From Clostridia bacterium (GTDB lineage Bacteria; Bacillota; Clostridia; Christensenellales; Borkfalkiaceae): a stretch of DNA of 57,306 nt. Shown piece after piece: positions 1-57,306 of this stretch. Position 1 is the stretch's first letter. The number at the start of each line of letters is the position of its first letter. The stretch spans positions 1 through 57,306 of the forward strand of contig JAIDVM010000035.1 in assembly GCA_029059705.1 (NCBI GenBank), given 5' to 3'. The notes under the pieces were generated by a model. The model saw only the letters and a program-made list of their open reading frames with translations, was not told where the DNA came from and made no database searches. The position numbers and the translations under genes are program-made.

Positions 1-27
1 GGCTTTAAGCCCGCGCCGCTTTGTTGA

Positions 28-228
28 TTAACTTTCAATACCTAATAAATAATCTGATGAAACATTATAAAACGCACAAATTCTTTTAATAATAGCAACC
101 GACGGCTCTCTGATGCCGCGCTCGTAATTGGCATATGCGCTTAACGTTAATTGAAGCGCCGATGACACTTGTTTTAACGTTAGGCCTTGTTCAAGCCGCA
201 GTTCTCTTAATCTTGTGCAAAGTTCCAT
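28..228 (-). CDS. Small XRE-family helix-turn-helix regulator
   Basis: This 66-residue protein is essentially one Cro/C1-type DNA-binding domain. The pattern runs from LRELRLEQGLTLKQVSSAL through YANYERGIREPS to FYNVSSDYLLGI, which is the standard five-helix XRE fold with no effector domain. It faces the DUF6809 gene divergently across about 100 bp that holds four related half-sites (TACACAA, CGTGTAA, TTACACG, TGTGTAA). Binding there, and control of both genes, is an inference. It resembles the XRE protein at 19711-19917 in size and in its YLLG ending. Confidence 0.85.
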   Translation of the reverse strand: MELCTRLRELRLEQGLTLKQVSSALQLTLSAYANYERGIREPSVAIIKRICAFYNVSSDYLLGIES

Positions 229-238
229 AATTTAATTG

Positions 239-310
239 TACACAATACGTGTAATTTTGCTTGACTTTACACGATTTGAATAATACTATATAGTTGCACG
301 TTTTGTGTAA
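239..310. promoter_or_regulatory. Promoter for DUF6809 gene with candidate XRE operator half-sites
   Basis: TTGACT at 261-266 and TACTAT at 284-289 are 17 bp apart, a good sigma-A promoter pointing right. Half-sites occur at 239-245 (TACACAA), 248-254 (CGTGTAA), 267-273 (TTACACG, next to the -35) and 304-310 (TGTGTAA). Their placement over the promoter suits a repressor. The regulator binding them is not proven but is probably the adjacent XRE protein. Confidence 0.6.
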
Positions 311-326
311 CATTAGGAGGAACGAT

Positions 327-590
327 ATGCGCTCGATTATTGAAAAAATTTACGAAGCCGAACAGCCGTCGCGCGAAAACATAGACGACAATGAAAATTA
401 TAAAGAAAGTCTTGCGGAATTTATTAAATTGGTTGACGGTTTTAAAACAAGTTTAACAGAAAATCAAAAAGTAATATTTGAAAAACTCGAAAACTTGCGT
501 GACGAATTAGAATATGAAACGGGGTTGTCCAGATATATTGCAGCGTTTAAGTTGGGTTTAAAAGTGGGCTTGGAAGTAAGCGAAGATTAA
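327..590 (+). CDS. DUF6809 family protein
   Basis: I start this 87-residue protein at ATG 327 because a perfect AGGAGG lies 6 bp upstream; an earlier in-frame ATG at 294 has no ribosome site. The sequence MRSIIEKIYEAEQPS, an acidic helical middle, and the ending FKLGLKVGLEVSED match the small helical DUF6809 family, common as accessory genes in Firmicutes. No function is known. It is a single-gene transcription unit between its own promoter and a strong terminator, opposite an XRE regulator. Confidence 0.75.
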   Translation: MRSIIEKIYEAEQPSRENIDDNENYKESLAEFIKLVDGFKTSLTENQKVIFEKLENLRDELEYETGLSRYIAAFKLGLKVGLEVSED

Positions 591-601
591 CGGTTATTTT
601 T

Positions 602-646
602 AAAGCCGCCCGCGGATTAATTCCGCGGGCGGCTTTATTTTTTTAT
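602..646. terminator. Rho-independent terminator, probably bidirectional
   Basis: A near-perfect stem AAAGCCGCCCGCGGA / TCCGCGGGCGGCTTT with a TTAAT loop is followed by a T tract on the plus strand and by a T-rich run on the minus strand. It lies between the convergent DUF6809 gene and uxaC and can end both transcripts. Confidence 0.85.
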
Positions 647-675
647 TTAAAACGCAAGCTTATCAAAAAGTTAAA

Positions 676-2088
676 TTAAAACCCGAAGAATTCGGCGGCG
701 TTGTTATAGCAAACGTCCTCTACTATTTTGCCGAGGCGGGGCAGCTCCTCTTCGGGGTACTGTCCGCTTTCGACAAGCCTGCCGAGCATTTGGCAAAGAA
801 TTCTTCTGTAATACTCGTGGCGGGGATAAGCGAGGAATGAGCGGCTGTCGGTGAGCATGCCCACGGAGTTTGCCACAAGTCCGACCTGCATTAAAGTTTC
901 AAGGTTTTGGCGCATGCCGTCCTGCTGGTCCAAAAACCACCACGCCGTGCCGACCTGCACTCTGCCCTTAACGCCTTCCTTCTGGAAGCAGCCCGCAAGC
1001 ACGGTAAGCGCGTAGTTGTCGCGCGGGTTGAGGCAATATAAAATGGTTTTGGGCATGTTGCCGTCCTTGTCAAGCTCGCCCAACAGCGCCGAAAGCTTTT
1101 CCATATAAACGCTGTCCTCGATTGCGTCGAAGCCCGTGTCGGGGCCGATTTTTTCAAGCATGGATTTTGAATTGTTGCGGAGCGCGCCGATGTGATATTG
1201 CTGCGCCCAGCCGTATTTTGCGTATTCCTTTGCAAGGAACACGAGGACGTAGCCCTTGTATTTGTCCTGCTCCTCTTCGGAAACGGCTTCGCCTTTAAGC
1301 CCCTTTTGGAACACGGCGTTCGCCTCGCCGTAGGAAGCGGGCGCATAGTGCACGACGTCCAAGGCGTGGTCGGAAAGCTTACTTCCCATTTCGTTGAAGA
1401 ACTTAATTCTTTCGGCGAGCGCGTCGCAAAGGTTTTGCAACGAAGTAATGGGCTTGCCGACTACTTGGGAAAGCTGTTTAACCCAATCGGCGAACCAGCT
1501 TAATTCAACGTTAATAGCCTTGTCGGGGCGGAACGCGGGGCGCACCTTTACTTTAAGCGTTTTGTCCGCATTCATCTTTTTGTGCCATTCCAGACTGTCG
1601 ACGGGGTCGTCGGTGGTGCAAACCGTTTTGACGTTGAACTTATACATCATCTCGCGCGCGGTGAGCGTTTCCAAAACCTTGTTGGCTTTGTCCCAGATGA
1701 CTTTCGCGTTTTCTTCGTTTATTATTTCGTCTATGCCGAAATACCTTCTCATTTCGAGATGCGACCAATGATAAAGGGGATTACCCACGAAGTATGGCAT
1801 GCTTTCGACGAATTGAAGGTACTTTTTATAGTCGTCGTCGGGGCCTGAAATGCTGTCCTCGGCGTAGCCCCTTGCGCGCAGCGCGCGCCACTTGTAATGG
1901 TCGCCGTACCTGTCGCCCGCGCCAAGCCAAACTTCGGCAAGGTTACGGAATTTTTTATCCTCGTAAATCTCTTTGGGTTGCAAATGGCAATGGTAATCGA
2001 TTATCGGCATTTTCTCCGCGTGCCCGTGATAGAGCTTTTTAGCCGTTTCGGTGTCGAGAAGAAAATCCTTGTCCATAAAATTTTTCAT
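676..2088 (-). CDS. uxaC: Glucuronate (uronate) isomerase
   Basis: This 470-residue protein interconverts D-glucuronate with fructuronate and D-galacturonate with tagaturonate, the entry step of hexuronate catabolism. It belongs to the amidohydrolase superfamily: the metal-binding HxH appears early as DYHCHLQPKEI, and the family segments LGAGDRYGDHYKWRALRARG, CTTDDP and RPAFRPDKA follow. Length is normal. ATG 2088 has AAGGAG upstream. It is the last gene of the uronate operon, after uxaA, with structured repeat copy A (2116-2234) in between. Next to UxaA and UxaB it most likely works mainly on galacturonate from pectin. Confidence 0.95.
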   Translation of the reverse strand: MKNFMDKDFLLDTETAKKLYHGHAEKMPIIDYHCHLQPKEIYEDKKFRNLAEVWLGAGDRYGDHYKWRALRARGYAEDSISGPDDDYKKYLQFVESMPYFVGNPLYHWSHLEMRRYFGIDEIINEENAKVIWDKANKVLETLTAREMMYKFNVKTVCTTDDPVDSLEWHKKMNADKTLKVKVRPAFRPDKAINVELSWFADWVKQLSQVVGKPITSLQNLCDALAERIKFFNEMGSKLSDHALDVVHYAPASYGEANAVFQKGLKGEAVSEEEQDKYKGYVLVFLAKEYAKYGWAQQYHIGALRNNSKSMLEKIGPDTGFDAIEDSVYMEKLSALLGELDKDGNMPKTILYCLNPRDNYALTVLAGCFQKEGVKGRVQVGTAWWFLDQQDGMRQNLETLMQVGLVANSVGMLTDSRSFLAYPRHEYYRRILCQMLGRLVESGQYPEEELPRLGKIVEDVCYNNAAEFFGF

Positions 2089-2115
2089 TATAATACTCCT
2101 TATACTGGATATTCC

Positions 2116-2234
2116 CTTGGTTTAAAAACAAGCAAGACAAGGCGCGGCGCGTATTTACGAGGGCGCGTACACAGAAGTACGTAACCGAGTAAAACGCAAA
2201 CCGCAACGCCGTATTGCGCAGTTTATAAACCAAG
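2116..2234 (-). repeat. Intercistronic structured element, copy A
   Basis: A 119-bp member of the dispersed element described in the findings. The terminal arms CTTGGTTTA (2116-2124) and TAAACCAAG (2226-2234) are perfect 9-bp complements. Read on the minus strand, it begins 8 nt after the uxaA stop and ends 27 nt before uxaC. An inner stem GCG..TTTAC / GTAAA..CGC and an apical CGTAC/GTACG hairpin are visible. The tail CGCCTTGTCTTGCTTG is shared with the other copies. Confidence 0.85.
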
Positions 2235-2242
2235 CGTTTGTC

Positions 2243-3715
2243 TTAAAGCGTTACGCCCGTTTTAAATATTGCAATTTCTTTGGTGTGGTTAATTTCGTTT
2301 TTCGCGGGTTTTCCGTTTGCGGTTTCCACAATCAAATCAATAAGCTTTTCAAGCTGGATTTCAAAGTCGCTGTCCAAAACCGCGCCCGCGTTAAAGTCAA
2401 TCCAGCCCGCCTTGTTTTTGGCGAGGTCGGAATTAGTCGCAATTTTAAGCGTGGGCACGAACCCGCCGAAGGGCGTTCCCCTGCCCGTGGTGAACAGCAC
2501 CATGTGGCAGCCCGCCGCCGCGATGTTGGTAACCGCGCACATGTCGTTGCCCGGCCCGTTTAAAAGGTTTAAGCCCTTTTTCGTGACGAAGCCGTCGTCG
2601 AAAACCACGTCCTCGACGGGCCCCGAACCCGATTTTTGAGTGCAGCCGAGCGACTTATCCTCTAAGGTGGTTATGCCGCCCGCCTTGTTGCCGGGGGAAG
2701 GATTTTCATAAACGGTTTGCCCGTTTTTGCGGAAATAGTCCTTGAAATCGTTAATCAGCTTTACAACCTTTTCAAAGGTTTGCTTATCCTTTGCGCGGTT
2801 CATGAGTAGCTGTTCGGCGCCGAACATTTCGGGCACTTCGGATAAAACCGTCGTGCCGCCCGCCGCCACGATATAGTCGGAAAACAGCCCCACGAGCGGG
2901 TTTGCGGTTATGCCCGAAAGCCCGTCGCTGCCGCCGCACTTTAAACCCACTTTAAGGCATGATATGTCGCGTTCAACGCGCTTGTCATGCTTGATTTCGT
3001 CGGCGATTTTTTTGCAGAGCTTTACACCCTCCGCTATTTCGTCCTCAACCTCTTGGCAAACGAGAAATTTAATTCTGTTTTCGTTGATTTTGCCCAAGCC
3101 CTCTTTAAACTGAGCCATTTGGTTGTTTTCGCAGCCCAGCCCCAAAACGAGCACTCCGCCCGCGTTGGGGTGCCTTACGATTTTTTGCAGAATTAATTTC
3201 GTTCTTTCGTGGTCGTCGCCGAGCTGCGAGCAGCCGTAAGGGTGCGTGTAGGTAAAAATTCCGTCAAAACCCTTTTCGCCGTACTTTTCTTTAAACGTTT
3301 CAACGATTAACTTCGCCTGACCGTTTACGCAGCCCACGGTGGGGATAATCCAAAGCTCGTTTCTTATCCCGACGTCGCCGTTTGCGCGTTCGTAAACGTT
3401 TACTTTGCGCGGCTTTGCCGCTTTAAGCGCGGTGGGAACTTTGTTGTAAGAATATTCGAGGTTTTCCGAAAGGTTGGTTTTTACGTTGTGCGTATGCACG
3501 TGGCAGCCTTGGGGGATATCCTGCGTTGCGCACGCTATGGGGTTGCCGTATTTTATTACGTTTTCGCCCTTTTTGATATCCTTTAAGGTGAACTTGTGCC
3601 CCTTTGTTATATCCTCTTTAAGCGTTACCCCCTCGTATATGCCGCCCTTTTGCAAATCGCAAAGCGCAACGGCAACGTTGTCGAGAGGATTTATAATTAT
3701 GGTTTTTTTCTGCAT
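2243..3715 (-). CDS. uxaA: Altronate dehydratase
   Basis: UxaA dehydrates D-altronate to 2-keto-3-deoxy-D-gluconate (KDG). The 490-residue protein has the N-terminal SAF-like domain (LDNVAVALCDLQKG) and the large UxaA/galactarate dehydratase domain with PTVGCVNGQ, GCSQLG, LGLGCENNQ, KCGGSDGLSGI and the C-terminal GRGTPFGG. The open frame extends to 3865, but that part overlaps uxaB. ATG 3715 (MQKKTIII) has AAGGAG just upstream and matches the usual length. It lies 11 bp after uxaB in the operon and supplies the substrate of KdgK. Confidence 0.95.
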   Translation of the reverse strand: MQKKTIIINPLDNVAVALCDLQKGGIYEGVTLKEDITKGHKFTLKDIKKGENVIKYGNPIACATQDIPQGCHVHTHNVKTNLSENLEYSYNKVPTALKAAKPRKVNVYERANGDVGIRNELWIIPTVGCVNGQAKLIVETFKEKYGEKGFDGIFTYTHPYGCSQLGDDHERTKLILQKIVRHPNAGGVLVLGLGCENNQMAQFKEGLGKINENRIKFLVCQEVEDEIAEGVKLCKKIADEIKHDKRVERDISCLKVGLKCGGSDGLSGITANPLVGLFSDYIVAAGGTTVLSEVPEMFGAEQLLMNRAKDKQTFEKVVKLINDFKDYFRKNGQTVYENPSPGNKAGGITTLEDKSLGCTQKSGSGPVEDVVFDDGFVTKKGLNLLNGPGNDMCAVTNIAAAGCHMVLFTTGRGTPFGGFVPTLKIATNSDLAKNKAGWIDFNAGAVLDSDFEIQLEKLIDLIVETANGKPAKNEINHTKEIAIFKTGVTL

Positions 3716-3726
3716 TTTACTCCTTA

Positions 3727-5202
3727 TTATGTGCCGCAACAGTCCTTGCCGCCCGCAACGAAGCAATCCACGGCTTTTTTCATTCCGCATGTGTCCATAG
3801 CCTGCAAATATTTTGCGACAGTGGCGCATATTTCGGGGTGAATTGCGTTCATGTCGCAATCCCACGCCTCCTTCCAGCCGAGAACGTCCTTTGCAAGCTT
3901 TTTATAATCGCCTTTGAATTCAGCCCACAGCTTTTTCCAATGCGCAAGATATGCGGGGTCGTCGGCAAGCTTAATGTCCTCTTGCCCCCTCTTGCCCTTG
4001 TGGAACTCAACGAGCGCCGCAAACGCAAAGAGTAAGTGCTTAGGTAATTCGCCCTTGATTTTAACATAGTCTGTCAGCGTGGGCAAAAGCCTTGTTTTGA
4101 ACTTCGTGGTGGAGTTGAGCGCAATCGACATCAGCTCGTGGCGGATAAAGGGGTTTTGATACCTTTCGATTACGCTGTTCGCAAACGCCGTCATTTCGTC
4201 CCGAGGGAGCGCTATCGTGGGATTGACCTCCTCAAAAACGAAGTCGCGCACGAATTTGCCTATTACGGGGTCGCTTACCGCCTCGCCGACGGTGTCTATG
4301 CCCGCAAGGTACGCAATGGGCACCATTGCCGTGTGCGAACCGTTCAAAATTTTAACCTTTCTCTGCTTATAAGGGTGAATGTCGTCGGCAAAAATTACGT
4401 TTAACCCCGTACTATCCGCGGGTAAAACGCTTTGTATCGTAGGTTCCTTCTTCAAAACCCAAAGGTGGAAAATTTCGCCCTTGACCACGTTGTTGTCGAT
4501 ATATCCCGTTTCCTTTTGAATATCCCCGATTTCGTTTTTGGGGTAACCGGGCACGATTCTGTCCACGAGCGTGGAAGTAAAGTGATTGCAATTTTGCAGC
4601 CATTCGATAAAAGCCGCGTCCATTTTGTTTATGTGCGCAAGCTCGGTTAAGCAGCGGTAAAGCTCGTCGCCGTTGTCGTCGATAAGCTCGCACGGGATAA
4701 TGCAAAGCCCCTTGGTTTTGTCGCCGTTAAAGTGGTCGTAACGCCTTTTTAACAGCGCCAGCAGCTTGCCGGGGTAGCTTTTGGGGCACACCGAAAAGTT
4801 TGTGTCCGCGGGGTCAACCGCAATGCCCGCCTCGGTGGTGTTGGAAATAATAACCTGCAAATCCTCGCTTTCGCCGTATTTTAAATACTTTTCGTATTCT
4901 TCAAACGGGTTCAAAGCGTCGCCTATTACGTCTATAATTCGGCTGTTTTTAACCTTTTTGCCGCCGTCTATTCCCTCTAAACGCAGCGTGTAAAGGCAGT
5001 CCTGTTCTTTAAGCTCTTTAACCCTGCCAAAGGGCATGGGCTGAACCACGACGACGCCCGCGTCGATTGCGCCTTTATCGTTCAAGTCCTGCAAAATCCA
5101 CTCGACAAAGGCGCGCAAAAAGTTGCCTTCGCCGAACTGCATGATTTTGATTTTTCGTGAAGGGACGGGTTTTTTAAGTAAGCTTTTATTTAATAATTCC
5201 AT
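3727..5202 (-). CDS. uxaB: Tagaturonate reductase (altronate oxidoreductase)
   Basis: UxaB reduces D-tagaturonate to D-altronate with NADH. The 491-residue protein belongs to the mannitol dehydrogenase family: the N-terminal nucleotide-binding region starts KIMQFGEGNFLRAFVEW and the C-terminal domain carries KVKILNGSHTAMVPIAYLAG, which contains the family lysine-N-x-x-H type active-site region (KILNGSH). ATG 5202 follows GGGGGA. It lies 13 bp behind the ABC ATPase gene and 11 bp ahead of uxaA. Its ending has several cysteines (MDTCGMKK, CFVAGGKDCC), which I do not interpret. Mannonate oxidoreductase is a possible alternative, but the uxaA/uxaC context favours UxaB. Confidence 0.92.
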   Translation of the reverse strand: MELLNKSLLKKPVPSRKIKIMQFGEGNFLRAFVEWILQDLNDKGAIDAGVVVVQPMPFGRVKELKEQDCLYTLRLEGIDGGKKVKNSRIIDVIGDALNPFEEYEKYLKYGESEDLQVIISNTTEAGIAVDPADTNFSVCPKSYPGKLLALLKRRYDHFNGDKTKGLCIIPCELIDDNGDELYRCLTELAHINKMDAAFIEWLQNCNHFTSTLVDRIVPGYPKNEIGDIQKETGYIDNNVVKGEIFHLWVLKKEPTIQSVLPADSTGLNVIFADDIHPYKQRKVKILNGSHTAMVPIAYLAGIDTVGEAVSDPVIGKFVRDFVFEEVNPTIALPRDEMTAFANSVIERYQNPFIRHELMSIALNSTTKFKTRLLPTLTDYVKIKGELPKHLLFAFAALVEFHKGKRGQEDIKLADDPAYLAHWKKLWAEFKGDYKKLAKDVLGWKEAWDCDMNAIHPEICATVAKYLQAMDTCGMKKAVDCFVAGGKDCCGT

Positions 5203-5215
5203 GATATCCCCCGCC

Positions 5216-6337
5216 TTAGTGTCTTTCCACTTCGTTTTCGATAATCTGTTCGGTTTCCGCGTCGAAGAGATACGCCGCGTTTTGGGGAATGAAGAATTTG
5301 AACTCCTCGCCCATTTTCGGCGTGTAGTGCGGGTTGACCTTTAAGATAACGTTCACCTTTTCGTCGCCGCAGCCTACCACCGCGTAAACGTTGACGGTGT
5401 CGCCCAAAAGCTCGGTAAGCTCTACCTTCGAGGTTACCTCGTAATATTTTTGCGATTTGTCAACCTCGTGCGCAAGCTTAATTGCCTCGGGTCTGAACGC
5501 AAACACAACCTTTTTGCCCTCGCACGCAGCCGCGTCCTTTACTATGGGTTTAATATCCGCGTTTATGCCGCACGCCGCGATTTTGCCGTTTTCAACACAG
5601 CCGCGAATAAAGTTCATGGGCGGCTCGCCGATAAAGCCCGCGACGAACAGGTTCTGCGGATAGAAATACAGCTCGTAAGGCGTGCCTATCTGCTGAACGT
5701 AACCGCCCGACTTCATAACCACTATTCTGTCGGACATGGTCATTGCCTCCGTTTGGTCGTGGGTTACGTAAATTGTAGTCGCGCCGACCGAGCGGTGAAT
5801 TTGCTTGATTTCAGAACGCATGGTAACGCGCTGCTTTGCGTCGAGGTTCGAAAGCGGTTCGTCCATTAAAAAGATGTTGACCTTTCTGATTAACGCGCGA
5901 CCTACCGCAACGCGCTGGCATTGTCCGCCCGAAAGAGCGCGGGGGAATCTTTCAAGATAATCGGTTAAGCCGAGGATTTTAGCCGTTGCCTGAACCTTTT
6001 CTTCGATAACGTCCGCGTCTATGCCTTCGAGCGTAAGCCCGAACGCAAGATTTTCGTATACGGTTAAATGAGGGTAAAGCGCGTAGGACTGGAAAACCAT
6101 CGCAATCCCTCTCTCCCTCGACGACATTTGGTTTGCAAGCTTTCCGTCGATGTAAAATTCGCCCGCGGTTATGTCCTCAAGCCCCGCAATCATGCGCAGA
6201 GTTGTCGACTTGCCGCAACCGGAGTCGCCGACAAGGCAAATAAATTCGCCGTCTTTGATTTCCATGTTGAAGTCGTGCACAGCGTGGTATCCGTTGGGAT
6301 ACACCTTGTTTACGTCCTTAAATAAAAGTGTTGCCAT
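5216..6337 (-). CDS. ugpC: ABC transporter ATPase, UgpC/MsmK/MalK type
   Basis: This 373-residue cytoplasmic ATPase of carbohydrate ABC importers has Walker A GDSGCGKST (about residues 37-45), the signature LSGGQCQRVAVGRAL, Walker B IFLMDEPLSNLDA, the switch histidine in YVTHDQTEA and a C-terminal TOBE/regulatory domain of about 130 residues. No permease or binding-protein gene is nearby, so it probably energises permeases encoded elsewhere, as the multitask MsmK/UgpC ATPases do. Its place in the uronate operon suggests it serves oligogalacturonide or uronate uptake (inference). It is preceded by a 167-nt hairpin-rich leader. Confidence 0.92.
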   Translation of the reverse strand: MATLLFKDVNKVYPNGYHAVHDFNMEIKDGEFICLVGDSGCGKSTTLRMIAGLEDITAGEFYIDGKLANQMSSRERGIAMVFQSYALYPHLTVYENLAFGLTLEGIDADVIEEKVQATAKILGLTDYLERFPRALSGGQCQRVAVGRALIRKVNIFLMDEPLSNLDAKQRVTMRSEIKQIHRSVGATTIYVTHDQTEAMTMSDRIVVMKSGGYVQQIGTPYELYFYPQNLFVAGFIGEPPMNFIRGCVENGKIAACGINADIKPIVKDAAACEGKKVVFAFRPEAIKLAHEVDKSQKYYEVTSKVELTELLGDTVNVYAVVGCGDEKVNVILKVNPHYTPKMGEEFKFFIPQNAAYLFDAETEQIIENEVERH

Positions 6338-6504
6338 TTAAATTTTTTCCCCTTTTAATTTATTCTCACGCAAATCTCGCCTATTCTGCGGCTGCGATTT
6401 GCCGTGATTTATAGGGCTACTCGCCCTCAGCCCGCAATCTTACGGGCAAACCTTATTTATAATTGCGGGAGCGATTACGCTAACCCCGACATTTCGATTA
6501 TTCT
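6338..6504 (-). other. Hairpin-rich intercistronic leader of the ABC ATPase gene
   Basis: On the minus strand this gap can form GCAAATC/GATTTGC (6370-6402), GGGC/GCCC (6414-6426) and GCCCG/CGGGC (6430-6447). The last competes with an 8-bp pairing CCCGCAAT (6431-6438) with ATTGCGGG (6462-6469), so two folds exclude each other. There is no T-run terminator. It could be a processing, stability or regulatory region. Confidence 0.4.
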
Positions 6505-6627
6505 AAGATTTAAAAGAAACGAGCAAGACAAGGCGCGCGAGCATTTTCAAGGGGAGTTTACTAAGGCGTAAATGACCCGAAGAAAAGCGGAGCGCAACGC
6601 AGTATTGCGAAGTTTATCTTAAATCTT
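6505..6627 (-). repeat. Intercistronic structured element, copy B
   Basis: A 123-bp copy with arms AAGATTTAA (6505-6513) and TTAAATCTT (6619-6627). The upstream arm overlaps the last codons of kduI (K-D-L). Its inner long hairpin pairs GCTTTTC with GAAAATGC, GGG with CCC and TTTAC with GTAAA. Shared blocks include CGCAATACTGCGTTGCG and CGCCTTGTCTTGCT. It has the same orientation as its host genes. Confidence 0.88.
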
Positions 6628-7483
6628 TTGTGGCAATGTTGTCCATATCGTCGTAAGTCTGGTTCTCCCCGCACATACCCCAAATGAAAGTGTAGTTGTG
6701 GGTGCCTATGCCCGTGTGAATGGACCAGCTGGGCGAGATAACCGCCTGCTCGTTGTGCATAAAAATGTGGCGCGTTTCCCGCGGGGTGCCCATAAGGTGA
6801 ATGACCGCCTCCGTTTCGGGAAGGTCGAAGTACATATAAACTTCCATTCTTCTTTCGTGGGTGTGGCTGGGAAGAGTGTTCCAGCCGCTGCCTTCGGCAA
6901 GCTCGGTCATGCCCATTGCAAGCTGGCAGCTTTCGCACACGTCGCCTATTATGAATTGGTTAATCGTGCGCTTGTTCATGCCCTCGGCGGTGCCCAAATG
7001 CCTTTGAACGCAATATTTTGCGTCCGCGGGGGCGGGTTTGCCCTCTACGGGCTGAATTATTTTAACCGTGGGATAGGTTTTGTGCGCGGGACAGGAATTA
7101 ATGTAAAATTTAGCGGGGTTTTTAGCGTCCTTAGAGGAAAACTCCACTTCCTTCGTGCCCATGCCGATATAAATTCCCTGCTTGTGCCCCAAAACGTATT
7201 TTTTGCCGTCGAGGGTAATTACGCCCTCGCCGCCGATATTAATTACGCCCATTTCCCTCCTTTCAAGGAAATACGCGGTTGCAAGCTCCTTAAAAGTTCC
7301 CAACGAAAGAGATTTTTTAACGGGCATTGCGCCGCCCGCGATTATTCTGTCCTGATGGGAATAGGTGAGAAGAATTTCGTCCTCCTCGAAGAGCTTTTTT
7401 ATGAGATATTTTTTCCGAAGTTCCTTTGTGTCGTAATTTTTGGAATCGTCGGGGTGATTTGAATAGCGAATGTCAAATTTCAT
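6614..7483 (-). CDS. kduI: 5-keto-4-deoxyuronate isomerase
   Basis: KduI isomerises 4-deoxy-L-threo-5-hexosulose uronate, the product of unsaturated galacturonides released by pectate lyases, to 2,5-diketo-3-deoxygluconate. The 289-residue sequence is typical: an N-terminal RYSNHPDD, FLERREMGVINIGG, and the cupin metal site around LPSHTHERRMEVYMYF and ISPSWSIHTGIGTHNYTFIWGMCGENQ. ATG 7483 follows AAGGAG. No kduD reductase was found in the window, so the next step must be encoded elsewhere or done by another reductase. Its last codons lie inside repeat copy B. Confidence 0.95.
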   Translation of the reverse strand: MKFDIRYSNHPDDSKNYDTKELRKKYLIKKLFEEDEILLTYSHQDRIIAGGAMPVKKSLSLGTFKELATAYFLERREMGVINIGGEGVITLDGKKYVLGHKQGIYIGMGTKEVEFSSKDAKNPAKFYINSCPAHKTYPTVKIIQPVEGKPAPADAKYCVQRHLGTAEGMNKRTINQFIIGDVCESCQLAMGMTELAEGSGWNTLPSHTHERRMEVYMYFDLPETEAVIHLMGTPRETRHIFMHNEQAVISPSWSIHTGIGTHNYTFIWGMCGENQTYDDMDNIATKDLR

Positions 7484-7499
7484 TTTTACTCCTTTTAAC

Positions 7500-7563
7500 T
7501 GTCACCCTGAGCATTGCCGAAGGGTCTTATGCTTTGAGATTCTTCGTTACGCTCAGAATGACA
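7500..7563. repeat. Dispersed TGTCATTCTGAG inverted repeat
   Basis: An imperfect palindrome running from TGTCACCCTGAG to CTCAGAATGACA with an inner AAGGGTCTTA...GAGATTCTTCG. It lies between the isomerase-like gene and kduI. It belongs to a widespread class of short intergenic palindromes found many times in this window. Confidence 0.8.
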
Positions 7564-7567
7564 AATT

Positions 7568-8407
7568 CTATACTTTATTCCATACTTGCCGTATAAAACC
7601 GATGCAAGGCAAAATGTCGTCGCCGGTAGTGCCCTCCAAAACGAGCGTTGCGTCTTTGTCATAAGCCTTGATTTTGCCAAGAATTTTATTAAAGTCAAAC
7701 ATCCCCTTGCCGGGGGCAACCTGTTTAAGCTTACCGTCTTCAAAAACGCAGTCTTTCACGTGGAACACCGCAATTTTGCCTGCAAAGGTCTTTAAGCCCT
7801 CGTCTAAAATTTCAAGATAGTTTTTATAGTTTCGAGCGTCAAGGTAGTTGTAAACGTCGAAGATGACCTTTACGTTGTCCTCGCCAACTCCGTCGACGGC
7901 GCGCTTTAAGGCGGCAACGTTCCAGCAAACGTGCCCCGCCGCGCCTTCCATGCCTATATATGCCCCGACTTCCTTTGCATAAAGGGCAAGTTCTTTAAAG
8001 GTTTTAATAACTGTGTTGAGCGCATCCTCGGTGCGGTTTAAGGGGTTATAAGTCCACTTGTCGTCGTTAAAGCTTCCCGTTTCAGAGCCGACTATGTTGC
8101 AGCCTAAAAGAGCGGAATATTTTAAATAGTCCTTAAAAACCGCCTTGCAGTTTGCCACTTTTTCCTTATTTGAATGTACGGGATTGAAGTACGCGCCGAT
8201 TAATGGAACGGAAATTCCCGCCGCTTTTAAAGCCTTGCCTATTTCTTCGGCGCGCTCCTTCGTGAGCCCGTCGGGGACGTATTTTACGTCGTCCAAAAAC
8301 TTATAAGCAACAAGTTGCACCGCGGATATGCCGCAGCTAACGCATTTTTGAACGGCGTTTTCAAGCCCTTTAACGCCCAAATCGTGCGTACGGAAAGCTA
8401 TTTGCAT
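7568..8407 (-). CDS. Sugar phosphate isomerase/epimerase, TIM-barrel family
   Basis: This 279-residue protein of the xylose isomerase-like TIM-barrel (AP endonuclease 2) superfamily has metal-site segments GAYIGMEGAAGH (E), VKVIFDVYNY (D), FHVKDC (H) and TLVLEGTTG (E). ATG 8407 has GGAGG 5 bp upstream, so I prefer it to the in-frame codon at 8422. Relatives include IolE, IolI and hydroxypyruvate isomerases; the substrate cannot be read from sequence. Lying between kdgK and kduI, it probably handles a uronate or keto-sugar intermediate (inference). Confidence 0.8.
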   Translation of the reverse strand: MQIAFRTHDLGVKGLENAVQKCVSCGISAVQLVAYKFLDDVKYVPDGLTKERAEEIGKALKAAGISVPLIGAYFNPVHSNKEKVANCKAVFKDYLKYSALLGCNIVGSETGSFNDDKWTYNPLNRTEDALNTVIKTFKELALYAKEVGAYIGMEGAAGHVCWNVAALKRAVDGVGEDNVKVIFDVYNYLDARNYKNYLEILDEGLKTFAGKIAVFHVKDCVFEDGKLKQVAPGKGMFDFNKILGKIKAYDKDATLVLEGTTGDDILPCIGFIRQVWNKV

Positions 8408-8458
8408 TGACGCCTCCAACATTGATTTTCCAAACGCAGAGAAGCAGCTCCCTCTCTA

Positions 8459-8540
8459 TGTCATACTTATCGGCTCCGCCATGTCATACTGAGCGTAAGC
8501 GAAGTATCTTATGGGATTCTTCACTACGTTCAGAATGACG
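8459..8540. repeat. Dispersed TGTCATTCTGAG inverted repeat
   Basis: The full copy spans 8482-8540 (TGTCATACTGAGCG...GTTCAGAATGACG), preceded by a partial TGTCATACT at 8459. It fills most of the gap between kdgK and the isomerase gene. Confidence 0.75.
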
Positions 8541-8578
8541 TTAGCTCACAGTCAAATAAAATTCAACTTTACGCCGTT

Positions 8579-9610
8579 TTATCTTTGAACTCTGCCGCTG
8601 CCGTCGCCGCCCGCCAAAGCTTCAACTTCCTTTCTGGTAACAAGGTTGAAGTCGCCGGGGATAGTGTGCTTTAACGCGGACGCTGCTACGCCGAATTCGA
8701 GAGCCTGCTTAAAGTCTTTGCCGTCTAAAAAGCCGGTTATTACGCCGCCCGCAAAGCTGTCGCCGCCGCCTACGCGGTCTACGATGGGGTGCAGGTTATA
8801 GGTTTTGGAGTGATAGAATTCGCCCGTTTTGCCGTCGTAAATGCAAGCCGACCAGCCGTTGTCAGACGCGGAGCGGCTTACGCGGAGGGAAGAAATGCAA
8901 TATTTAAAGCCCAAATCCTTAACCATTCTGCGGAAGATATCCTTGTAGCCTTCAAGCTCCAAATCGCCGCTGGTTACGTCCGTTTTGCCGGGCTTGTAGC
9001 CGAGAACGAGGTCGGCGTCCTCTTCGTTGCCGATGCACACGTCAACGTATTTCATAAGGTTGGTCATAACCTTTTTAGCCTTTTCGCTCGACCACAGCTT
9101 TTTGCGGAAGTTTAAGTCGACGGAAACGGTTACGCCGTGCTTTTTAGCAGCCTTTAAAGCCTCTTCGGTGAGTACTGCCGCGCTGTCGGAAACTGCGGGG
9201 GTGATACCAGTGAAGTGGAACCAGTCCGCGTCCTTGAAGATTGCGTCAAAGTCGAAATCCTTTGCCGTTGCGGTGGTTATGGAAGAGTGCGCTCTGTCGT
9301 AAACGACTTTGGAAGGTCTTATCGACGCGCCCGTTTCAAGGTAATAAATGCCAAGTCTTTCGCCGCACTTTGCAACGTGGCAGGTTTCAACGCCGTACTT
9401 TTTAAGAGCGGCAACAGCGCACTCGCCGATTTCGTTATCGGGAACCGCGGTTACGAATTCAGCCTTGTGCCCGTAGTTCGCGCACGAAACGGCTACGTTT
9501 GCCTCGCCGCCGCCGTAGTTGATGTCGAACTCGTCAGCCTGAATAAACTTTTCGTTGTTGGGGGTGGAAAGACGAAGCATAATTTCGCCCATGGTTACGA
9601 TTTTTTTCAT
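8579..9610 (-). CDS. kdgK: 2-keto-3-deoxygluconate kinase, PfkB family
   Basis: KdgK phosphorylates KDG to KDPG with ATP. The 343-residue sequence has the PfkB N-terminal motif YGGGEANVAVSCANYG, a central VSVDLNFRKKLW and the C-terminal ATP/anion-hole motif VDRVGGGDSFAGG, whose aspartate is the catalytic base. GGGD replaces the commoner GAGD, as in many clostridial KdgK proteins. ATG 9610 follows AAGGAG. It sits between kdgA and the isomerase gene, and its product is the substrate of the kdgA enzyme. Confidence 0.93.
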   Translation of the reverse strand: MKKIVTMGEIMLRLSTPNNEKFIQADEFDINYGGGEANVAVSCANYGHKAEFVTAVPDNEIGECAVAALKKYGVETCHVAKCGERLGIYYLETGASIRPSKVVYDRAHSSITTATAKDFDFDAIFKDADWFHFTGITPAVSDSAAVLTEEALKAAKKHGVTVSVDLNFRKKLWSSEKAKKVMTNLMKYVDVCIGNEEDADLVLGYKPGKTDVTSGDLELEGYKDIFRRMVKDLGFKYCISSLRVSRSASDNGWSACIYDGKTGEFYHSKTYNLHPIVDRVGGGDSFAGGVITGFLDGKDFKQALEFGVAASALKHTIPGDFNLVTRKEVEALAGGDGSGRVQR

Positions 9611-9681
9611 TTTTATGTTCTCCTTAATATATAAAAATTTATATTATTTTTAAATTTAGACGCCGAATATGCGACGGTTAA

Positions 9682-9755
9682 TGTCATTCTGCCCTCTTGT
9701 CATTCTGAGTGCAACGAAGAATCTTATGAGATGTTTCACTTCGTTCAACATGACA
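9682..9755. repeat. Dispersed TGTCATTCTGAG inverted repeat
   Basis: The full copy at 9698-9755 runs TGTCATTCTGAGTGC...TCGTTCAACATGACA; a partial TGTCATTCTG lies at 9682. It adjoins the truncated structured element at 9757-9784. Confidence 0.8.
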
Positions 9756-9756
9756 T

Positions 9757-9784
9757 AGCGAATATTGCGCGCTTATAAACCAAG
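9757..9784 (-). repeat. Truncated remnant of the intercistronic structured element
   Basis: On the minus strand, immediately after the kdgA stop, the sequence GCTTGGTTTATAAGCGCGCAA closely matches the start of copy A. The rest of the element is missing and a TGTCATTCTGAG palindrome takes its place. Confidence 0.5.
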
Positions 9785-9787
9785 CCG

Positions 9788-10771
9788 TTATTTTTTAAGC
9801 ACTAAGTGCACGGCGAAGCCGCCGAACTCCGGCTTTAAATACGCCACGTTCAAAACGCCTTCCGCATTGTACTTAAACGAGCTTTCGTCAGCCTCGAAGC
9901 CGCGCAGTTGAAGCTGGTATATGGCGCGTTTAACGCTGTTTGTGGCAATTGCGATATGCCCGTGCGTGCCCTTAAAGGGCTTTTTCATCATTTCCATATA
10001 AGTGGAGGCAAACACCGAGCTGTTGCCCACCTTTTTGGTGAAGCCGAAGGCCTTTTCGAACCCGTCGGCAACCTCTTCCGCCTCTTCGGGGTTTGCGCAG
10101 TTAAGCCCGACGTGAACCATTTCGAAGCCGAGCATTTTATCGATTGCCTCGCGGCAGAGCTTTGTTATGCCCGCCCAGTCGCCCGCGTTTAAGAGCGCGG
10201 GGGGAACTATCCAGCTGCCGCCGCAGCACACGATTTTTTTATAGGCGAGGTAACCGTTTAAGTTGTCCGCCGTGACGCCGCCCGTGGGCATGAAGCGCAT
10301 TGTTGTATAAGGTCCGCAAACGGCTTTTATATAAGAAAGCCCGCCCGCCTGTTCCGCGGGGAAGAATTTTGCAAAATCAAGACCGAGCTCCAACGCCTGC
10401 TCGATTTCGCTTGCCGAAGAAAGTCCGGGGGCGAACGGCACGCCCTTTTCAAGGCAATGCTTTACCACTTTGGGGTTTAAGCCGGGGGCAACGCAGAATT
10501 TTGCGCCCGCTTTGACAGCCGCGTCCACCTGTTCGCACGTTAAAACCGTGCCCGCGCCGACAAGCATATCTGGATAAGCCTTTGTCATGCGGCGGATAAC
10601 TTCGTCGGCGCCCTTTGCGCGGAAAGTGACTTCTGCGCAGTTAATTCCGCCGTCGCGGAGCGCTTTTGCGAGTTTTTCGGCGTCGTTTACGTTGTCGAGC
10701 TTGATTACGGGCACTATTCCCACGTTTTCAAGGTCGTTTACGAGCGCGTCGATTTTTTCCTTTATATTCAT
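9788..10771 (-). CDS. kdgA: KDPG/KHG aldolase with a C-terminal VOC-like domain
   Basis: The N-terminal ~210 residues are a class I 2-keto-3-deoxy-6-phosphogluconate aldolase. The catalytic Glu lies in CAEVTFR, the phosphate loop in VGAGTVLT, and the Schiff-base Lys in FAKFFPAE. It cleaves KDPG to pyruvate and glyceraldehyde-3-phosphate. The remaining ~110 residues (MVHVGLNCANPEEAEEV... to AVHLVLKK) look like a glyoxalase/VOC-type fold. ATG 10771 has AAGGAG upstream; the longer frame to 10789 lacks one. It is the first gene of the operon. The role of the extra domain is unknown. Confidence 0.9.
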   Translation of the reverse strand: MNIKEKIDALVNDLENVGIVPVIKLDNVNDAEKLAKALRDGGINCAEVTFRAKGADEVIRRMTKAYPDMLVGAGTVLTCEQVDAAVKAGAKFCVAPGLNPKVVKHCLEKGVPFAPGLSSASEIEQALELGLDFAKFFPAEQAGGLSYIKAVCGPYTTMRFMPTGGVTADNLNGYLAYKKIVCCGGSWIVPPALLNAGDWAGITKLCREAIDKMLGFEMVHVGLNCANPEEAEEVADGFEKAFGFTKKVGNSSVFASTYMEMMKKPFKGTHGHIAIATNSVKRAIYQLQLRGFEADESSFKYNAEGVLNVAYLKPEFGGFAVHLVLKK

Positions 10772-10802
10772 TTTAATTCTCCTTAACATTGTTGTTTATA
10801 TG

Positions 10803-10842
10803 CGTACGACTACATTATATATAATAAATAGCAGTAAGTCTA
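10803..10842 (-). promoter_or_regulatory. Promoter of the uronate operon
   Basis: On the minus strand TAGACT (10837-10842) and TATAAT (10814-10819) are 17 bp apart. The palindrome CGTACG (10803-10808) lies just downstream, about where a repressor could bind. The regulator is not in this cluster. Confidence 0.65.
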
Positions 10843-10884
10843 TGGAAAAATCCGTCCTTTTTATGTAATTTCCGGACATTGCCG

Positions 10885-10917
10885 CCGCGAAAAATCAGCA
10901 ATTTTTCGCGGTTTTTT
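10885..10917 (+). terminator. Strong hairpin with T-run on the plus strand
   Basis: CCGCGAAAAAT / ATTTTTCGCGG is followed by six T on the plus strand, so it would stop rightward transcripts. No plus-strand gene precedes it; it may insulate against antisense transcription from the operon promoter region. Confidence 0.5.
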
Positions 10918-10927
10918 GCAAAAAAAG

Positions 10928-10953
10928 CTTCTTCGGCTACGCTCAGAATGACA
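10928..10953. repeat. Half copy of the TGTCATTCTGAG repeat
   Basis: Only the right half (CTTCTTCGG...CTCAGAATGACA) is present, without its inverted partner. Confidence 0.6.
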
Positions 10954-10994
10954 AGGGGGTGACGGCGGAATAACGTCCGCAATAAATGCAAATT

Positions 10995-11023
10995 GCCGCG
11001 GCGCGAATTTATCGCGCCGCGGC
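10995..11023 (-). terminator. Terminator hairpin after the pectate lyase gene
   Basis: GCCGCGGCGCGA / TCGCGCCGCGGC, a 12-bp perfect GC-rich stem 12 bp past the stop codon. The downstream minus-strand sequence is AT-rich rather than a pure T run. Confidence 0.65.
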
Positions 11024-11034
11024 CGAAATTTAAT

Positions 11035-12933
11035 TTATGAACCCACCTTTACAAGCGAGGTTTTGTAATTGGTGACCGCGGCTTTAAGCGCGGCGATAAC
11101 GGCGTAGTTCGCGTCCTCGGTTGCGTTGTCGAAAGTCCATTTAAGGTCGCCGCCGCCTATTCTGCCCGCGTAGAGCATGACCTTGGTTTTTGCGACTTCC
11201 GCCGTGTCGACTTCATATTTATAAAAATCGGAAGCGGTGTCGAAATTGTTGTAGGTCTTACCGCCCTTAGTGGTTACTGACGAGGGAATTTGTTCGTCCC
11301 TCGTTGCAGCAGTATAGCAATCGAAGTCGGTAAACGAAGCGGGGCTGTCTTTGGTTCTTTCGATAAGCGCAAGCTTGCTTTGCGGGCAGTCGTATTTGTT
11401 GCCGAACGCCTTTATCATTCCGCCGACTTCTTTCGACAAAATACTTCCGCCGTCGCTTTTAATGTCGTGCGCTTGCATACCTATAAGCATAGGCATCATC
11501 GTCGCCGTGGAGCGGAAATAATTGTTTTCCACGAATACGGCAGCCCCTACGGCGGCGCCTACCCCGTACTTGGAGTTGCCGTCGAAATAATTGTTGTAAA
11601 TGTGGGTATGGGTGGAATTGCGCACTCTGGCGTGGCGGCTGTCCGAATGGTCGAACCAGTTATGGTGATAAGTTATATAGTCGCTGCCGCCGCTGCTTGC
11701 TGCGCTCGCATCCAAAAGACAACACTTTCCGCTGTCCCAGAAGTGGTTGTACGAAACCGTGCAATAAGTCGATTTTTTGATATCCAGCGAGCCGTCGCCC
11801 TTAGCTTGGTCTTTGTCGCCGCCGGCGTTGCCGTAAAATATGTCGAGATTGTGCATCCAAAGGTGACTGTTGCCCGTATCGACCGAAACGCCGTCGTCCA
11901 TAAAATTAATTATACCGAAATTTCTCAGCTCGACGTTTTTGCAGTTACGGATTAAAAAGCCGAAACCGTTTACCGTGCCGTCGCTGCCTACGCCTTCGAT
12001 AGTTATGTTAGAGGTTGCCTTTCCTTGCCCAACCGTGCCCGCGCCCTTTACCTGTATGCCTTCGGCGCTGCTTGAAATATGGTCGAGGTCGCTTAAATTG
12101 ACCGTGCCGACTATGCGGAAGCAAAGCGGTTCGTCCGATTTCTTTCTTGCATCCAGAATAGACTGGAAGCCCGTAACGGAAGCGCCGTTTACCGTGGCAG
12201 TAACAGTTTTTGCGGTTGCGGCGGTGACGTAAACGACCTGCGCGCCGCTTTTAAGCGTGCCGTCAGCATTGTAAGCCCCCGGAACGTTGCCGTCCGCAAA
12301 GGCGTAGCCCTCGCGGGAGTGCGCCGAAACCGTCATGGTTGCGGTGGATGCGAAGTTTTCCTTTTCCTCAGCGCCCTGAACGGGAACTACTTTAAGCGTG
12401 TATTTGCCCGCCTTTAAGCCGACCGCGTCGGCGCGGAAATTATTTTTATATTCGCGGACGAGGGGCGCGTCGAGCTTGACGAAACCGCCGCTTTCGCCCT
12501 TGCAGTAAACGTTGTACCAGGTTGCGCCCGAAAGCTTTTCCCATTCGACGTAAGCCGCCTCTAAATCGCCCTCGGCTTTGGTTATTTTAACCGCGCCCGC
12601 GACGGGGTTGTTGGTTATTTCGCCGCCTGCGGGCGGAGTAAATTCGCCGCTGCCCGTGCCGCCGTTTCCGTTGCCGCCCTGATTGCCGCCGCTTTCGCCG
12701 GGGACGTAGGTTGCGGGGTTATAGCCGCAGACGCACGTGCTTGAACCGGTTAAATCGTGTTGCGCGTAAGAGTTTTGGTCGATTTCGCCGTCGGCGGAAC
12801 AGACGTGCCAATGTTGGGATTGGTTAAAATCCCAGCCCTTGAAGTCGTGCGAGTGCGCGCAGCCCGCCGCGACGCCCATGGTGAGAATCGCCGCCGCTGC
12901 CGCAACCGCGGAACATTTTTTGAATTTTTTCAT
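11035..12933 (-). CDS. Secreted lipoprotein pectate lyase, PL1-like
   Basis: This 632-residue surface protein has a lipoprotein signal (VAAGC, Cys25), a His/Cys-rich segment (HDFKGWDF...HWHVC...CVCGY), a Gly/Asn linker, a fibronectin-III-like domain (about 105-205) and a right-handed beta-helix pectate lyase domain (about 235-570). The PL1 hallmarks are GDGSLDIKKS, WDSGKCCLLDAS and YHHNWFDHSDSRHARVR, with the catalytic arginine expected in the last. It cleaves polygalacturonate by beta-elimination, giving unsaturated galacturonides for the KduI/UxaC route downstream. The start has AAGGGG. Cellular anchoring by the lipid is inferred from the lipobox. Confidence 0.9.
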   Translation of the reverse strand: MKKFKKCSAVAAAAAILTMGVAAGCAHSHDFKGWDFNQSQHWHVCSADGEIDQNSYAQHDLTGSSTCVCGYNPATYVPGESGGNQGGNGNGGTGSGEFTPPAGGEITNNPVAGAVKITKAEGDLEAAYVEWEKLSGATWYNVYCKGESGGFVKLDAPLVREYKNNFRADAVGLKAGKYTLKVVPVQGAEEKENFASTATMTVSAHSREGYAFADGNVPGAYNADGTLKSGAQVVYVTAATAKTVTATVNGASVTGFQSILDARKKSDEPLCFRIVGTVNLSDLDHISSSAEGIQVKGAGTVGQGKATSNITIEGVGSDGTVNGFGFLIRNCKNVELRNFGIINFMDDGVSVDTGNSHLWMHNLDIFYGNAGGDKDQAKGDGSLDIKKSTYCTVSYNHFWDSGKCCLLDASAASSGGSDYITYHHNWFDHSDSRHARVRNSTHTHIYNNYFDGNSKYGVGAAVGAAVFVENNYFRSTATMMPMLIGMQAHDIKSDGGSILSKEVGGMIKAFGNKYDCPQSKLALIERTKDSPASFTDFDCYTAATRDEQIPSSVTTKGGKTYNNFDTASDFYKYEVDTAEVAKTKVMLYAGRIGGGDLKWTFDNATEDANYAVIAALKAAVTNYKTSLVKVGS

Positions 12934-12948
12934 TTTTCCCCTTATTTA

Positions 12949-13027
12949 AACCCGCTTTCGGGTTTTTGCCGCATAAAGCTTTGTTGCGGCACGAATTTAT
13001 GATACTACTTTACACAGCCAAAAGCAA
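12949..13027 (-). promoter_or_regulatory. Pectate lyase promoter and hairpin leader
   Basis: TTGCTT (13022-13027) and TATCAT (12999-13004) are 17 bp apart on the minus strand. The leader of about 60 nt can form TGCCGCA/TGCGGCA and AAACCCG/CGGGTTT hairpins just before the ribosome site, perhaps stabilising the mRNA. Confidence 0.55.
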
Positions 13028-13100
13028 GCGAAAGCAAATAACATTTTTAGTAAATTTTTAACAAGTTTGCCGCGCGTTTTTTCAAAGGCACGGGGTTGAG

Positions 13101-13228
13101 GGGGGTTCTTCGCTTCGCTCAGAATGACAATTAAGGGGGTTCTTCGCTTCGCTCAGAATGACAATTAATTTGTCGTGTTGAGTGCAACGAAACATCTATG
13201 GGATTATCCGGCAAGCCTCAGAATGACA
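13101..13228. repeat. TGTCATTCTGAG repeat cluster with two tandem half units
   Basis: Two tandem copies of a ~35-bp half unit (GGGGGTTCTTCGCTTCGCTC AGAATGACAATTAA) at 13101-13169 precede one palindromic copy at 13171-13228. The palindrome overlaps the 3' end of the GH43 gene, whose final residues and TGA stop are encoded by the repeat. Confidence 0.8.
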
Positions 13229-14723
13229 AAAGGGCGGATTTGTTTTCCGTGCAGCGGAAAAATTTAAAGGTGGCAAAGCCGTCGCTTTGCGCGGAGGAAC
13301 GGGCGTAGACGCCGACCCTTGCGCCCGTCCACACGGCGGGGGTTGCGTAAAATTTGTGTGTGAACGCGCTGCCGCCGAAGGTGAACTTATATAAAAACGT
13401 ATCGGGTGAAACGCGGCGGGCGGACATCTGGAAGGTGACGTAATTGTCGTCGTAGGGCTGGCTGCGGCAGAGCGTTTCGTCCTCGCCGCCGCCTATGGAG
13501 CCTTTTCTTATTTCAAGATAGTTTTGACCGTTTGAGCGCACCACGCAGACGTAGCCGTATTCCTTGCCGAACACGATAAAGCCCGCCTCGTCGCCGTCTT
13601 CCTTTAAGCTCAGTTTGCACTTGGTTTTTATTGAAAAATTTTCGTAAAGTACCTTTTGCAAAAAGAGCTGGGGCGCGTTTGCTATTGATTTACCCCCGTA
13701 ATATGCGCAGTTTAACTTCATTCCGCCCTTCATTTCGCACCACTCCGCTTTACGGTTTGCGGGCGTTTGCCATATGGGGGAAAGGGTTTTGCCGTCGAAT
13801 TCGTCGGTTTGAACAAGCTTGTAGTCGGTTTTGATATTTACGGGATATTCGCCGCCCTTTGCGGGGTTGCCCGCCATGTTATCATACGTTTCTTCGCCCA
13901 AAATCACCCAGCCGTCAACCCATTTTGCGGGCTGTAAGTGCACGACTCTGCCGTAAGCGCCCAAGTCCTGAAAGTGAAGAAAAACCCACCTTTCGCCGCC
14001 GTCGTCCAAGTCGACCAAAGCGCCCTGATGAGGGCCGTTGACCGTGGTTGAGCCTTGCACGAGGACGATTTTCGTTTCGTAATCCCCCTTTAATTTTTTG
14101 GAGCGCAATGCAACCTGCCAGCCCGTTTTTACGCCGCCAGCGGGGGCCAAGATATAAAAATATTTGCCGCGCTTATAAAGCTTTGGCCCTTCGATAACGG
14201 GGGATATGTCGGGGTTAAAGTAAATTATATCGTATTTTTTTGCGGGAGTTTGCAAATTTTCGTCCGTTTCGAAGAGAGCTATTTTGGAATTGAAGCCCGC
14301 GCGGCTTTTTGCAAACGCGAACGCGACGAAGCAGCGGTTATCTTCCCAAATGGGGCAAGGGTCTATAAAGCCTTTGCCTGAAAGCAGCGGGCGGATTGGC
14401 GACCATTCGCCGTAAATATCCTGCGTTTCGGAAACGAAAATTCCTTCGTCGGGGAAGGGAATAAGGCAATAGAATTTGCCGCCGTGATACCTAAGCGAGG
14501 GCGCCCACGCGCCGTTGCCGTGGTTCACCTTTTCGTACCCCTCGAACGGGATTTTCGGCAGAACGTAGTTGATTAGCTCCCACTCAACCAAGTTTTTGGA
14601 GTGCAGGACGGGCACGCCCGGCACGAAGTTGAAGCTGGACGCGACCATGAAAAAGTCTTCGCCGACGCGGATTACGTCGGGGTCGGAGTAGTCGGAAAAA
14701 ATTACGGGGTTTGTGTAGCGCAT
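13218..14723 (-). CDS. Glycoside hydrolase family 43 (xylosidase/arabinofuranosidase type)
   Basis: This 501-residue five-bladed beta-propeller GH43 enzyme has no signal peptide, so it is probably cytoplasmic. The catalytic base Asp lies in YSDPDVIRVGEDFFM, the pKa-modulating Asp in FIDPCPIWE, and the acid Glu in SPVIEGPKLYKRGKYFY. The C-terminal ~190 residues form the beta-sandwich domain seen in many GH43 xylosidases. ATG 14723 has AGAGGT upstream. It probably releases xylose or arabinose from hemicellulose or pectin side chains. Its last codons (LLSF, TGA) come from a TGTCATTCTGAG repeat, suggesting the original 3' end was replaced. No separate promoter is visible between it and upp. Confidence 0.9.
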   Translation of the reverse strand: MRYTNPVIFSDYSDPDVIRVGEDFFMVASSFNFVPGVPVLHSKNLVEWELINYVLPKIPFEGYEKVNHGNGAWAPSLRYHGGKFYCLIPFPDEGIFVSETQDIYGEWSPIRPLLSGKGFIDPCPIWEDNRCFVAFAFAKSRAGFNSKIALFETDENLQTPAKKYDIIYFNPDISPVIEGPKLYKRGKYFYILAPAGGVKTGWQVALRSKKLKGDYETKIVLVQGSTTVNGPHQGALVDLDDGGERWVFLHFQDLGAYGRVVHLQPAKWVDGWVILGEETYDNMAGNPAKGGEYPVNIKTDYKLVQTDEFDGKTLSPIWQTPANRKAEWCEMKGGMKLNCAYYGGKSIANAPQLFLQKVLYENFSIKTKCKLSLKEDGDEAGFIVFGKEYGYVCVVRSNGQNYLEIRKGSIGGGEDETLCRSQPYDDNYVTFQMSARRVSPDTFLYKFTFGGSAFTHKFYATPAVWTGARVGVYARSSAQSDGFATFKFFRCTENKSALLSF

Positions 14724-14748
14724 TTTTTTACCTCTTTGGTTTTGCAAA

Positions 14749-14777
14749 GCGGCGGACGGTTTTCAGCCGTCCGCCGC
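14749..14777 (-). terminator. Hairpin between upp and the GH43 gene
   Basis: GCGGCGGACGG / CCGTCCGCCGC is an 11-bp perfect stem, followed on the minus strand by only TTTGC. It may be a leaky terminator or a processing site, because the GH43 gene starts 25 bp later without its own promoter. Confidence 0.55.
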
Positions 14778-14817
14778 AGTATTTGTTTGATAACAAGGTG
14801 AGATGACAAAGCGGCGG

Positions 14818-15456
14818 TTATTTTGTGCCGAAAAGTCTGTCGCCCGCGTCGCCCAAGCCGGGGAGAATGTAACCGTTTTCGTTGAGCTGCCTGTCGAGCG
14901 TGGAAACGTAAATCTGCACGTCGGGGTGGGCTTCCGCCACCTTTGAAACGCCCTCGGGAACGCCGATTATCGCCATGAACTTAACGTTTTTGCAGCCGCG
15001 CTTTTTTAACGCGTCGAGCGCGTCGCACGCAGAACCGCCCGTTGCGAGCATGGGGTCTACGAGGAAAACCGTCTTTTTGTCGATTCCTTCGGGGAGCTTG
15101 CAGTAGTATTCGCAAGGCTCCAACGTTTCCTCGTTGCGGTACATGCCTATGTGCCCTACCCTTGCGGTGGGGAAAACCTTGTGCACGCCGTTTACCATGC
15201 CCAAGCCCGCGCGGAGAATGGGAACGATTGCAACGCTTTCTTCGGGAACCTTATACTGCTCGGTTTTTTCGAGCGGGGTTTCCACGGTTACCTTTTCAAG
15301 CTTTATGTCGCGGGTGCTTTCATAGGTCATAATCGTGGTGATTTCCTCGATTAGCTCGCGGAATTCCTTCATGCCCGTCTTTTTGTCGCGCAGAATTGCG
15401 ATTTTGTGCTTTATGAGCGGGTGGTCGAACACGAAAACGTTTTCGTACTTTTTCAT
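14818..15456 (-). CDS. upp: Uracil phosphoribosyltransferase
   Basis: Upp converts uracil and PRPP to UMP in pyrimidine salvage. The 212-residue protein has the family N-terminus ([20 protein letters not shown]), the [13 protein letters not shown] loop, the PRPP motif [18 protein letters not shown] and the uracil-binding ending [17 protein letters not shown]. Its ATG immediately follows the stop of the uracil permease gene, and the GGAGG ribosome site lies inside that gene's last codons, so the two are cotranscribed and probably coupled. Confidence 0.97.
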
Positions 15457-17013
15457 TTAATTTTCCTCCGCTTTATCTTGCGTAACCGTATCCGCGGCGG
15501 GTTCTTCTTTGGCTGCGGGTTGGAGTGCGTCCTCGGCTGCGGGGGCCACTTCCTCTATTGCAAGCTGTTCGTTGCCGTCCTTTTTCTTGCCGTTGATATT
15601 AACGAGCAGGTTGGTTAAGATGCCGAGGATAAGCGCGCAGGCTACCGCCGTGATTGTTACGGGGCCGATTTTGAGAACCAAGCCGCCGACGCCCGCGATT
15701 AATACCACCGAAACGGTGAAGAGGTTGCGGTTGTCGTTGAGGTCTACGTTTTGTATCATTTTAAGACCGGATACCGCAATGAAGCCGTAAAGCGCGATGC
15801 ACACGCCGCCCATTACGCACTTGGGAATGCTTGCAAGGAAAAGCGTGAAGGGCGCGAGGAAGGCGCTGATTATCGCCATGCCCGCGGTTACTAAAATGGT
15901 GATTACGGAAGCGTTGCCCGAAATTGCCACGCAGCCGACGGATTCGCCGTAGGTGGTGTTGGGGCAGCCGCCGAAGACTGCGCCCACGATTGAACCTATG
16001 CCGTCGCCGAGGAGCGTGCGGTGAAGTCCGGGGTCTTTCAAAAGGTCGGTTTCTATAATCGAAGAGATGTTTTTGTGGTCGGCGATATGCTCGGCGAACA
16101 CAACGAACGCGACGGGGATATAAGCGACCGCTATCGTGCCGATATACGCGCCGATTGTGCCTGCTTCACCCGCAACGTAGCCGCCTCCGTACACGTTGAA
16201 CGCGGTAAGAAAAGCGAAGTTGGGGTACCATGCTTCGGCATTGCCGAGAGTTGTGAACGGCGTGAAGTCGATAACCCTGAGGCACTCGGCGCCCTCGATA
16301 TAGCTGAAGCCCGTAAAGATTGCGGCGAGGACGTAGCCCGAAAGTATGCCGATTATGAAGGGAATCATTTTGAGCATCTTTTTGCCGTATACCGAGCAGA
16401 CTATGGTAACAGCCAAGGTTACAAGTCCGCACAAAAGAGCGATGAACGGCGAACAGTAAGCCGCGGTGCCCGCTTCGGAACCGAGCACGGGTATGCTGTT
16501 TACTGCGTTTTCGAAATCTACGAACCAGTTGGTTATGGGATAAGTTGCGCTGCCCGACGTTAAATCGCCCACGGCGTTGCCCGCGAGGGACAAACCAATT
16601 ATTGCGACGGTGGGACCGATTACCACGGCGGGCATGATTTTATCTATCCATTTTGTTCCCGCGAATTTTACGATTACCGCGATAACCACGTAAACCAAGC
16701 CCGCGAACACGGCGCCGATTATTAAGCCGAGATAGCCGAGCGACATTGAAACGCCGCCCGCGAACGCCGCACCCATTGAACCTAAGAACGCGAACGAGCT
16801 GCCAAGGAACACGGGGCTTTTAAATCTTGTTAAAAGAAGGTAAACGATTGTGCCGACGCCCGCGCCGAACAGCGCCGCGGAAGGCTGCATGCCGTTGCCG
16901 ATTATCATGGGCACCGCAATGGTTGCCGCAAGGATTGCCAAGAGCTGCTGCAATGAGAACAGCACGAGGCGGGCGGGTTTGGGTCTGTCTTTTACGCCGT
17001 AAACGAGCTTCAT
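15457..17013 (-). CDS. uraA: Uracil permease, NCS2 family
   Basis: This 518-residue integral membrane uracil:proton symporter of the nucleobase:cation symporter-2 family carries many hydrophobic segments from about residue 20 to 480. Family motifs include FLGSSFAFLG near TM3 and the GGCPNTTYGESVG motif of the substrate site; the preceding FVVFAEHIADH contains the conserved transport Glu. A charged C-terminal tail of ~45 residues rich in E, A and P is an extension. It heads the uraA-upp operon and is driven by the promoter at 17070-17098. Confidence 0.95.
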   Translation of the reverse strand: MKLVYGVKDRPKPARLVLFSLQQLLAILAATIAVPMIIGNGMQPSAALFGAGVGTIVYLLLTRFKSPVFLGSSFAFLGSMGAAFAGGVSMSLGYLGLIIGAVFAGLVYVVIAVIVKFAGTKWIDKIMPAVVIGPTVAIIGLSLAGNAVGDLTSGSATYPITNWFVDFENAVNSIPVLGSEAGTAAYCSPFIALLCGLVTLAVTIVCSVYGKKMLKMIPFIIGILSGYVLAAIFTGFSYIEGAECLRVIDFTPFTTLGNAEAWYPNFAFLTAFNVYGGGYVAGEAGTIGAYIGTIAVAYIPVAFVVFAEHIADHKNISSIIETDLLKDPGLHRTLLGDGIGSIVGAVFGGCPNTTYGESVGCVAISGNASVITILVTAGMAIISAFLAPFTLFLASIPKCVMGGVCIALYGFIAVSGLKMIQNVDLNDNRNLFTVSVVLIAGVGGLVLKIGPVTITAVACALILGILTNLLVNINGKKKDGNEQLAIEEVAPAAEDALQPAAKEEPAADTVTQDKAEEN

Positions 17014-17040
17014 TTGTAAATACTCCTGTATTTTGTTTAT

Positions 17041-17098
17041 GTCACGCGCGCGTGCGCGTAACCTTGATTATTATATCATGAGGTTTTCAAAATTGCAA
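17041..17098 (-). promoter_or_regulatory. uraA-upp promoter with hairpin leader
   Basis: TTGCAA (17093-17098) and TATAAT (17070-17075) are 17 bp apart on the minus strand. The leader contains a strong stem GTTACGCGC/GCGCGTGAC (17041-17062) with no T run, so it may act on mRNA stability or translation. I see no convincing PyrR attenuator. Confidence 0.65.
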
Positions 17099-17147
17099 TA
17101 TCATATTTTATATTAAATAAAATTTTCTGCCGCACCGCAACGGCAAC

Positions 17148-17178
17148 AAAAAAGCCGCCCCTTTGGAGCGGCTTTTTA
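17148..17178 (-). terminator. Terminator of the tRNA-Arg gene
   Basis: AAAAAGCCGCTCC / GGGGCGGCTTTTTT with an AAA loop lies directly behind the tRNA on the minus strand and ends in a T run. Confidence 0.85.
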
Positions 17179-17255
17179 TGGTGCACCCGAATGGATTCGA
17201 ACCATCGGCACATAGCGTCGGAGGCTATTGCTCTATCCAGCTGAGCTACGGGTGC
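17179..17255 (-). tRNA. tRNA-Arg (anticodon CCG)
   Basis: This 77-nt cloverleaf has acceptor GCACCCG/CGGGTGC, D stem GCTC/GAGC, anticodon stem ATAGC/GCTAT with loop CTCCGAC (anticodon CCG, reads CGG), variable loop GTGCC, T stem GATGG/CCATT with loop TTCGAAT, and an encoded 3' CCA. It is a single-gene unit with its own promoter and terminator. Confidence 0.96.
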
Positions 17256-17278
17256 GTTTTTTAACAACATGTAAGGCT

Positions 17279-17329
17279 ATTATAGCACGTTTTAAAATAT
17301 TTGCAAATACTATTTTGCCGTGTTATAAT
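17279..17329. promoter_or_regulatory. Divergent promoters sharing one palindromic -35 box
   Basis: TTGCAA at 17301-17306 is its own reverse complement. Rightward it is 17 bp from TATAAT (17324-17329) for mnmA. Leftward it is 16 bp from TATAAT (17279-17284, minus strand) for tRNA-Arg. Only one polymerase could occupy the box at a time, implying mutual exclusion. Confidence 0.7.
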
Positions 17330-17376
17330 TGATTGCGGAAAAATAAAATGCGAAATATGCGCGGTTTAAGGTATTG

Positions 17377-18450
17377 ATGAAATATACGGTGGTTGTGGGC
17401 ATGAGCGGCGGCGTCGATTCGTCCGTGGCGGCATACCTTTTAAAAGAGCAGGGCTTTAACGTAATAGGGCTTTATATGTATAACTGGGAAGAAACGGACG
17501 CGGGCGGCGCGTGCACCTCGGAAGAGGATTTTGCCGACGTGCGGCGGGTTTGCGCCCGCCTTGGCATGCCCTATTACAGCGTTAATTTTGCGGCGCACTA
17601 CCGCGAAAGGGTGTTTGCGCACTTTCTTGAAGAATACAAGGCGGGGCGCACGCCCAACCCCGACGTTTTGTGCAACCGCGAAATTAAGTTCGGCCCCTTC
17701 CGCGAATACGCGCTGACAATGGGCGCGGATTTTATCGCGACGGGGCACTACTGCGGAATTGCGCACGAAAACGGGCGGCACAGCCTTTTAAAGGCGGCGG
17801 ACGCGGGCAAAGACCAGACCTATTTTTTAAATCAGGTGCGCGAGGCGCAGCTTAAAAACGTGCTCTTCCCCCTTGCGGGCATGCAAAAGAGCGAGGTCAG
17901 GGAAATTGCCGAAAAAAACGGGCTTGCGACGGCTGAAAAGAAGGATTCGACGGGAATTTGCTTTATCGGCGAGCGGAACTTCCGCAAATTTTTGCAAAAC
18001 TATCTGCCGGCGCAGGCGGGAAAAATAAAGACGCTTGAAGGCGAAACCGTCGGTGAGCACATCGGGCTGATGTACTACACCTTGGGGCAGCGCAAGGGGC
18101 TTGACCTTGGCGGGCGGCGCGGCGAGGACGGCAGGTGGTTCGTCGTGAAAAAGGACTTGAACGAGAACGTTTTATACGTTTCGCACGGCGACGAAAGCCC
18201 CCTCTATTCGAAGGCGTGCAGAGTTTCGGGGCTGAATTTTATAAACTTCGAACCGCAAAAGGAGCAGCTTTGCACGGCTAAATTCCGCTATCGTCAGCCC
18301 GAGCAAGCAGTTAAGGTAACCGTAAACGGCGGCGGGGCTTTGGTTGAGTTTGCCGAGCCGCAGCGGGCGGTGACCGAGGGGCAATACGCCGTGTTTTACG
18401 ACGAAACGCGTTGCCTCGGCGGCGGCGTAATCGAAGAGGTTTTTAAGTAA
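17377..18450 (+). CDS. mnmA: tRNA-specific 2-thiouridylase
   Basis: MnmA thiolates U34 in the wobble position of tRNA Lys, Glu and Gln, using ATP and a sulfur relay. The 357-residue protein has the PP-loop GMSGGVDSSVAAYLL, the cysteine pair of the relay in PDVLCNREIKF and STGICFIGERNF, the tRNA-recognition GHYC segment, and the C-terminal beta-barrel domain (VTEGQYAVFYD). ATG 17377 fits AAGG five bases upstream; a TTG three bases earlier is possible. No cysteine desulfurase gene is adjacent. It has its own promoter and terminator. Confidence 0.96.
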   Translation: MKYTVVVGMSGGVDSSVAAYLLKEQGFNVIGLYMYNWEETDAGGACTSEEDFADVRRVCARLGMPYYSVNFAAHYRERVFAHFLEEYKAGRTPNPDVLCNREIKFGPFREYALTMGADFIATGHYCGIAHENGRHSLLKAADAGKDQTYFLNQVREAQLKNVLFPLAGMQKSEVREIAEKNGLATAEKKDSTGICFIGERNFRKFLQNYLPAQAGKIKTLEGETVGEHIGLMYYTLGQRKGLDLGGRRGEDGRWFVVKKDLNENVLYVSHGDESPLYSKACRVSGLNFINFEPQKEQLCTAKFRYRQPEQAVKVTVNGGGALVEFAEPQRAVTEGQYAVFYDETRCLGGGVIEEVFK

Positions 18451-18466
18451 AAGGTTTTAAAAATAA

Positions 18467-18500
18467 GCGGCGCGGGCAATTCAGCCCGCGCCGCTAAAAT
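18467..18500. terminator. Bidirectional terminator between mnmA and the lipoprotein gene
   Basis: GCGGCGCGGGC / GCCCGCGCCGC with a six-base loop is flanked by T-rich sequence on both sides, and it separates two convergent genes. Confidence 0.8.
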
Positions 18501-18510
18501 TTTATTTATA

Positions 18511-18966
18511 TTATTTTGCCAGCACGTAATAAATCGGCGTGCCCGCTACAAAAATTTTTACCGTTCCGCCCGATATAATTCCGTTATAAATAAAGCCGTT
18601 TCTGTTTTCGTTTTCACAAGTCAGCTTTATAGCCTCGCCGTCTATTTCGTAAGTTCCGAAATCTTCGCCGTCGGGCGCGCTTTCCGAATGATTGTGCACG
18701 CTTAACGCAAATTTGTTTTCGGCTTTCAATTCAAGCACCCAGGTATCCGCATAAAGAATACTGCCGCCGTAAATTGCGTCGCCAACGTTTATTACCGTTT
18801 CTTCCTCGGGGTTTTCTTCGTCGGCAAACACCATTTGTTGCGTATTGTAAACGCCCAAAACCGAACCGCTGTCCCCCTCGCCCGCAGGGTTTCCGCACGC
18901 GGCAAACGCCGCGCAAAAAAGCGTGGCAAGCATTAAAGGCAGCAATACTTTCAATAATTTTTTCAT
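18511..18966 (-). CDS. Small lipoprotein of unknown function
   Basis: This 151-residue protein has a lipoprotein signal peptide (KKLLKVLLPLMLATLFCAAFAAC, lipobox FAAC, lipidated Cys about 27) and a beta-rich domain with TWVLELKAENKF, FGTYEIDGEAIKLTC and the ending IYYVLAK. This resembles small lipocalin-like or META-like surface lipoproteins of clostridia; I cannot assign a family. ATG 18966 has CGGAG upstream, and the longer frame to 19035 would run through the promoter. A near-consensus promoter drives it, and it diverges from the XRE gene at 19080, which may regulate it (inference). Confidence 0.75.
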   Translation of the reverse strand: MKKLLKVLLPLMLATLFCAAFAACGNPAGEGDSGSVLGVYNTQQMVFADEENPEEETVINVGDAIYGGSILYADTWVLELKAENKFALSVHNHSESAPDGEDFGTYEIDGEAIKLTCENENRNGFIYNGIISGGTVKIFVAGTPIYYVLAK

Positions 18967-19003
18967 GCTTTTTCTCCGTAAAATATTATGTATTTGCGTA
19001 ATA

Positions 19004-19032
19004 ACTATAACACGTTTATATAATACTGTCAA
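19004..19032 (-). promoter_or_regulatory. Near-consensus promoter of the small lipoprotein gene
   Basis: On the minus strand TTGACA (19027-19032), a 17-bp spacer and TATAGT (19004-19009), the strongest match to sigma-A consensus in this part of the window. Confidence 0.8.
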
Positions 19033-19079
19033 CATGTTTGCGTTATAAAATTATCGTAAAAATATAATAAAATACTTGC

Positions 19080-19382
19080 ATGAACGTTATTGAAAGAATT
19101 GAAGATTTGCGAAACCGGCGGGGCTGGACAAAATATAAGCTTGCCGAAGAGGCAATGTTGACTTATTCTACTCTGTCGGCAATATATTCGCGGGCAACCC
19201 CGCCGAAAATAGAAATTTTGGAAATGATTTGCAACGCTTTCGGCATTACATTGGCACAATTTTTTGCACAAAACGAAGAGGCGCAAACCGTAACCGAGGA
19301 CGAGGGCGAGCTTTTGGAGCTTTACCGCACGTTGTCCTTGGAAAAGCGCCTTGCCCTTTTAACGCTGCTTAAAAACAACTGA
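19080..19382 (+). CDS. XRE-family regulator, probably near-leaderless mRNA
   Basis: This 100-residue protein has an N-terminal Cro/C1 helix-turn-helix domain (RIEDLRNRRGWTKYKLAEE...YSTLSAIYSRATPPKIEILEMICNAFGITLAQFF) and a short acidic C-terminal helix. There is no ribosome-binding site. TATAAT at 19063-19068 lies 11 bp before the ATG, which would place transcription start about 4-5 nt from the start codon. It is divergent to the small lipoprotein gene. Confidence 0.85.
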   Translation: MNVIERIEDLRNRRGWTKYKLAEEAMLTYSTLSAIYSRATPPKIEILEMICNAFGITLAQFFAQNEEAQTVTEDEGELLELYRTLSLEKRLALLTLLKNN

Positions 19383-19415
19383 AATTGCAGCGATACCGTT
19401 TCGGAAGCACCCCCT

Positions 19416-19576
19416 TGTCATGTTGCCCGAGCGCGAAGCGCGATGGTTTGCGTGTCGCTACACTTTGTTTCACATTACCAAGTGGTCGCAAAGCGAAGCG
19501 AAACATCTATAAAAGATTCTTCACTCCGTTCAGAATGACATTACCCTTTGTCATGTTGAACGAAGTGAAACATCTA
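19416..19576. repeat. Cluster of TGTCATTCTGAG-type repeats
   Basis: Several degenerate copies occupy most of the 328-bp gap between two XRE genes: TGTCATGTTGCCC..., a central AAACATCTATAAAAGATTCTTC...CAGAATGACA, and TGTCATGTTGAACGAAGTGAAACATCT. An open frame across it is only a by-product of the repeats. Confidence 0.75.
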
Positions 19577-19598
19577 ACGACAATTTATAATTTTAAAG

Positions 19599-19638
19599 AG
19601 CGGCGCGGACTAAAAGCCCGCGCCGCTTAAATTTTATT
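19599..19638 (+). terminator. Terminator after the XRE gene and repeat cluster
   Basis: AGCGGCGCGG / CCCGCGCCGCT with an eight-base loop is followed by TAAATTTTATTTT. Confidence 0.7.
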
Positions 19639-19710
19639 TTAACAGCAATTTGCTGTAAACGTTATAAATTGCAAGCCGTAGTGGTAAAATGACAACGGAG
19701 TAAATAAATT

Positions 19711-19917
19711 ATGTTAGTTTTTTCTGAGAGATTAAAAGAGCTTCGGCTTGAAGCAAAAATGACGCAACAACAAATTGCCGAACGGTTAAAAATTAAACAA
19801 TCGTCTTACGCGCGGTACGAATATGGAAATCGTGAGCCCACCCTGCAAACCGTTACGCAGATTGCTAAAATTTTTGACGTTAGCTGCGATTATTTGCTGG
19901 GTTTAACCGATTATTAA
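19711..19917 (+). CDS. Small XRE-family helix-turn-helix regulator
   Basis: This 68-residue protein is a single Cro/C1 domain: FSERLKELRLEAKMTQQQIAE...QSSYARYEYGNREPTLQTVTQIAKIF, ending DVSCDYLLGLTDY. It has no effector domain and may regulate itself or unlinked genes. A GGAG site lies 10 bp before the ATG. It forms a monocistronic unit closed by a perfect terminator, and it is close in size and pattern to the regulator at 28-228, so the two may be paralogues. Confidence 0.88.
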   Translation: MLVFSERLKELRLEAKMTQQQIAERLKIKQSSYARYEYGNREPTLQTVTQIAKIFDVSCDYLLGLTDY

Positions 19918-19925
19918 GTTAAATT

Positions 19926-19963
19926 AAACCCCGCGGAGTGGTTTTCACTCCGCGGGGTTTTTT
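19926..19963 (+). terminator. Strong terminator after XRE gene
   Basis: AAACCCCGCGGAGTG / CACTCCGCGGGGTTT, a perfect 15-bp stem with a GTTTT loop and a following T run. Confidence 0.92.
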
Positions 19964-20014
19964 GCGTAATTACCGCAAATTATTCTTATCTTCATTGAGA
20001 ACGACTTTACCCTT

Positions 20015-20073
20015 TGTCATGTTGAGCTTTGCGAAACATCTTTAAAAGATTCTTCACTTCGTTCAGAATGACA
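20015..20073. repeat. Dispersed TGTCATTCTGAG inverted repeat
   Basis: TGTCATGTTGAGCTTTGCG...CTTCGTTCAGAATGACA just behind the 3' end of parB. No other terminator is visible for the parA operon. Confidence 0.75.
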
Positions 20074-20096
20074 AAATGGCGGTTGCGCAGTTATTT

Positions 20097-21017
20097 TTAC
20101 TGCTTGTCGATTATGTCTAAAATTTCGGAAATTCTGTCCAAATCGTCGCGCGAATAATAGTCTATGTAGATGCGCCCCTTCTTTTCGGTTCCGATAAGCG
20201 AAACCTTTGTGCGGAAGGTAAAGCGCATTCTTTCGACAAGCTGTTTAAGCTCTATCGAGGCAAGCGCACGCTTTTTTTGTTTGCGCTCTTCCAAAACTTC
20301 GGGCGGGATATTATAGGCGCGCACCTTTTTTTCAAGCTCGCGCACCGAAACCTGACTGCGCACCGCGTCGTTTGCAAACTGCACCTGATATTCGGCGGGG
20401 AGGGGCACAATCGTTCTTGCGTGCCCTGCCGAAAGCTTGCCTTCGGCGACGAGCATCATTACCTCGGGGCACAGGTTCAAAAGCCTTAAAGTATTTGCCA
20501 CCGCGGGGCGGGATTTGCCTATTCTTTCCGCAAGCTCGTCCTGCGTAAGCTTATAATCGACCATAAGCTGCTTCATTGCCGTTGCGGCTTCGATGGGGTT
20601 CAAGTCCTCGCGCTGAAGGTTTTCGATTAAGGAAATTTCCTTTATTTCCCTTGCCGAATACTTTCTTATTACTACGGGAATGGTGTGCCTGCCCGCAAGC
20701 TTGCACGCGCGGAAACGGCGTTCGCCCGCGATAATCATATAAGTGCCGTCGCCGTTGTCGTTTACGACTATCGGCATGATTACGCCGTGCTTTTGAATGG
20801 AGTCGGCAAGCTCTTTTAAAGCCTGCTCGTCAAAGTTCTTTCGCGGCTGGTTGGGGTTGGCGGAAATTTTCGAAAGCGGCATTTCCTCCGCGTTTTTCCG
20901 CTCCTCTTCGGTATACCCGAACGCGCTCCTTTTGCCGAAAGCCTGCTCGTAAGCCGCCTCGGTGTCCTCCATAAGTTCGCCTAAGCCTTTGCCTAATCCT
21001 CTGTCCATATTTTTCAC
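20097..21017 (-). CDS. parB: Chromosome-partitioning protein ParB (Spo0J)
   Basis: ParB binds parS, spreads as a CTP-driven sliding clamp and loads condensin near the origin. The 306-residue protein has the N-terminal ParA-stimulating start (MDRGLGKGLGELM), the CTPase motifs NPNQPRKNFDEQAL and GERRFRACKLAG, ENLQREDLNPIEAA, and the parS-binding helix-turn-helix LTQDELAERIGKSRPAVANTLRLL. The GTG start (21017) with GGGAG fits and overlaps the preceding gene's stop as GTGA, so translation is coupled. Its likely targets are the parS sites at 25322-25380 and 22880-22895. Confidence 0.96.
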   Translation of the reverse strand: MKNMDRGLGKGLGELMEDTEAAYEQAFGKRSAFGYTEEERKNAEEMPLSKISANPNQPRKNFDEQALKELADSIQKHGVIMPIVVNDNGDGTYMIIAGERRFRACKLAGRHTIPVVIRKYSAREIKEISLIENLQREDLNPIEAATAMKQLMVDYKLTQDELAERIGKSRPAVANTLRLLNLCPEVMMLVAEGKLSAGHARTIVPLPAEYQVQFANDAVRSQVSVRELEKKVRAYNIPPEVLEERKQKKRALASIELKQLVERMRFTFRTKVSLIGTEKKGRIYIDYYSRDDLDRISEILDIIDKQ

Positions 21018-22036
21018 TTGTCTTCTCCCTTTTTAGTTAAATCGGTATGAAATCCCTCGTGCGTGCACGAAGAAAATAGTATGTCGTCGCCGTTATAAAA
21101 CGCCAAGTCCTGTAAAGTTGTAAAGTCGTAATCGTCCTTATGCCGCAAAAGCCACTTTTTAGTGTCGTCGTTCAACGTGAAATAAAACGTTTTTGAAAGA
21201 CAGCCGCCCACAGTGCAATGGTTGAGGTAAGAAACTTTTATATCGTTGAGGTTTTGTATTAAACCCCCGTCCGCCCCGTCGGCTTTAAGCTCCGCGCACA
21301 AATCGCGCGTTTTTTCGTAGCTTTTCCTTTTTTCAAGCTCCCGCACGCACATGGCGGCAAACTCTACGTTGTGGTAAACGTGCCACAGCTCGGGCGGCGT
21401 TTTATATTTCGCGTTGCCGTTTGCAAACTCGTCGCAAAAAAATATATTTCCGCCGTGTTTGCGGGCGAACTCTTCCTTTTCACCGTATAAAGCGAGGTAT
21501 TCCTCTTTAATTTCTTTATAAAGCTTTTCAAAGGGCGGCAACCCGCTTAATTTTTCAACCTGCTTTTTTGCGGTTTCACGGCTCCAAACGGTTATTTCGT
21601 TTTTTGCAATTTCGGCAAGCTCTTCGCTTAAATAATAAGTTTCGCCGCCGCAGCCGTCGTAGGGGCAGCTCAGCGAAAACGTGTTTGCAATATCGCCGTA
21701 CTTATCCAGCAGCCCGCCCATGTCGATTTTCGAAAAGTCAACGTCGGCAAGGTATTTTTCAAAGCTTTTCCTTTCGGAACCTATCCCGATGAGCTTTACG
21801 GAGTTTCCCTCAGCCGCGCCGTGCTTTTCAATAAATTTCAAAAGCTTTTCGGGCTTAACGGTTTTGGTCTTGCCGCAGTATTTAACCGCGCAGCCGCTCA
21901 GCTTAATGCGGTAATCGCTGCCGTCCCTTTTCATGACTATGCTCATCTGCGGCTCAATTTCCATTTCGCCCTTTCCGGCTTCGAGCACAACGTCGTTAAA
22001 CCCTTTTAAAACGCTTAAAAGCTCTTCCTTCGTCAT
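21014..22036 (-). CDS. Unknown protein encoded between parA and parB
   Basis: I do not recognise this 340-residue protein. It begins with an amphipathic helix (MTKEELLSVLKGFNDVV), then a small domain with SGCAVKYCGKT, a ligand-like SCPYDGCGGETYY at about 124-136, a charged helical middle (RETAKKQVEKLSGLPPFEKLYKEIKEEY) and a C-terminal domain with NHCTVGGCLSKTFYF and FSSCTHEGFH. About twelve cysteines in a cytoplasmic-looking protein suggest metal binding or redox roles (weak inference). It has no signal or membrane segments. ATGA and GTGA overlaps with parA and parB on either side mean it is translated with them, so a role tied to segregation is plausible. Confidence 0.8.
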   Translation of the reverse strand: MTKEELLSVLKGFNDVVLEAGKGEMEIEPQMSIVMKRDGSDYRIKLSGCAVKYCGKTKTVKPEKLLKFIEKHGAAEGNSVKLIGIGSERKSFEKYLADVDFSKIDMGGLLDKYGDIANTFSLSCPYDGCGGETYYLSEELAEIAKNEITVWSRETAKKQVEKLSGLPPFEKLYKEIKEEYLALYGEKEEFARKHGGNIFFCDEFANGNAKYKTPPELWHVYHNVEFAAMCVRELEKRKSYEKTRDLCAELKADGADGGLIQNLNDIKVSYLNHCTVGGCLSKTFYFTLNDDTKKWLLRHKDDYDFTTLQDLAFYNGDDILFSSCTHEGFHTDLTKKGEDK

Positions 22037-22794
22037 TGCCGCGATAAAAACTCCTCGGCAAGCGCCTTATAAGCCCTTGCGCCTACGCATTTCGGGTCGT
22101 AAAGCATAACCGGCACGCCGTGGCTGGGCGCTTCGGCAAGGCGCACATTGCGGGGCACGATAATTTCGTAAAGCTTACTTTTAAAGAATTTTTTAATTTC
22201 GGCGGTTATCTGCTTTGCAATCAAAGCCCTGCCGTCGTACATGGTGATTACCACGCCCTCGATTTGCAAACGCGGGTTTAAGTCGCGGCGCACCATTGCA
22301 ATGGTGTTCATAAGCTGGCTTACGCCTTCGAGCGCATAATATTCCGCCTGCATGGGAATGATAATCGAATCGGACGCAACCCACGCGTTTATCGTAAGCA
22401 AACCGAGCGACGGCGGGCAGTCTATAAATATGTAATCGTAATCGCTGCGCACCGCGTCGAGCGCGTTCTTTAAAATATGCTCGCGGTTGCGCTTGTAAAC
22501 GAGGTCAACCTCCGCCCCCGTCAAATCCACGTTGGCGGGCAGCACGTCCAAAAGCTTAACCTGCGTGGGCAGCACGTTGTTTGCGACGGTGTCGTCCTCG
22601 ATAAGAACGTTATAAACCGACTTTTTCAACGCGCTTTTCGAAAAGCCCAGTCCCGTTGTGGCGTTCCCCTGCGAGTCGATATCGACAAGCAGAACCCGTT
22701 TGCCGAGGTCTGCGCAGTAAGCCGCCATGTTGATTGCGGTGGTGGTTTTGCCCACGCCGCCCTTTTTGTTTGTGAATGAAATAATTTTTCCCAT
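22033..22794 (-). CDS. parA: Chromosome-partitioning ATPase ParA (Soj)
   Basis: This 253-residue deviant Walker A ATPase has KGGVGKTTTAINMA at residues 10-23, the switch VDIDSQGNATTGLG, Walker B DYIFIDCPPSLG and the C-terminal basic DNA-binding region (VPRNVRLAEAPSHG). ATP-bound dimers bind DNA nonspecifically and ParB triggers hydrolysis; in Bacillus, Soj also controls DnaA. It opens the three-gene parA-unknown-parB operon behind ftsH, separated from it by a strong hairpin. The ribosome site (GAGAGATT) is modest. Confidence 0.97.
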   Translation of the reverse strand: MGKIISFTNKKGGVGKTTTAINMAAYCADLGKRVLLVDIDSQGNATTGLGFSKSALKKSVYNVLIEDDTVANNVLPTQVKLLDVLPANVDLTGAEVDLVYKRNREHILKNALDAVRSDYDYIFIDCPPSLGLLTINAWVASDSIIIPMQAEYYALEGVSQLMNTIAMVRRDLNPRLQIEGVVITMYDGRALIAKQITAEIKKFFKSKLYEIIVPRNVRLAEAPSHGVPVMLYDPKCVGARAYKALAEEFLSRQ

Positions 22795-22823
22795 AATCTC
22801 TCGTCTTGTGAAAAAGCGTTATT

Positions 22824-22846
22824 GCCGCCGCGCGTTGCGCGGCGGC
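22824..22846 (-). terminator. Hairpin between ftsH and parA
   Basis: GCCGCCGCGC / GCGCGGCGGC with a 3-base loop. On the minus strand it is followed by AATAACGCTTTTT, so termination may be partial, with parA read by readthrough. Confidence 0.6.
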
Positions 22847-22858
22847 TAAATCGCCTTA

Positions 22859-25114
22859 TTATTCCTTATTGTCGGGTTTGGTTTCACGGGAAACATTTTC
22901 GGTTTCCTTGGGTTCTTTGGCGGCTTTTAAAGGCTCTTCCTCCGCCTTTTCGGCGGTTTTACCGCTTGCCGCGTCGGTTGCGGTTACTTCAGCCGAAGGC
23001 TCGCCGCTTTCCGCGGGTTTATCCGCTTCGAACTTTTTAAAAGGATTGTCGGAGTGCTTTTTATCCTGTTCGTCCATGAACTTTAACACTTCCGTATAGC
23101 TCTTGCCTTCCATAAGCATATCCACCTCTTCGGTGTAAATGGTTTCGCGTTCAATTAAAATTCTTGCCATGTTGTCGAGCACGCTTCTGTTTTCGGTCAA
23201 AAGCTTTTTCGCGCGGGCGTGTGCAGCCTCGATAATAGCGTGCATTTCGTCATCGATAGCCTTTGCGGTGTCGTCGGAATATGCGTTGTGCGTTTCCATG
23301 TCCTTGCCGAGGAACACGGTCTGCGAGTTGCTGCCGTAAGTCACAAGCCCCAGCTTTTCACTCATACCCCACTCGGTCACCATGCGTTTAGCCATTTCGG
23401 TTACGCGTTCCAAATCGTTGGAAGCCCCCGTGGTGATGTCCTTAATTACAAGCTCTTCGGCAACCCTGCCGCCAAGCGCCATGCAAATAAAGTCCAAAAT
23501 CTTGTTTTTGGTCATGTGCGCGTCGTCGTTATCGGGGCGCGTCATGGTATAGCCCGCCGCGTTGCCGCGGGGAATAATCGAAACCTCCTGCACGGGGTCG
23601 CATTCGGGGCAAAGCTTTGCAATAATCGCGTGACCCGCCTCGTGATAAGCGGTTATTCTCTTGTCGCTTTCGGTTACTACGCGGCTCTTCTTCTGCGGGC
23701 CCATCAAAACCTTATTCACGCCTTCGTAAAGCTCTAAGTTACCAATAAACTTTTTATCCGCGCGCGCAGCAAGGATTGCCGCCTCGTTCAAAAGGTTTGC
23801 AAGGTCTGCACCCGAAAAGCCCGCGGTAATTCTCGCAACCGTTTTAAAGTTTACGTCGGTTGCAATGGGTTTATTGCGCGCGTGAACCTTTAATATCTGC
23901 TCCCTGCCCTTAACGTCGGGAAGGTTTACAAATATTTGTCTGTCAAAACGTCCCGGACGCATGAGCGCGGGGTCGAGAATGTCGGCGCGGTTGGTCGCCG
24001 CCATAACGATTACGCCCTCGTTGCTCTCAAAGCCGTCCATCTGGACTAAAATCTGGTTTAAGGTCTGCTCTCTTTCGTCGTTGCCGCCGCCAAGCCCAGC
24101 GCCGCGGTGTCTGCCGACCGCATCGATTTCGTCAATGAATATGATGCAGGGCTGGTTTTTCTTAGCCATATCAAATAGGTCGCGCACGCGCGAAGCGCCC
24201 ACGCCCACGTACATTTCTACGAAGTCCGAGCCCGAAACCGAGAAGAACGGCACGCCCGCTTCGCCGGCAACAGCCTTTGCAAACAAGGTTTTACCAGTTC
24301 CCGGAGGGCCAACAAGCAGCACGCCCTTGGGAATACGCGCCCCTAAATCAGAGAACTTTTTGGGGTGGCGCAAAAACTCTACAACCTCGGCAAGCTCCAC
24401 CTTTTCTTCCTCTGCGCCCGCAACGTCGTCAAAGCGCACCTTGATGTTGGTTGAAACCCTCGCCTTGGTTTTGGCAAAGCTCATAATCTTGCCCGAACCG
24501 CCCATCGACGAGCGGATTATAAGGAAGAACACTACGCCGACGGCAACAATCATCAAAACGGAAAATACGGTCGAAACCCAGCTCCCCGCATTGGGGTTGC
24601 CGTGCTCGAGCACAACGCCGTAGCCTTGCCAGGTTTTAAACGTTTCGGAATCCCAGCTCTCAACGCCGTATGCCGAAGGTCCAAAGCAATAATATCTGTC
24701 GCGCCCGCTCGCGTCCGCGCCCGTGTATTGATATGCGTCGGTTTTAACTCTCCAAATTACCTTAAGCGCCACCTCGGTAGTTTTACCGTTTGCGTCGGTC
24801 ACGTCGCGCACGATTTCATTCTTTTCATTTACGCGGTAACCGTCGCTAAGTTCGGCATAGCTTCCGTTTGCGTCGGGTTTACCGTTTTCGTCATACTTTA
24901 CGGTGCTGACTATTTTACCGTCAACGACGTGCGGAACTCTTTCGCCCTTTTCGTTTAAGGTATAATATTGTGCATTTTCAACGTATCTTTCGAATTCGGT
25001 ACGGGAAATCTGCTGTGCCCCGCCCATCAGGCTGCTGGTCGCCCAAATAACGATTACCGCAGCCACAAGCGCAACAAGTATTGCGCCCATTATAATTCTT
25101 CCTTTTTTGCTCAA
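22859..25114 (-). CDS. ftsH: ATP-dependent zinc metalloprotease FtsH
   Basis: This membrane-anchored AAA+ protease degrades misfolded membrane proteins and selected regulators. It is 751 residues long, against a usual 600-650. TM1 spans about 9-27, then an extracytoplasmic region of about 145 residues (roughly twice the usual size, 30-177), TM2 178-200, Walker A GPPGTGKT (about 268-276), Walker B IIFIDEID, the second region of homology [20 protein letters not shown], and the zinc site HEAGH (491-495). An E/K/A-rich tail of ~70 residues ends it, and the last codons contain a parS-like site. It starts at TTG 25114 with AAGGAG. Its promoter faces the origin region. Confidence 0.96.
22880..22895. 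promoter_or_regulatory. parS: parS-like site inside the 3' end of ftsH
   Basis: GGTTTCACGGGAAACA matches the 16-bp parS consensus TGTTTCACGTGAAACA at 14 of 16 positions. It is read through as the NVSRET segment near the FtsH C-terminus. Confidence 0.7.
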
Positions 25115-25153
25115 AATACAACTCCTTTTATATAATTAGGAAACATTAAACCA

Positions 25154-25182
25154 ATTTTAGCACAGTTTGCCGCAATTTACAA
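25154..25182 (-). promoter_or_regulatory. Putative ftsH promoter
   Basis: On the minus strand TTGTAA (25177-25182), a 17-bp spacer and TAAAAT (25154-25159), about 40 bp before the ftsH start. Confidence 0.55.
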
Positions 25183-25321
25183 GTATTTCCGCCTTAAAAC
25201 TTTTATTATCACTTAATTTTTACAATACTTTCACCTTGGTTTTCAGCAACCATATTCGTCCGTTTTTGTCTAAATTTACTATAAATTTTGATTGCGCCCA
25301 TGCGTTTTTACTGTCAAATAA

Positions 25322-25337
25322 TGTTTCATGTGGAACA
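25322..25337. promoter_or_regulatory. parS: parS site
   Basis: TGTTTCATGTGGAACA, 14 of 16 matches to the ParB-binding consensus, 27 bp from a second site. Confidence 0.75.
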
Positions 25338-25364
25338 TTCTGGCAAATTTTTTCGGTTTTTAAT

Positions 25365-25380
25365 TGTTTCACGTGAAACG
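25365..25380. promoter_or_regulatory. parS: parS site
   Basis: TGTTTCACGTGAAACG, 15 of 16 matches to the consensus, next to the DnaA-box cluster. Origin-proximal parS sites are normal in Firmicutes. Confidence 0.9.
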
Positions 25381-25384
25381 TATC

Positions 25385-25760
25385 GCGCACAAAAAAGTAC
25401 AATTGTGGATAAAATTTATGATTTCATGCTTTTTAGCCACAATTTTTTGATATAAACTTCATTTTTTATGTGGACAGATACCCGCCTGATTTTAATAAAT
25501 TTCTTAAAATTATATTCAACATTGCTATTTTGTGTTACTTTTGTGGATAAAATTCCTTAAACTGCGTTTTCGGCGGTTTTTTACCTCGTTTTACGCCGTG
25601 TGGAAATGTTATTAAATTGTGGACAAAAATGTGGATAACGGGCGCTTATACGGTTCTGCGCTAAAAATTTAAAAGGCGCAGCAGCACCAAACACGGCTGT
25701 TTTAAAAAATAATCCCGCGGCGCAAGGCTTAATCACAAAAAACGAACAAAATAATTATAA
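25385..25760 (+). other. oriC: Candidate chromosomal replication origin (oriC) with DnaA boxes
   Basis: The 685-bp gap between ftsH and yyaC contains three perfect DnaA boxes TGTGGATAA (25404-25412, 25542-25550, 25630-25638) and near matches at 25469-25477, 25599-25607 and 25618-25626, all in the same orientation, within AT-rich DNA. Flanking evidence is the parS pair, parAB beside it, and the switch of coding-strand preference here: mostly minus on the left, mostly plus on the right. dnaA itself is not in the window. Confidence 0.8.
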
Positions 25761-25799
25761 TTTAAGGTAACGGTGGCAATAACTTCACCGAGGTTTTTT

Positions 25800-26369
25800 A
25801 TGGACTATTCTTTCAATTTATATAACGCGATGGCAGCCGACGGCGTTTGCCTTTCGCTCAAAAAAATTTTAACGGATTTTTCGTGTCCTCCCGTCGTTTT
25901 ATGCATCGGAAGCGATTTATCGGTGGGCGACAGCCTTGGGCCCGTTACGGGAACGCGGCTTAAAGAAAAGCTGAACGGTCTTAACTGCTACGTTTACGGC
26001 ACGCTGGCAAAGCCCATCACCGCGCACGAGGTGAAGTACATGAATGATTTTCTGCGGGCAACACATCCCGAAAGTAAAATTATCGCAATCGACGCCGCCG
26101 TTGGGCTTGCGGGGGACATAGGGCTTATTAAGCTTGCCAAAAAGGCAATAAGCCCCGGCAGCGGAGCAAACAAAAAGCTTTCCAAGGTGGGCGACGTTTC
26201 GATTATGGGAATCGTTGCCGAGCGTTCCATGTTCAATTATTCGCTTTTTTCGGCAACAAGGCTTAACATAGTTTATAAAATGGCTGAAATAATTTCCGAA
26301 GGCGTTTCTTCGTACATTTTAGAAAGTTTAAAAAACGGCGGACTTTCAAACGTTTTAACAGGCGCTTGA
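25800..26369 (+). CDS. yyaC: Sporulation protein YyaC (spore protease-like)
   Basis: This 189-residue protein belongs to the YyaC/DUF1256 family, related in fold to the germination protease. Recognisable parts are VVLCIGSDLSVGDSLGPVTGT, TLAKPITAHEV, IIAIDAAVGLAGDIG and the glycine-rich PGSGANKKLSKVGDVSIMG. I start at ATG 25800 (GAGG six bases upstream); a GTG at 25773 would add nine residues. In Bacillus yyaC also lies close to parAB and the origin. Its presence hints that the organism makes endospores or descends from spore formers. Confidence 0.9.
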   Translation: MDYSFNLYNAMAADGVCLSLKKILTDFSCPPVVLCIGSDLSVGDSLGPVTGTRLKEKLNGLNCYVYGTLAKPITAHEVKYMNDFLRATHPESKIIAIDAAVGLAGDIGLIKLAKKAISPGSGANKKLSKVGDVSIMGIVAERSMFNYSLFSATRLNIVYKMAEIISEGVSSYILESLKNGGLSNVLTGA

Positions 26370-26386
26370 AAAAATAATTTTTAAGT

Positions 26387-26472
26387 TGTCGTTCTGAACA
26401 AACGTCATTCTGAACGAAGTGAAGAAACTCATTATGCAGAAAATAGTTTCTTCGGCAAGCCTCAGAATGACA
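26387..26472. repeat. Dispersed TGTCATTCTGAG inverted repeat
   Basis: GTCATTCTGAACGAAGTGAAGAAACT...AGTTTCTTCGGCAAGCCTCAGAATGAC, a long palindrome in the gap between two convergent genes, with an extra TTGTCGTTCTGAAC in front. Confidence 0.8.
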
Positions 26473-26522
26473 AAACCGCAAAGAAATTCAGCGCAAAATA
26501 AAATTAACGGGCGCAAACAACA

Positions 26523-26560
26523 GCGGCGCAAGGAAAAAATCCTTGCGCCGCATTTTTTTA
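26523..26560. terminator. Bidirectional terminator between yyaC and the SLOG gene
   Basis: GCGGCGCAAGGA / TCCTTGCGCCGC, a perfect 12-bp stem with an A5 loop and seven T on the plus side. It ends yyaC and probably the opposing operon. Confidence 0.88.
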
Positions 26561-26625
26561 ATCATAACTTTATTATATTTTTAATTTAAACCTTCCGCAA
26601 TTTTAAACCGTTTCAAATAATTTAT

Positions 26626-27075
26626 TCAAAGCTCAATTATCTTAATTCCCTTTTTTTTGGCGTAATTTACGGTGTAAAAAGTTCCGCCGTCCGGTTTTCT
26701 TAAAAAGCACACCAAAACTCCGCTGTTGTCAACCATAAATCTGTCGCGCGCTTGCATGCAGCCGTTAAAATAGCGGTGGGAAAGCATAATCTGCTCGTCG
26801 CAGCCCTCTAAAATGCGGTTATATCTGTCTTTGTCGCGTTCGGAAAAAGCGTCGCTCTGTCCCTCGCACGGTATGCACGCAACAAGCCTTACGCAATAAT
26901 TTTTTTTAAGCGCCAGCACGCACTCGGCGGCGGCAAGGTCAAAGCCCGCGGCCATTCCGCAATAAAAGGTTTCAACGCCGCCCGTTATCAAATTTTTTAC
27001 AACCCGTTCAAGCAGCGCCGCGTCGAATTCTTCCAACCCGTAGCGGTGCCCCGAAAAGGCGCAATTCTTGCCCAT
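26626..27075 (-). CDS. SLOG-family protein (DUF1273, YpsA-like)
   Basis: This 149-residue Rossmann-like protein of the SLOG superfamily starts NCAFSGHRYGLEEF, followed by FYCGMAAGFDLAAAECVLALKK, RYNRILEGCDE and the ending RDRFMVDNSGVLVCFLRKPDGGTFYTVNYAKKKG. The family is thought to bind nucleotide-derived ligands; YpsA of Bacillus affects cell division, but the molecular role is unsettled. It lies 9 bp behind rsmG on the same strand and is probably cotranscribed from the leaderless rsmG promoter. Confidence 0.85.
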   Translation of the reverse strand: MGKNCAFSGHRYGLEEFDAALLERVVKNLITGGVETFYCGMAAGFDLAAAECVLALKKNYCVRLVACIPCEGQSDAFSERDKDRYNRILEGCDEQIMLSHRYFNGCMQARDRFMVDNSGVLVCFLRKPDGGTFYTVNYAKKKGIKIIEL

Positions 27076-27084
27076 AACTCACCT

Positions 27085-27771
27085 TTAAAGCGGCTTTTTT
27101 CTCTCCAAACCCCTGCCGCGCGGGTACTTTTCGGGGGTGGCGCATACCTTTTTTATGGTAATAACCGTTCTCTTCCCGCAATTTTCGGGCAGCTCGTAGG
27201 TGCTTACGTTTTCAATCCTTCCACCCAGAATTTTTACGGCGTTAAGGCTTTCATCAAGCTCTTCTCCGCACTCGCCCTTATAGGCGACAAAGCTTCCCCC
27301 GACCTTAACGAAGGGCAGGCAATATTCGCAAAGAGTATTCAGCCTCGCAACCGCCCGCGCCGTCGCAAAATCAAACTTTTCCCTCAAATTTTCGCTGTGC
27401 GCCCCGTCCTCGGCGCGGATATTCAACACTTTTACACAGTCAAAGCCCAGCTTGTCCACAGCCGCTTTAAGAAATTCACATTTCTTCCCCGTGCTCTCAA
27501 TCAGCGTAAAGCTCAAATCGCCCCTTACAATCTTTAAAGGTATCGAAGGAAAGCCCCCGCCAGAGCCTATTTCAACCACGTTCGCGCCCTTAAAAAACGC
27601 TTTTTCGGGCAAAATACTGTCAAAAAAATGCTTTATATAAACTTCTTTTTCGTCGGTTATCGAGGTCAGATTATATTTTTCGTTATATTCTTTCAATAAA
27701 AGTCTGAAAGTTTCAAACTTTTCCTTAAAAATTTCATCTTTAAAATAACCGTTTAAATTGCCGTAATCCAT
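27085..27771 (-). CDS. rsmG: 16S rRNA (guanine527-N7)-methyltransferase
   Basis: RsmG (GidB) methylates G527 of 16S rRNA with SAM. The 228-residue protein has the family N-terminus (LLLKEYNEKYNLTSITDEKEVYIKHFFDS), the SAM loop VVEIGSGGGFPSIPL, LIESTGKKCEFL and ATARAVARLNTL. I start at ATG 27771 (MDYGN). Ahead of it, on the minus strand, TTGAAA-17 bp-TATAAT ends only 6 bp before the ATG, so the mRNA should be leaderless, and the longer open frame would lie upstream of transcription start. Firmicutes usually have rsmG behind mnmG; here it stands alone next to dnaN. Confidence 0.93.
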   Translation of the reverse strand: MDYGNLNGYFKDEIFKEKFETFRLLLKEYNEKYNLTSITDEKEVYIKHFFDSILPEKAFFKGANVVEIGSGGGFPSIPLKIVRGDLSFTLIESTGKKCEFLKAAVDKLGFDCVKVLNIRAEDGAHSENLREKFDFATARAVARLNTLCEYCLPFVKVGGSFVAYKGECGEELDESLNAVKILGGRIENVSTYELPENCGKRTVITIKKVCATPEKYPRGRGLERKKPL

Positions 27772-27777
27772 GCGGAA

Positions 27778-27806
27778 ATTATAACACAGGTTATCAACTT
27801 TTTCAA
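27778..27806 (-). promoter_or_regulatory. Promoter giving a leaderless rsmG transcript
   Basis: On the minus strand TTGAAA (27801-27806), 17 bp, TATAAT (27778-27783). The start codon begins 7 bp past the -10 box, which coincides with the expected transcription start. Confidence 0.75.
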
Positions 27807-27825
27807 CCTTAAAAGTTATTAACAT

Positions 27826-28133
27826 TCAACAAAATAAGTGGATATCTCTCTGAATTTTTTTAATTTTAAATATTTTCACTCCTTCTTTCAAAATAATTTC
27901 TTTGCTGCTTTTAAAATTAATAAACAGTTCAACATTTTATCAACAAAAAATTTAACAAAACAATCAACAATCAAAAGGCTTGTTTTTGTTGCATTTTCGG
28001 GGGTTTTAAGTTATTATATTAATGAAATAGGAAACATCCCTTCACCTATTAACAATTCCACAGTCACTACTAATAATACTTCTTTAATAATTTCTTAATA
28101 TAAAAAAATAAATAATACATACACGGAGTGAAA
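27826..28133. other. AT-rich rsmG-dnaN intergenic region
   Basis: About 308 bp of very AT-rich DNA with two weak DnaA-box-like sequences nearby (TTATCAACA at 27937-27945, TTATCAACT at 27791-27799) and the dnaN promoter (TTGCAT 27989-27994, 17 bp, TATTAT 28012-28017). No gene is supported. It could assist unwinding or be a secondary DnaA-binding region. Confidence 0.5.
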
Positions 28134-29240
28134 ATGAAAGTTGTTTGCGAAGGTATCGATTTATCCGATTCCGTTTTAAAAGTAGTAAAAGCTTGCTCTT
28201 CCAAAACCACAATTCCCGTTTTGGAGTGCATTAAGCTGTCGGCAAGAAACGACGAATTAAAGCTTTCCGCCACCGACGGCGAAATTTCCATATTAAAAAC
28301 TATTCGCGCCGAGGTTTACGAAGAGGGCGACGTGTGCGTCCCCGGCAGATATTTTGCCGACTTTATCAAAAAGCTCGAAGGCGTGCAGATTACCCTCAAT
28401 TCCGACGGTAAAAAAATGGACATCGTTTACGCCGACAGCCAAACGAGCATGCAGGTGCTTTCCGCCGACGATTTCCCCAAAATCGACACCGAAATTAACG
28501 AAAGCAGCTTTAAAATAAAGACTTCTGATTTGAAAAAATTCATAAGCGCCACCTCGTTTTGCTGCGCTTCCGACGATTCGCGCCCCATTTTAAAGGGCTG
28601 CCAGTTTTTGATTAACGGCGAAGACCTTTGCGTAACGTCGTTAGACGGCTTCCGCCTTGCAACCGTTACGGGTAAGGTGAGCGGCACTGCGGGCAATCTC
28701 GAAATAGTCTGCCCCGCGAGAACGTTAAACGAAATCGAAAAAATGCTGCCCGACGGCGACGACGAAACGGAAATCTTCATTCAAAGGGGAATTATCCTCG
28801 TCGCGGTGGAAAACACCGTTTTAACCTCACGTCTTTACGGCGGCGATTTCATCAAAAAGGACAACATTATCCCCAAATCGTTCGTAACCACGGTAACAGT
28901 AGAAAAGGATAAGTTAAAGGCAAGCATCGAGCGTGCCGCGATACTCGTCAGAAACGATAAAAACAGCCTCATAATTTTCGACATTTCGGGCGACAAAATC
29001 GAAATTTCGTCCGCGTCGGAAATAGGCAACGTTCAGGAACCGGTAAAAGCTCAAACGGACGGCAAGGACGTAAGGATAGCAATGAACTCAAAGTTCATTA
29101 TCGAGGCGGTAAACGCTTTGGAAGAGGACAAAATAGTCTTATCCTTCAACAACAGCGTTCAGCCCTTCATTTGCCAAAACGAAAAAAACAAGGACAAGCT
29201 CTATTTAATTTTGCCCGTGCGCACAAGCAATAACGCTTGA
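28134..29240 (+). CDS. dnaN: DNA polymerase III beta sliding clamp
   Basis: This ring-forming processivity clamp of replication has 368 residues in three clamp domains. Signature parts are MKVVCEGIDLSDSVLKVVKACSSK, LECIKLSARNDELKLSATDGE, SRPILKGCQF with LDGFRLA, and the C-terminal PLYLILPVR-type ending (KLYLILPVRTSNNA). ATG 28134 follows GGAG by five bases. The usual dnaA partner upstream is absent; instead rsmG diverges across an AT-rich gap. The next gene, rpmH, has its own promoter overlapping the dnaN stop. Confidence 0.97.
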   Translation: MKVVCEGIDLSDSVLKVVKACSSKTTIPVLECIKLSARNDELKLSATDGEISILKTIRAEVYEEGDVCVPGRYFADFIKKLEGVQITLNSDGKKMDIVYADSQTSMQVLSADDFPKIDTEINESSFKIKTSDLKKFISATSFCCASDDSRPILKGCQFLINGEDLCVTSLDGFRLATVTGKVSGTAGNLEIVCPARTLNEIEKMLPDGDDETEIFIQRGIILVAVENTVLTSRLYGGDFIKKDNIIPKSFVTTVTVEKDKLKASIERAAILVRNDKNSLIIFDISGDKIEISSASEIGNVQEPVKAQTDGKDVRIAMNSKFIIEAVNALEEDKIVLSFNNSVQPFICQNEKNKDKLYLILPVRTSNNA

Positions 29241-29266
29241 CTTTAAACTTTTTTCTATTATATAAT
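29237..29266 (+). promoter_or_regulatory. Promoter of the rpmH-rnpA-yidD-yidC-jag operon
   Basis: TTGACT (29237-29242, overlapping the dnaN stop) and TATAAT (29261-29266) are 18 bp apart. Confidence 0.7.
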
Positions 29267-29305
29267 TATTAATAAGGTTTATTTAAAATTTAGAGGAAAA
29301 CATAT

Positions 29306-29440
29306 ATGAAAAGAACTTATCAACCCAAAAAGAGACAGAGAAGCAAGGTTCACGGCTTCAGAAAAAGAATGGCTTCCACCGCAGGAAGAAAGGTTTTAAA
29401 GAGAAGAAGAAACAAGGGAAGAAAGCATCTTACGGCGTAA
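29306..29440 (+). CDS. rpmH: Ribosomal protein L34
   Basis: This 44-residue, highly basic protein has the universal L34 pattern: [19 protein letters not shown], then [12 protein letters not shown] and the ending [18 protein letters not shown] lies about 8 bp before the ATG. It is the first gene of the canonical rpmH-rnpA-yidD-yidC-jag operon. Confidence 0.97.
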
Positions 29441-29443
29441 TAA

Positions 29444-29770
29444 GTGAACTATCTCAGGATAAAGAAAAACGCCGATTTTCAAAAGCTGTTTAAAAAGGGG
29501 AAAAAGGTATTTTCCCCTTATATAACGTTATTGTATTTTCCCTCGCAAAAAACGTGCATGGGCGTCGCCGTTTCAAAAAAACACGGCAAAGCGGTTAAAA
29601 GAAACCGAATCAAAAGGCTTCTCCGCGCCGCGTTCCGCGAAACGTGCCCGCAGTTAAAAAAACCGTGTTCGTGCATCTTAATTCCAAAGGTTGCGGAAGA
29701 ATACAGCTTAAACGGCTTTAAAAAGAGCTTAAACGCATGCTTCACAAAGATAAACTCATGCGAAAACTAA
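29444..29770 (+). CDS. rnpA: Ribonuclease P protein component
   Basis: This 108-residue protein subunit of RNase P helps the catalytic RNA process tRNA 5' ends. The family signature appears as AVSKKHGKAVKRNRIKRLLRAAFRE, with the RNR motif and the N-terminal FQKLFKKGKKV. The GTG start lies 3 bp after the rpmH stop with no clear ribosome site, so translation is probably coupled to rpmH. Its 3' end overlaps yidD. Confidence 0.96.
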   Translation: MNYLRIKKNADFQKLFKKGKKVFSPYITLLYFPSQKTCMGVAVSKKHGKAVKRNRIKRLLRAAFRETCPQLKKPCSCILIPKVAEEYSLNGFKKSLNACFTKINSCEN

Positions 29771-30033
29771 AAGCTTTTAAAAGAAAATTCTTAAAGCCCG
29801 TATTCAAAATGCTTTTTATGCGGCTTATTGTATTTTATCAGAGAAATCTTTCGCGCCACACCTGCCTTTACGAGCCTACCTGTTCCGAATACACAAAGCG
29901 CTGCATAAACAACAAGGGCGTTTTGCTCGGAATTTTATACGGCGCTTGGCGGCTACTTCGGTGTAACCCCTTCTCTAAGGGCGGTTACGACCCCGCGCCC
30001 GAAAAATATTTCAGATTAAAGTGGGTTCTCTGA
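29737..30033 (+). CDS. yidD: Membrane protein insertion efficiency factor YidD
   Basis: This 98-residue protein has the YidD core IVFYQRNLSRHTCLYEPTCSEYTKRCINNKGVLLGILYGAWRLLRCNPFSKGGYDP, with the conserved cysteines and the GGYDPAP ending. It assists YidC/Sec-dependent membrane insertion at the inner face of the membrane. The start overlaps rnpA by 34 bp; ATG 29758 is an alternative. The basic N-terminal stretch (KLKAFKRKFLKPVFK) is longer than in most YidD proteins. Confidence 0.93.
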   Translation: MLHKDKLMRKLKAFKRKFLKPVFKMLFMRLIVFYQRNLSRHTCLYEPTCSEYTKRCINNKGVLLGILYGAWRLLRCNPFSKGGYDPAPEKYFRLKWVL

Positions 30034-30053
30034 AAAATAAACGGAAATAAATT

Positions 30054-31481
30054 ATGGAAATTTCAACCCTCCTTGCGGTTTCGCAAAACTTTATCGACTT
30101 CGCCGTCGACGGCATCCCTTCGGTAACGCTCGACTGGCTGGGCAACCTCATAAAATGGCTGTTCGACCTGTTTCAGGGCACGTACGGCGGCGCGATTTTA
30201 GGCACGGTTATCTTTACCCTCATTTTAAAGGTGATAACCAGCCCTATCGACATTTTTACGAGAGTTAAGCAAAAAAAGCAGTCGCTTTTAATGAAAAGCA
30301 TGCGCCCGCAAATGGAAAAGCTGCAAAAGCAGTACGCCAACGACAAAAACATGTACAGCCAAAAGGTTATGGAGCTGCAAAAGGCGCACGGCATAAACCC
30401 CCTCGGCGCGTGCCTGCCCATGATTGTTTCAATCGTAATCTTCATGATTGTAATAGGCGCGTTCTCAACCTATTCCAACTTTGCAACCCTCACCACCTAC
30501 AACAATATGGTCGGCGCTTATAACGGCAGCGTAGAAGCTTATATCTACGCAACCTATTCCGAGGAAGAGGCAATTTCTCTTTTGGAACTGAAAGGCGACG
30601 AAAAACCCGCAAACACGGTTAAAATCCCCCTCCACGGCGAAACGGAAGCGGCAACCTATTACGTAATCAACGAAAACAACTTTTTAATAAGGGTAAGAAA
30701 CACCGTCAACCCCGAGGGCGAGGCGGCGCATAAGGATAATTATTGGCTCGAAGAAGGCAGCTTTATAGTGGACTTCGACAAATTTTCGGCTTACCTTGCC
30801 AAGGTCGACAATTCCTTCACCGCGGACAAGCAGACGGAATTTGCAAACCTTTCCGAAGCTAAAAAATTCGAAAAGGTCGCGTCCTTCGTGCAGTTAAACG
30901 CAAGAACCGCCGCCGCCGACAACTATCACGAAAACCGCGGCTTCTCCGCGTTCGGCTGGATAGGCAACGTTTGGTATCCCGACAGTATGCTCAATAAAGA
31001 AGTGCCCGACTTTTCAAACTTCCAGTCGTCCATTTCGCGCGCGGTCGGCGCGGGCATGAGCACAACCTACGCCGCAAGCTATGCAGAGGTAACCTATAAC
31101 CTCGGCAACGGCATAGGCAACGAAATGAACACCTTCAACGGCTATTTCGTGCTCGTAGTGCTGTCAATAGGCACAATGTTCTTGCAGCAGTTTATAACAA
31201 TGCGCGCCCAAAAGGACGCAAACGAATTGAGCTCGGTCGACGGCTCGGCGGCAAAAACCAACAAGTGGATGATGATAATGATGCCGATTATCTTTGGTAT
31301 ATTCTCATTCTTCTATTCCGCCGCATTCTCGGTGTACATGATAACAAGCAACGTATTCTCGCTGGTTACGTCGCTTGTAATAAATAAAATAGTCGACGTT
31401 AAGTTCGAAAAGACGGGCGAGGCTTATCTCATGAAGAAAAAGAGAAACAGACAGCCTTCAAACGCAAAGAGGTTTAGATAA
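30054..31481 (+). CDS. yidC: Membrane protein insertase YidC (SpoIIIJ/Oxa1 family)
   Basis: YidC inserts and folds membrane proteins alone or with SecYEG. It is 475 residues, where the usual Gram-positive size is about 260. After TM1 (about 43-65) comes the cytoplasmic coiled-coil hairpin (KQKKQSLLMKSMRPQMEKLQKQY...MELQKAHGINPLGACLP), then TM2. An unusually large hydrophilic insertion of about 190 residues follows (about 150-345), then the remaining TM segments and a basic tail (MKKKRNRQPSNAKRFR). No lipoprotein signal is seen. The stop overlaps the jag start by one base (TAATG). Confidence 0.94.
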   Translation: MEISTLLAVSQNFIDFAVDGIPSVTLDWLGNLIKWLFDLFQGTYGGAILGTVIFTLILKVITSPIDIFTRVKQKKQSLLMKSMRPQMEKLQKQYANDKNMYSQKVMELQKAHGINPLGACLPMIVSIVIFMIVIGAFSTYSNFATLTTYNNMVGAYNGSVEAYIYATYSEEEAISLLELKGDEKPANTVKIPLHGETEAATYYVINENNFLIRVRNTVNPEGEAAHKDNYWLEEGSFIVDFDKFSAYLAKVDNSFTADKQTEFANLSEAKKFEKVASFVQLNARTAAADNYHENRGFSAFGWIGNVWYPDSMLNKEVPDFSNFQSSISRAVGAGMSTTYAASYAEVTYNLGNGIGNEMNTFNGYFVLVVLSIGTMFLQQFITMRAQKDANELSSVDGSAAKTNKWMMIMMPIIFGIFSFFYSAAFSVYMITSNVFSLVTSLVINKIVDVKFEKTGEAYLMKKKRNRQPSNAKRFR

Positions 31482-32365
31482 TGGAAGAAAACAACATATT
31501 CACAGGCAAAACGCTCGACGAGGCGATTAACGAAGGCTTAATCGAGTTAAGGCTCACCCGCGACGAGGCGGAAATAACCGTTTTGGAAGAGGGCAAAAAG
31601 AAGCTCTTCGGCTCGGTTAAGGCAAAGGTTCAAATAACCAAAAAAAGCTCCGACGGCAAAAAAGCACAGGTTTTTATCGAAAAACTGCTCGAAATTATGG
31701 GCGTTAAGTCCGAATGCGAAGTGCTTTCCGACGACGCGTCGTTGAGCATCGAAATTAAAACTCCCGCCTCGGCAAGAGTAATCGGCAAGCGCGGCGACGT
31801 TCTCGACGCAATCCAAACGATAGCCGGCGCGTATACCAACATAGGCAAGGACGAGTATAAAAAGGTAGTCGTCGACTGCGAAAATTACCGTGCCCAGCGC
31901 GAGCAAACCCTTAAAGAGCTTGCCTTAAAGCTTGCGGCAAAGGCTATCGAAACGGGCAGAAAAATGACTTTGGAGCCCATGACGCCCTACGAAAGGCGCA
32001 TAATCCACGCCACGCTCATGGACAACGACCAAATTAAAACGATATCCGAGGGCACCGAGCCCTTGCGCTATATCGCGGTAATCCCCTACAACGCAAAGCC
32101 CTACGACAGGGGCGTGCGCTACGGCGAAAAAAGACCGCAGGGCAGGGACAACCGCTTCGGCGACAGAGACCGCAGAGGTAACCGCGGCGACAGGCGCGAC
32201 GGCGGAAGAGACAGAGGCGGACGCGGCGGCGAAAGGCGTCCTTCTGGCGGCGGCAAACCCCGCGGCAAAAAGGAAATTTACTTCGGCGCGTTCCTCGGCA
32301 ACAGCAAAAACACCGAAACGGAAGTAAAAGAAACCCCCGTAAACGAAGAAGAAAACAAGGATTAA
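31481..32365 (+). CDS. jag: Jag/KhpB RNA-binding protein
   Basis: This 294-residue RNA-binding protein, partner of KhpA in other Firmicutes, affects cell division and elongation. It has a Jag N-terminal domain (FTGKTLDEAINEGLIELRL...LFGSVKAKVQI), a KH domain (IEIKTPASARVIGKRGDVLDAIQ) and an R3H domain (EPMTPYERRIIHATLMDND...SEGTEPLRYIAV). A distinctive Arg/Gly/Asp-rich tail (about 208-265, many RGG-like units) and an acidic end follow. Such RGG tails are uncommon in Jag and probably add RNA binding (inference). It is coupled to yidC. Confidence 0.94.
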   Translation: MEENNIFTGKTLDEAINEGLIELRLTRDEAEITVLEEGKKKLFGSVKAKVQITKKSSDGKKAQVFIEKLLEIMGVKSECEVLSDDASLSIEIKTPASARVIGKRGDVLDAIQTIAGAYTNIGKDEYKKVVVDCENYRAQREQTLKELALKLAAKAIETGRKMTLEPMTPYERRIIHATLMDNDQIKTISEGTEPLRYIAVIPYNAKPYDRGVRYGEKRPQGRDNRFGDRDRRGNRGDRRDGGRDRGGRGGERRPSGGGKPRGKKEIYFGAFLGNSKNTETEVKETPVNEEENKD

Positions 32366-32366
32366 T

Positions 32367-32687
32367 ATGTCGGTACTTGAAAGCGATAAAATCGACGGCG
32401 TTGCGGTAAGCGGCGAAGACAAAGTTTTAAACCTGTTGATAACGGACCATCTTGATTTTAAAGATGAATACAACCATTTGTTGACCTTGCAGGAAAAAAT
32501 CAACGCGTATCTCGGTTTTATCGAGGCGGAGCAATACCGTGAAATTTATCCGAACAGCGATATAGAAAGGGTGATTATAGAAATTCACTTTAAACATAAA
32601 ATTACGGATAATTGCAGAAAGTTTATAAAAACGGTTAATAACCAAATCGGTGAAATTAACACAACCTGCATTATTGTTGAAAATTGA
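32367..32687 (+). CDS. DUF6572 family protein
   Basis: This 106-residue protein follows jag by one base pair, with AAGGA five bases before its ATG. MSVLESDKIDGVAVSGEDKVL, LLITDHLDFKDEYNHLLTLQEKINAYLGFIE and VIIEIHFKHKITDN match the DUF6572 family as I know it. The function is unknown. The close spacing makes it a distal member of the rpmH operon here, though the family is scattered among Firmicutes and is not a standard part of it. Confidence 0.75.
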   Translation: MSVLESDKIDGVAVSGEDKVLNLLITDHLDFKDEYNHLLTLQEKINAYLGFIEAEQYREIYPNSDIERVIIEIHFKHKITDNCRKFIKTVNNQIGEINTTCIIVEN

Positions 32688-32707
32688 ATTTATTAAAAAA
32701 TTAAAAA

Positions 32708-32799
32708 CAGATGGTTTTCGGCTAAACACATCGTTAAAAAAACCGAGGAGAGCAAATTTTAAAAATTGCGGAAGTTCCTCGTAAACTTCCGCTTTTTTT
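32708..32799 (+). promoter_or_regulatory. preQ1-I riboswitch with terminator, upstream of queT
   Basis: The aptamer layout matches class I: P1 GATG/CATC (32710-32713, 32729-32732), loop GTTTT, P2 strand CGG (32719-32721), CTAAACA, an A-rich tail and P2 strand CCG (32743-32745), which forms the H-type pseudoknot. A terminator GCGGAAGTT/AACTTCCGC with a T run lies at 32768-32799. Its loop segment TCCTCG (32776-32781) can pair with CGAGGA (32744-32749), giving an antiterminator that overlaps the P2 strand. PreQ1 binding should therefore favour termination. Confidence 0.85.
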
Positions 32800-32823
32800 A
32801 AGCCGAAATTTGCGAAAAACACT

Positions 32824-33402
32824 ATGAAAAACTTTTTTACCACAAAAAGACTGTGCCGCGCGGGAGTTATCGCCGCGCTGTACGTCGCACTCACCTACGC
32901 GTTCGGCGCGATAGCTTACAGCGGATTTTTGGAAATCCGCCCCGCCGAAGCTTTAACTATTCTGCCGCTGTTCTTCCCCGAAGCTGTGCCCGCCCTCTGG
33001 GTTGGCTGCATGCTGGCAAACCTCGGCTCGCAGTTCATCATGTACGACGTTCCAATCGGCGGACTTGCAACCCTCGTCGCCGCGCTGTGCACCTACGGCG
33101 TGGGCAGGCTCATTAAAAACCATGTTTTAAGAATGGCAATCGGCGGAATTTTCCCCGTGCTCGTAAACGCCTTCGTTATTCCCTTCGTCATAATTTTGTG
33201 CGGCGGAGCGGAGGGCTTCGATACGACCGTAATCGCCTATTGGACGTTCTTCGGCTCGCTGTGCGCAACGCAGTCGCTGTGGGTTTACGGGCTTGGCTCG
33301 CTGCTTTATGCGGGCATTTACGGCCTGCAAAAAAAGGGAATTTCCGTTTTCTTGGATAAGCCTAAAAACGATAAAAAAACCGAAAAAACAGGCGAAATTT
33401 AA
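32824..33402 (+). CDS. queT: QueT family queuosine-precursor transporter
   Basis: This 192-residue membrane protein is an S component of an energy-coupling (ECF) importer for queuosine precursors. The family parts are the N-terminal LCRAGVIAALYVALTYAFG, EIRPAEALTILPLFFPEAVPALWVGCMLANLGS and the later SLCATQSLWVYGLGSLLY; about five or six membrane segments are visible. A basic tail ends it. No strong ribosome site precedes the ATG. The preQ1 riboswitch directly upstream fixes the likely substrate as preQ1 or a relative. The shared ECF module is not in the window. Confidence 0.93.
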   Translation: MKNFFTTKRLCRAGVIAALYVALTYAFGAIAYSGFLEIRPAEALTILPLFFPEAVPALWVGCMLANLGSQFIMYDVPIGGLATLVAALCTYGVGRLIKNHVLRMAIGGIFPVLVNAFVIPFVIILCGGAEGFDTTVIAYWTFFGSLCATQSLWVYGLGSLLYAGIYGLQKKGISVFLDKPKNDKKTEKTGEI

Positions 33403-33413
33403 AGGGCGCCATG

Positions 33414-33444
33414 TCCGTATTGTACATAAAAAGTACGGATTTTT
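33414..33444 (+). terminator. Possible queT terminator
   Basis: TCCGTA (33414-33419) and TACGGA (33434-33439) followed by five T; the loop is long (14 nt), so it is a weak candidate. Confidence 0.4.
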
Positions 33445-33517
33445 CCATATAAATACGGCATAATAACGCGCGAGGAAATGCTTGATTTGTTAAAAAGCAT
33501 AGTTTCAAAATGATAAA

Positions 33518-33553
33518 AAACCGCCGCTTGCGGATTTCCGCAAGCGGCGGTTT
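33518..33553 (-). terminator. Strong hairpin at the 3' end of the Pr6Pr gene
   Basis: AACCGCCGCTTGCGGA / TCCGCAAGCGGCGGTT, nearly perfect over 16 bp, flanked by A-rich sequence giving a T run on the minus strand. It also backs up queT termination. Confidence 0.85.
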
Positions 33554-33555
33554 GA

Positions 33556-34251
33556 TTATTCTTGGTTCTTTTTTGATTTAAATTTTTCTTTAATCTCTTT
33601 TATGTGGTCAAGCAAATAAATTATGTAACCCAATATTACAAAAGCCGCAATTAAAATCACCAGCCACGTAAAAAATCCGCCCCAACCGAGGTTGTCTACG
33701 TTTAAAAAGAAGTATGGATAGACGACGGGCGTCGTTTCGTGGTTTACGACAGCGGAACGGATAAGAATAAACGCTACGTAAACGAGGGGCATTACAACCG
33801 AAAGCAGAGGATAAGACCATTTGGTTTTGCCGTGTTCGTAAAACAGCACCCAGTCCAAAATAAACATTATCGGCAATATGAGGTGCAGGGTAAGATTGCT
33901 TAAAGACGTAAAATATTCAACCGCCGTCTTGTCCTTGGCAAGCAGAATGTTGTACACGAGGAAGGTTACCGCAATCATTATCATGCACATAAATTTGAAT
34001 GCAGGGGCGAGCGTGCAGGCGCCGTCCTCTTTTTTGTTTGCGCTTTTTACGGTGAAAACGAGCGAAACGAACATAAACCCTAAGCAGATATAATTACTCA
34101 GATTTGTGTAATAGACGTAAAAGTCAAAGTTAAACTCCGCGGCGAAAAGCCCCAGACTTGCCAAAACGCCGATTACGCCCAACGTGCAGTAAATTGTTTG
34201 AAAAAGAAGCTGAACCGTTTTATTTTTTACAATCGTCATTTTATTCAACAC
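33556..34251 (-). CDS. Pr6Pr-like integral membrane protein
   Basis: This protein of about 231 residues (227 if ATG 34239 is used) has six membrane segments, typical of the Pr6Pr/FAR-17a-like family: YYTNLSNYICLGFMFVSLVF, TSLSNLTLHLILPIMFILDW with its conserved His, and the motif YPYFFLNVDNLGW near TM6. A basic C-terminus follows. The family has unknown function in bacteria. It is monocistronic, and neither possible start has a good ribosome site. Confidence 0.75.
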   Translation of the reverse strand: MLNKMTIVKNKTVQLLFQTIYCTLGVIGVLASLGLFAAEFNFDFYVYYTNLSNYICLGFMFVSLVFTVKSANKKEDGACTLAPAFKFMCMIMIAVTFLVYNILLAKDKTAVEYFTSLSNLTLHLILPIMFILDWVLFYEHGKTKWSYPLLSVVMPLVYVAFILIRSAVVNHETTPVVYPYFFLNVDNLGWGGFFTWLVILIAAFVILGYIIYLLDHIKEIKEKFKSKKNQE

Positions 34252-34350
34252 TTTATTAATTATTTGTTGTTTATTTGTTTCAACGAGAGCATTTTATCAC
34301 GATAAAGCTTATATGTCAAAAGTTTTAAAGGGGTTTTTATAAAATAAAAC

Positions 34351-34376
34351 AACCGCTTCCCGAGGGGGAAGCGGTT
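34351..34376 (-). terminator. Terminator of pckG
   Basis: AACCGCTTCCC / GGGAAGCGGTT with a 4-base loop, followed on the minus strand by GTTTTATTTT. Confidence 0.85.
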
Positions 34377-34423
34377 AATTTTTTATATTAATTTGTTTGG
34401 TCTTTGACGATGTTGTTTATAAG

Positions 34424-36262
34424 TTATTTGCTTGCTTTTTCCGTCTTTTCGGCGGGCTTGCAGTTGTTTTTAAGCGTTTCAAGGCTCTGCCACAGCTCGT
34501 CGGGAATTCTGTCCTTTATCGTGCCGTTGTAATAACCTTCAAGCTCTTCAGCTTCCTTTGCCCACTTTTCCTTGTCGACAACAAGGATTTCTTTAAGCGA
34601 CTTCAAATCAAATTTCTTGCCCTTGCAGATTTCGTAATCGAGTTCGGAAATGTCGATATCCTCAGCCTTGGGAACGTAGCCGATAGCCGTTTCTTCAGCG
34701 TCTACCGTGCCGTCGCAGCGCTTTAAAATCCATTCCAAAACGCGCATATTGTCGCCGAAGCCCGGCCACATGAAGTTGCCGTCCTTATCGGTGCGGAACC
34801 AGTTTACGTTGAAGATTTTGGGGGGATTTGCAATCTTTTTGCCCATATTTACCCAATGCGCGAAGTAGTCGCCCATGTGATAGCCGGTGAAGGGCTTCAT
34901 TGCCATGGGGTCGTGGCGCAAAACGCCTACTGCGCCCGCCGCCGCAGCGGTTGTTTCGGAGGACATTGCCGAACCGATAAACACGCCGTGGTTCCAATCC
35001 CTTGCCTGATATACGAGGGGAGTGGTGGAAGCTCTTCTGCCGCCGAAGATGATTGCGGAAATGGGAACCGCTTCCAAAGAGCCGAATTTTTCGGAGATGC
35101 AGGGGCAGTTAGCCGCGGGAGCCGTAAAGCGGCTGTTGGGGTGCGCCGCGCAGGTGGATTTATCTTTTTTGTCGAACTTAGCGGGGTTCCAGGGCTTGCC
35201 CGTCCAGTCGATGCAATGTTCGGGAAGCTCTTTCGAAAGTCCTTCCCACCAAACGGTCATGTCGTCGGTGTTGAGCGCAACGTTGGTGAAAATGGTGCCC
35301 TTCTTTGTGGACTGCAACGCGTTGTAGTTGCTGTGTTCGTTGGTGCCGGGAGCAACGCCGAAGAAGCCGTTTTCGGGGTTTACCGCCCAAAGTCTGCCGT
35401 CTTCGCCAACTCTGAGCCATGCGATATCGTCGCCGACGGTTTCGATTTTATATCCCTTTTCGCGGTAGTGCTTGGGGGGAATGAGCATTGCAAGGTTGGT
35501 TTTGCCGCACGCGGAGGGGAAAGCCGCCGCAACGTACTTTTTTTCGCCGTCGGGGAAGGTTACGCCCAAAATCAGCATGTGTTCCGCAAGCCAGCCCTCG
35601 TTTCTGCCGAGGTAGGAAGCAATTCTTAATGCAAAGCACTTTTTGCCCAAAAGCACGTTGCCGCCGTAAGCCGAGTTTACGGAAATAATCGCGTTGTCCT
35701 CGGGGAAGTGCATAATGTATCTCTTTTCCGCGTTGACGTCGCACTTTGCGTGCAAGCCTTTAATAAAGTCGCCGTCCTTGCCCAAAGCGTCTAAAACGGT
35801 TTTGCCCACGCGGGTCATTATGTTCATGTTTAAAACTACGTAAATGGAGTCGGTTACCTCTATGCCGTACTTTGCAAATTCGCTGCCGACAACGCCCATG
35901 GAATAGGGGATTACGTACATCGTTCTGCCCTTCATCGAGCCGCGTGCGATTTCCGAGCAAAGCTCGTAAGCCTGCGAAGGAGCCATCCAATAATTTATGG
36001 GGCCTGCGTCTTCCTTCTTGGTGGTGCAGATAAACGTTCTGTCCTCAACGCGCGCAACGTCGTTCACCTTGGTGCGGTGGAGGTAGCAGTCGGGAAGGAG
36101 GTCTTCGTTGAGCTTAATAAGCTCGCCGCTTTTAACCGCTTCTTCCTTTAATTTTTTTATCTGGGTTTCGCTGCCGTCAATCCAAACGATTTTGTCGGGC
36201 TGGGTAAGCTCTGCGCTCTCGTTTACAAAGTCAAGAACTTTTTTGTTCTTAGTCAAAGCCAT
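34424..36262 (-). CDS. pckG: Phosphoenolpyruvate carboxykinase (GTP)
   Basis: This 612-residue enzyme interconverts oxaloacetate plus GTP with PEP, CO2 and GDP; in anaerobes it often works toward oxaloacetate for fermentation to succinate. It is of GTP type, with the kinase-1a loop FPSACGKTNLAML, the metal site EKKYVAAA and ETVGDDIAWLRVGEDGRLWAVNPENGFFGVAPGTN, and GGRRASTTPLVYQARDW for PEP and nucleotide binding. ATG 36262 follows AAGGAG. It forms a monocistronic unit with the promoter at 36304-36332. Confidence 0.97.
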   Translation of the reverse strand: MALTKNKKVLDFVNESAELTQPDKIVWIDGSETQIKKLKEEAVKSGELIKLNEDLLPDCYLHRTKVNDVARVEDRTFICTTKKEDAGPINYWMAPSQAYELCSEIARGSMKGRTMYVIPYSMGVVGSEFAKYGIEVTDSIYVVLNMNIMTRVGKTVLDALGKDGDFIKGLHAKCDVNAEKRYIMHFPEDNAIISVNSAYGGNVLLGKKCFALRIASYLGRNEGWLAEHMLILGVTFPDGEKKYVAAAFPSACGKTNLAMLIPPKHYREKGYKIETVGDDIAWLRVGEDGRLWAVNPENGFFGVAPGTNEHSNYNALQSTKKGTIFTNVALNTDDMTVWWEGLSKELPEHCIDWTGKPWNPAKFDKKDKSTCAAHPNSRFTAPAANCPCISEKFGSLEAVPISAIIFGGRRASTTPLVYQARDWNHGVFIGSAMSSETTAAAAGAVGVLRHDPMAMKPFTGYHMGDYFAHWVNMGKKIANPPKIFNVNWFRTDKDGNFMWPGFGDNMRVLEWILKRCDGTVDAEETAIGYVPKAEDIDISELDYEICKGKKFDLKSLKEILVVDKEKWAKEAEELEGYYNGTIKDRIPDELWQSLETLKNNCKPAEKTEKASK

Positions 36263-36303
36263 AGTTCTTTCTCCTTAAAAAAATCAAATTTTTTACAAAT
36301 ATC

Positions 36304-36332
36304 ATTATAGCAAATAAGTATAAAAAAAGCAA
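36304..36332 (-). promoter_or_regulatory. pckG promoter
   Basis: On the minus strand TTGCTT (36327-36332), 17 bp, TATAAT (36304-36309), in an AT-rich divergent gap of about 210 bp. Confidence 0.7.
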
Positions 36333-36471
36333 ATTAAAATATATATAATTTGGTATGTGCAAATTCCACAATTAAACTACTCAAAAAGTATAAAAAGTTA
36401 CATGATTTTTCAATTTTTTCATATTTTATGCGCGTATTATAGATTATAGAATAATTTTCAGGTGTTTCGTT

Positions 36472-37473
36472 ATGGGCGGTTACGTAAAAAATATTGCGGT
36501 TATAAAGGGACTTAAAGACGGCTTTTCGGTTGACGGCGGGCCGCTTTCGGGGCTTGTAAAGTGCGAAAGATACGGTTCGGTTTTGCGCGTTGAAGTAACT
36601 TATTTAAACTTTGCGCCGCTTTCGGAAGGGCGATACGTAACCGCGATATCCGACGGGAACTCTACTTTGATTGTCGAAAACGGAACGTTTGAGGGGAGCT
36701 CGCCCATTGACACTAGCGAGGGGTTTGCGGCGCTTGTGTGCTATATAAACGGCGGGGTTTTTCCCGTGGCTTCGGCGGTGTGCGGAAACTTTCACGGCGC
36801 GGCTTTGGGCATAAAAGAGGAAGTGGAAAAGGTGGAGCGCGCCGCGCCCGAATGCGTTGAAAAGACGGAAAAGAAAACTGATAAGAAAAACGAAAAAACG
36901 CCCGTAACCCCTTACGAGGACGAGGCGATTGCGGAGGTAAATTATTATGAATTCGCACAAGTTGATAAAGGCGGTGGGGCTTTACGCCAAAATAAAGAGG
37001 AAGAAAAAGACGGGGCTGAAGCTTGCGAAAATGAAGCGGCTTTTGGCGCTTTCGAAAAAGGGCAAAGTGGCGTAAACGGCGGATATGACGGGGGTAATCG
37101 TCAAAAAAACGGCAAAAACGGGGCTTCGCCCTTATCGCGCGGCGGCTTTTACGAGCGGGTGAAGGACGAGGTTGAAGGATTGCTTCGCGTTTATCCCAAG
37201 GAAGAGGCGCTTGAAAAAACGGTGGAAAATTCAAAGTGGGTGCGCATAACCTACGACGGCGACAAATTTTACGTTTTCGGCGTGATATACGGGGGGCAAT
37301 CGCCCGAATACATATGCTACGGCGTGCCGACGGAGCAGAGCGAAGCTCCGCCCGAGAGTATGCGCGGGCTGGCGTCGTTTATTCCCCTTTCGCCCGACGA
37401 GCGGCACCGCGGTTACTTTATTATGTATCAGGACGCGCAAACGGGCGCAAGCCTTAAAATAGATTTGGAGTGA
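36472..37473 (+). CDS. Unknown two-domain protein with charged linker
   Basis: This 333-residue protein has no signal peptide or membrane segment. The N-terminal ~110 residues form a beta-rich domain (VKNIAVIKGLKDGFSVDG...LVCYINGGVFPVASAVCGNFHG). A Lys/Glu/Gly-rich, low-complexity linker (about 115-215) follows, then a compact C-terminal domain (FYERVKDEVEGLLRVYP...KWVRITYDGDKFYVFGVIY, YICYGVPTEQ, RGYFIMYQDAQTG). The C-terminal domain resembles one I associate with uncharacterised clostridial proteins, but I cannot name its family with certainty. It is monocistronic, starts at ATG 36472 with AGGTG, and ends at a strong terminator. Confidence 0.75.
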   Translation: MGGYVKNIAVIKGLKDGFSVDGGPLSGLVKCERYGSVLRVEVTYLNFAPLSEGRYVTAISDGNSTLIVENGTFEGSSPIDTSEGFAALVCYINGGVFPVASAVCGNFHGAALGIKEEVEKVERAAPECVEKTEKKTDKKNEKTPVTPYEDEAIAEVNYYEFAQVDKGGGALRQNKEEEKDGAEACENEAAFGAFEKGQSGVNGGYDGGNRQKNGKNGASPLSRGGFYERVKDEVEGLLRVYPKEEALEKTVENSKWVRITYDGDKFYVFGVIYGGQSPEYICYGVPTEQSEAPPESMRGLASFIPLSPDERHRGYFIMYQDAQTGASLKIDLE

Positions 37474-37477
37474 AATG

Positions 37478-37512
37478 AAAAGCGGCGGCGCATTAAATGC
37501 GCCGCCGCTTTG
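37478..37512. terminator. Terminator between convergent genes
   Basis: AAAGCGGCGGCGCATT / AATGCGCCGCCGCTTT, an almost loopless 15-16-bp inverted repeat that can serve either strand. Confidence 0.8.
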
Positions 37513-37521
37513 GGATTGACG

Positions 37522-37737
37522 TTATTTAAGCCCTTTAAAGGGTTTGAAGGCGATTAGCGAGTAAACGCAGAAAAGGGCGGATACTCCGCAAATTGCAAGA
37601 TAAACGCGGGGCAAAACGGTTATTCCAAAGCTTAAAATTTGTAGCAGGTTTACGCCCGAAAGAGCGTATACGCCCCCGATTATGCCCAAAACAACGAGGT
37701 TTGCCACGCATAAATAGCAAGTTAATTTCATAACCAT
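37522..37737 (-). CDS. Small two-TM membrane protein, DUF378-like
   Basis: This 71-residue protein has two hydrophobic helices: CYLCVANLVVLGIIGGVYAL, and VYLAICGVSALFCVYSLIAF after a short linker with PRVY. The overall pattern (N-G helix, LLQILS, RVYLAICGVSAL) resembles the small DUF378 family; the match is loose. It begins 9 bp after the upstream gene's stop, at ATG 37737 or ATG 37731, so the two are probably cotranscribed. The function is unknown. Confidence 0.6.
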   Translation of the reverse strand: MVMKLTCYLCVANLVVLGIIGGVYALSGVNLLQILSFGITVLPRVYLAICGVSALFCVYSLIAFKPFKGLK

Positions 37738-37746
37738 AGTATGGAA

Positions 37747-38007
37747 CTAAATCGTAATATTATCCAGAACGAGCTTGTCGAATTCGGGCTTTTCGGCAAA
37801 GTCGCGCGGCAAAAAGCGCACCGTGCGGAATTTGGCAAAGTTGATGATATGCGTTTTTAAAAGTATGGGCGTGGAGATATCGAGTTCTTCGCACACGTCC
37901 GAAAGGTAGTTGAAAAAGTGCGAGTGGACGTACTTTTCGTCGTTTTCGTAAACGACCTGTTTTATTATCTTTTCGCCGACAATTACTTTGCCCCAAATTC
38001 TGAACAT
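37747..38007 (-). CDS. Conserved clostridial protein of unknown function, leaderless
   Basis: This 86-residue soluble protein starts MFRIWGKVIVGEKIIKQ, followed by HFFNYLSDVCEELDISTPI, AKFRTVRFLPRDF and the ending KPEFDKLVLDNITI. I recall similar small MFRIWGK proteins in many Clostridia, all without a known role. On the minus strand TTGCAA-17 bp-TATAAT ends 6 bp before ATG 38007, so the transcript should start at the A of the ATG; a TTG two codons earlier would lie upstream of it. It diverges from the Lrp-type regulator. Confidence 0.7.
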   Translation of the reverse strand: MFRIWGKVIVGEKIIKQVVYENDEKYVHSHFFNYLSDVCEELDISTPILLKTHIINFAKFRTVRFLPRDFAEKPEFDKLVLDNITI

Positions 38008-38013
38008 ACACAA

Positions 38014-38042
38014 ATTATATTAAATTTTGCGGCGGTTTGCAA
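38014..38042 (-). promoter_or_regulatory. Promoter giving a leaderless transcript
   Basis: Minus strand TTGCAA (38037-38042), 17 bp, TATAAT (38014-38019); the start codon lies 7 bp past the -10. Confidence 0.7.
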
Positions 38043-38047
38043 ACAAT

Positions 38048-38076
38048 TTGACAGCAAAGGCAAAAAAGATTAAAAT
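38048..38076 (+). promoter_or_regulatory. Promoter of the Lrp-aminotransferase pair
   Basis: TTGACA (38048-38053), 17 bp, TAAAAT (38071-38076). It lies back to back with the leftward promoter, the -35 boxes being 5 bp apart, so the Lrp protein could control both. Confidence 0.75.
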
Positions 38077-38099
38077 AAACGAAAACGCGGAGGGAAATT

Positions 38100-38591
38100 A
38101 TGGAAAAGCTGAAAAGGGATATTCTTGCGGTTTTGGCGGAGGATTCGCGCCTTAATGCGGCGCAGATTGCGTGCTCGCTGCAAGCCGACGAAAAGACGGT
38201 TAAAAAATGCATACGCGAGATGGAAGAGGGCGGGATAATCGTTAAATACACCGCGATTATAAACGCCGACGATTTGGAAGAGGACGCGGTTGAGGCGCTT
38301 ATCGAGGTTAAGGTTACCCCGCAGCGCGGGCACGGCTTTGACATGATTGCCGAAGAAGTTGCGGCGCACGCCGAGGTGCAGAACCTGTACCTTATGAGCG
38401 GCGCTTACGATTTGGCGGTGATAGTCCGCGGCAAGTCCTTGCGTGAAATTTCGCGTTTCGTTTCCGAAAAAATTTCCACTTACGACAGCGTGATTTCTAC
38501 CGCGACGCACTTTATACTTAAAAAATATAAGGTGGAGGGCGCGGTTATGCAAAGGCCCGAAGGCGGAAAAAGGCTGAGCGTGCAGGCTTAA
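38100..38591 (+). CDS. Lrp/AsnC family transcriptional regulator
   Basis: This 163-residue protein has an N-terminal winged helix-turn-helix (LKRDILAVLAEDSRLNAAQIACSLQ...VKKCIREMEEGGIIVKYTAIIN) and a C-terminal RAM (AsnC) ligand domain (ALIEVKVTPQRGHGFDMIAEEVAAHAEVQNLYLMSGAYDLAVIVRG). It forms oligomers and senses small molecules, often amino acids, in known members. GGAGG lies upstream of ATG 38100. The aminotransferase downstream is its likely target and may link it to amino acid levels. Confidence 0.93.
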   Translation: MEKLKRDILAVLAEDSRLNAAQIACSLQADEKTVKKCIREMEEGGIIVKYTAIINADDLEEDAVEALIEVKVTPQRGHGFDMIAEEVAAHAEVQNLYLMSGAYDLAVIVRGKSLREISRFVSEKISTYDSVISTATHFILKKYKVEGAVMQRPEGGKRLSVQA

Positions 38592-38615
38592 AGGCGCGCT
38601 TATTTTGCGGATTGG

Positions 38616-38631
38616 GCGGCATATATGCCGC
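38616..38631. other. Perfect palindrome between the Lrp-type and aminotransferase genes
   Basis: GCGGCATATATGCCGC is a 16-bp perfect palindrome followed by GGTTTTTG. It could be a regulator-binding site or a weak terminator. Confidence 0.5.
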
Positions 38632-38646
38632 GGTTTTTGATATTTT

Positions 38647-39822
38647 ATGCGTAATTTCGTAAATAGACGCGCCGCGGCGTTGCAGCCGAGCGGCATAAGA
38701 AAATTTTTTGATATAGTGCAGAAGATGGAGGGCGCGATTTCGCTGGGCGTGGGCGAGCCCGACTTTGTTACGCCCTGGAACGTGCGCGACGCGGCTATCC
38801 GTTCTTTGAGGCGCGGATACACGCAGTATACGGGCAACCGCGGGCTTTTGGAGCTTAGGGAACTTATTTCAAAGTACTTAAAGGAGCGGTTTTCGGTTGA
38901 GTACCCCGCCGAACGCACGATTGTGACGGTGGGCGCGAGCGAGGCTATCGATTTGGCACTCCGCGCAACGTGCGAGGATGGCGACGAGGTTTTGGTGCCC
39001 GACCCTTCTTACGTTTCGTACGCGCCGACGGTGACTTTGGCGGGCGGAACTCCCGTAGCCGTTAAGTGCGTTGCCGAAAACGACTTTATTTTAACGCCCG
39101 AGGCTTTGGAAAAGGTTATTACTAAAAAGACGAAAATTTTGATTTTGCCCTATCCGAACAACCCGACGGGCGCGGTTATGACAAAGGAGCAGTTACAGGC
39201 TATCGCGCCCGTGATTTTAAAGCATGATTTGCTTGTGATAAGCGACGAAATTTATGCCGAGCTGACTTACGGCGGCAAGCATTTTTCGATTGCTTCGTTG
39301 CCGCAAATGAGCGAAAGGACGGTATATATAGGGGGCTTTTCGAAGGCGTTTGCCATGACGGGCTGGCGTGTGGGCTTTGTTTGCGCGCCGAAAGAGATAG
39401 ACGGGGCGATGTTTAAAATTCACCAATACACCATTTTGTGCGCGCCGCAGATGAGCCAGAGGGCGGCGGTTTGCGCTTTGGAGGAGGGCTTTTCGGACGG
39501 GTTTTCCACCGTTACGGAGATGCGGGAGGAATATTCGCGCCGCGGCAGATTTTTGGCGGGTTCGTTAAATAATTTAGGGCTTAAATGCTTTATGCCCAAG
39601 GGCGCGTTTTACGTTTTTGCCTCGGTTGAAAGGACGGGCATGGACGGCGAAACGTTTGCGAACGAGCTTTTAAAGGAGCAAAAGGTTGCAGTTGTCCCCG
39701 GCGGGGCTTTCGGTGCGGCGGGCGTGAATTTCGTGCGGTGTTCGTATGCGTCGTCTATGAAACAGCTTTCCGAAGCGGTTGAAAGAATAGCCGAATTCGT
39801 GGCGGCGCACGCCGTTAAATAA
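38647..39822 (+). CDS. PLP-dependent aminotransferase, class I/II
   Basis: This 391-residue fold-type I aminotransferase has SLGVGEPDFVTP (substrate-binding N-terminal arm), YTQYTGNRGLLELR, ILPYPNNPTGAV, the SDEIYAEL aspartate that contacts PLP nitrogen, and the Schiff-base lysine in GGFSKAFAMTGWRVGF; the C-terminal RCSYASS has the carboxylate-binding Arg. It resembles the PatA/AspC-like group often paired with Lrp-type regulators in Firmicutes. Exact substrates are open. No clear ribosome site precedes ATG 38647. Confidence 0.92.
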   Translation: MRNFVNRRAAALQPSGIRKFFDIVQKMEGAISLGVGEPDFVTPWNVRDAAIRSLRRGYTQYTGNRGLLELRELISKYLKERFSVEYPAERTIVTVGASEAIDLALRATCEDGDEVLVPDPSYVSYAPTVTLAGGTPVAVKCVAENDFILTPEALEKVITKKTKILILPYPNNPTGAVMTKEQLQAIAPVILKHDLLVISDEIYAELTYGGKHFSIASLPQMSERTVYIGGFSKAFAMTGWRVGFVCAPKEIDGAMFKIHQYTILCAPQMSQRAAVCALEEGFSDGFSTVTEMREEYSRRGRFLAGSLNNLGLKCFMPKGAFYVFASVERTGMDGETFANELLKEQKVAVVPGGAFGAAGVNFVRCSYASSMKQLSEAVERIAEFVAAHAVK

Positions 39823-39851
39823 TTGACAAACGGGGCGCGGAATTATATAAT
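39823..39851 (+). promoter_or_regulatory. Consensus promoter of greA-lysS
   Basis: TTGACA (39823-39828), 17 bp, TATAAT (39846-39851): a perfect sigma-A match, starting directly after the aminotransferase stop. Confidence 0.88.
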
Positions 39852-39868
39852 AGAAAAAGCAAATTGGT

Positions 39869-39937
39869 GGTTTTGCGCACGCAAAATCACTTTTAACTTT
39901 ATTTTTAAGGATTTTATTTGCCGAAGGGCAATTTTTT
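39869..39937 (+). promoter_or_regulatory. greA leader with two hairpins, one terminator-like
   Basis: The ~90-nt leader holds TTTTGCG/CGCAAAA near 39874-39890 and TTGCC-GAAG-GGCAA followed by six T (39918-39937) just before the AGGAG ribosome site. This may be an attenuator, perhaps a self-regulatory device for the transcript-cleavage factor (inference). Confidence 0.45.
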
Positions 39938-39949
39938 AGGAGATTTTTT

Positions 39950-40420
39950 ATGGCAGAACAGAAAATCGTTATGACGGAAAAAAACTACGAAAAGTTAAAG
40001 CAGGAGCTGGAAACGCTTATTAAAGTAAAGCGCCCCGAAATTATCGAAAGAATTAAGGAAGCGCGCAGTCACGGCGACCTTTCGGAGAATGCGGAATACG
40101 ACGCGGCGCGCGAGGAACAGCGCTCGAACGAGGGTAAAATCGCGGAGCTGGAATACAAAATTAAAAACGCGGATATACGCGAAGAGGTTTCCGACACGAG
40201 CTACGTGCACTTAAACAGCGTGGTAACCGTTTATGACGACGACATGGACGAGGAAGTGACCTATACCATAACCTCGGTAACCGAGGCGGACGCAATGCAC
40301 GATAAAATTTCGGTGGAATCGCCCGTGGGCGCGGCGCTCCTTAGAAAAAGGGTTGGGGATACGGTTAAAATAGACTGCCCCGACGGTGCGTATACTCTTA
40401 AAATAAAGGCAATAAAGTAA
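39950..40420 (+). CDS. greA: Transcription elongation factor GreA
   Basis: GreA enters the secondary channel of RNA polymerase and stimulates cleavage of backtracked RNA. The 156-residue protein has the N-terminal coiled coil with the acidic tip (GDLSENAEYDAAREEQ, residues about 42-57) and a C-terminal FKBP-like domain (ESPVGAALLRKRVGDTVKIDCPDG). AGGAG precedes the ATG. It is cotranscribed with lysS, 9 bp apart, a frequent arrangement in Firmicutes. Confidence 0.97.
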   Translation: MAEQKIVMTEKNYEKLKQELETLIKVKRPEIIERIKEARSHGDLSENAEYDAAREEQRSNEGKIAELEYKIKNADIREEVSDTSYVHLNSVVTVYDDDMDEEVTYTITSVTEADAMHDKISVESPVGAALLRKRVGDTVKIDCPDGAYTLKIKAIK

Positions 40421-40429
40421 GGGAAAGAC

Positions 40430-41941
40430 ATGGAAGAGAACAAGGTTTTAACGGCAGAGGAAGAAGAGAGAGAGCTTGCCGAGCAGGCGCGTATCCGCCG
40501 CGAAAAGCTGCAAAAGCTTTCGGGCGAGGGAAAAAATCCGTTCGTTAAGGTAAATTACCCCGTTTCGGCGCGTTCGGAAGAGGTTAAGGCGGATTTTGAA
40601 AAATTCGACGGCAAAGAGGTTTGCCTTGCGGGAAGGTTAATGTCCCGCCGTATTATGGGCAAGGCTTCGTTTTGCCACATTCAGGACGGCGCGGGGCTTA
40701 TTCAGCTTTACGTAAAGCGCGACGACGTGGGCGAGGACGATTACGCTTCATTTAAAAAGGATTACGATTTGGGCGATATCGTGGGAATAAAGGGCTACGT
40801 CTTTAAAACGCAGACGGGCGAAATTTCGGTTCATTGCTCGCACATAGAAATGCTGACGAAGTGCCTTTTGCCGCTGCCCGAAAAACAGCACGGGCTTAAG
40901 GACACGGATATCCGCTACCGCAGAAGGGAGCTGGATTTAATCGTAAACCCCGAAGTTAAAAACACGTTTAAAAAGCGTTCGCAGATAATTTCGGCGGTGC
41001 GCGAATTTTTGGACGCGGCGGGCTTTTTGGAGGTTGACACCCCCGTTTTGAACACGATTGAAATAGGCGCTTCCGCCCGCCCCTTTAAAACAAAGCACAA
41101 CGCGCTGGACATAGACATGTATTTGCGCATCGAAACCGAGCTTTATTTAAAGCGGCTTATTGTCGGCGGCTTCGAACGCGTTTACGAGGTTGGCAGAATT
41201 TTCAGAAACGAGGGCATGGACGCCTTCCACAACCCCGAATTCACCACGGTGGAGTGCTACGCTTCCTATCTCGATTACTTCGATATGATGGATTTGGTGG
41301 AGAAGATGTACGCCGAGGTTGCAAAAAAGGTTTGCAAAACTACGGACGTAACCTATCAGGGCACGGAAATTCACCTTGGCGGCAAGTGGGAAAGGCTGAC
41401 CATGAAGGACGCGGTTAAAAAGTATTCGGGCGTAGATTATAACGACTGGGCTACCGACGCGGACGCGCGCGCCTGCGCGAAAAAGCTGGGCGTTGAGGTT
41501 GAAGAGGGCGAAAGGGCGACCAAAGGGCACGTTTTAATTGCGCTTTTCGACGCGTTTGTCGAGGACAAGCTTGTGCAGCCCACCTTTATTTACGATTATC
41601 CCGTTGAAAATTCCCCCCTTGCAAAGCGCAAGGAGGACGAACCGCTGTTTACGCAGAGGTTTGAATATTTTATTTGCGGGCACGAGTTCGGCAACGCTTT
41701 TTCAGAGCTGAACGACCCCATAGACCAAAGACAGCGCTTTGTAAAGCAGGTTGAGGAAAAGCGCAGGGTTGAGCCCAAGTGCAACGCGCAGGTGGACGAG
41801 GACTTTGTGACCGCTTTGGAATACGGCTTGCCTCCCACGGGCGGGTTGGGCTTTGGCATAGACAGGCTTGTTATGCTTTTGACCGACAGCGCCACAATAC
41901 GCGACGTCCTCTTGTTTCCTACAATGAAACCTAAAAAATAA
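40430..41941 (+). CDS. lysS: Lysyl-tRNA synthetase, class II
   Basis: LysS charges tRNA-Lys. The 503-residue protein has an N-terminal OB-fold anticodon-binding domain (VCLAGRLMSRRIMGKASFCHIQDG) and a class II catalytic core: motif 1 around FLDAAGFLEVDTPVL, motif 2 VYEVGRIFRNEGMDAFHNPEFTTVE, motif 3 GLGFGIDRLVML. The gene ends at the start of structured element copy C; its stop codon lies within the upstream arm. No T-box is visible in the greA leader. Confidence 0.97.
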   Translation: MEENKVLTAEEEERELAEQARIRREKLQKLSGEGKNPFVKVNYPVSARSEEVKADFEKFDGKEVCLAGRLMSRRIMGKASFCHIQDGAGLIQLYVKRDDVGEDDYASFKKDYDLGDIVGIKGYVFKTQTGEISVHCSHIEMLTKCLLPLPEKQHGLKDTDIRYRRRELDLIVNPEVKNTFKKRSQIISAVREFLDAAGFLEVDTPVLNTIEIGASARPFKTKHNALDIDMYLRIETELYLKRLIVGGFERVYEVGRIFRNEGMDAFHNPEFTTVECYASYLDYFDMMDLVEKMYAEVAKKVCKTTDVTYQGTEIHLGGKWERLTMKDAVKKYSGVDYNDWATDADARACAKKLGVEVEEGERATKGHVLIALFDAFVEDKLVQPTFIYDYPVENSPLAKRKEDEPLFTQRFEYFICGHEFGNAFSELNDPIDQRQRFVKQVEEKRRVEPKCNAQVDEDFVTALEYGLPPTGGLGFGIDRLVMLLTDSATIRDVLLFPTMKPKK

Positions 41942-42061
41942 AACGCATATAAGCTGCGCAATACTTCGTTGAACTGCGGCAACCCTCAGTCATTTACTTC
42001 CGTGTAAACTCCTTCGGGTTTTCCTCGTTCGCCTCGTCTTGCTTGCTTCTCTGCGTTTTAT
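41938..42061 (+). repeat. Intercistronic structured element, copy C
   Basis: 124 bp with arms ATAAAACGCA (41938-41947) and TGCGTTTTAT (42052-42061), a perfect 10-bp pair that includes the lysS stop. The inner hairpin pairs AACCC with GGGTT and TTTAC with GTAAA; the CTGCGCAATACTTCGTTG and CGCCTCGTCTTGCTTG blocks match other copies. It lies between lysS and a decarboxylase gene in the same orientation. Confidence 0.88.
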
Positions 42062-42097
42062 GGTTTGCGGACATCGGCTCACGAAATTAATTTTAAA

Positions 42098-43447
42098 ATG
42101 TACGAATATTTTATTTACGAACAACTTAAAAAGCACGCAAAGGCGAACAAGTGCTTTCACGTGCCCGGGCACAAGGCGCGCGGGGATTTTAAGGTTAAAT
42201 TCCCCGTTGCCGAAACGGACGTAACCGAGCTTTCGTATTCGGACAACCTTTTTTGCCCCACGGACGCGATTGCATACGCGCAGCGGGATATCGCGCAGAT
42301 TTCGGGCGCGAGAAAGAGCTATATTTTAACCGGCGGCTCTACCGCGGGCGTGCTTGCCATGCTTTACGTTGCCTCGCGCAGGGGCAACAAGCTGCTCGTT
42401 CCCCGCAACTCGCACCAGAGCGTTTGGAACGCGTGCAGGCTGTTTAACGTGGAGCCCGTTATCGTGCAGGGCGAGGAAAGGGAAGGCGTTATTTTGCCGC
42501 CTTCGCCCGAACAGGTTGAGGGGCTTATCGAAAACGACATGAACATTGCGGGCATGATTGTTGCGCAGCCCGATTATTACGGAAACGAGGCTCCGCTAAG
42601 CGCGTATTATTCGGTTCTTCACGCATATAACAGGCTTTTGATAGTTGACGGCGCGCACGGCGCGCACCTTGCGTTCGAGCCCGAAAGAAAGGGATATGCG
42701 GGGGTGTACGCCGACATGTGGGTGGACGGCGCGCATAAATCGCTGCCTGTTTTAACGCAGGGCGCGGTGGTTTCGGTTAATAACCAAAGCCTTGTCGCCG
42801 AGCTGGAGGAAGCCGTTTCGTGCTTCCGCACGACCTCGCCGAGCTATCCTATAATGGCTTCGGTGGAATACGGAATTAAGTACGTTGCCAACAATTTAAA
42901 GGCTTTGGACGAAGCAAAAGCGGCGGCGGAAGCGTTTAAGGAAAGGGCGCGCGCTAACGGCTTTGTTTTTTATCCCTCGGGCGACTGGACTAAGATAATA
43001 ATTGACTTTAAGCCGCTTGGAATATCTTCGGACGCGGCGGCGGAATTTTTGGAAAAGAGGGGCATATATGCCGAGCTTTCGGACGGACGGTATCTTTTGT
43101 TTTATGTTTCGCCCGTGGTAAACAAAAAGGATTTCAACGTGCTTTTTGCGGCGCTTTTAAAGCTGAAAGAGCACAAAAAGCTTGCGGGGAGCTATAGGGA
43201 ATTGTTGCCGTTCCCCAAAAACGAGCGCACGTACAGCTTTGTTTACGCGCTTAAACACAAGCGGGAATATATTCCGTTAAGAGAGGCGGAGGGCAGAATG
43301 TGCGCCGTAAACGTAGGCGTTACGCCGCCGTGCATACCCGTTGTTGTGGCGGGCGAAATTATTTCAAAAGAGGCAATCGCCGTTTTGTCGGAGGGCAAAA
43401 AGACCTTCGGGCTTATCGGCGGGAACGTTCCGGTGGTTAAAAAATGA
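42098..43447 (+). CDS. Orn/Lys/Arg decarboxylase family protein (YaaO-like)
   Basis: This 449-residue PLP enzyme of the large basic-amino-acid decarboxylase group has CFHVPGHKARG, the PLP phosphate loop LTGGSTAGVLAM, DGAHGAHL, the Schiff-base lysine in VDGAHKSLPVLTQGA, and a shortened C-terminal domain. It corresponds to Bacillus YaaO, which also precedes tmk. The preferred substrate (Arg, Lys or Orn) is not readable. ATG 42098 has no ribosome site and follows element copy C; a TTG at 42065 is an alternative. The stop overlaps the tmk start (ATGA). Confidence 0.9.
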   Translation: MYEYFIYEQLKKHAKANKCFHVPGHKARGDFKVKFPVAETDVTELSYSDNLFCPTDAIAYAQRDIAQISGARKSYILTGGSTAGVLAMLYVASRRGNKLLVPRNSHQSVWNACRLFNVEPVIVQGEEREGVILPPSPEQVEGLIENDMNIAGMIVAQPDYYGNEAPLSAYYSVLHAYNRLLIVDGAHGAHLAFEPERKGYAGVYADMWVDGAHKSLPVLTQGAVVSVNNQSLVAELEEAVSCFRTTSPSYPIMASVEYGIKYVANNLKALDEAKAAAEAFKERARANGFVFYPSGDWTKIIIDFKPLGISSDAAAEFLEKRGIYAELSDGRYLLFYVSPVVNKKDFNVLFAALLKLKEHKKLAGSYRELLPFPKNERTYSFVYALKHKREYIPLREAEGRMCAVNVGVTPPCIPVVVAGEIISKEAIAVLSEGKKTFGLIGGNVPVVKK

Positions 43448-44064
43448 GAGGGAAATTTATCACCTTCGAAGGGTGCGAAGGTTCGGGCAAGAGCACGCAG
43501 CTTAAATTGCTTGCCGATTATTTAAAGGGCTTGGGCGTGGATTTTGTTATGACGCGCGAGCCGGGCGGTAGCGAAATTTCGGAAGAAATAAGAAAGATTA
43601 TTTTAAATAAAGACTACGACAAGATGTGCGACGAGTGCGAGGCGCTTTTATACGCGGCGGCGCGCATACAGCATTTGCGCGAAAAGGTTGCGCCCGCGCT
43701 TGATAGCGGAACGCTGGTTATTTGCGACAGATACGTGGATTCCTCGCTGGCTTATCAGGGCTATGCGCGCGGATTGGGCGCCGAATATGTTGCGGCTATC
43801 AACGAATTTGCGCTTAACGAATTTTGCCCCGACTTGACGGTTTTTTTGGACATAAGCCCCGCGGCGGCGTTTGAAAGAAAGCACGGCGCGGACGAAAACG
43901 ACAGAATGGAGACGCAGGGGCTTGCCTTCCACGAGGAGGTTTACAAAGGTTATAAAAAATTAACCGGAAAATTTCCGCGCATCTGCGCCGTGGACTGCGG
44001 CGGGAGCAGGCTTGAAACCCACGAAAAGATTAAAAAGCTTTTAAAAGACAAGGGAATAATTTAA
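43444..44064 (+). CDS. tmk: Thymidylate kinase
   Basis: Tmk phosphorylates dTMP to dTDP for DNA synthesis. The 206-residue P-loop kinase has FITFEGCEGSGKSTQLKLL, the DR[YF] region as VICDRYVDSSLAYQG, REPGGSEISEEIRKI, and a LID region around RKHGADENDRMETQG. It overlaps the decarboxylase gene by 4 bp (ATGA) and lies 28 bp before holB, in the standard Firmicutes order. Confidence 0.97.
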   Translation: MRGKFITFEGCEGSGKSTQLKLLADYLKGLGVDFVMTREPGGSEISEEIRKIILNKDYDKMCDECEALLYAAARIQHLREKVAPALDSGTLVICDRYVDSSLAYQGYARGLGAEYVAAINEFALNEFCPDLTVFLDISPAAAFERKHGADENDRMETQGLAFHEEVYKGYKKLTGKFPRICAVDCGGSRLETHEKIKKLLKDKGII

Positions 44065-44092
44065 ATAATTTACGGCGCGGGCGGAAACGGGT

Positions 44093-45007
44093 TTGGAAAT
44101 ACTTTTAAAGAGTACAACCGCATACAAAATTCTTTGCGGCGACAGGGAAAGCGGAAGGCTTTCGCACGCATATATGCTGCACTTTTGCGACGCAAGGAAC
44201 CTTAAAGAAGCTTTAAAGCTGTTTGCTTTGGAGTTTTTCGGGTGCGATAAAAATTCTTTAAAAGGGCGCAGAATTTTAAACGGGAGCTTTCCCGATTTTA
44301 AGCTGTTTCCGCGCGACGGCGAAAAGCTGAACGTTGACGCGGCTAACGAAATAGTTGCCGAAAGCGTTATGCGCCCCGCCGAGGGCGACAAAAAGTTGTT
44401 TGTTATAAGCAATTTCGAAACGGCTTCGCCGCTGGTGCAAAACAAGCTTTTAAAGACCTTGGAGGAGCCGCAAAAGGGCGTGCATTTTTTGCTTGGCGCA
44501 ACCGCGCTCGCGCCCGTTCTTGACACGGTTAAATCCCGCGTGAAGATTTTGGAAATTCCCGCTTTTTCGGAAAACGAAATTTTTCTCGCGCTGGAAAGGC
44601 GGGGGCAAAACGCGCTTAACGCCGCGGCGGCAAGGAGCGCGAACGGTGTTTTGGGGGCTGCCCAAAACATGCTTGAAGGCGACATATTCGGGGTGATAAC
44701 CTCCGCCGCAAGCGAAATTTGCGCAACTTTGAGGGTTGGCGATATAGGCGCGGTTGCCGCGAAATACGCCGACTTTAAGTATAAGGAAGAACTGCTTGCC
44801 GAAATGCAGAGAACGTATTTTTCGGCGCTTACCGAAGGCGGGGAGCTTGCAAAAAAAATTGCAAAGCCCGCGCTTGTTTACGCCCTTGAAAAGCTGACTA
44901 AGGCTAACGCCGATTTAAAGTTTAACGCTTTCTTTCACGGGCTTTTGTACGACTTCATGTTAGGGGTCGCGGAGGAGAATATAAAATGGCGGAAATTACA
45001 GGGATAA
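44093..45007 (+). CDS. holB: DNA polymerase III delta-prime subunit
   Basis: HolB is a rigid subunit of the clamp loader. The 304-residue protein starts with the typical SGRLSHAYMLHFCDARN, and contains DAANEIVAESVMRPAEGDKKLFVISN, the sensor-like ASPLVQNKLLKTLEEPQKGVHFLLGA and LDTVKSRVKILEIPAF. It lacks Walker A, and the zinc-binding cysteines common in other delta-prime proteins are not there. The start is TTG 44093 with GGCGGAAACGGG ahead. It overlaps ricT by 22 bp. Confidence 0.92.
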   Translation: MEILLKSTTAYKILCGDRESGRLSHAYMLHFCDARNLKEALKLFALEFFGCDKNSLKGRRILNGSFPDFKLFPRDGEKLNVDAANEIVAESVMRPAEGDKKLFVISNFETASPLVQNKLLKTLEEPQKGVHFLLGATALAPVLDTVKSRVKILEIPAFSENEIFLALERRGQNALNAAAARSANGVLGAAQNMLEGDIFGVITSAASEICATLRVGDIGAVAAKYADFKYKEELLAEMQRTYFSALTEGGELAKKIAKPALVYALEKLTKANADLKFNAFFHGLLYDFMLGVAEENIKWRKLQG

Positions 45008-46218
45008 CCTTTAAGGAAGGGGGAAAAGTTTATTACTTTGCGCCCCTCGATAAAAAGTGCGAGGTCGGCGCGGGCGTAATTGTGGAAACAGCGCGGGGCA
45101 TGGAATACGGCACCGTTGTTATTCCGCGCGCCGAAGTGGACGAAGGGCAAATCGTTTCGCCCTTAAAGCCCATACTCAGGCTTGCCACGGCAAAGGACGA
45201 GGAAATTCACCGCAGAAACTTAGAGCGAAAGGACGAGGCGTTGCAGACGGTTAAGGAAAAGGTGGAAAAGCTTGGGCTTGAAATGAAGCTTATCGACTGC
45301 GAGTTCACCTTTGACGGCGCAAAGGCGGTGTTTTACTTTTCGGCGCCCGCAAGGGTTGACTTCCGCGAGCTTGTAAAGGAGCTTTCTTCGGTGTTCCGCA
45401 TGCGCATAGAGATGCGGCAGGTGGGTATCCGCGACGAAATTAAGCTGCTCGGCGGGCTTGCTCCTTGCGGCAGGGAGTGCTGCTGCTCGGGGTGCATGCC
45501 CGAAATTAAAAAGGTTTCCATAAAAATGGCGAAAAATCAGGGGCTTTCGTTAAACCCCGGCAAAATTTCGGGGCTGTGCGGCAGACTGATGTGTTGCCTT
45601 TCTTACGAAAACGATTATTACGCCGAAGCCTTTAAGCAGATGCCGAAGCTCGGTTCCGAAATTACCACGCCCGAAGGCAAGGGCACGGTTGTAAACACCA
45701 ACATGCTTAAAATGGTTGTGCGCGTTAAGATAGAGGACAAGCAGAAGGACGCGGTTTTGTACAAGGATTTTCCTTTAAGCGAGCTGAACGGCGGCTGTCC
45801 GTGCCGTGCGGAGTGTGACGCGGCGGACGGGGACGACGAAGAAGAGAATGCCGAAGTTGTTGCCGAAAGCGCGGGGGAAGCGGTTAATTTAACCGAAAAA
45901 CACGAGGAAAAGGAGCGCCCCGCGGCAAAGATTAATTTTAACGGACAAAAGCAGAAAAAGAACCGCGAAAACCGTGAAAACCTCGGAAATAATGAAAACC
46001 GCGGCAAAAAGAACGGCAGGGGGAACATGCACCGCGGACAGAACGGCGGCGAAAAGCCGCAACAGAAAAAGCCCGAAGGCGCGGAAAAGCCCAAGAACAA
46101 GCCCGAAGGGAGCGAAAAGGAAAAGCAGCCGCAGCCTGCGCAGGGCGGCGAAAACGCGCAAAAGCAGGGTGGAAAGAATTTCCGCAAACACAGACGCTTT
46201 AATAAAAAGCGCGATTGA
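44986..46218 (+). CDS. ricT: PSP1-domain protein RicT (YaaT)
   Basis: RicT is part of the RicAFT (YlbF-YmcA-YaaT) complex that supports RNase Y-dependent mRNA maturation. The 410-residue protein has the PSP1 domain (about 1-260) with the cysteine cluster of the family: GGLAPCGRECCCSGCMPE and GLCGRLMCCLSYEN, which bind Fe-S clusters in Bacillus. A tail of about 130 residues rich in Asn, Lys, Glu and Gln (QKQKKNRENREN..., GGENAQKQGGKNFRKHRRFNKKRD) is extra and looks disordered and RNA-philic. It ends at a good terminator. Confidence 0.93.
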   Translation: MAEITGITFKEGGKVYYFAPLDKKCEVGAGVIVETARGMEYGTVVIPRAEVDEGQIVSPLKPILRLATAKDEEIHRRNLERKDEALQTVKEKVEKLGLEMKLIDCEFTFDGAKAVFYFSAPARVDFRELVKELSSVFRMRIEMRQVGIRDEIKLLGGLAPCGRECCCSGCMPEIKKVSIKMAKNQGLSLNPGKISGLCGRLMCCLSYENDYYAEAFKQMPKLGSEITTPEGKGTVVNTNMLKMVVRVKIEDKQKDAVLYKDFPLSELNGGCPCRAECDAADGDDEEENAEVVAESAGEAVNLTEKHEEKERPAAKINFNGQKQKKNRENRENLGNNENRGKKNGRGNMHRGQNGGEKPQQKKPEGAEKPKNKPEGSEKEKQPQPAQGGENAQKQGGKNFRKHRRFNKKRD

Positions 46219-46223
46219 TTTAT

Positions 46224-46257
46224 AAAAACCGTCCGAAAATTTATCGGGCGGTTTTTT
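46224..46257 (+). terminator. Terminator after ricT
   Basis: AAAACCGTCCGA / TCGGGCGGTTTT with a seven-base loop (one G-T pair) and six T. Confidence 0.88.
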
Positions 46258-46290
46258 GCTTTTTTCGATTACAGCGCATTGCGGGTTGAT

Positions 46291-46330
46291 AAGTTTACGA
46301 CAAAATTTGCAAGTTTACGCCTAAATTTAA
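46291..46330 (+). promoter_or_regulatory. Direct-repeat LytTR-type operator
   Basis: Two head-to-tail 20-bp units, AAGTTTACGACAAAATTT (46291) and AAGTTTACGCCTAAATTT (46311), end 10 bp upstream of the putative -35 of the LytTR regulator gene. LytTR proteins bind direct repeats two helical turns apart, so autoregulation is likely. Confidence 0.7.
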
Positions 46331-46339
46331 CCTTGGTAA

Positions 46340-46368
46340 TTGAATAAACGGATTATTAATGTTAGGAT
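46340..46368 (+). promoter_or_regulatory. Putative promoter of the LytTR two-component operon
   Basis: TTGAAT (46340-46345), 17 bp, TAGGAT (46363-46368). The weak -10 suits activator-dependent transcription. Confidence 0.5.
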
Positions 46369-46400
46369 AATTGCGGATAATTCTAATTAAGGACGGCGTT

Positions 46401-47108
46401 ATGAATATTGCTTTGGTCGAGGACGACGTTAACGCGGCGAACATTATTACGGAATATACGAAAAAATTTAACGCGCAGTACGGAGAAGGATTGAAGTTAA
46501 CGCGGTTTTCCGACGCGGAAAGCTTTCTTGCGGGTTACCGTCATTCGATTTATTCAATTGTATTTATGGACGTCGATTTGCCGAAAATCAACGGGCTTGA
46601 CGCCGCAAGGCAGTTAAGATACGCCGATAAAAGCATAGTAATAATTTTTGTGACCAAAATGGCGCAGTACGCGCAAAAGGGTTATGAAGTAAACGCTCTC
46701 GACTATATTTTGAAGCCCGTAAGCTATGCGGATTTTTGTCTTAAAATGAAAAAGGCGGTGAACGTTGCGCGCGCAAACAAAAACCGTATTGTGCTCGTCC
46801 CTTCGGGCAGCGGATTTTTCAGGCTTTCGACCGACAAAATAATTTTTGTGGAAGTAATGGGGCACCAGCTTAAATATCAGCTTGTGGACGACGTTTTGGA
46901 GGTTCGCGGCACGCTGTCCGCGGTTGAAAAAAGCCTTGAAGGAAGGGGATTTTTGCGCTGCTCCAACTGTTATCTCGTAAATTCGCGGCTTATTAATTCC
47001 GTCAACGGCTACGACGTGGACGTGGGGGGATACGTTTTGAAAATCAGCCACCCCAGACGCCGCCGCTTTATGGAAGAGCTTATGAAGATTTATTCCGGCG
47101 GAGGTTAA
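46401..47108 (+). CDS. LytTR-family response regulator
   Basis: This 235-residue AgrA/LytR-type regulator has a receiver domain with the acidic pair in LVEDDVNAANII, the phosphorylated Asp in YSIVFMDVDLPKINGL and the Lys in ALDYILKPVSY. The C-terminal LytTR DNA-binding domain has IIFVEVMGHQLKYQLVDD, VRGTLSAVEKSL and FLRCSNCYLVNSRLI. ATG 46401 has AAGGAC upstream; the frame beginning at 46371 runs into the promoter. It pairs with the histidine kinase 5 bp downstream. Targets probably include its own promoter and perhaps the surface genes that follow. Confidence 0.93.
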   Translation: MNIALVEDDVNAANIITEYTKKFNAQYGEGLKLTRFSDAESFLAGYRHSIYSIVFMDVDLPKINGLDAARQLRYADKSIVIIFVTKMAQYAQKGYEVNALDYILKPVSYADFCLKMKKAVNVARANKNRIVLVPSGSGFFRLSTDKIIFVEVMGHQLKYQLVDDVLEVRGTLSAVEKSLEGRGFLRCSNCYLVNSRLINSVNGYDVDVGGYVLKISHPRRRRFMEELMKIYSGGG

Positions 47109-47113
47109 GCCGT

Positions 47114-48475
47114 ATGAACGCCGAAGCGGTATTTTATTATTTTTTGAGAGTATATCCCTATTTTCTTATTGAAATAGGCGTGGGGGAAGCTCTGTTCGTG
47201 TACCGTTGCCGCCGTAAGCCGTATTTTGCGTTACGGCTTGCCGCGGGCATTATTTTATTATTCACGGTAACCTTTCTTACCACGTGCGTGCAGTTTTGTC
47301 TTCCGCAGCATTGGCTGCTCGGCGTTGCCGTATATATAATTTTGTTTTCGTTTACGCTTGCGGTTTTAAAAATTTGTTTTAACGAAAAGTTTAAAATTTT
47401 GCTTTTGTGCGGAATTGCTTCCTACGCCGTGCAGAATATGATTTACCGCTTTTATACGCTGTTTGAAATAACGGGCGTAGTGTGGAATTTTGCCGTGGCA
47501 ATTAACAGTTATGACTGGGCGGCGTTTATTGTTACGGCGGGGCTTGCCGTCGTCGTTTGCGTTTTGGTGTATTTTTTGTACGTTCGCCGTATGAACGCCA
47601 AGGGGCTTGAACGCGTTTACAGCCGCAACGTGCTGTTGTTTTCTATTATTACGCTGCTCGTAACCGTGTTGTTGTGTTCTTTTACCAACATGTGGGCGTG
47701 GCAGCATTATTATCTCGCCATAATAAGCTATTGCTTTGCCATACTGTGCAATATTTTTATTTTAACGATTTTATCGGGCATGACCGAGCGGGGAATTCTT
47801 CTTGTAGACTTATATACCGTGCGGCGCATGTGGGAGCAGGACAAGCGCAATTACGAGCTTTCGAAGGAAAATATCGAGCTTATTAACATAAAGGTTCACG
47901 ATTTAAAGCACCGTTTCAGGGAAATGCGCCTTTCGGACGGAAGTCTTTCGGAAGAGGAGTGCAAAGAATTTGAAAATTCCCTTGCCGTTTACGACAGCAG
48001 GGTAACCACGGGCTGCGCCCCGCTTGACGTGCTGTTAACCGAAAAAAGCCTTATGTGCAACAAATCGGGGATAAAGCTTTCGTGCCTCGTCGACGGGGCG
48101 GCGCTGTCGTTTATGGGAGAATACGACCTGTATTCCATGTTCGGCAACATTCTTTCCAACGCAATAGAGGCGGTGCAAAAGGTTAAAGACGAACAAAACC
48201 GCGTGATAAGCCTTACCGTAAGCGAGCGCTACGGTGCGGTAATGATTAACTGCATAAATTATTACGAGGGCGAAATAAAAATATCGGGCGGACTGCCCGA
48301 AACGAGCAAAACGGACAAGGAACGCCACGGGCTGGGCATGAAGAGCTTAAAGCTTTTGGTTAAAAAGCACGGCGGGGAATTCAATTTCGATTTTTCGGAC
48401 GGAACGTTCAATTTAACCGTAATGTTGCCTATACCCCAAAAGACACACAAAAACAACAAGTCGCAAAGTGCGTAA
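47114..48475 (+). CDS. Sensor histidine kinase with GHKL ATPase domain
   Basis: This 453-residue AgrC-like kinase has six or so membrane segments (about 10-225) forming the sensor, a coiled coil (WEQDKRNYELSKENIELINIKV), the phospho-accepting His in HDLKHRFREM, and a GHKL ATPase domain with the N box MFGNILSNAIEAV, the G box ERHGLGMKSLKLLVKKHGGEF and a short end. The ligand is unknown; this family often senses peptides, but no precursor-peptide gene is visible here. It forms an operon with the LytTR regulator. Confidence 0.9.
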   Translation: MNAEAVFYYFLRVYPYFLIEIGVGEALFVYRCRRKPYFALRLAAGIILLFTVTFLTTCVQFCLPQHWLLGVAVYIILFSFTLAVLKICFNEKFKILLLCGIASYAVQNMIYRFYTLFEITGVVWNFAVAINSYDWAAFIVTAGLAVVVCVLVYFLYVRRMNAKGLERVYSRNVLLFSIITLLVTVLLCSFTNMWAWQHYYLAIISYCFAILCNIFILTILSGMTERGILLVDLYTVRRMWEQDKRNYELSKENIELINIKVHDLKHRFREMRLSDGSLSEEECKEFENSLAVYDSRVTTGCAPLDVLLTEKSLMCNKSGIKLSCLVDGAALSFMGEYDLYSMFGNILSNAIEAVQKVKDEQNRVISLTVSERYGAVMINCINYYEGEIKISGGLPETSKTDKERHGLGMKSLKLLVKKHGGEFNFDFSDGTFNLTVMLPIPQKTHKNNKSQSA

Positions 48476-48516
48476 TTGCTTTGTGAAAGTATAAATTTAA
48501 GACGTAAATCGCAAAA

Positions 48517-48553
48517 TTGCGACAACCCCCTTGCGAGGTTGCCGCAATTTTTT
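48517..48553 (+). terminator. Terminator after the two-component operon
   Basis: TTGCG-A-CAACC / GGTTG-C-CGCAA with one mismatch, a nine-base loop and six T. Confidence 0.8.
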
Positions 48554-48616
48554 ATTATATATGTTGCTAAAATACATTTTAAGTGACTTGATAACAAAAT
48601 TTCGGGAGGAAAGGTT

Positions 48617-50032
48617 ATGAAGATAAAAAAGCTTATGCTTTCTGCGGCGGCGTGCGTTTTAAGCGCGGGCTTCGCCTTTGCGTTTGCCGCCTGCGGCGAC
48701 CCGTCGGGAAATCAGGGAGGCTCCGACCCCGTTAAGTTAAACGCGGAAAAGGCGAGCATAGTGGTTACGGGCTACGAATGGGGACCCGCCGTAAATTCGG
48801 TGGTGGTTAAGTTCAAAGAAAAAGTAAGCGGAATTACGAAGGACACCTTCAACGTTACCACGGCGGGCAAAAAACGCGCGGTGACGGCGGCTTATTGTTC
48901 GGACGCAAACGGCAAAAAATCGGACGCGGCAACCGAATATGTAACTTTGGAGCTTGAAAGGGCAAAGGTTACGAGCTGGGGCGCCGAGGCTTCGCCCTTT
49001 TCCTATAACCAGCAAAAACAGCGCAACGAGTGGGCGGCTAAATACGCGGTTAGAGTAACCGTTGCCGAGAACCAAAGCTTTAAGGCGGGCAACACGCAAT
49101 ATAAGGCAAAGGATTATTTCAGTTACGACGTAACCTCCTCCGACGACAGGCTTGTTCCGCAAACCGCAACGTGGAATAAGGACGTTTATATTCACGAGGG
49201 CGATATTAAGCTTTCGCGCGCTTCGTGGTCGCCTGAGGGCGCAGCCGCCGACGGAGTAAAAAACCCGCTCATAATTTGGCTGCACGGCATGGGCGAGGGC
49301 GGCACGGATATCGACATAGACCTTTTGGGCAACGAAGTTACCGGCTTGACGACCGACAACGAAGTAAACGTTCAGCACCACTTTAAAACGGGCGGAAGCG
49401 CGGGCGCTTACGTGCTTGCGGTGCAGTCGCCCACCTGGTGGATGGACGTTGACGGCACGGGCGACAAGCTGAATATGGACGGCGAGGGCGAACAGACTTC
49501 GTTTTACACCGAAGCGTTGTACGGCGCGATAACCTCTTACGTTGAAAGCAACACCGATATAGATACAAACCGCATATATTTGGGCGGATGCTCTAACGGC
49601 GGTTATATGACCATGAACATGATGTTCAATTACGGCGATTATTTTGCGGCGTATTACCCCATTTGCGAGGCTTATACAAATTCCCGCATAACCGACCAAA
49701 TGATTGAAAATATCAAAGATTATAATATATGGTTTTTGTTTTCCGCAGACGACCCCACGGTTGCGCCCAATAAATTCGTGCGCCCGACCTACGACAGGCT
49801 TTTAAAGGCGGGTGCGCAAAACTGCAACCTTACCGTAACCGAGCACGTTGTGGGCAAGGATTCGGAGGGGACGCGTTACGACGGGCATTGGTCGTGGATT
49901 TACGCCTTTAACGACGAGGTTAAAACAAAGGTGGATAATTCTAAAATAAATTCGGTAAACGACATTGTTCCCGCAAACTGCACGGTTCAGGCAAATATGT
50001 GGGACTGGATAGCTTCGAAATCTAAATCTTAA
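48617..50032 (+). CDS. Lipoprotein alpha/beta-hydrolase (esterase-like)
   Basis: This 471-residue surface lipoprotein has the signal MKIKKLMLSAAACVLSAGF ending in the lipobox FAAC (Cys about 26). An N-terminal beta-sandwich (about 40-175, Ig-like) precedes an alpha/beta-hydrolase domain: oxyanion region LIIWLHGMGEGG, nucleophile Ser in LGGCSNGGYMTMNM, acid Asp probably in FLFSADDPTV and His in YDGHWSWIYAF. It resembles the CE1/feruloyl-esterase and PHB-depolymerase-like group. With the CBM lipoprotein and GH3 downstream it is probably a polysaccharide-deacylating enzyme. GGGAGG precedes the ATG. Confidence 0.85.
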   Translation: MKIKKLMLSAAACVLSAGFAFAFAACGDPSGNQGGSDPVKLNAEKASIVVTGYEWGPAVNSVVVKFKEKVSGITKDTFNVTTAGKKRAVTAAYCSDANGKKSDAATEYVTLELERAKVTSWGAEASPFSYNQQKQRNEWAAKYAVRVTVAENQSFKAGNTQYKAKDYFSYDVTSSDDRLVPQTATWNKDVYIHEGDIKLSRASWSPEGAAADGVKNPLIIWLHGMGEGGTDIDIDLLGNEVTGLTTDNEVNVQHHFKTGGSAGAYVLAVQSPTWWMDVDGTGDKLNMDGEGEQTSFYTEALYGAITSYVESNTDIDTNRIYLGGCSNGGYMTMNMMFNYGDYFAAYYPICEAYTNSRITDQMIENIKDYNIWFLFSADDPTVAPNKFVRPTYDRLLKAGAQNCNLTVTEHVVGKDSEGTRYDGHWSWIYAFNDEVKTKVDNSKINSVNDIVPANCTVQANMWDWIASKSKS

Positions 50033-50089
50033 ACTAAAAGGCGCGCGCGGGCGAGTCGTGATGGTAACCCTTGCGGAAAGCCTTGAAAA

Positions 50090-50127
50090 CAATAACAAAC
50101 AAATAACAAACAAATAACAAACAGGAG
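50090..50127 (+). repeat. Short tandem repeat in the 5' UTR of the CBM lipoprotein gene
   Basis: Three units of the 11-mer AAATAACAAAC (the first partly degenerate) run directly into the AGGAG ribosome site. The number of units might vary by slippage. Confidence 0.8.
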
Positions 50128-50135
50128 AATTTTTT

Positions 50136-50885
50136 ATGAAATCTTTTAAGAAAATACTTACTTTTGCCGCGGTTTCCGCTCTTGCGCTTACGATGGGCGC
50201 GGTTGCGCTCACAGGCTGCGGCGGCGGTGGAAAAGATTATTCCTTCGAGGCGGAAGAAGCTCTTCTTACCGACGTTGAAGGTCAGGACGCAAGCTCGACG
50301 ATGAAAGTTCAGGAAAACGTTGAGTGGAGCGCGAACGGCGACGGCGCGGACATAACCGTAGTAGGTTATTTCGCAACCCCCGGTCAAACCATTACCTGGA
50401 ACGTAAACGCGGCGGAGGCTTGCGACGTAACTCTTAAGCTGCGCGCTTCTTCCTGCAAGTTCGCCGCAATCGACGGCGAAGGCACGGTTATAGACATAAA
50501 CGCGTTTATGGGCACCTTGTGGGGCGGTCCCGCTCCCGAAGGCTTCGACACGTCTACCGCAAAGGGATATCTCGAAGAGCTTAAAGCGGCGGACGCGGGC
50601 GTTGTTTTAAAAGTAAACGGTGAAGAAAAGACGATGAGCGGCACCTTGCCCGCGGTAACCATAGAGCTTGAAGAGGGCAACCCTTGGTCTATTATGGGCG
50701 TATATAGCACCATTTACTGCGGCGAATACACCGTTAAAGTGCACCTTAATAAAGGCGCTAACGCTATCGTTTTGGAAACGGTTACGGGCGGCATAAACGT
50801 TGATAAGCTCACCGTTAACTCCGGCGTTGAAATTACCCATACGGCAATAGACAATTCCGACCGCTTACAGGTTTCTCAGGGCTAA
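50136..50885 (+). CDS. Carbohydrate-binding-module-like lipoprotein
   Basis: This 249-residue lipoprotein has a signal of about 28 residues (lipobox LTGC, then GGGG) and one beta-sandwich domain that resembles CBM6/CBM35-type modules: YSFEAEEALLTDVEG, GQTITWNVNAAEACDVTLKLRASS, CGEYTVKVHLNKGANAIVLETVTGGINVDKLTV. Such modules bind sugars. It lacks a catalytic domain, so it may act as a surface binding protein for the esterase and GH3 genes around it. A hairpin follows its stop. Confidence 0.8.
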   Translation: MKSFKKILTFAAVSALALTMGAVALTGCGGGGKDYSFEAEEALLTDVEGQDASSTMKVQENVEWSANGDGADITVVGYFATPGQTITWNVNAAEACDVTLKLRASSCKFAAIDGEGTVIDINAFMGTLWGGPAPEGFDTSTAKGYLEELKAADAGVVLKVNGEEKTMSGTLPAVTIELEEGNPWSIMGVYSTIYCGEYTVKVHLNKGANAIVLETVTGGINVDKLTVNSGVEITHTAIDNSDRLQVSQG

Positions 50886-50902
50886 ACGCGCGGTTGAAAC
50901 GG

Positions 50903-50934
50903 TTTTACCGCCGCGCATCACGGCGGCGGTAAAA
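50903..50934 (+). terminator. Hairpin between the CBM lipoprotein and GH3 genes
   Basis: TTTTACCGCCG / CGGCGGTAAAA with a ten-base loop, followed by TTTATTTAAAT. Termination is probably partial, since no promoter of GH3 is evident in the remaining 35 bp. Confidence 0.6.
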
Positions 50935-50969
50935 TTTATTTAAATAAAAAATTAAAAGGAAGGGAAATT

Positions 50970-53900
50970 ATGGCAGGTAAACAGCGCAAAAAATTGAGCG
51001 CAAAGGTATTTACTATCATAATCGCATCGCTCTTGGCGGTGGCGTGGGTAATAGCAATCGTAATGCCCATAGTGCTTACAACGCAGTACGACGCCGTTAT
51101 GAGAGACTTTTTCGGCACGGCGGGGCGCAAAACCGAGGGCGTCGAAAGCGAAGAGACCAAAAATTTAGACAAACAGTATAACAAAAGCGATTTTGAAAGC
51201 GTTGCCAAGCTTGAAGAATACGAAAAGGAATTTGTAAGAAGCGCGGGCGCGGAAGGCTTTGTGCTTTTGAAAAACAGCGGCGACGAAGCCAAGGGCTTGC
51301 CCATTAAAACGAGCGAAAGCGCAAAAACCAAAATCAGTCTGTTTTCAAAAAATTCCGTGAACATGATTGCCGGCGGCACGGGCTCGGGCGTTGGTTATAT
51401 AAACGGCGACCTTAAAACGGCGCTCGAATTGCAGAATTACGAAGTGAACGAACAGCTTTGGAATTTTTACAAGACGGGCACGGGCTCGACTTATAAGCTC
51501 GGCGAAGGCGTAATAAACTTCGGCTCCGACTCCAACTGGGGCATAAACGAATGCCCTCTCGAAAAGCTGCAAAACGAGCCGGGACTTTTGGATTCCGCTA
51601 AGGGAACAACTCCCGTATTCGTGTTCTCGCGCACGGGCGGCGAAGGCGGCGACCTTGCAAGATATATGGGGGCTTACACCAATATCGAAGCGGATAAAAC
51701 CAAGCATTACCTCGAACCCGATTCGGTGGAAATGGGCGTTTTAAAGTACTTAAACGATAATTTCGACAACGTAATAGTTATTGTAAACACCAACAACGCG
51801 TTCGAGCTTGGCGAGGTTGAAAAGCTTGCCAACGTAACGGCTATTTTGTGGGCTCCCGGCGCGGGCGGCGAAACGCCCAACTCGCTTGCCGACGTAATAA
51901 GCGGCAACGTGTGCCCTTCGGGTCACCTTGTGGACACGTTCGCTTACGACGCGTTTTCTTCGCCCGCAATGAAAAACATGGGCGACTTCGCTTACATTGA
52001 CAAAAACGGCGACGCGACGGGTTATTACGGCATATCTTACGACGAAGGCATTTACGTAGGCTATAAATATTACGAAACCCGCTACTTTGACAAGGTAATG
52101 GGCGCGGAAAAGGTTGGCGATTATGATTATTCCTCAACCGTGCAATATCCTTTCGGTTACGGCAAATCTTATACGACGTTCGAGTGGAGCAACTTTGCGG
52201 TTTCTTCCAAGGACGCCAACGGCGACATAACCGTTTCGCTCGACGTTAAAAACGCGGGCGCGGTTGCGGGCAAGGAGGTTGTTCAGGTTTACGTATCTTC
52301 GCCTTACACCGATTACGACAAGGAGCACAATATAGAAAAAGCGGCGGTTTCGCTTGTGGGCTTTACTAAAACGCCTATACTCGAGCCCGATGCAACCGAG
52401 CATGTTGAGGTTAAGATTAACGTTTCGGACTTCGTTTCTTACGACGACGTAGAGGCGAAAACTTATATTTTGGACGAGGGCGATTATTTGATAACCGCGG
52501 CAAACAACGCACATTCCGCGGTAAACAATATTCTTACCAAAAACGGCAAAACCACGGCGAACGGTATGGATAGCTTGGGCGACGCGGATTTCGTCGGCAG
52601 CTGGCACAACGACGCCTTCGATAAGGAAACATATTCCAAAGCGAAGACCACGGAATATGCGGTAACCAACAGGTTCGACGAGTCGAACTATATTGAAAGA
52701 AACAAATACCTTACGCGCAAGGACTGGGCGGGCACCTTCCCCCAAACGCACGGCGTTCAGAACAATGCGGACGCAAAATCCAAAAACGAGCTTAACGGGC
52801 TCACTTGGCGCGAGAGTATTTCCGACGCGTTGTTGAAAAAACTTAAGCTGATTGGCAAGAACGCGGCTAACAACCCCATGACCGAAGAGGAAGCGGCGGC
52901 GCTTGCAATGAAATACAGTCAGAAGGGCGTGCTTGCGCTTGCAGACCTTCGCGGCAAGAAATTTGACGATGCAAACTGGGAAAAGCTCATAAGCCAGATG
53001 ACCGAAAAAGAGGTTGCCCAAATAATCAACTGGGCGGGCTACAAGACCGACGGCGCGTCTTCAATCAACAAGCCCAAAGCAATCGATTTGGACGGCCCCG
53101 CGGGGCTTAACAGCATGGTAGGGCACGAATCTTATTCGATAACCTATCCTTCCGAGGTAAACATCGCGGCAAGCTGGAACAAGGAAATTTCTTACGAGCA
53201 CGGCAACCTTGTTGCGGAGGACGGATTGCGCCCCAACGTTTTGGCTTCGGGCTGGTATGCTCCCGCAATGAACATTCACAGAACGCCTTTCGCGGGAAGA
53301 AACTTTGAATATTATTCCGAGGACGCATATATTTCTGGCGTGCTCGGCACGGAAGCGGTTAAAGCAACTGCTAAAAAGGGCATGTATTCGTTTATTAAGC
53401 ATTTTGCTTTGAACGACCAGGAAGACCACAGAACGAGCAACGGACTTGCGACGTGGTGCAACGAGCAAGCGATGCGCGAAATTTATCTTAAACCTTTTCA
53501 GATGTGCGTTGAAAACAGGGGCACCGTTGAAACGAGATACTGGGATTACGTTGAGGTAAAAGACGAGGCAACCGGCAAATCCGAGTGGAAGTTTGTGGAA
53601 GCAACGGCAGAGCTTCCCGCGTGCCTTGCGGTTATGTCGTCCTTTAACAGAATAGGCTATACCTGGGCGGGCGGCGATTACAGATTGTTGACCGAGGTTT
53701 TAAGAAACGAATGGGGCTTTGACGGCTTTGTGCTCACCGACTATGACAACGGCGGATACATGAACAAGGACCAAATGGTTCGCGCTGGCGGCGACGGAGC
53801 GCTTAAACAGTTCGGCGGCTCGAACATAACAATCAACAGCGACGCGAACAGATATTATACGCAGCAGGCGATGAAGCACATTCTTTACACCGTTGTAAAC

Positions 53901-54074
53901 TCCAACGCGATGAACGGTTACGTTCACGGCGTGGCAATCGGCGCAGACCCGTTCCCTTATTACTATCTTATACTTATCGCGGTAGGCGTGCTTGCGGCGG
54001 GCTTCACCGCATGGGGCGTAACGGCGATAGTGTTGCGGTTTAAAAACGAAAAGAAAGAGAGCCGAAAAACGTAA
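50970..54074 (+). CDS. Membrane-anchored glycoside hydrolase family 3, permuted domains
   Basis: This 1034-residue enzyme of beta-glucosidase/xylosidase type has its domains in reversed order. After an N-terminal TM helix (about 15-37) comes the GH3 C-terminal domain (about 75-400; FVLLKNSGDEAKGLP), a fibronectin-III-like domain (about 420-510; FPFGYGKSYTTFEWS), a linker, then the catalytic (alpha/beta)8 domain (about 680-960; DGPAGLNS, FAGRNFEYYSEDAYISG, KHFALNDQEDHR). The nucleophile is Asp924 in FVLTDYDNGG. A second TM helix (about 998-1022) precedes a basic end. Reversed GH3 architecture is known from Ruminococcus. The two membrane anchors would hold the enzyme outside the cell (inference). 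Confidence 0.92.
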   Translation: MAGKQRKKLSAKVFTIIIASLLAVAWVIAIVMPIVLTTQYDAVMRDFFGTAGRKTEGVESEETKNLDKQYNKSDFESVAKLEEYEKEFVRSAGAEGFVLLKNSGDEAKGLPIKTSESAKTKISLFSKNSVNMIAGGTGSGVGYINGDLKTALELQNYEVNEQLWNFYKTGTGSTYKLGEGVINFGSDSNWGINECPLEKLQNEPGLLDSAKGTTPVFVFSRTGGEGGDLARYMGAYTNIEADKTKHYLEPDSVEMGVLKYLNDNFDNVIVIVNTNNAFELGEVEKLANVTAILWAPGAGGETPNSLADVISGNVCPSGHLVDTFAYDAFSSPAMKNMGDFAYIDKNGDATGYYGISYDEGIYVGYKYYETRYFDKVMGAEKVGDYDYSSTVQYPFGYGKSYTTFEWSNFAVSSKDANGDITVSLDVKNAGAVAGKEVVQVYVSSPYTDYDKEHNIEKAAVSLVGFTKTPILEPDATEHVEVKINVSDFVSYDDVEAKTYILDEGDYLITAANNAHSAVNNILTKNGKTTANGMDSLGDADFVGSWHNDAFDKETYSKAKTTEYAVTNRFDESNYIERNKYLTRKDWAGTFPQTHGVQNNADAKSKNELNGLTWRESISDALLKKLKLIGKNAANNPMTEEEAAALAMKYSQKGVLALADLRGKKFDDANWEKLISQMTEKEVAQIINWAGYKTDGASSINKPKAIDLDGPAGLNSMVGHESYSITYPSEVNIAASWNKEISYEHGNLVAEDGLRPNVLASGWYAPAMNIHRTPFAGRNFEYYSEDAYISGVLGTEAVKATAKKGMYSFIKHFALNDQEDHRTSNGLATWCNEQAMREIYLKPFQMCVENRGTVETRYWDYVEVKDEATGKSEWKFVEATAELPACLAVMSSFNRIGYTWAGGDYRLLTEVLRNEWGFDGFVLTDYDNGGYMNKDQMVRAGGDGALKQFGGSNITINSDANRYYTQQAMKHILYTVVNSNAMNGYVHGVAIGADPFPYYYLILIAVGVLAAGFTAWGVTAIVLRFKNEKKESRKT

Positions 54075-54090
54075 AAATTTTTAAAATCTC

Positions 54091-54119
54091 TTTACACGGG
54101 GATTTTTGTGTGATATAAT
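54091..54119 (+). promoter_or_regulatory. Ferredoxin promoter
   Basis: TTTACA (54091-54096), 17 bp, TATAAT (54114-54119), about 20 bp after the GH3 stop. Confidence 0.8.
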
Positions 54120-54150
54120 CTGTTTACGTTAAATTTTATTGGAGGAAAAT

Positions 54151-54324
54151 ATGGCACACTTTATATCCGACGAATGCGTAAGCTGCGGCGCGTGCGCAGG
54201 CACCTGCCCTGTTGAAGCTATTTCCGAGGGCGCAGACAAGTACGTTGTAGACCCCGACGTTTGCATCGACTGCGGCGCGTGCGAGGACGTTTGCCCCACC
54301 GGAGCAATTCACCCCGCAGAATAA
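54151..54324 (+). CDS. 2[4Fe-4S] ferredoxin
   Basis: This 57-residue clostridial-type ferredoxin carries low-potential electrons in anaerobic metabolism. It has two CxxCxxCxxxCP motifs: CVSCGACAGTCP and CIDCGACEDVCP, with pseudo-twofold symmetry. ATG 54151 has GGAGG five bases upstream; the frame start 12 bp earlier overlaps the ribosome site. It is a single-gene unit with its own promoter and terminator. Confidence 0.96.
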   Translation: MAHFISDECVSCGACAGTCPVEAISEGADKYVVDPDVCIDCGACEDVCPTGAIHPAE

Positions 54325-54337
54325 GTTGAACACTAAA

Positions 54338-54376
54338 CAAAAAGAGCGGAGTGTATCTCCGCTCTTTTGTTTTTTA
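54338..54376 (+). terminator. Ferredoxin terminator
   Basis: AAAAGAGCGGAG / CTCCGCTCTTTT, a perfect 12-bp stem with a TGTAT loop, then GTTTTTT. Confidence 0.9.
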
Positions 54377-54381
54377 CGGCA

Positions 54382-54618
54382 CGGGTTATAAACTTCGCAG
54401 CTTGTCATTCTGAGTGCAACGAAGAATCTTTTGAAGATGTTTCGGCAAGCCTCAACATGACAAGGGTTAGGCGTTTCGCCTTGCTACACTTGGGTAATAT
54501 GACAATGGGATAGGCGTTTCGCCTTGTTGCGTTTGGGCAATATGACAAGGGGATAGACGTTTCGGCTTGTTACGTTTGGGCAACGTGGCGGGCTGTCGTT
54601 CTGAGCGGCGCGAAGACC
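54382..54618. repeat. Repeat-filled gap between ferredoxin and yabB
   Basis: The gap starts with a short remnant resembling the structured element (GGTTATAAACTTCGCAG, 54384-54400). A full TGTCATTCTGAG palindrome follows (54403-54462), then three tandem 42-43-bp units beginning ATGACAA (54457-54498, 54499-54541, 54542-54584), each with a small AGGCG/CGCCT-type hairpin. A last half copy (CTGTCGTTCTGAGCG) ends it. No gene is present. Confidence 0.8.
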
Positions 54619-54642
54619 CCGATTTTAAATAAGGTTTAAAAA

Positions 54643-55305
54643 ATGTTAAACGACGGAGAGGTGCTCGAAGAGTTTTTCGGGGACAAAAAAATTATTCAAA
54701 ACGTAAATTTATACCGCTTCACTTCCGACAGCATACTGCTGTCTAAATTCGCGCGGGCAAAATTTAAGGACGACGTTGCCGACTTCTGTTCGGGCAGCGG
54801 CGTTGTCGGCTTTCATTTTTTGTGCCTTAACCCGCAAATAAATTCGCTTACGCTTTTCGAAATGCAGCCGAAACTTGCGGATATGTCCCGCCGAACCGCC
54901 GAAATGAATAATTTCGGCTGCAAAATAAACTGCTGTAAATTACAGGAAATAGGCAAGGAATACGACGATAAATTTTCGCTGATTTTATGCAACCCGCCCT
55001 ATGAAAAAGGGGGCTTTGAAAACGCCGATTACGAAAAGGCGGTGTGCCGCAAGGAAATTACTTTAACCTTAAATGAAATTGCCGAAGCCGCGTTTAAAAA
55101 ACTTAAATTCGGCGGGCGGCTTGCCATTTTAAACCGCGCGGACAGGGCGGCGGAGCTTGTGTACACCTTAAAAGAGCGCGGGCTGGAAACAAAGCGCTTG
55201 CAATTCGTTAGCGGGGTAGAGGGCGCAAAGCCTTACCTTGTCATGGCGGAGGCGGTTAAGGGCGGAAAGCCCGGCGTGGAGGTTTTGCCCCAAACAGTAA
55301 ATTGA
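54643..55305 (+). CDS. yabB: tRNA1(Val) adenine-N6 methyltransferase-like protein (YabB)
   Basis: This 220-residue SAM-dependent methyltransferase of the TrmN6/YfiC type has an N-terminal LYRFTSDSILLSKFAR, the SAM motif VADFCSGSGVVGFHFL, the acidic LFEMQPKLADMS and the amino-methylation motif LILCNPPYEKGG, then LTLNEIAEAAFKKLKFGGRLAILNRADR. It probably methylates an adenine in tRNA. It corresponds to yabB, which in Bacillus lies between ricT and rsmI. AAGG lies nine bases before ATG 54643. Confidence 0.9.
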   Translation: MLNDGEVLEEFFGDKKIIQNVNLYRFTSDSILLSKFARAKFKDDVADFCSGSGVVGFHFLCLNPQINSLTLFEMQPKLADMSRRTAEMNNFGCKINCCKLQEIGKEYDDKFSLILCNPPYEKGGFENADYEKAVCRKEITLTLNEIAEAAFKKLKFGGRLAILNRADRAAELVYTLKERGLETKRLQFVSGVEGAKPYLVMAEAVKGGKPGVEVLPQTVN

Positions 55306-55306
55306 A

Positions 55307-57034
55307 ATGAAGAATAATTACTTAAAAAGATTTGTACGGTATTACAAGCCGCACCGCAAGCTGTTTGCAATCGACATGGTTTGCGCGTTTATTATTTCGG
55401 CTTTCAACCTCGTTTATCCGTACGTCACAAAGGAAATAATAAATAATTTTGTGCCCAACAAGCTTTTATTTTATCTTTTGGCGGGGTTGGGCAGTCTTTT
55501 GCTGCTTTATATAATTAAAGCGGTTTTAAACTATATTTTGCAGTATTGGGGGCACCTTGTGGGCGTGCGTATGCAGGCGGATATGCGCCGCGAGCTTTTC
55601 GGGCATCTGCAAAAACTGCCTTTTTCTTACTTCGACAACAACAAAACGGGCGTTATCATGAGCCGCATGACTAACGACCTGTTTGAAATTTCAGAGCTTG
55701 CGCATCACGGCCCCGAGGACGTGTTTTTGTCGCTTGTAACCTTAATCGGCGCGTTTATCATGCTTGCCACGATAAACGTTTACCTCGTTTTAATAGTGTT
55801 TGCATTCGTGCCGATAATTGTGGTTTGCGCCGTTCTTTTAAGAAAGAGAATGAACAAAGCCTTTGCGGAGGTGCGCGTGGCGCAGGCGGAAATAAACGCC
55901 GACATAGAAAGCGCCGTTTCGGGCGTGCGCGTTTCCCGCGCGTATTGCGCCGAGGAGCACGAGGCGGAAAAGTTTGCGGCGGGCAACAAACGGTTTGTTA
56001 AGGCAAAGAGCGGGCAGTATAAGGTGATGGGGCAGTTCTTTTCGTCCATGAACTTTTTTATGGATTTTTTATATTTTGCCGTTTTGCTTGCGGGCGGGCT
56101 GTTCTTTTATTATAATTTAATCGACGTAGGCGAATTTACGGCGTTCGTTTTATATATAACAACCCTCATTGCGCCCATTCGCACGCTTGTTAATATCTTT
56201 GAACAAATCCACGACGGAATGACGGGCTTTAAGCGCTTTTGCGACGTAATGGACGTGCCCGCGGAAGCTGAAAGCGAAAACGCGTTGATGCCCGAAAAAA
56301 TGACGGGCGAAATAGTGTTCGATAACGTGACATTTGGGTACGGCGACGGGAAAGAGGTAATAAAAAACTTTTCGATGCGCGTGCCGGCGGGCAAAACCGT
56401 GGCGCTCGTAGGGCCTTCGGGCGGAGGCAAAACCACGGTGTGCCATTTAATTCCCCGCTTTTACGAAATAGACGGCGGGCAGATTACCGTGGACGGAATT
56501 TCGATAGACAAGCTCAGCCGCGCGTTTTTGAGGAAGAATATAGGTATAGTCCAGCAGGACGTGTTTCTGTTTAACGGCACCATTAAAGAAAACATTGCCT
56601 ACGGCGACTTTGACGCGACGGACGGGGAAATTATCGAAGCCGCGAAAAAGGCGAACATACACGAATATATTACAAGTCTGCCGCAAGGCTACGACACGTG
56701 CGTGGGCGAGCGCGGCGTAAAGCTTTCGGGCGGGCAAAAGCAGCGCGTTTCGATAGCGAGGGCGTTTTTAAAGAACCCGCCCGTGCTCATTTTGGACGAG
56801 GCGACCTCGGCTTTGGACAACGTGACGGAAATGGCGATACAGCAGTCCCTTTTCAAGCTTGCGGAAGGCAGAACCGTTTTAGTCGTTGCGCACAGGCTTT
56901 CCACCGTAAAAAGCGCCGACGAAATTATGGTTGTAACCGCAAACGGCGTTGCCGAGCGCGGCACGCACGAAGAGCTTATGGCTTTGGGCGGGATATATAA
57001 GGGGCTTTACGAATATCAATTTAAAAACGCTTAA
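55307..57034 (+). CDS. ABC exporter, fused membrane and ATPase domains
   Basis: This 575-residue type IV ABC half-transporter (MsbA/LmrA-like) has six TM helices (about 18-310) and an ATPase domain (about 338-575): Walker A VGPSGGGKTT, Q loop GIVQQDVFLF, signature VKLSGGQKQRVSIARAFL, Walker B VLILDEATSALD and switch His in VVAHRLST. It has no partner gene beside it, so it may be a homodimer. The substrate is unknown (drug, lipid or peptide). It starts one base after the yabB stop. Its stop codon touches the arm of element copy D. Confidence 0.93.
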   Translation: MKNNYLKRFVRYYKPHRKLFAIDMVCAFIISAFNLVYPYVTKEIINNFVPNKLLFYLLAGLGSLLLLYIIKAVLNYILQYWGHLVGVRMQADMRRELFGHLQKLPFSYFDNNKTGVIMSRMTNDLFEISELAHHGPEDVFLSLVTLIGAFIMLATINVYLVLIVFAFVPIIVVCAVLLRKRMNKAFAEVRVAQAEINADIESAVSGVRVSRAYCAEEHEAEKFAAGNKRFVKAKSGQYKVMGQFFSSMNFFMDFLYFAVLLAGGLFFYYNLIDVGEFTAFVLYITTLIAPIRTLVNIFEQIHDGMTGFKRFCDVMDVPAEAESENALMPEKMTGEIVFDNVTFGYGDGKEVIKNFSMRVPAGKTVALVGPSGGGKTTVCHLIPRFYEIDGGQITVDGISIDKLSRAFLRKNIGIVQQDVFLFNGTIKENIAYGDFDATDGEIIEAAKKANIHEYITSLPQGYDTCVGERGVKLSGGQKQRVSIARAFLKNPPVLILDEATSALDNVTEMAIQQSLFKLAEGRTVLVVAHRLSTVKSADEIMVVTANGVAERGTHEELMALGGIYKGLYEYQFKNA

Positions 57035-57155
57035 AAATTGCAGATAAACTGCGTTATGCTTTGTCAAGCTCCGCTTTTCTTCGGGTCATTTACGCTCAGT
57101 AAACTCCCCTTGAAAATGCTCGCTTTCCTCGCCTAACTTGTTTCTATGCAATTTT
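57034..57155 (+). repeat. Intercistronic structured element, copy D
   Basis: 122 bp with arms AAAATTGCA (57034-57042) and TGCAATTTT (57147-57155). The first base of the left arm is the last base of the ABC exporter stop. The inner stem GCTTTTC/GAAAATGC, GGG/CCC and TTTAC/GTAAA is nearly identical to copy B. It ends 18 bp before the rsmI start, in the same orientation. Confidence 0.88.
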
Positions 57156-57173
57156 ACAAATACAGGGTAAGAA

Positions 57174-57306
57174 ATGATTAATTTTGTTGCAACGCCAATC
57201 GGAAATTTAAAAGATATTTCGCTGCGCGCTTTGGAAGTGTTGCGCGGGGCGGACGTTATATTTTGCGAGGACACGCGGCATTCCTTAAAGCTGCTTTCGG
57301 CATACG
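57174..57306 (+). CDS. rsmI: 16S rRNA cytidine-1402 2'-O-methyltransferase (5' part)
   Basis: The window ends after 44 codons. The visible start [19 protein letters not shown], then [19 protein letters not shown], is the unmistakable RsmI N-terminus (tetrapyrrole-methylase fold) with the VATPIGNL and CEDTR motifs. RsmI 2'-O-methylates C1402 of 16S rRNA. An AGGG site lies upstream of ATG 57174. In Bacillus rsmI (yabC) also lies in the ricT-yabB block. Confidence 0.93.

Follow-up and report, generated by a model that had tools for sequence, protein, structure and literature searches.

Results

Copies of the element in the window and in related genomes

The window (the whole stretch of DNA that was analyzed, 57,306 nucleotides) carries four copies of a hairpin-forming element, the kduI gene, and a region with rsmG, dnaN, yidC, and jag (Table 1). 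Based on gene content and GC skew, this region is probably the neighborhood of the replication origin. The element comprises a conserved core of ~105 bp (ATAAAC...GTTTCT) and closing arms of about 8–11 bp, giving a whole hairpin of ~120 bases. The four full copies reported in a preliminary description were all verified in coordinates and arms. When each was compared with 200 dinucleotide shuffles, no shuffle folded as well (z scores of −4.9, −4.7, −4.9, and −3.5 for copies 1 through 4). The 5' arm of copy 3 contains the stop codon of the upstream gene, and an orthologue of copy 1 with like arms was found in G021 (L145:1479). No match to copy 2 was obtained among phages and plasmids by distant blastn, and a search of viral_contigs with one 25-base pattern also gave none.

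Table 1. Elements, genes, and origin region of the window
Feature	Position	Strand	Description
Copy 1	2116..2234	-	5' arm CTTGGTTTA 2234-2226; model core 2227-2123; 3' arm TAAACCAAG 2124-2116
Copy 2	6505..6627	-	5' arm AAGATTTAA 6627-6619, identical to kduI coding end; 3' arm TTAAATCTT 6513-6505
kduI (KduI/IolB family)	6614..7483	-	Final codons supply the 5' arm of copy 2
Probable origin neighborhood	27085..32365		Gene content and skew
rsmG	27085-27825	-	
dnaN	28128-29240	+	
yidC	30054-31481	+	
jag	31481-32365	+	
Copy 3	41938..42061	+	5' arm ATAAAACGCA 41938-41947; 3' arm TGCGTTTTAT 42052-42061; arm class A
Copy 4	57034..57155	+	5' arm AAAATTGCA 57034-57042; 3' arm TGCAATTTT 57147-57155

The source genome (G000, 1.5 Mb) was searched with a model built from the core only, with the arms left out. 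The search yielded 53 matches at E ≤ 1, and 51 reached E ≤ 3.3e-11. Copies were spread over many contigs and not arranged in cassette arrays. Copies were present in 84 of 93 congeneric genomes. Under 200 bp, multi-copy, and foldable over its whole length, the element has the dimensions of an ERIC/RPE-type repeat.

Position and strand

The upstream gene was on the same strand in 44 of 51 own copies, and in 37 of 51 its stop codon fell between −5 and +18 nt relative to the core. All 33 junction copies were on the strand of the gene. This gene-end position and the shared strand favor selection on a folded RNA, namely an intercistronic element of the 3' UTR with a role in protection, processing, or termination of the upstream message, its arms changing by ordinary compensatory substitution. 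Against this explanation, some copies follow terminator-like hairpins or precede oppositely oriented genes, and no known structured RNA in Rfam matched the element (window at the gathering threshold, copy 2 at E ≤ 1).

Element strand and GC skew both change over across the probable origin of the window; in the left half, the skew is slight and of both signs (−0.10 to +0.05). Strand and skew agreed in 35 of the 39 regions compared, a count that includes regions of G050 and G068 that are not independent because they are largely orthologous. In 10 of 11 multi-copy contigs, all copies were on one strand. Copies lie mostly on the leading strand; strand likewise tracks gene direction, and gene direction and replication strand are weakly separated.

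Arm pairing and arm classes

Arms were scored in 51 copies (50 strong copies and one weak copy, C20, E 0.02), with offsets of up to two bases permitted; strong copy C9:68227, whose arms pair by eye, and weak copy C24:78519 were left out. All 50 scored strong copies had arms complementary within the copy, with 5–9 Watson-Crick pairs of nine (nine pairs in 20 copies, eight in 16, seven in 6, six in 7, and five in 1), and the weak copy had four. The possibility that most copies lack complementary arms, named in advance as a refutation, was looked for genome-wide and did not hold.

By contrast, the statement that arms differ completely between copies was not borne out, because arms fall into classes. 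Class A (AAAACGCA) accounted for 25 of 51 own copies, including copy 3, and a GCACGGTT-like, or B-like, class for 12, including copy 1; the impression of wholly different arms arose from a sample of four. There is no constant terminal inverted repeat, since arms are class-specific or copy-specific. The 14 copies outside both classes scored 7–9 with their own arms, and their cross-pairs reached at least 7 in 21 of 182 combinations. Among 225 distinct copies, nearly all from the genus and a few from three other families, own arms paired at 8–9 of 9 positions in 121, compared with 229 of 4,983 random cross-pairs. In a four-unit tandem in G002, only one unit had matching arms.

Covariation in the core and arms

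In the core, 98.5% of cells were paired and 16 of 20 pairs were altered on both sides, bearing out the inner-stem compensation claimed earlier. In sister comparisons, made between species with one genome per species, stems differed at 23 of 1,060 positions and loops at 37 of 613. This strong covariation, with stems slower than loops, also favors the folded RNA, as do compensated arm differences seen by eye at the lysS site (GGCTTTG/CAAAGCC in G019 and GGCTTCG/CGAAGCC in G075). However, G.U was not in excess over A.C. The core contained 23 G.U and 20 A.C among 2,396 cells. The arms of the 225-copy set contained 19 G.T and 46 A.C, or 12 and 23 when each cluster was counted once, a rough count in which single-linkage clustering fused 145 of 205 copies. 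As a control, the G.U:A.C ratio in the acceptor stems of 19 tRNAs from the same loci was 8:1, although the tRNA finder itself accepts G.U. Without a G.U excess, the element does not resemble an RNA under selection; patchy sites, described below, also speak against that explanation, which we consider unlikely.

Comparison of 13 sites shared by sisters gave 15 one-sided pair changes (11 producing a mismatch and 4 producing G.T) and only 4 two-sided ones; the latter all occurred in a single copy, possibly a conversion in its own right. These results indicate that mismatches are not corrected at once.

Host coding sequence as the 5' arm

Three genes of the source genome (kduI, rpsJ, and map) supply their conserved coding end as the 5' arm, and its reverse complement forms the 3' arm. 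The kduI gene ends KDLR*, with its stop codon inside the core of copy 2. A host-coded kduI arm was present in G000, G021, and G064; the copies in G021 and G064 are orthologous with like arms, and the three cases may represent one ancestral event. The rpsJ gene ends IKIKL* at all 30 loci read, and map ends LTL* in 30 of 30. The sequence ACACTTTAA itself stands at the map end in G014, G013, and G066, where the element is missing; pairing of the map arm requires one bulged base. The coding side is constrained and the 3' side matches it, a polarity consistent with copying from the coding side. An arm at rplO (ribosomal L15) was considered as a fourth case and not counted; rplO in G050 and G068 ends EVIS*, an end not shared with other species, and the gene itself may therefore have been altered by the arm.

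Two observations could mean that the arm is made at insertion: 5' arms encoded by the host are matched on the 3' side, and arms of classes and singletons are alike in length. In this scheme, a staggered cut in the target would join the core hairpin such that the complementary strand of ~9 target bases is carried across to the far side, like P nucleotides. However, arm classes recur at unrelated sites, and the 37 of 51 own copies in the two shared classes lie at different sites, indicating that arms usually travel with the element; flank copying is therefore not the rule at every insertion. Moreover, no conversion of target to arm was visible at 12 sites with a copy in G009 and none in G064, in much-diverged intergenic DNA. 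An arm made at insertion appears quite improbable.

Turnover between related genomes

At fixed sites in sister species, the core had been replaced as a unit with a portion of each arm, both arms changing together. For G050:C39 and G068:C1:230065, the flanks were 87% and 96% identical and the core 71%. Hairpin replacement was also found between G050:C23:81900 and G068:C14:55503 (upstream flank 96%), and between G050:C23:87278 and G068:C14:50076 the inner part was swapped and the outer stem kept. Sites were patchy, with the element after lysS at 12 of 56 loci and after kduI at 14 of 44. Among 17 G009 copies whose flank was located in sampled G064 DNA, 12 had no copy there.

Size, copy number, intergenic position, and element-less sites resemble those of ERIC/RUP-type elements as outlined in PMC2229807, and one possible short direct repeat (AGTAAAA) was seen by eye at G050:C6. 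Such features would suit a conventional MITE, with terminal inverted repeats read by a transposase in trans and target duplication. The arms, however, offer a transposase no constant sequence, the 12 copy-less G064 sites showed no consistent target duplication in their much-diverged intergenic DNA, and no autonomous partner with these ends turned up incidentally among the element matches. We regard a MITE as decidedly improbable.

Candidate mobilizers

Y1 transposase was found in 7 of 25 genomes searched, including 4 of 16 of the genus (G001, G003, G012, and G015, with 1–9 copies of the element) and G029 of another family (25 copies). No match was obtained in the copy-rich G000, G006, G009, and G014 (28 to 68 copies). 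Y1 distribution therefore tracks copy number poorly, and a Y1/RAYT mobilizer was rejected on the four copy-rich genomes checked. The source genome encodes six tyrosine recombinases. A retron msr/msd origin (a1/a2 arms) was also rejected: the sole PF00078 match in G000, on C4, is far below the cut-offs of retron models. This reverse transcriptase adjoins an Avd-like protein and resembles the diversity-generating type; the core-only search found no element copy on C4.

Variable arms on a conserved fold, a position after stop codons, and a replication-tied strand bias would also fit a recombination site recognized by structure, such as an integron attC or the REP hairpin on which a RAYT acts. The lack of a Y1 match in the four copy-rich genomes and the scattered copies argue against this. 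In addition, attC sites have fixed AAC/GTT core-site letters, whereas the P2 stem of the element is variable (AAGC/GCTT, AAAC/GTTT, and ATAC/GTAT). Such a site is very unlikely.

Discussion

We tentatively favor, at a little less than an even chance, a dispersed, non-autonomous, ERIC/RPE-like palindromic DNA repeat, a hairpin that is homogenized by gene conversion and in which fold-back or template-switch synthesis sometimes remakes an arm from the host flank. Pairing would be maintained at the DNA level. Copies would overwrite one another through ectopic gene conversion, both sides of a stem changing at once because the whole hairpin is converted; the copies in shared arm classes need no new arm synthesis. 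Replication could generate a new matching arm where insertion or deletion had put the core beside unrelated host sequence: the hairpin's 3' end would prime on the 5' side of the same hairpin (by fold-back or intrastrand template switch) and copy ~10 nt of the 5' flank. Perfect RNA-hairpin stems and multi-base compensatory changes have been explained by DNA copying through template-switch mutations (PMC8794818). That account concerns RNA genes, whereas here a dispersed repeat would use host coding sequence as template. The preliminary description had proposed either selection on a folded RNA or single-stranded DNA form, or an insertion mechanism with inverted copying of the flank; the G.U and A.C counts speak against RNA selection, and kduI, rpsJ, and map lend support to a DNA-level fold and to inverted copying.

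Integron attC sites conserve structure over sequence, follow stop codons, and fold strand-specifically. The element shares the fold conservation and stop-codon position but has no cassette array and no fixed core-site letters. Rickettsia palindromic elements (RPEs) are known for inserting within genes. The element, unlike them, lies mostly after stop codons; it resembles RPEs in size and long stem-loop, these being summarized as palindromes of 105–146 bp with predicted long stem-loops (PMC2229807). The same overview describes ERIC (IRU/RU-1) of enterobacteria as a 127-bp dispersed, mostly intergenic, non-autonomous repeat forming a long hairpin; its terminal repeat is 7 bp, its ends are TA, and its target is duplicated (PMC2229807). 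The element is likewise dispersed, long-hairpin, and non-autonomous, but its arms are class- or copy-specific and sometimes host coding sequence. REP/REPIN sequences are introduced as abundant palindromes in intergenic DNA (PMC2817692, PMC3116915), REPs being given as 20–40 bp (PMC3733652) and linked to RAYTs, unlike the ~120-base element of these Y1-lacking copy-rich genomes. Dispersed, repetitive hairpin-forming elements of sponge mitochondria have constrained stems, with stem sequence conserved and loops variable (PMC2800124), whereas stems of the element change in matched blocks. No named family with such arm behavior was recognized in the literature, mainly at the level of titles and abstract openings.

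In this hairpin, which recurs dozens of times in some uncultured Clostridia, self-matching arms that in some cases mirror the neighboring gene suggest an ability to write its own partner strand. It is conceivable, if on balance doubtful, that a mobile hairpin rebuilds its closing arm by inverted copying of adjacent host DNA, including coding DNA, and so stays closed wherever it lands, with spread and orientation tied to the leading strand. Covariation is normally taken as proof of functional RNA. This family combines extreme covariation with strict Watson-Crick pairing, no G.U excess, blockwise DNA replacement, and host-mirroring arms. If the explanation is true, the family would be a natural system for measuring the creation and repair of inverted repeats by replication, and would call for caution in covariance-based RNA discovery.

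Distribution and arms of the hairpin repeat

The window covers the entire contig C29 of the genome G000, which comprises 1.51 Mb in 41 contigs. The four copies of the ~120-bp hairpin repeat were confirmed in the sequence, with positions and arms as the preliminary description had them, and the folding of each was beaten or equalled by none of 200 shuffles of that copy. With blastn, copy 2 gave 41 matches in G000, and in most full-length matches homology was confined to query positions 24-126, with the arms outside. A covariance model, R1, was built from 25 cores nearly without arms, so that the arm tests are independent of it. R1 gave 53 matches in G000 (51 strong). At E<=1e-6 it matched 84 of 93 congeneric genomes, with up to at least 42 matches per genome among those listed. 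At E<=0.01, among 41 genomes, G000 and 22 of 24 other genus members were matched, as were 3 of 16 genomes from the order's other families (G029, 25; G036, 5; G027, 2). Exact matches to a segment of the class A element occurred in 17 stretches; the named records were uncultured Clostridia or Clostridiales MAGs, with sheep colon and roe deer cecum in the titles of two. The element is thus a dispersed hairpin repeat found throughout the genus. Three or four copies stand in tandem at three loci (L143, G002:C3; L144, G019:C25; L080, G001:C2); of the four units in the G002 array only one has matching arms, an arrangement that slippage duplication of the core and 3' arm would give.

Arms were scored in 51 copies of G000 (50 strong and one weak). 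Complementarity within copies, as claimed from the window, was found in all 50 strong copies, with 5-9 of 9 Watson-Crick pairs. The view that arms differ completely between copies was a product of the four-copy sample, because arms form classes when sorted by a simple rule. Classes recur among the G000 copies, which indicates that arms usually travel with the element; the classes of relatives are different ones, with CCAACGGGT/ACCCGTTG and GCGGCGTG/CCCACCGC as examples from G014.

Arm classes among the 51 G000 copies, and features of the window
Feature	Window position (strand)	Sequence	Occurrence
Class A arms, including window copy 3	41938-42061 (+)	AAAACGCA	25/51
B-like arms, including the weak copy and window copy 1 (CTTGGTTT)	2116-2234 (-)	GCACGGTT	12/51
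Other arms, including window copies 2 and 4	6505-6627 (-); 57034-57155 (+)		14/51
Probable replication-origin genes rsmG, dnaN, yidC, jag	27085-32365		between minus and plus copies
Companion repeats	~6440-6500	e.g., GGGTTAGCGTAATCGCTCCCGCAA, GTCATTCTGAGCGAAGCGAAGAATCT	

The companion repeats often adjoin the element and lie in the flanks of many G000 copies, giving intergenic regions the look of small-repeat mosaics.

Gene junctions and host-coded arms

By simple open-frame calls, a same-strand gene lies upstream of 44 of the 51 copies, and its stop codon falls -5 to +18 nt from the core in 37. Class A frequently reads TAA-AACGCA, the stop codon forming part of the arm. Orthologous junctions with and without the element, a comparison suggested in the preliminary description, were compared at gene 3' ends across the genus. 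KduI was identified by Pfam, and lysS, rpsJ, map, and rplO are presumed names, recognized from the proteins. At sites picked since G000 is filled there, the element was present in 12 of 56 lysS, 14 of 44 kduI (one a remnant), 5 of 30 rpsJ, and 2 of 30 map loci, on the gene's strand at all 33 filled junctions. At lysS, arms vary among species, at times by compensated steps judged by eye (G019/G075; G023/G052). A longer, different foldable sequence (near TTCACAAAAAT...CGTGA...) lies 3' of lysS in G014, G006, G002, G003, G045, and G016 (L159, L157, L224, L215, L225, and L231), with no Rfam match at the gathering threshold.

Arms can be host coding sequence. Among kduI ends, readable in all but one of 44 loci, the gene's coding end forms the 5' arm in G000, G021, and G064, as GAT TTA A[GA]A TAA (GAC TTA AAA TAA in G021), and the same end occurs in element-free genomes, e.g., G008, G012, and G065. 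The 3' arm is the reverse complement of this end, single mismatches aside; the G.U of G000 and the C.A of G021 fall at codon differences. The three 3' flanks look alike and may thus reflect one ancestral event. The 5' arm at G000 rpsJ, AAA CTT TAA, comes from the IKIKL* end kept in 30/30 loci, and the 3' arm TAAAGTTTG pairs with it at 9/9 positions. At map in G000, the arm ACT TTA AT, with one bulged base, spans the stop of the LTL* end (30/30 loci); ACACTTTAA is also present in G014, G013, and G066, where the element is absent at that point. The best indication of a 3' arm following the 5' flank comes from these three genes.

Pairing and hairpin replacement

The compensated variation described for the window extended to 134 aligned matches, 122 of them distinct, drawn from 99 loci, with standard pairs in 98.5% of 2396 cells compared with 82.7% after shuffling. 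In 16 of 20 core pairs both sides had changed; the covariation score was 0.448 versus 0.163 for shuffled and <=0.121 for slid alignments, in an alignment that was fitted to the model and so favors its structure. An RNA under selection is expected to tolerate G.U over A.C. However, core cells held 23 G.U and 20 A.C (of 2396), and arm cells 19 G.T and 46 A.C (12 versus 23 counted once per cluster), whereas acceptor stems of 19 distinct tRNAs from the same loci, a small control in which the tRNA finder itself accepts G.U, gave 8 versus 1. The element's pairing is near-strict Watson-Crick, and, with no excess of G.U over A.C, unlike that of an RNA under selection.

Two pairs of sister species were compared, G050/G068 (94% identical over 390 bases at lysS) and G009/G064 (91%). 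By reading of alignments, 15 of 20 G050 copies have a counterpart at the same site in G068. In one case flank identity is 87% and 96% against just 71% for the core, the inner arm bases having been replaced along with the core; in a second, core and inner arm bases are likewise replaced next to an upstream flank of 96% identity; in a third, the inner hairpin is altered (core 78%) and the outer stem kept. Such replacement is the pattern expected from ectopic gene conversion of a hairpin and explains much of the two-sided change. The 13 other shared sites differ at 37 of 613 loop and 23 of 1060 stem positions; 15 stem pairs changed on one side and four on both, all four in a single copy that may also have undergone conversion. 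Of 28 G009 copies, 17 had a flank match in 400 kb of G064, where 12 were absent, four shared, and one represented by a mini-hairpin, the result of a deletion at a TCG repeat; no clean target duplications were readable at the G009/G064 sites.

The mini-element (L310 near 12255-12273, G064:C2) consists of arms and the P2 stem with a 3-nt loop, and G009 retains the full copy. Internally deleted remnants occupy the kduI site in G050 and G068. A small second palindrome, either AAGGCT..AGCCTT or AAGCCG..CGGCTT with CGGTACGA or a close variant after it, lies within some copies at GT^CA (L280, G068:C14:47119 and 51787; L008, G000:C19; L105, G000:C1; L160, G017). Its stems vary yet self-match, and it is missing from the two G050 orthologues.

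Strand preference and replication

On 10 of the 11 G000 contigs that carry more than one strong copy, the copies share a single strand. The eleventh is the window, with minus copies at 2-6.6 kb and plus copies at 42-57 kb, between which GC skew changes from weak and mixed to clearly positive. Gene content and skew suggest that the window spans a probable replication origin, which would place all four copies on the leading strand. For G068 (15/15), G050 (14/15), and G064 (6/9), the element strand agreed with the sign of GC skew in 35 of 39 stretches 8.5-20 kb long, the first two sets being largely orthologous. Gene direction also correlates with element strand and skew. The four G000 copies on multi-copy contigs that have an opposite upstream gene still keep the contig's strand, as do most such copies in relatives (exceptions, L327 and L328 of G064). 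Strand preference thus follows both replication and gene direction.

Maintenance and classification

Y1 transposase gave no match in G000, G006, G009, or G014 and was matched in four other genomes of the genus and three of other families. G000 has a single reverse transcriptase, next to an Avd-like protein, and six tyrosine recombinases; none of these enzymes was linked to the element. At L433 (G000:C4), the reverse transcriptase and Avd-like protein stand beside a tyrosine recombinase as a probable diversity-generating retroelement.

We infer that pairing would be maintained at the DNA level, by hairpin conversion together with copying of the 5' flank through fold-back or template switching. 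In the published template-switch model (PMC8794818) the 5' base decides how a pair is corrected, and a leading-strand bias in Escherichia coli is cited there, which fits the polarity seen here. Against template-switch copying, one-sided changes were left uncorrected at sister sites, and the comparison, of one genome per species, showed no strain-level events. Although ERIC and RPE repeats have a constant terminal repeat and this element does not, it can be filed as a variant of the ERIC/RPE kind.
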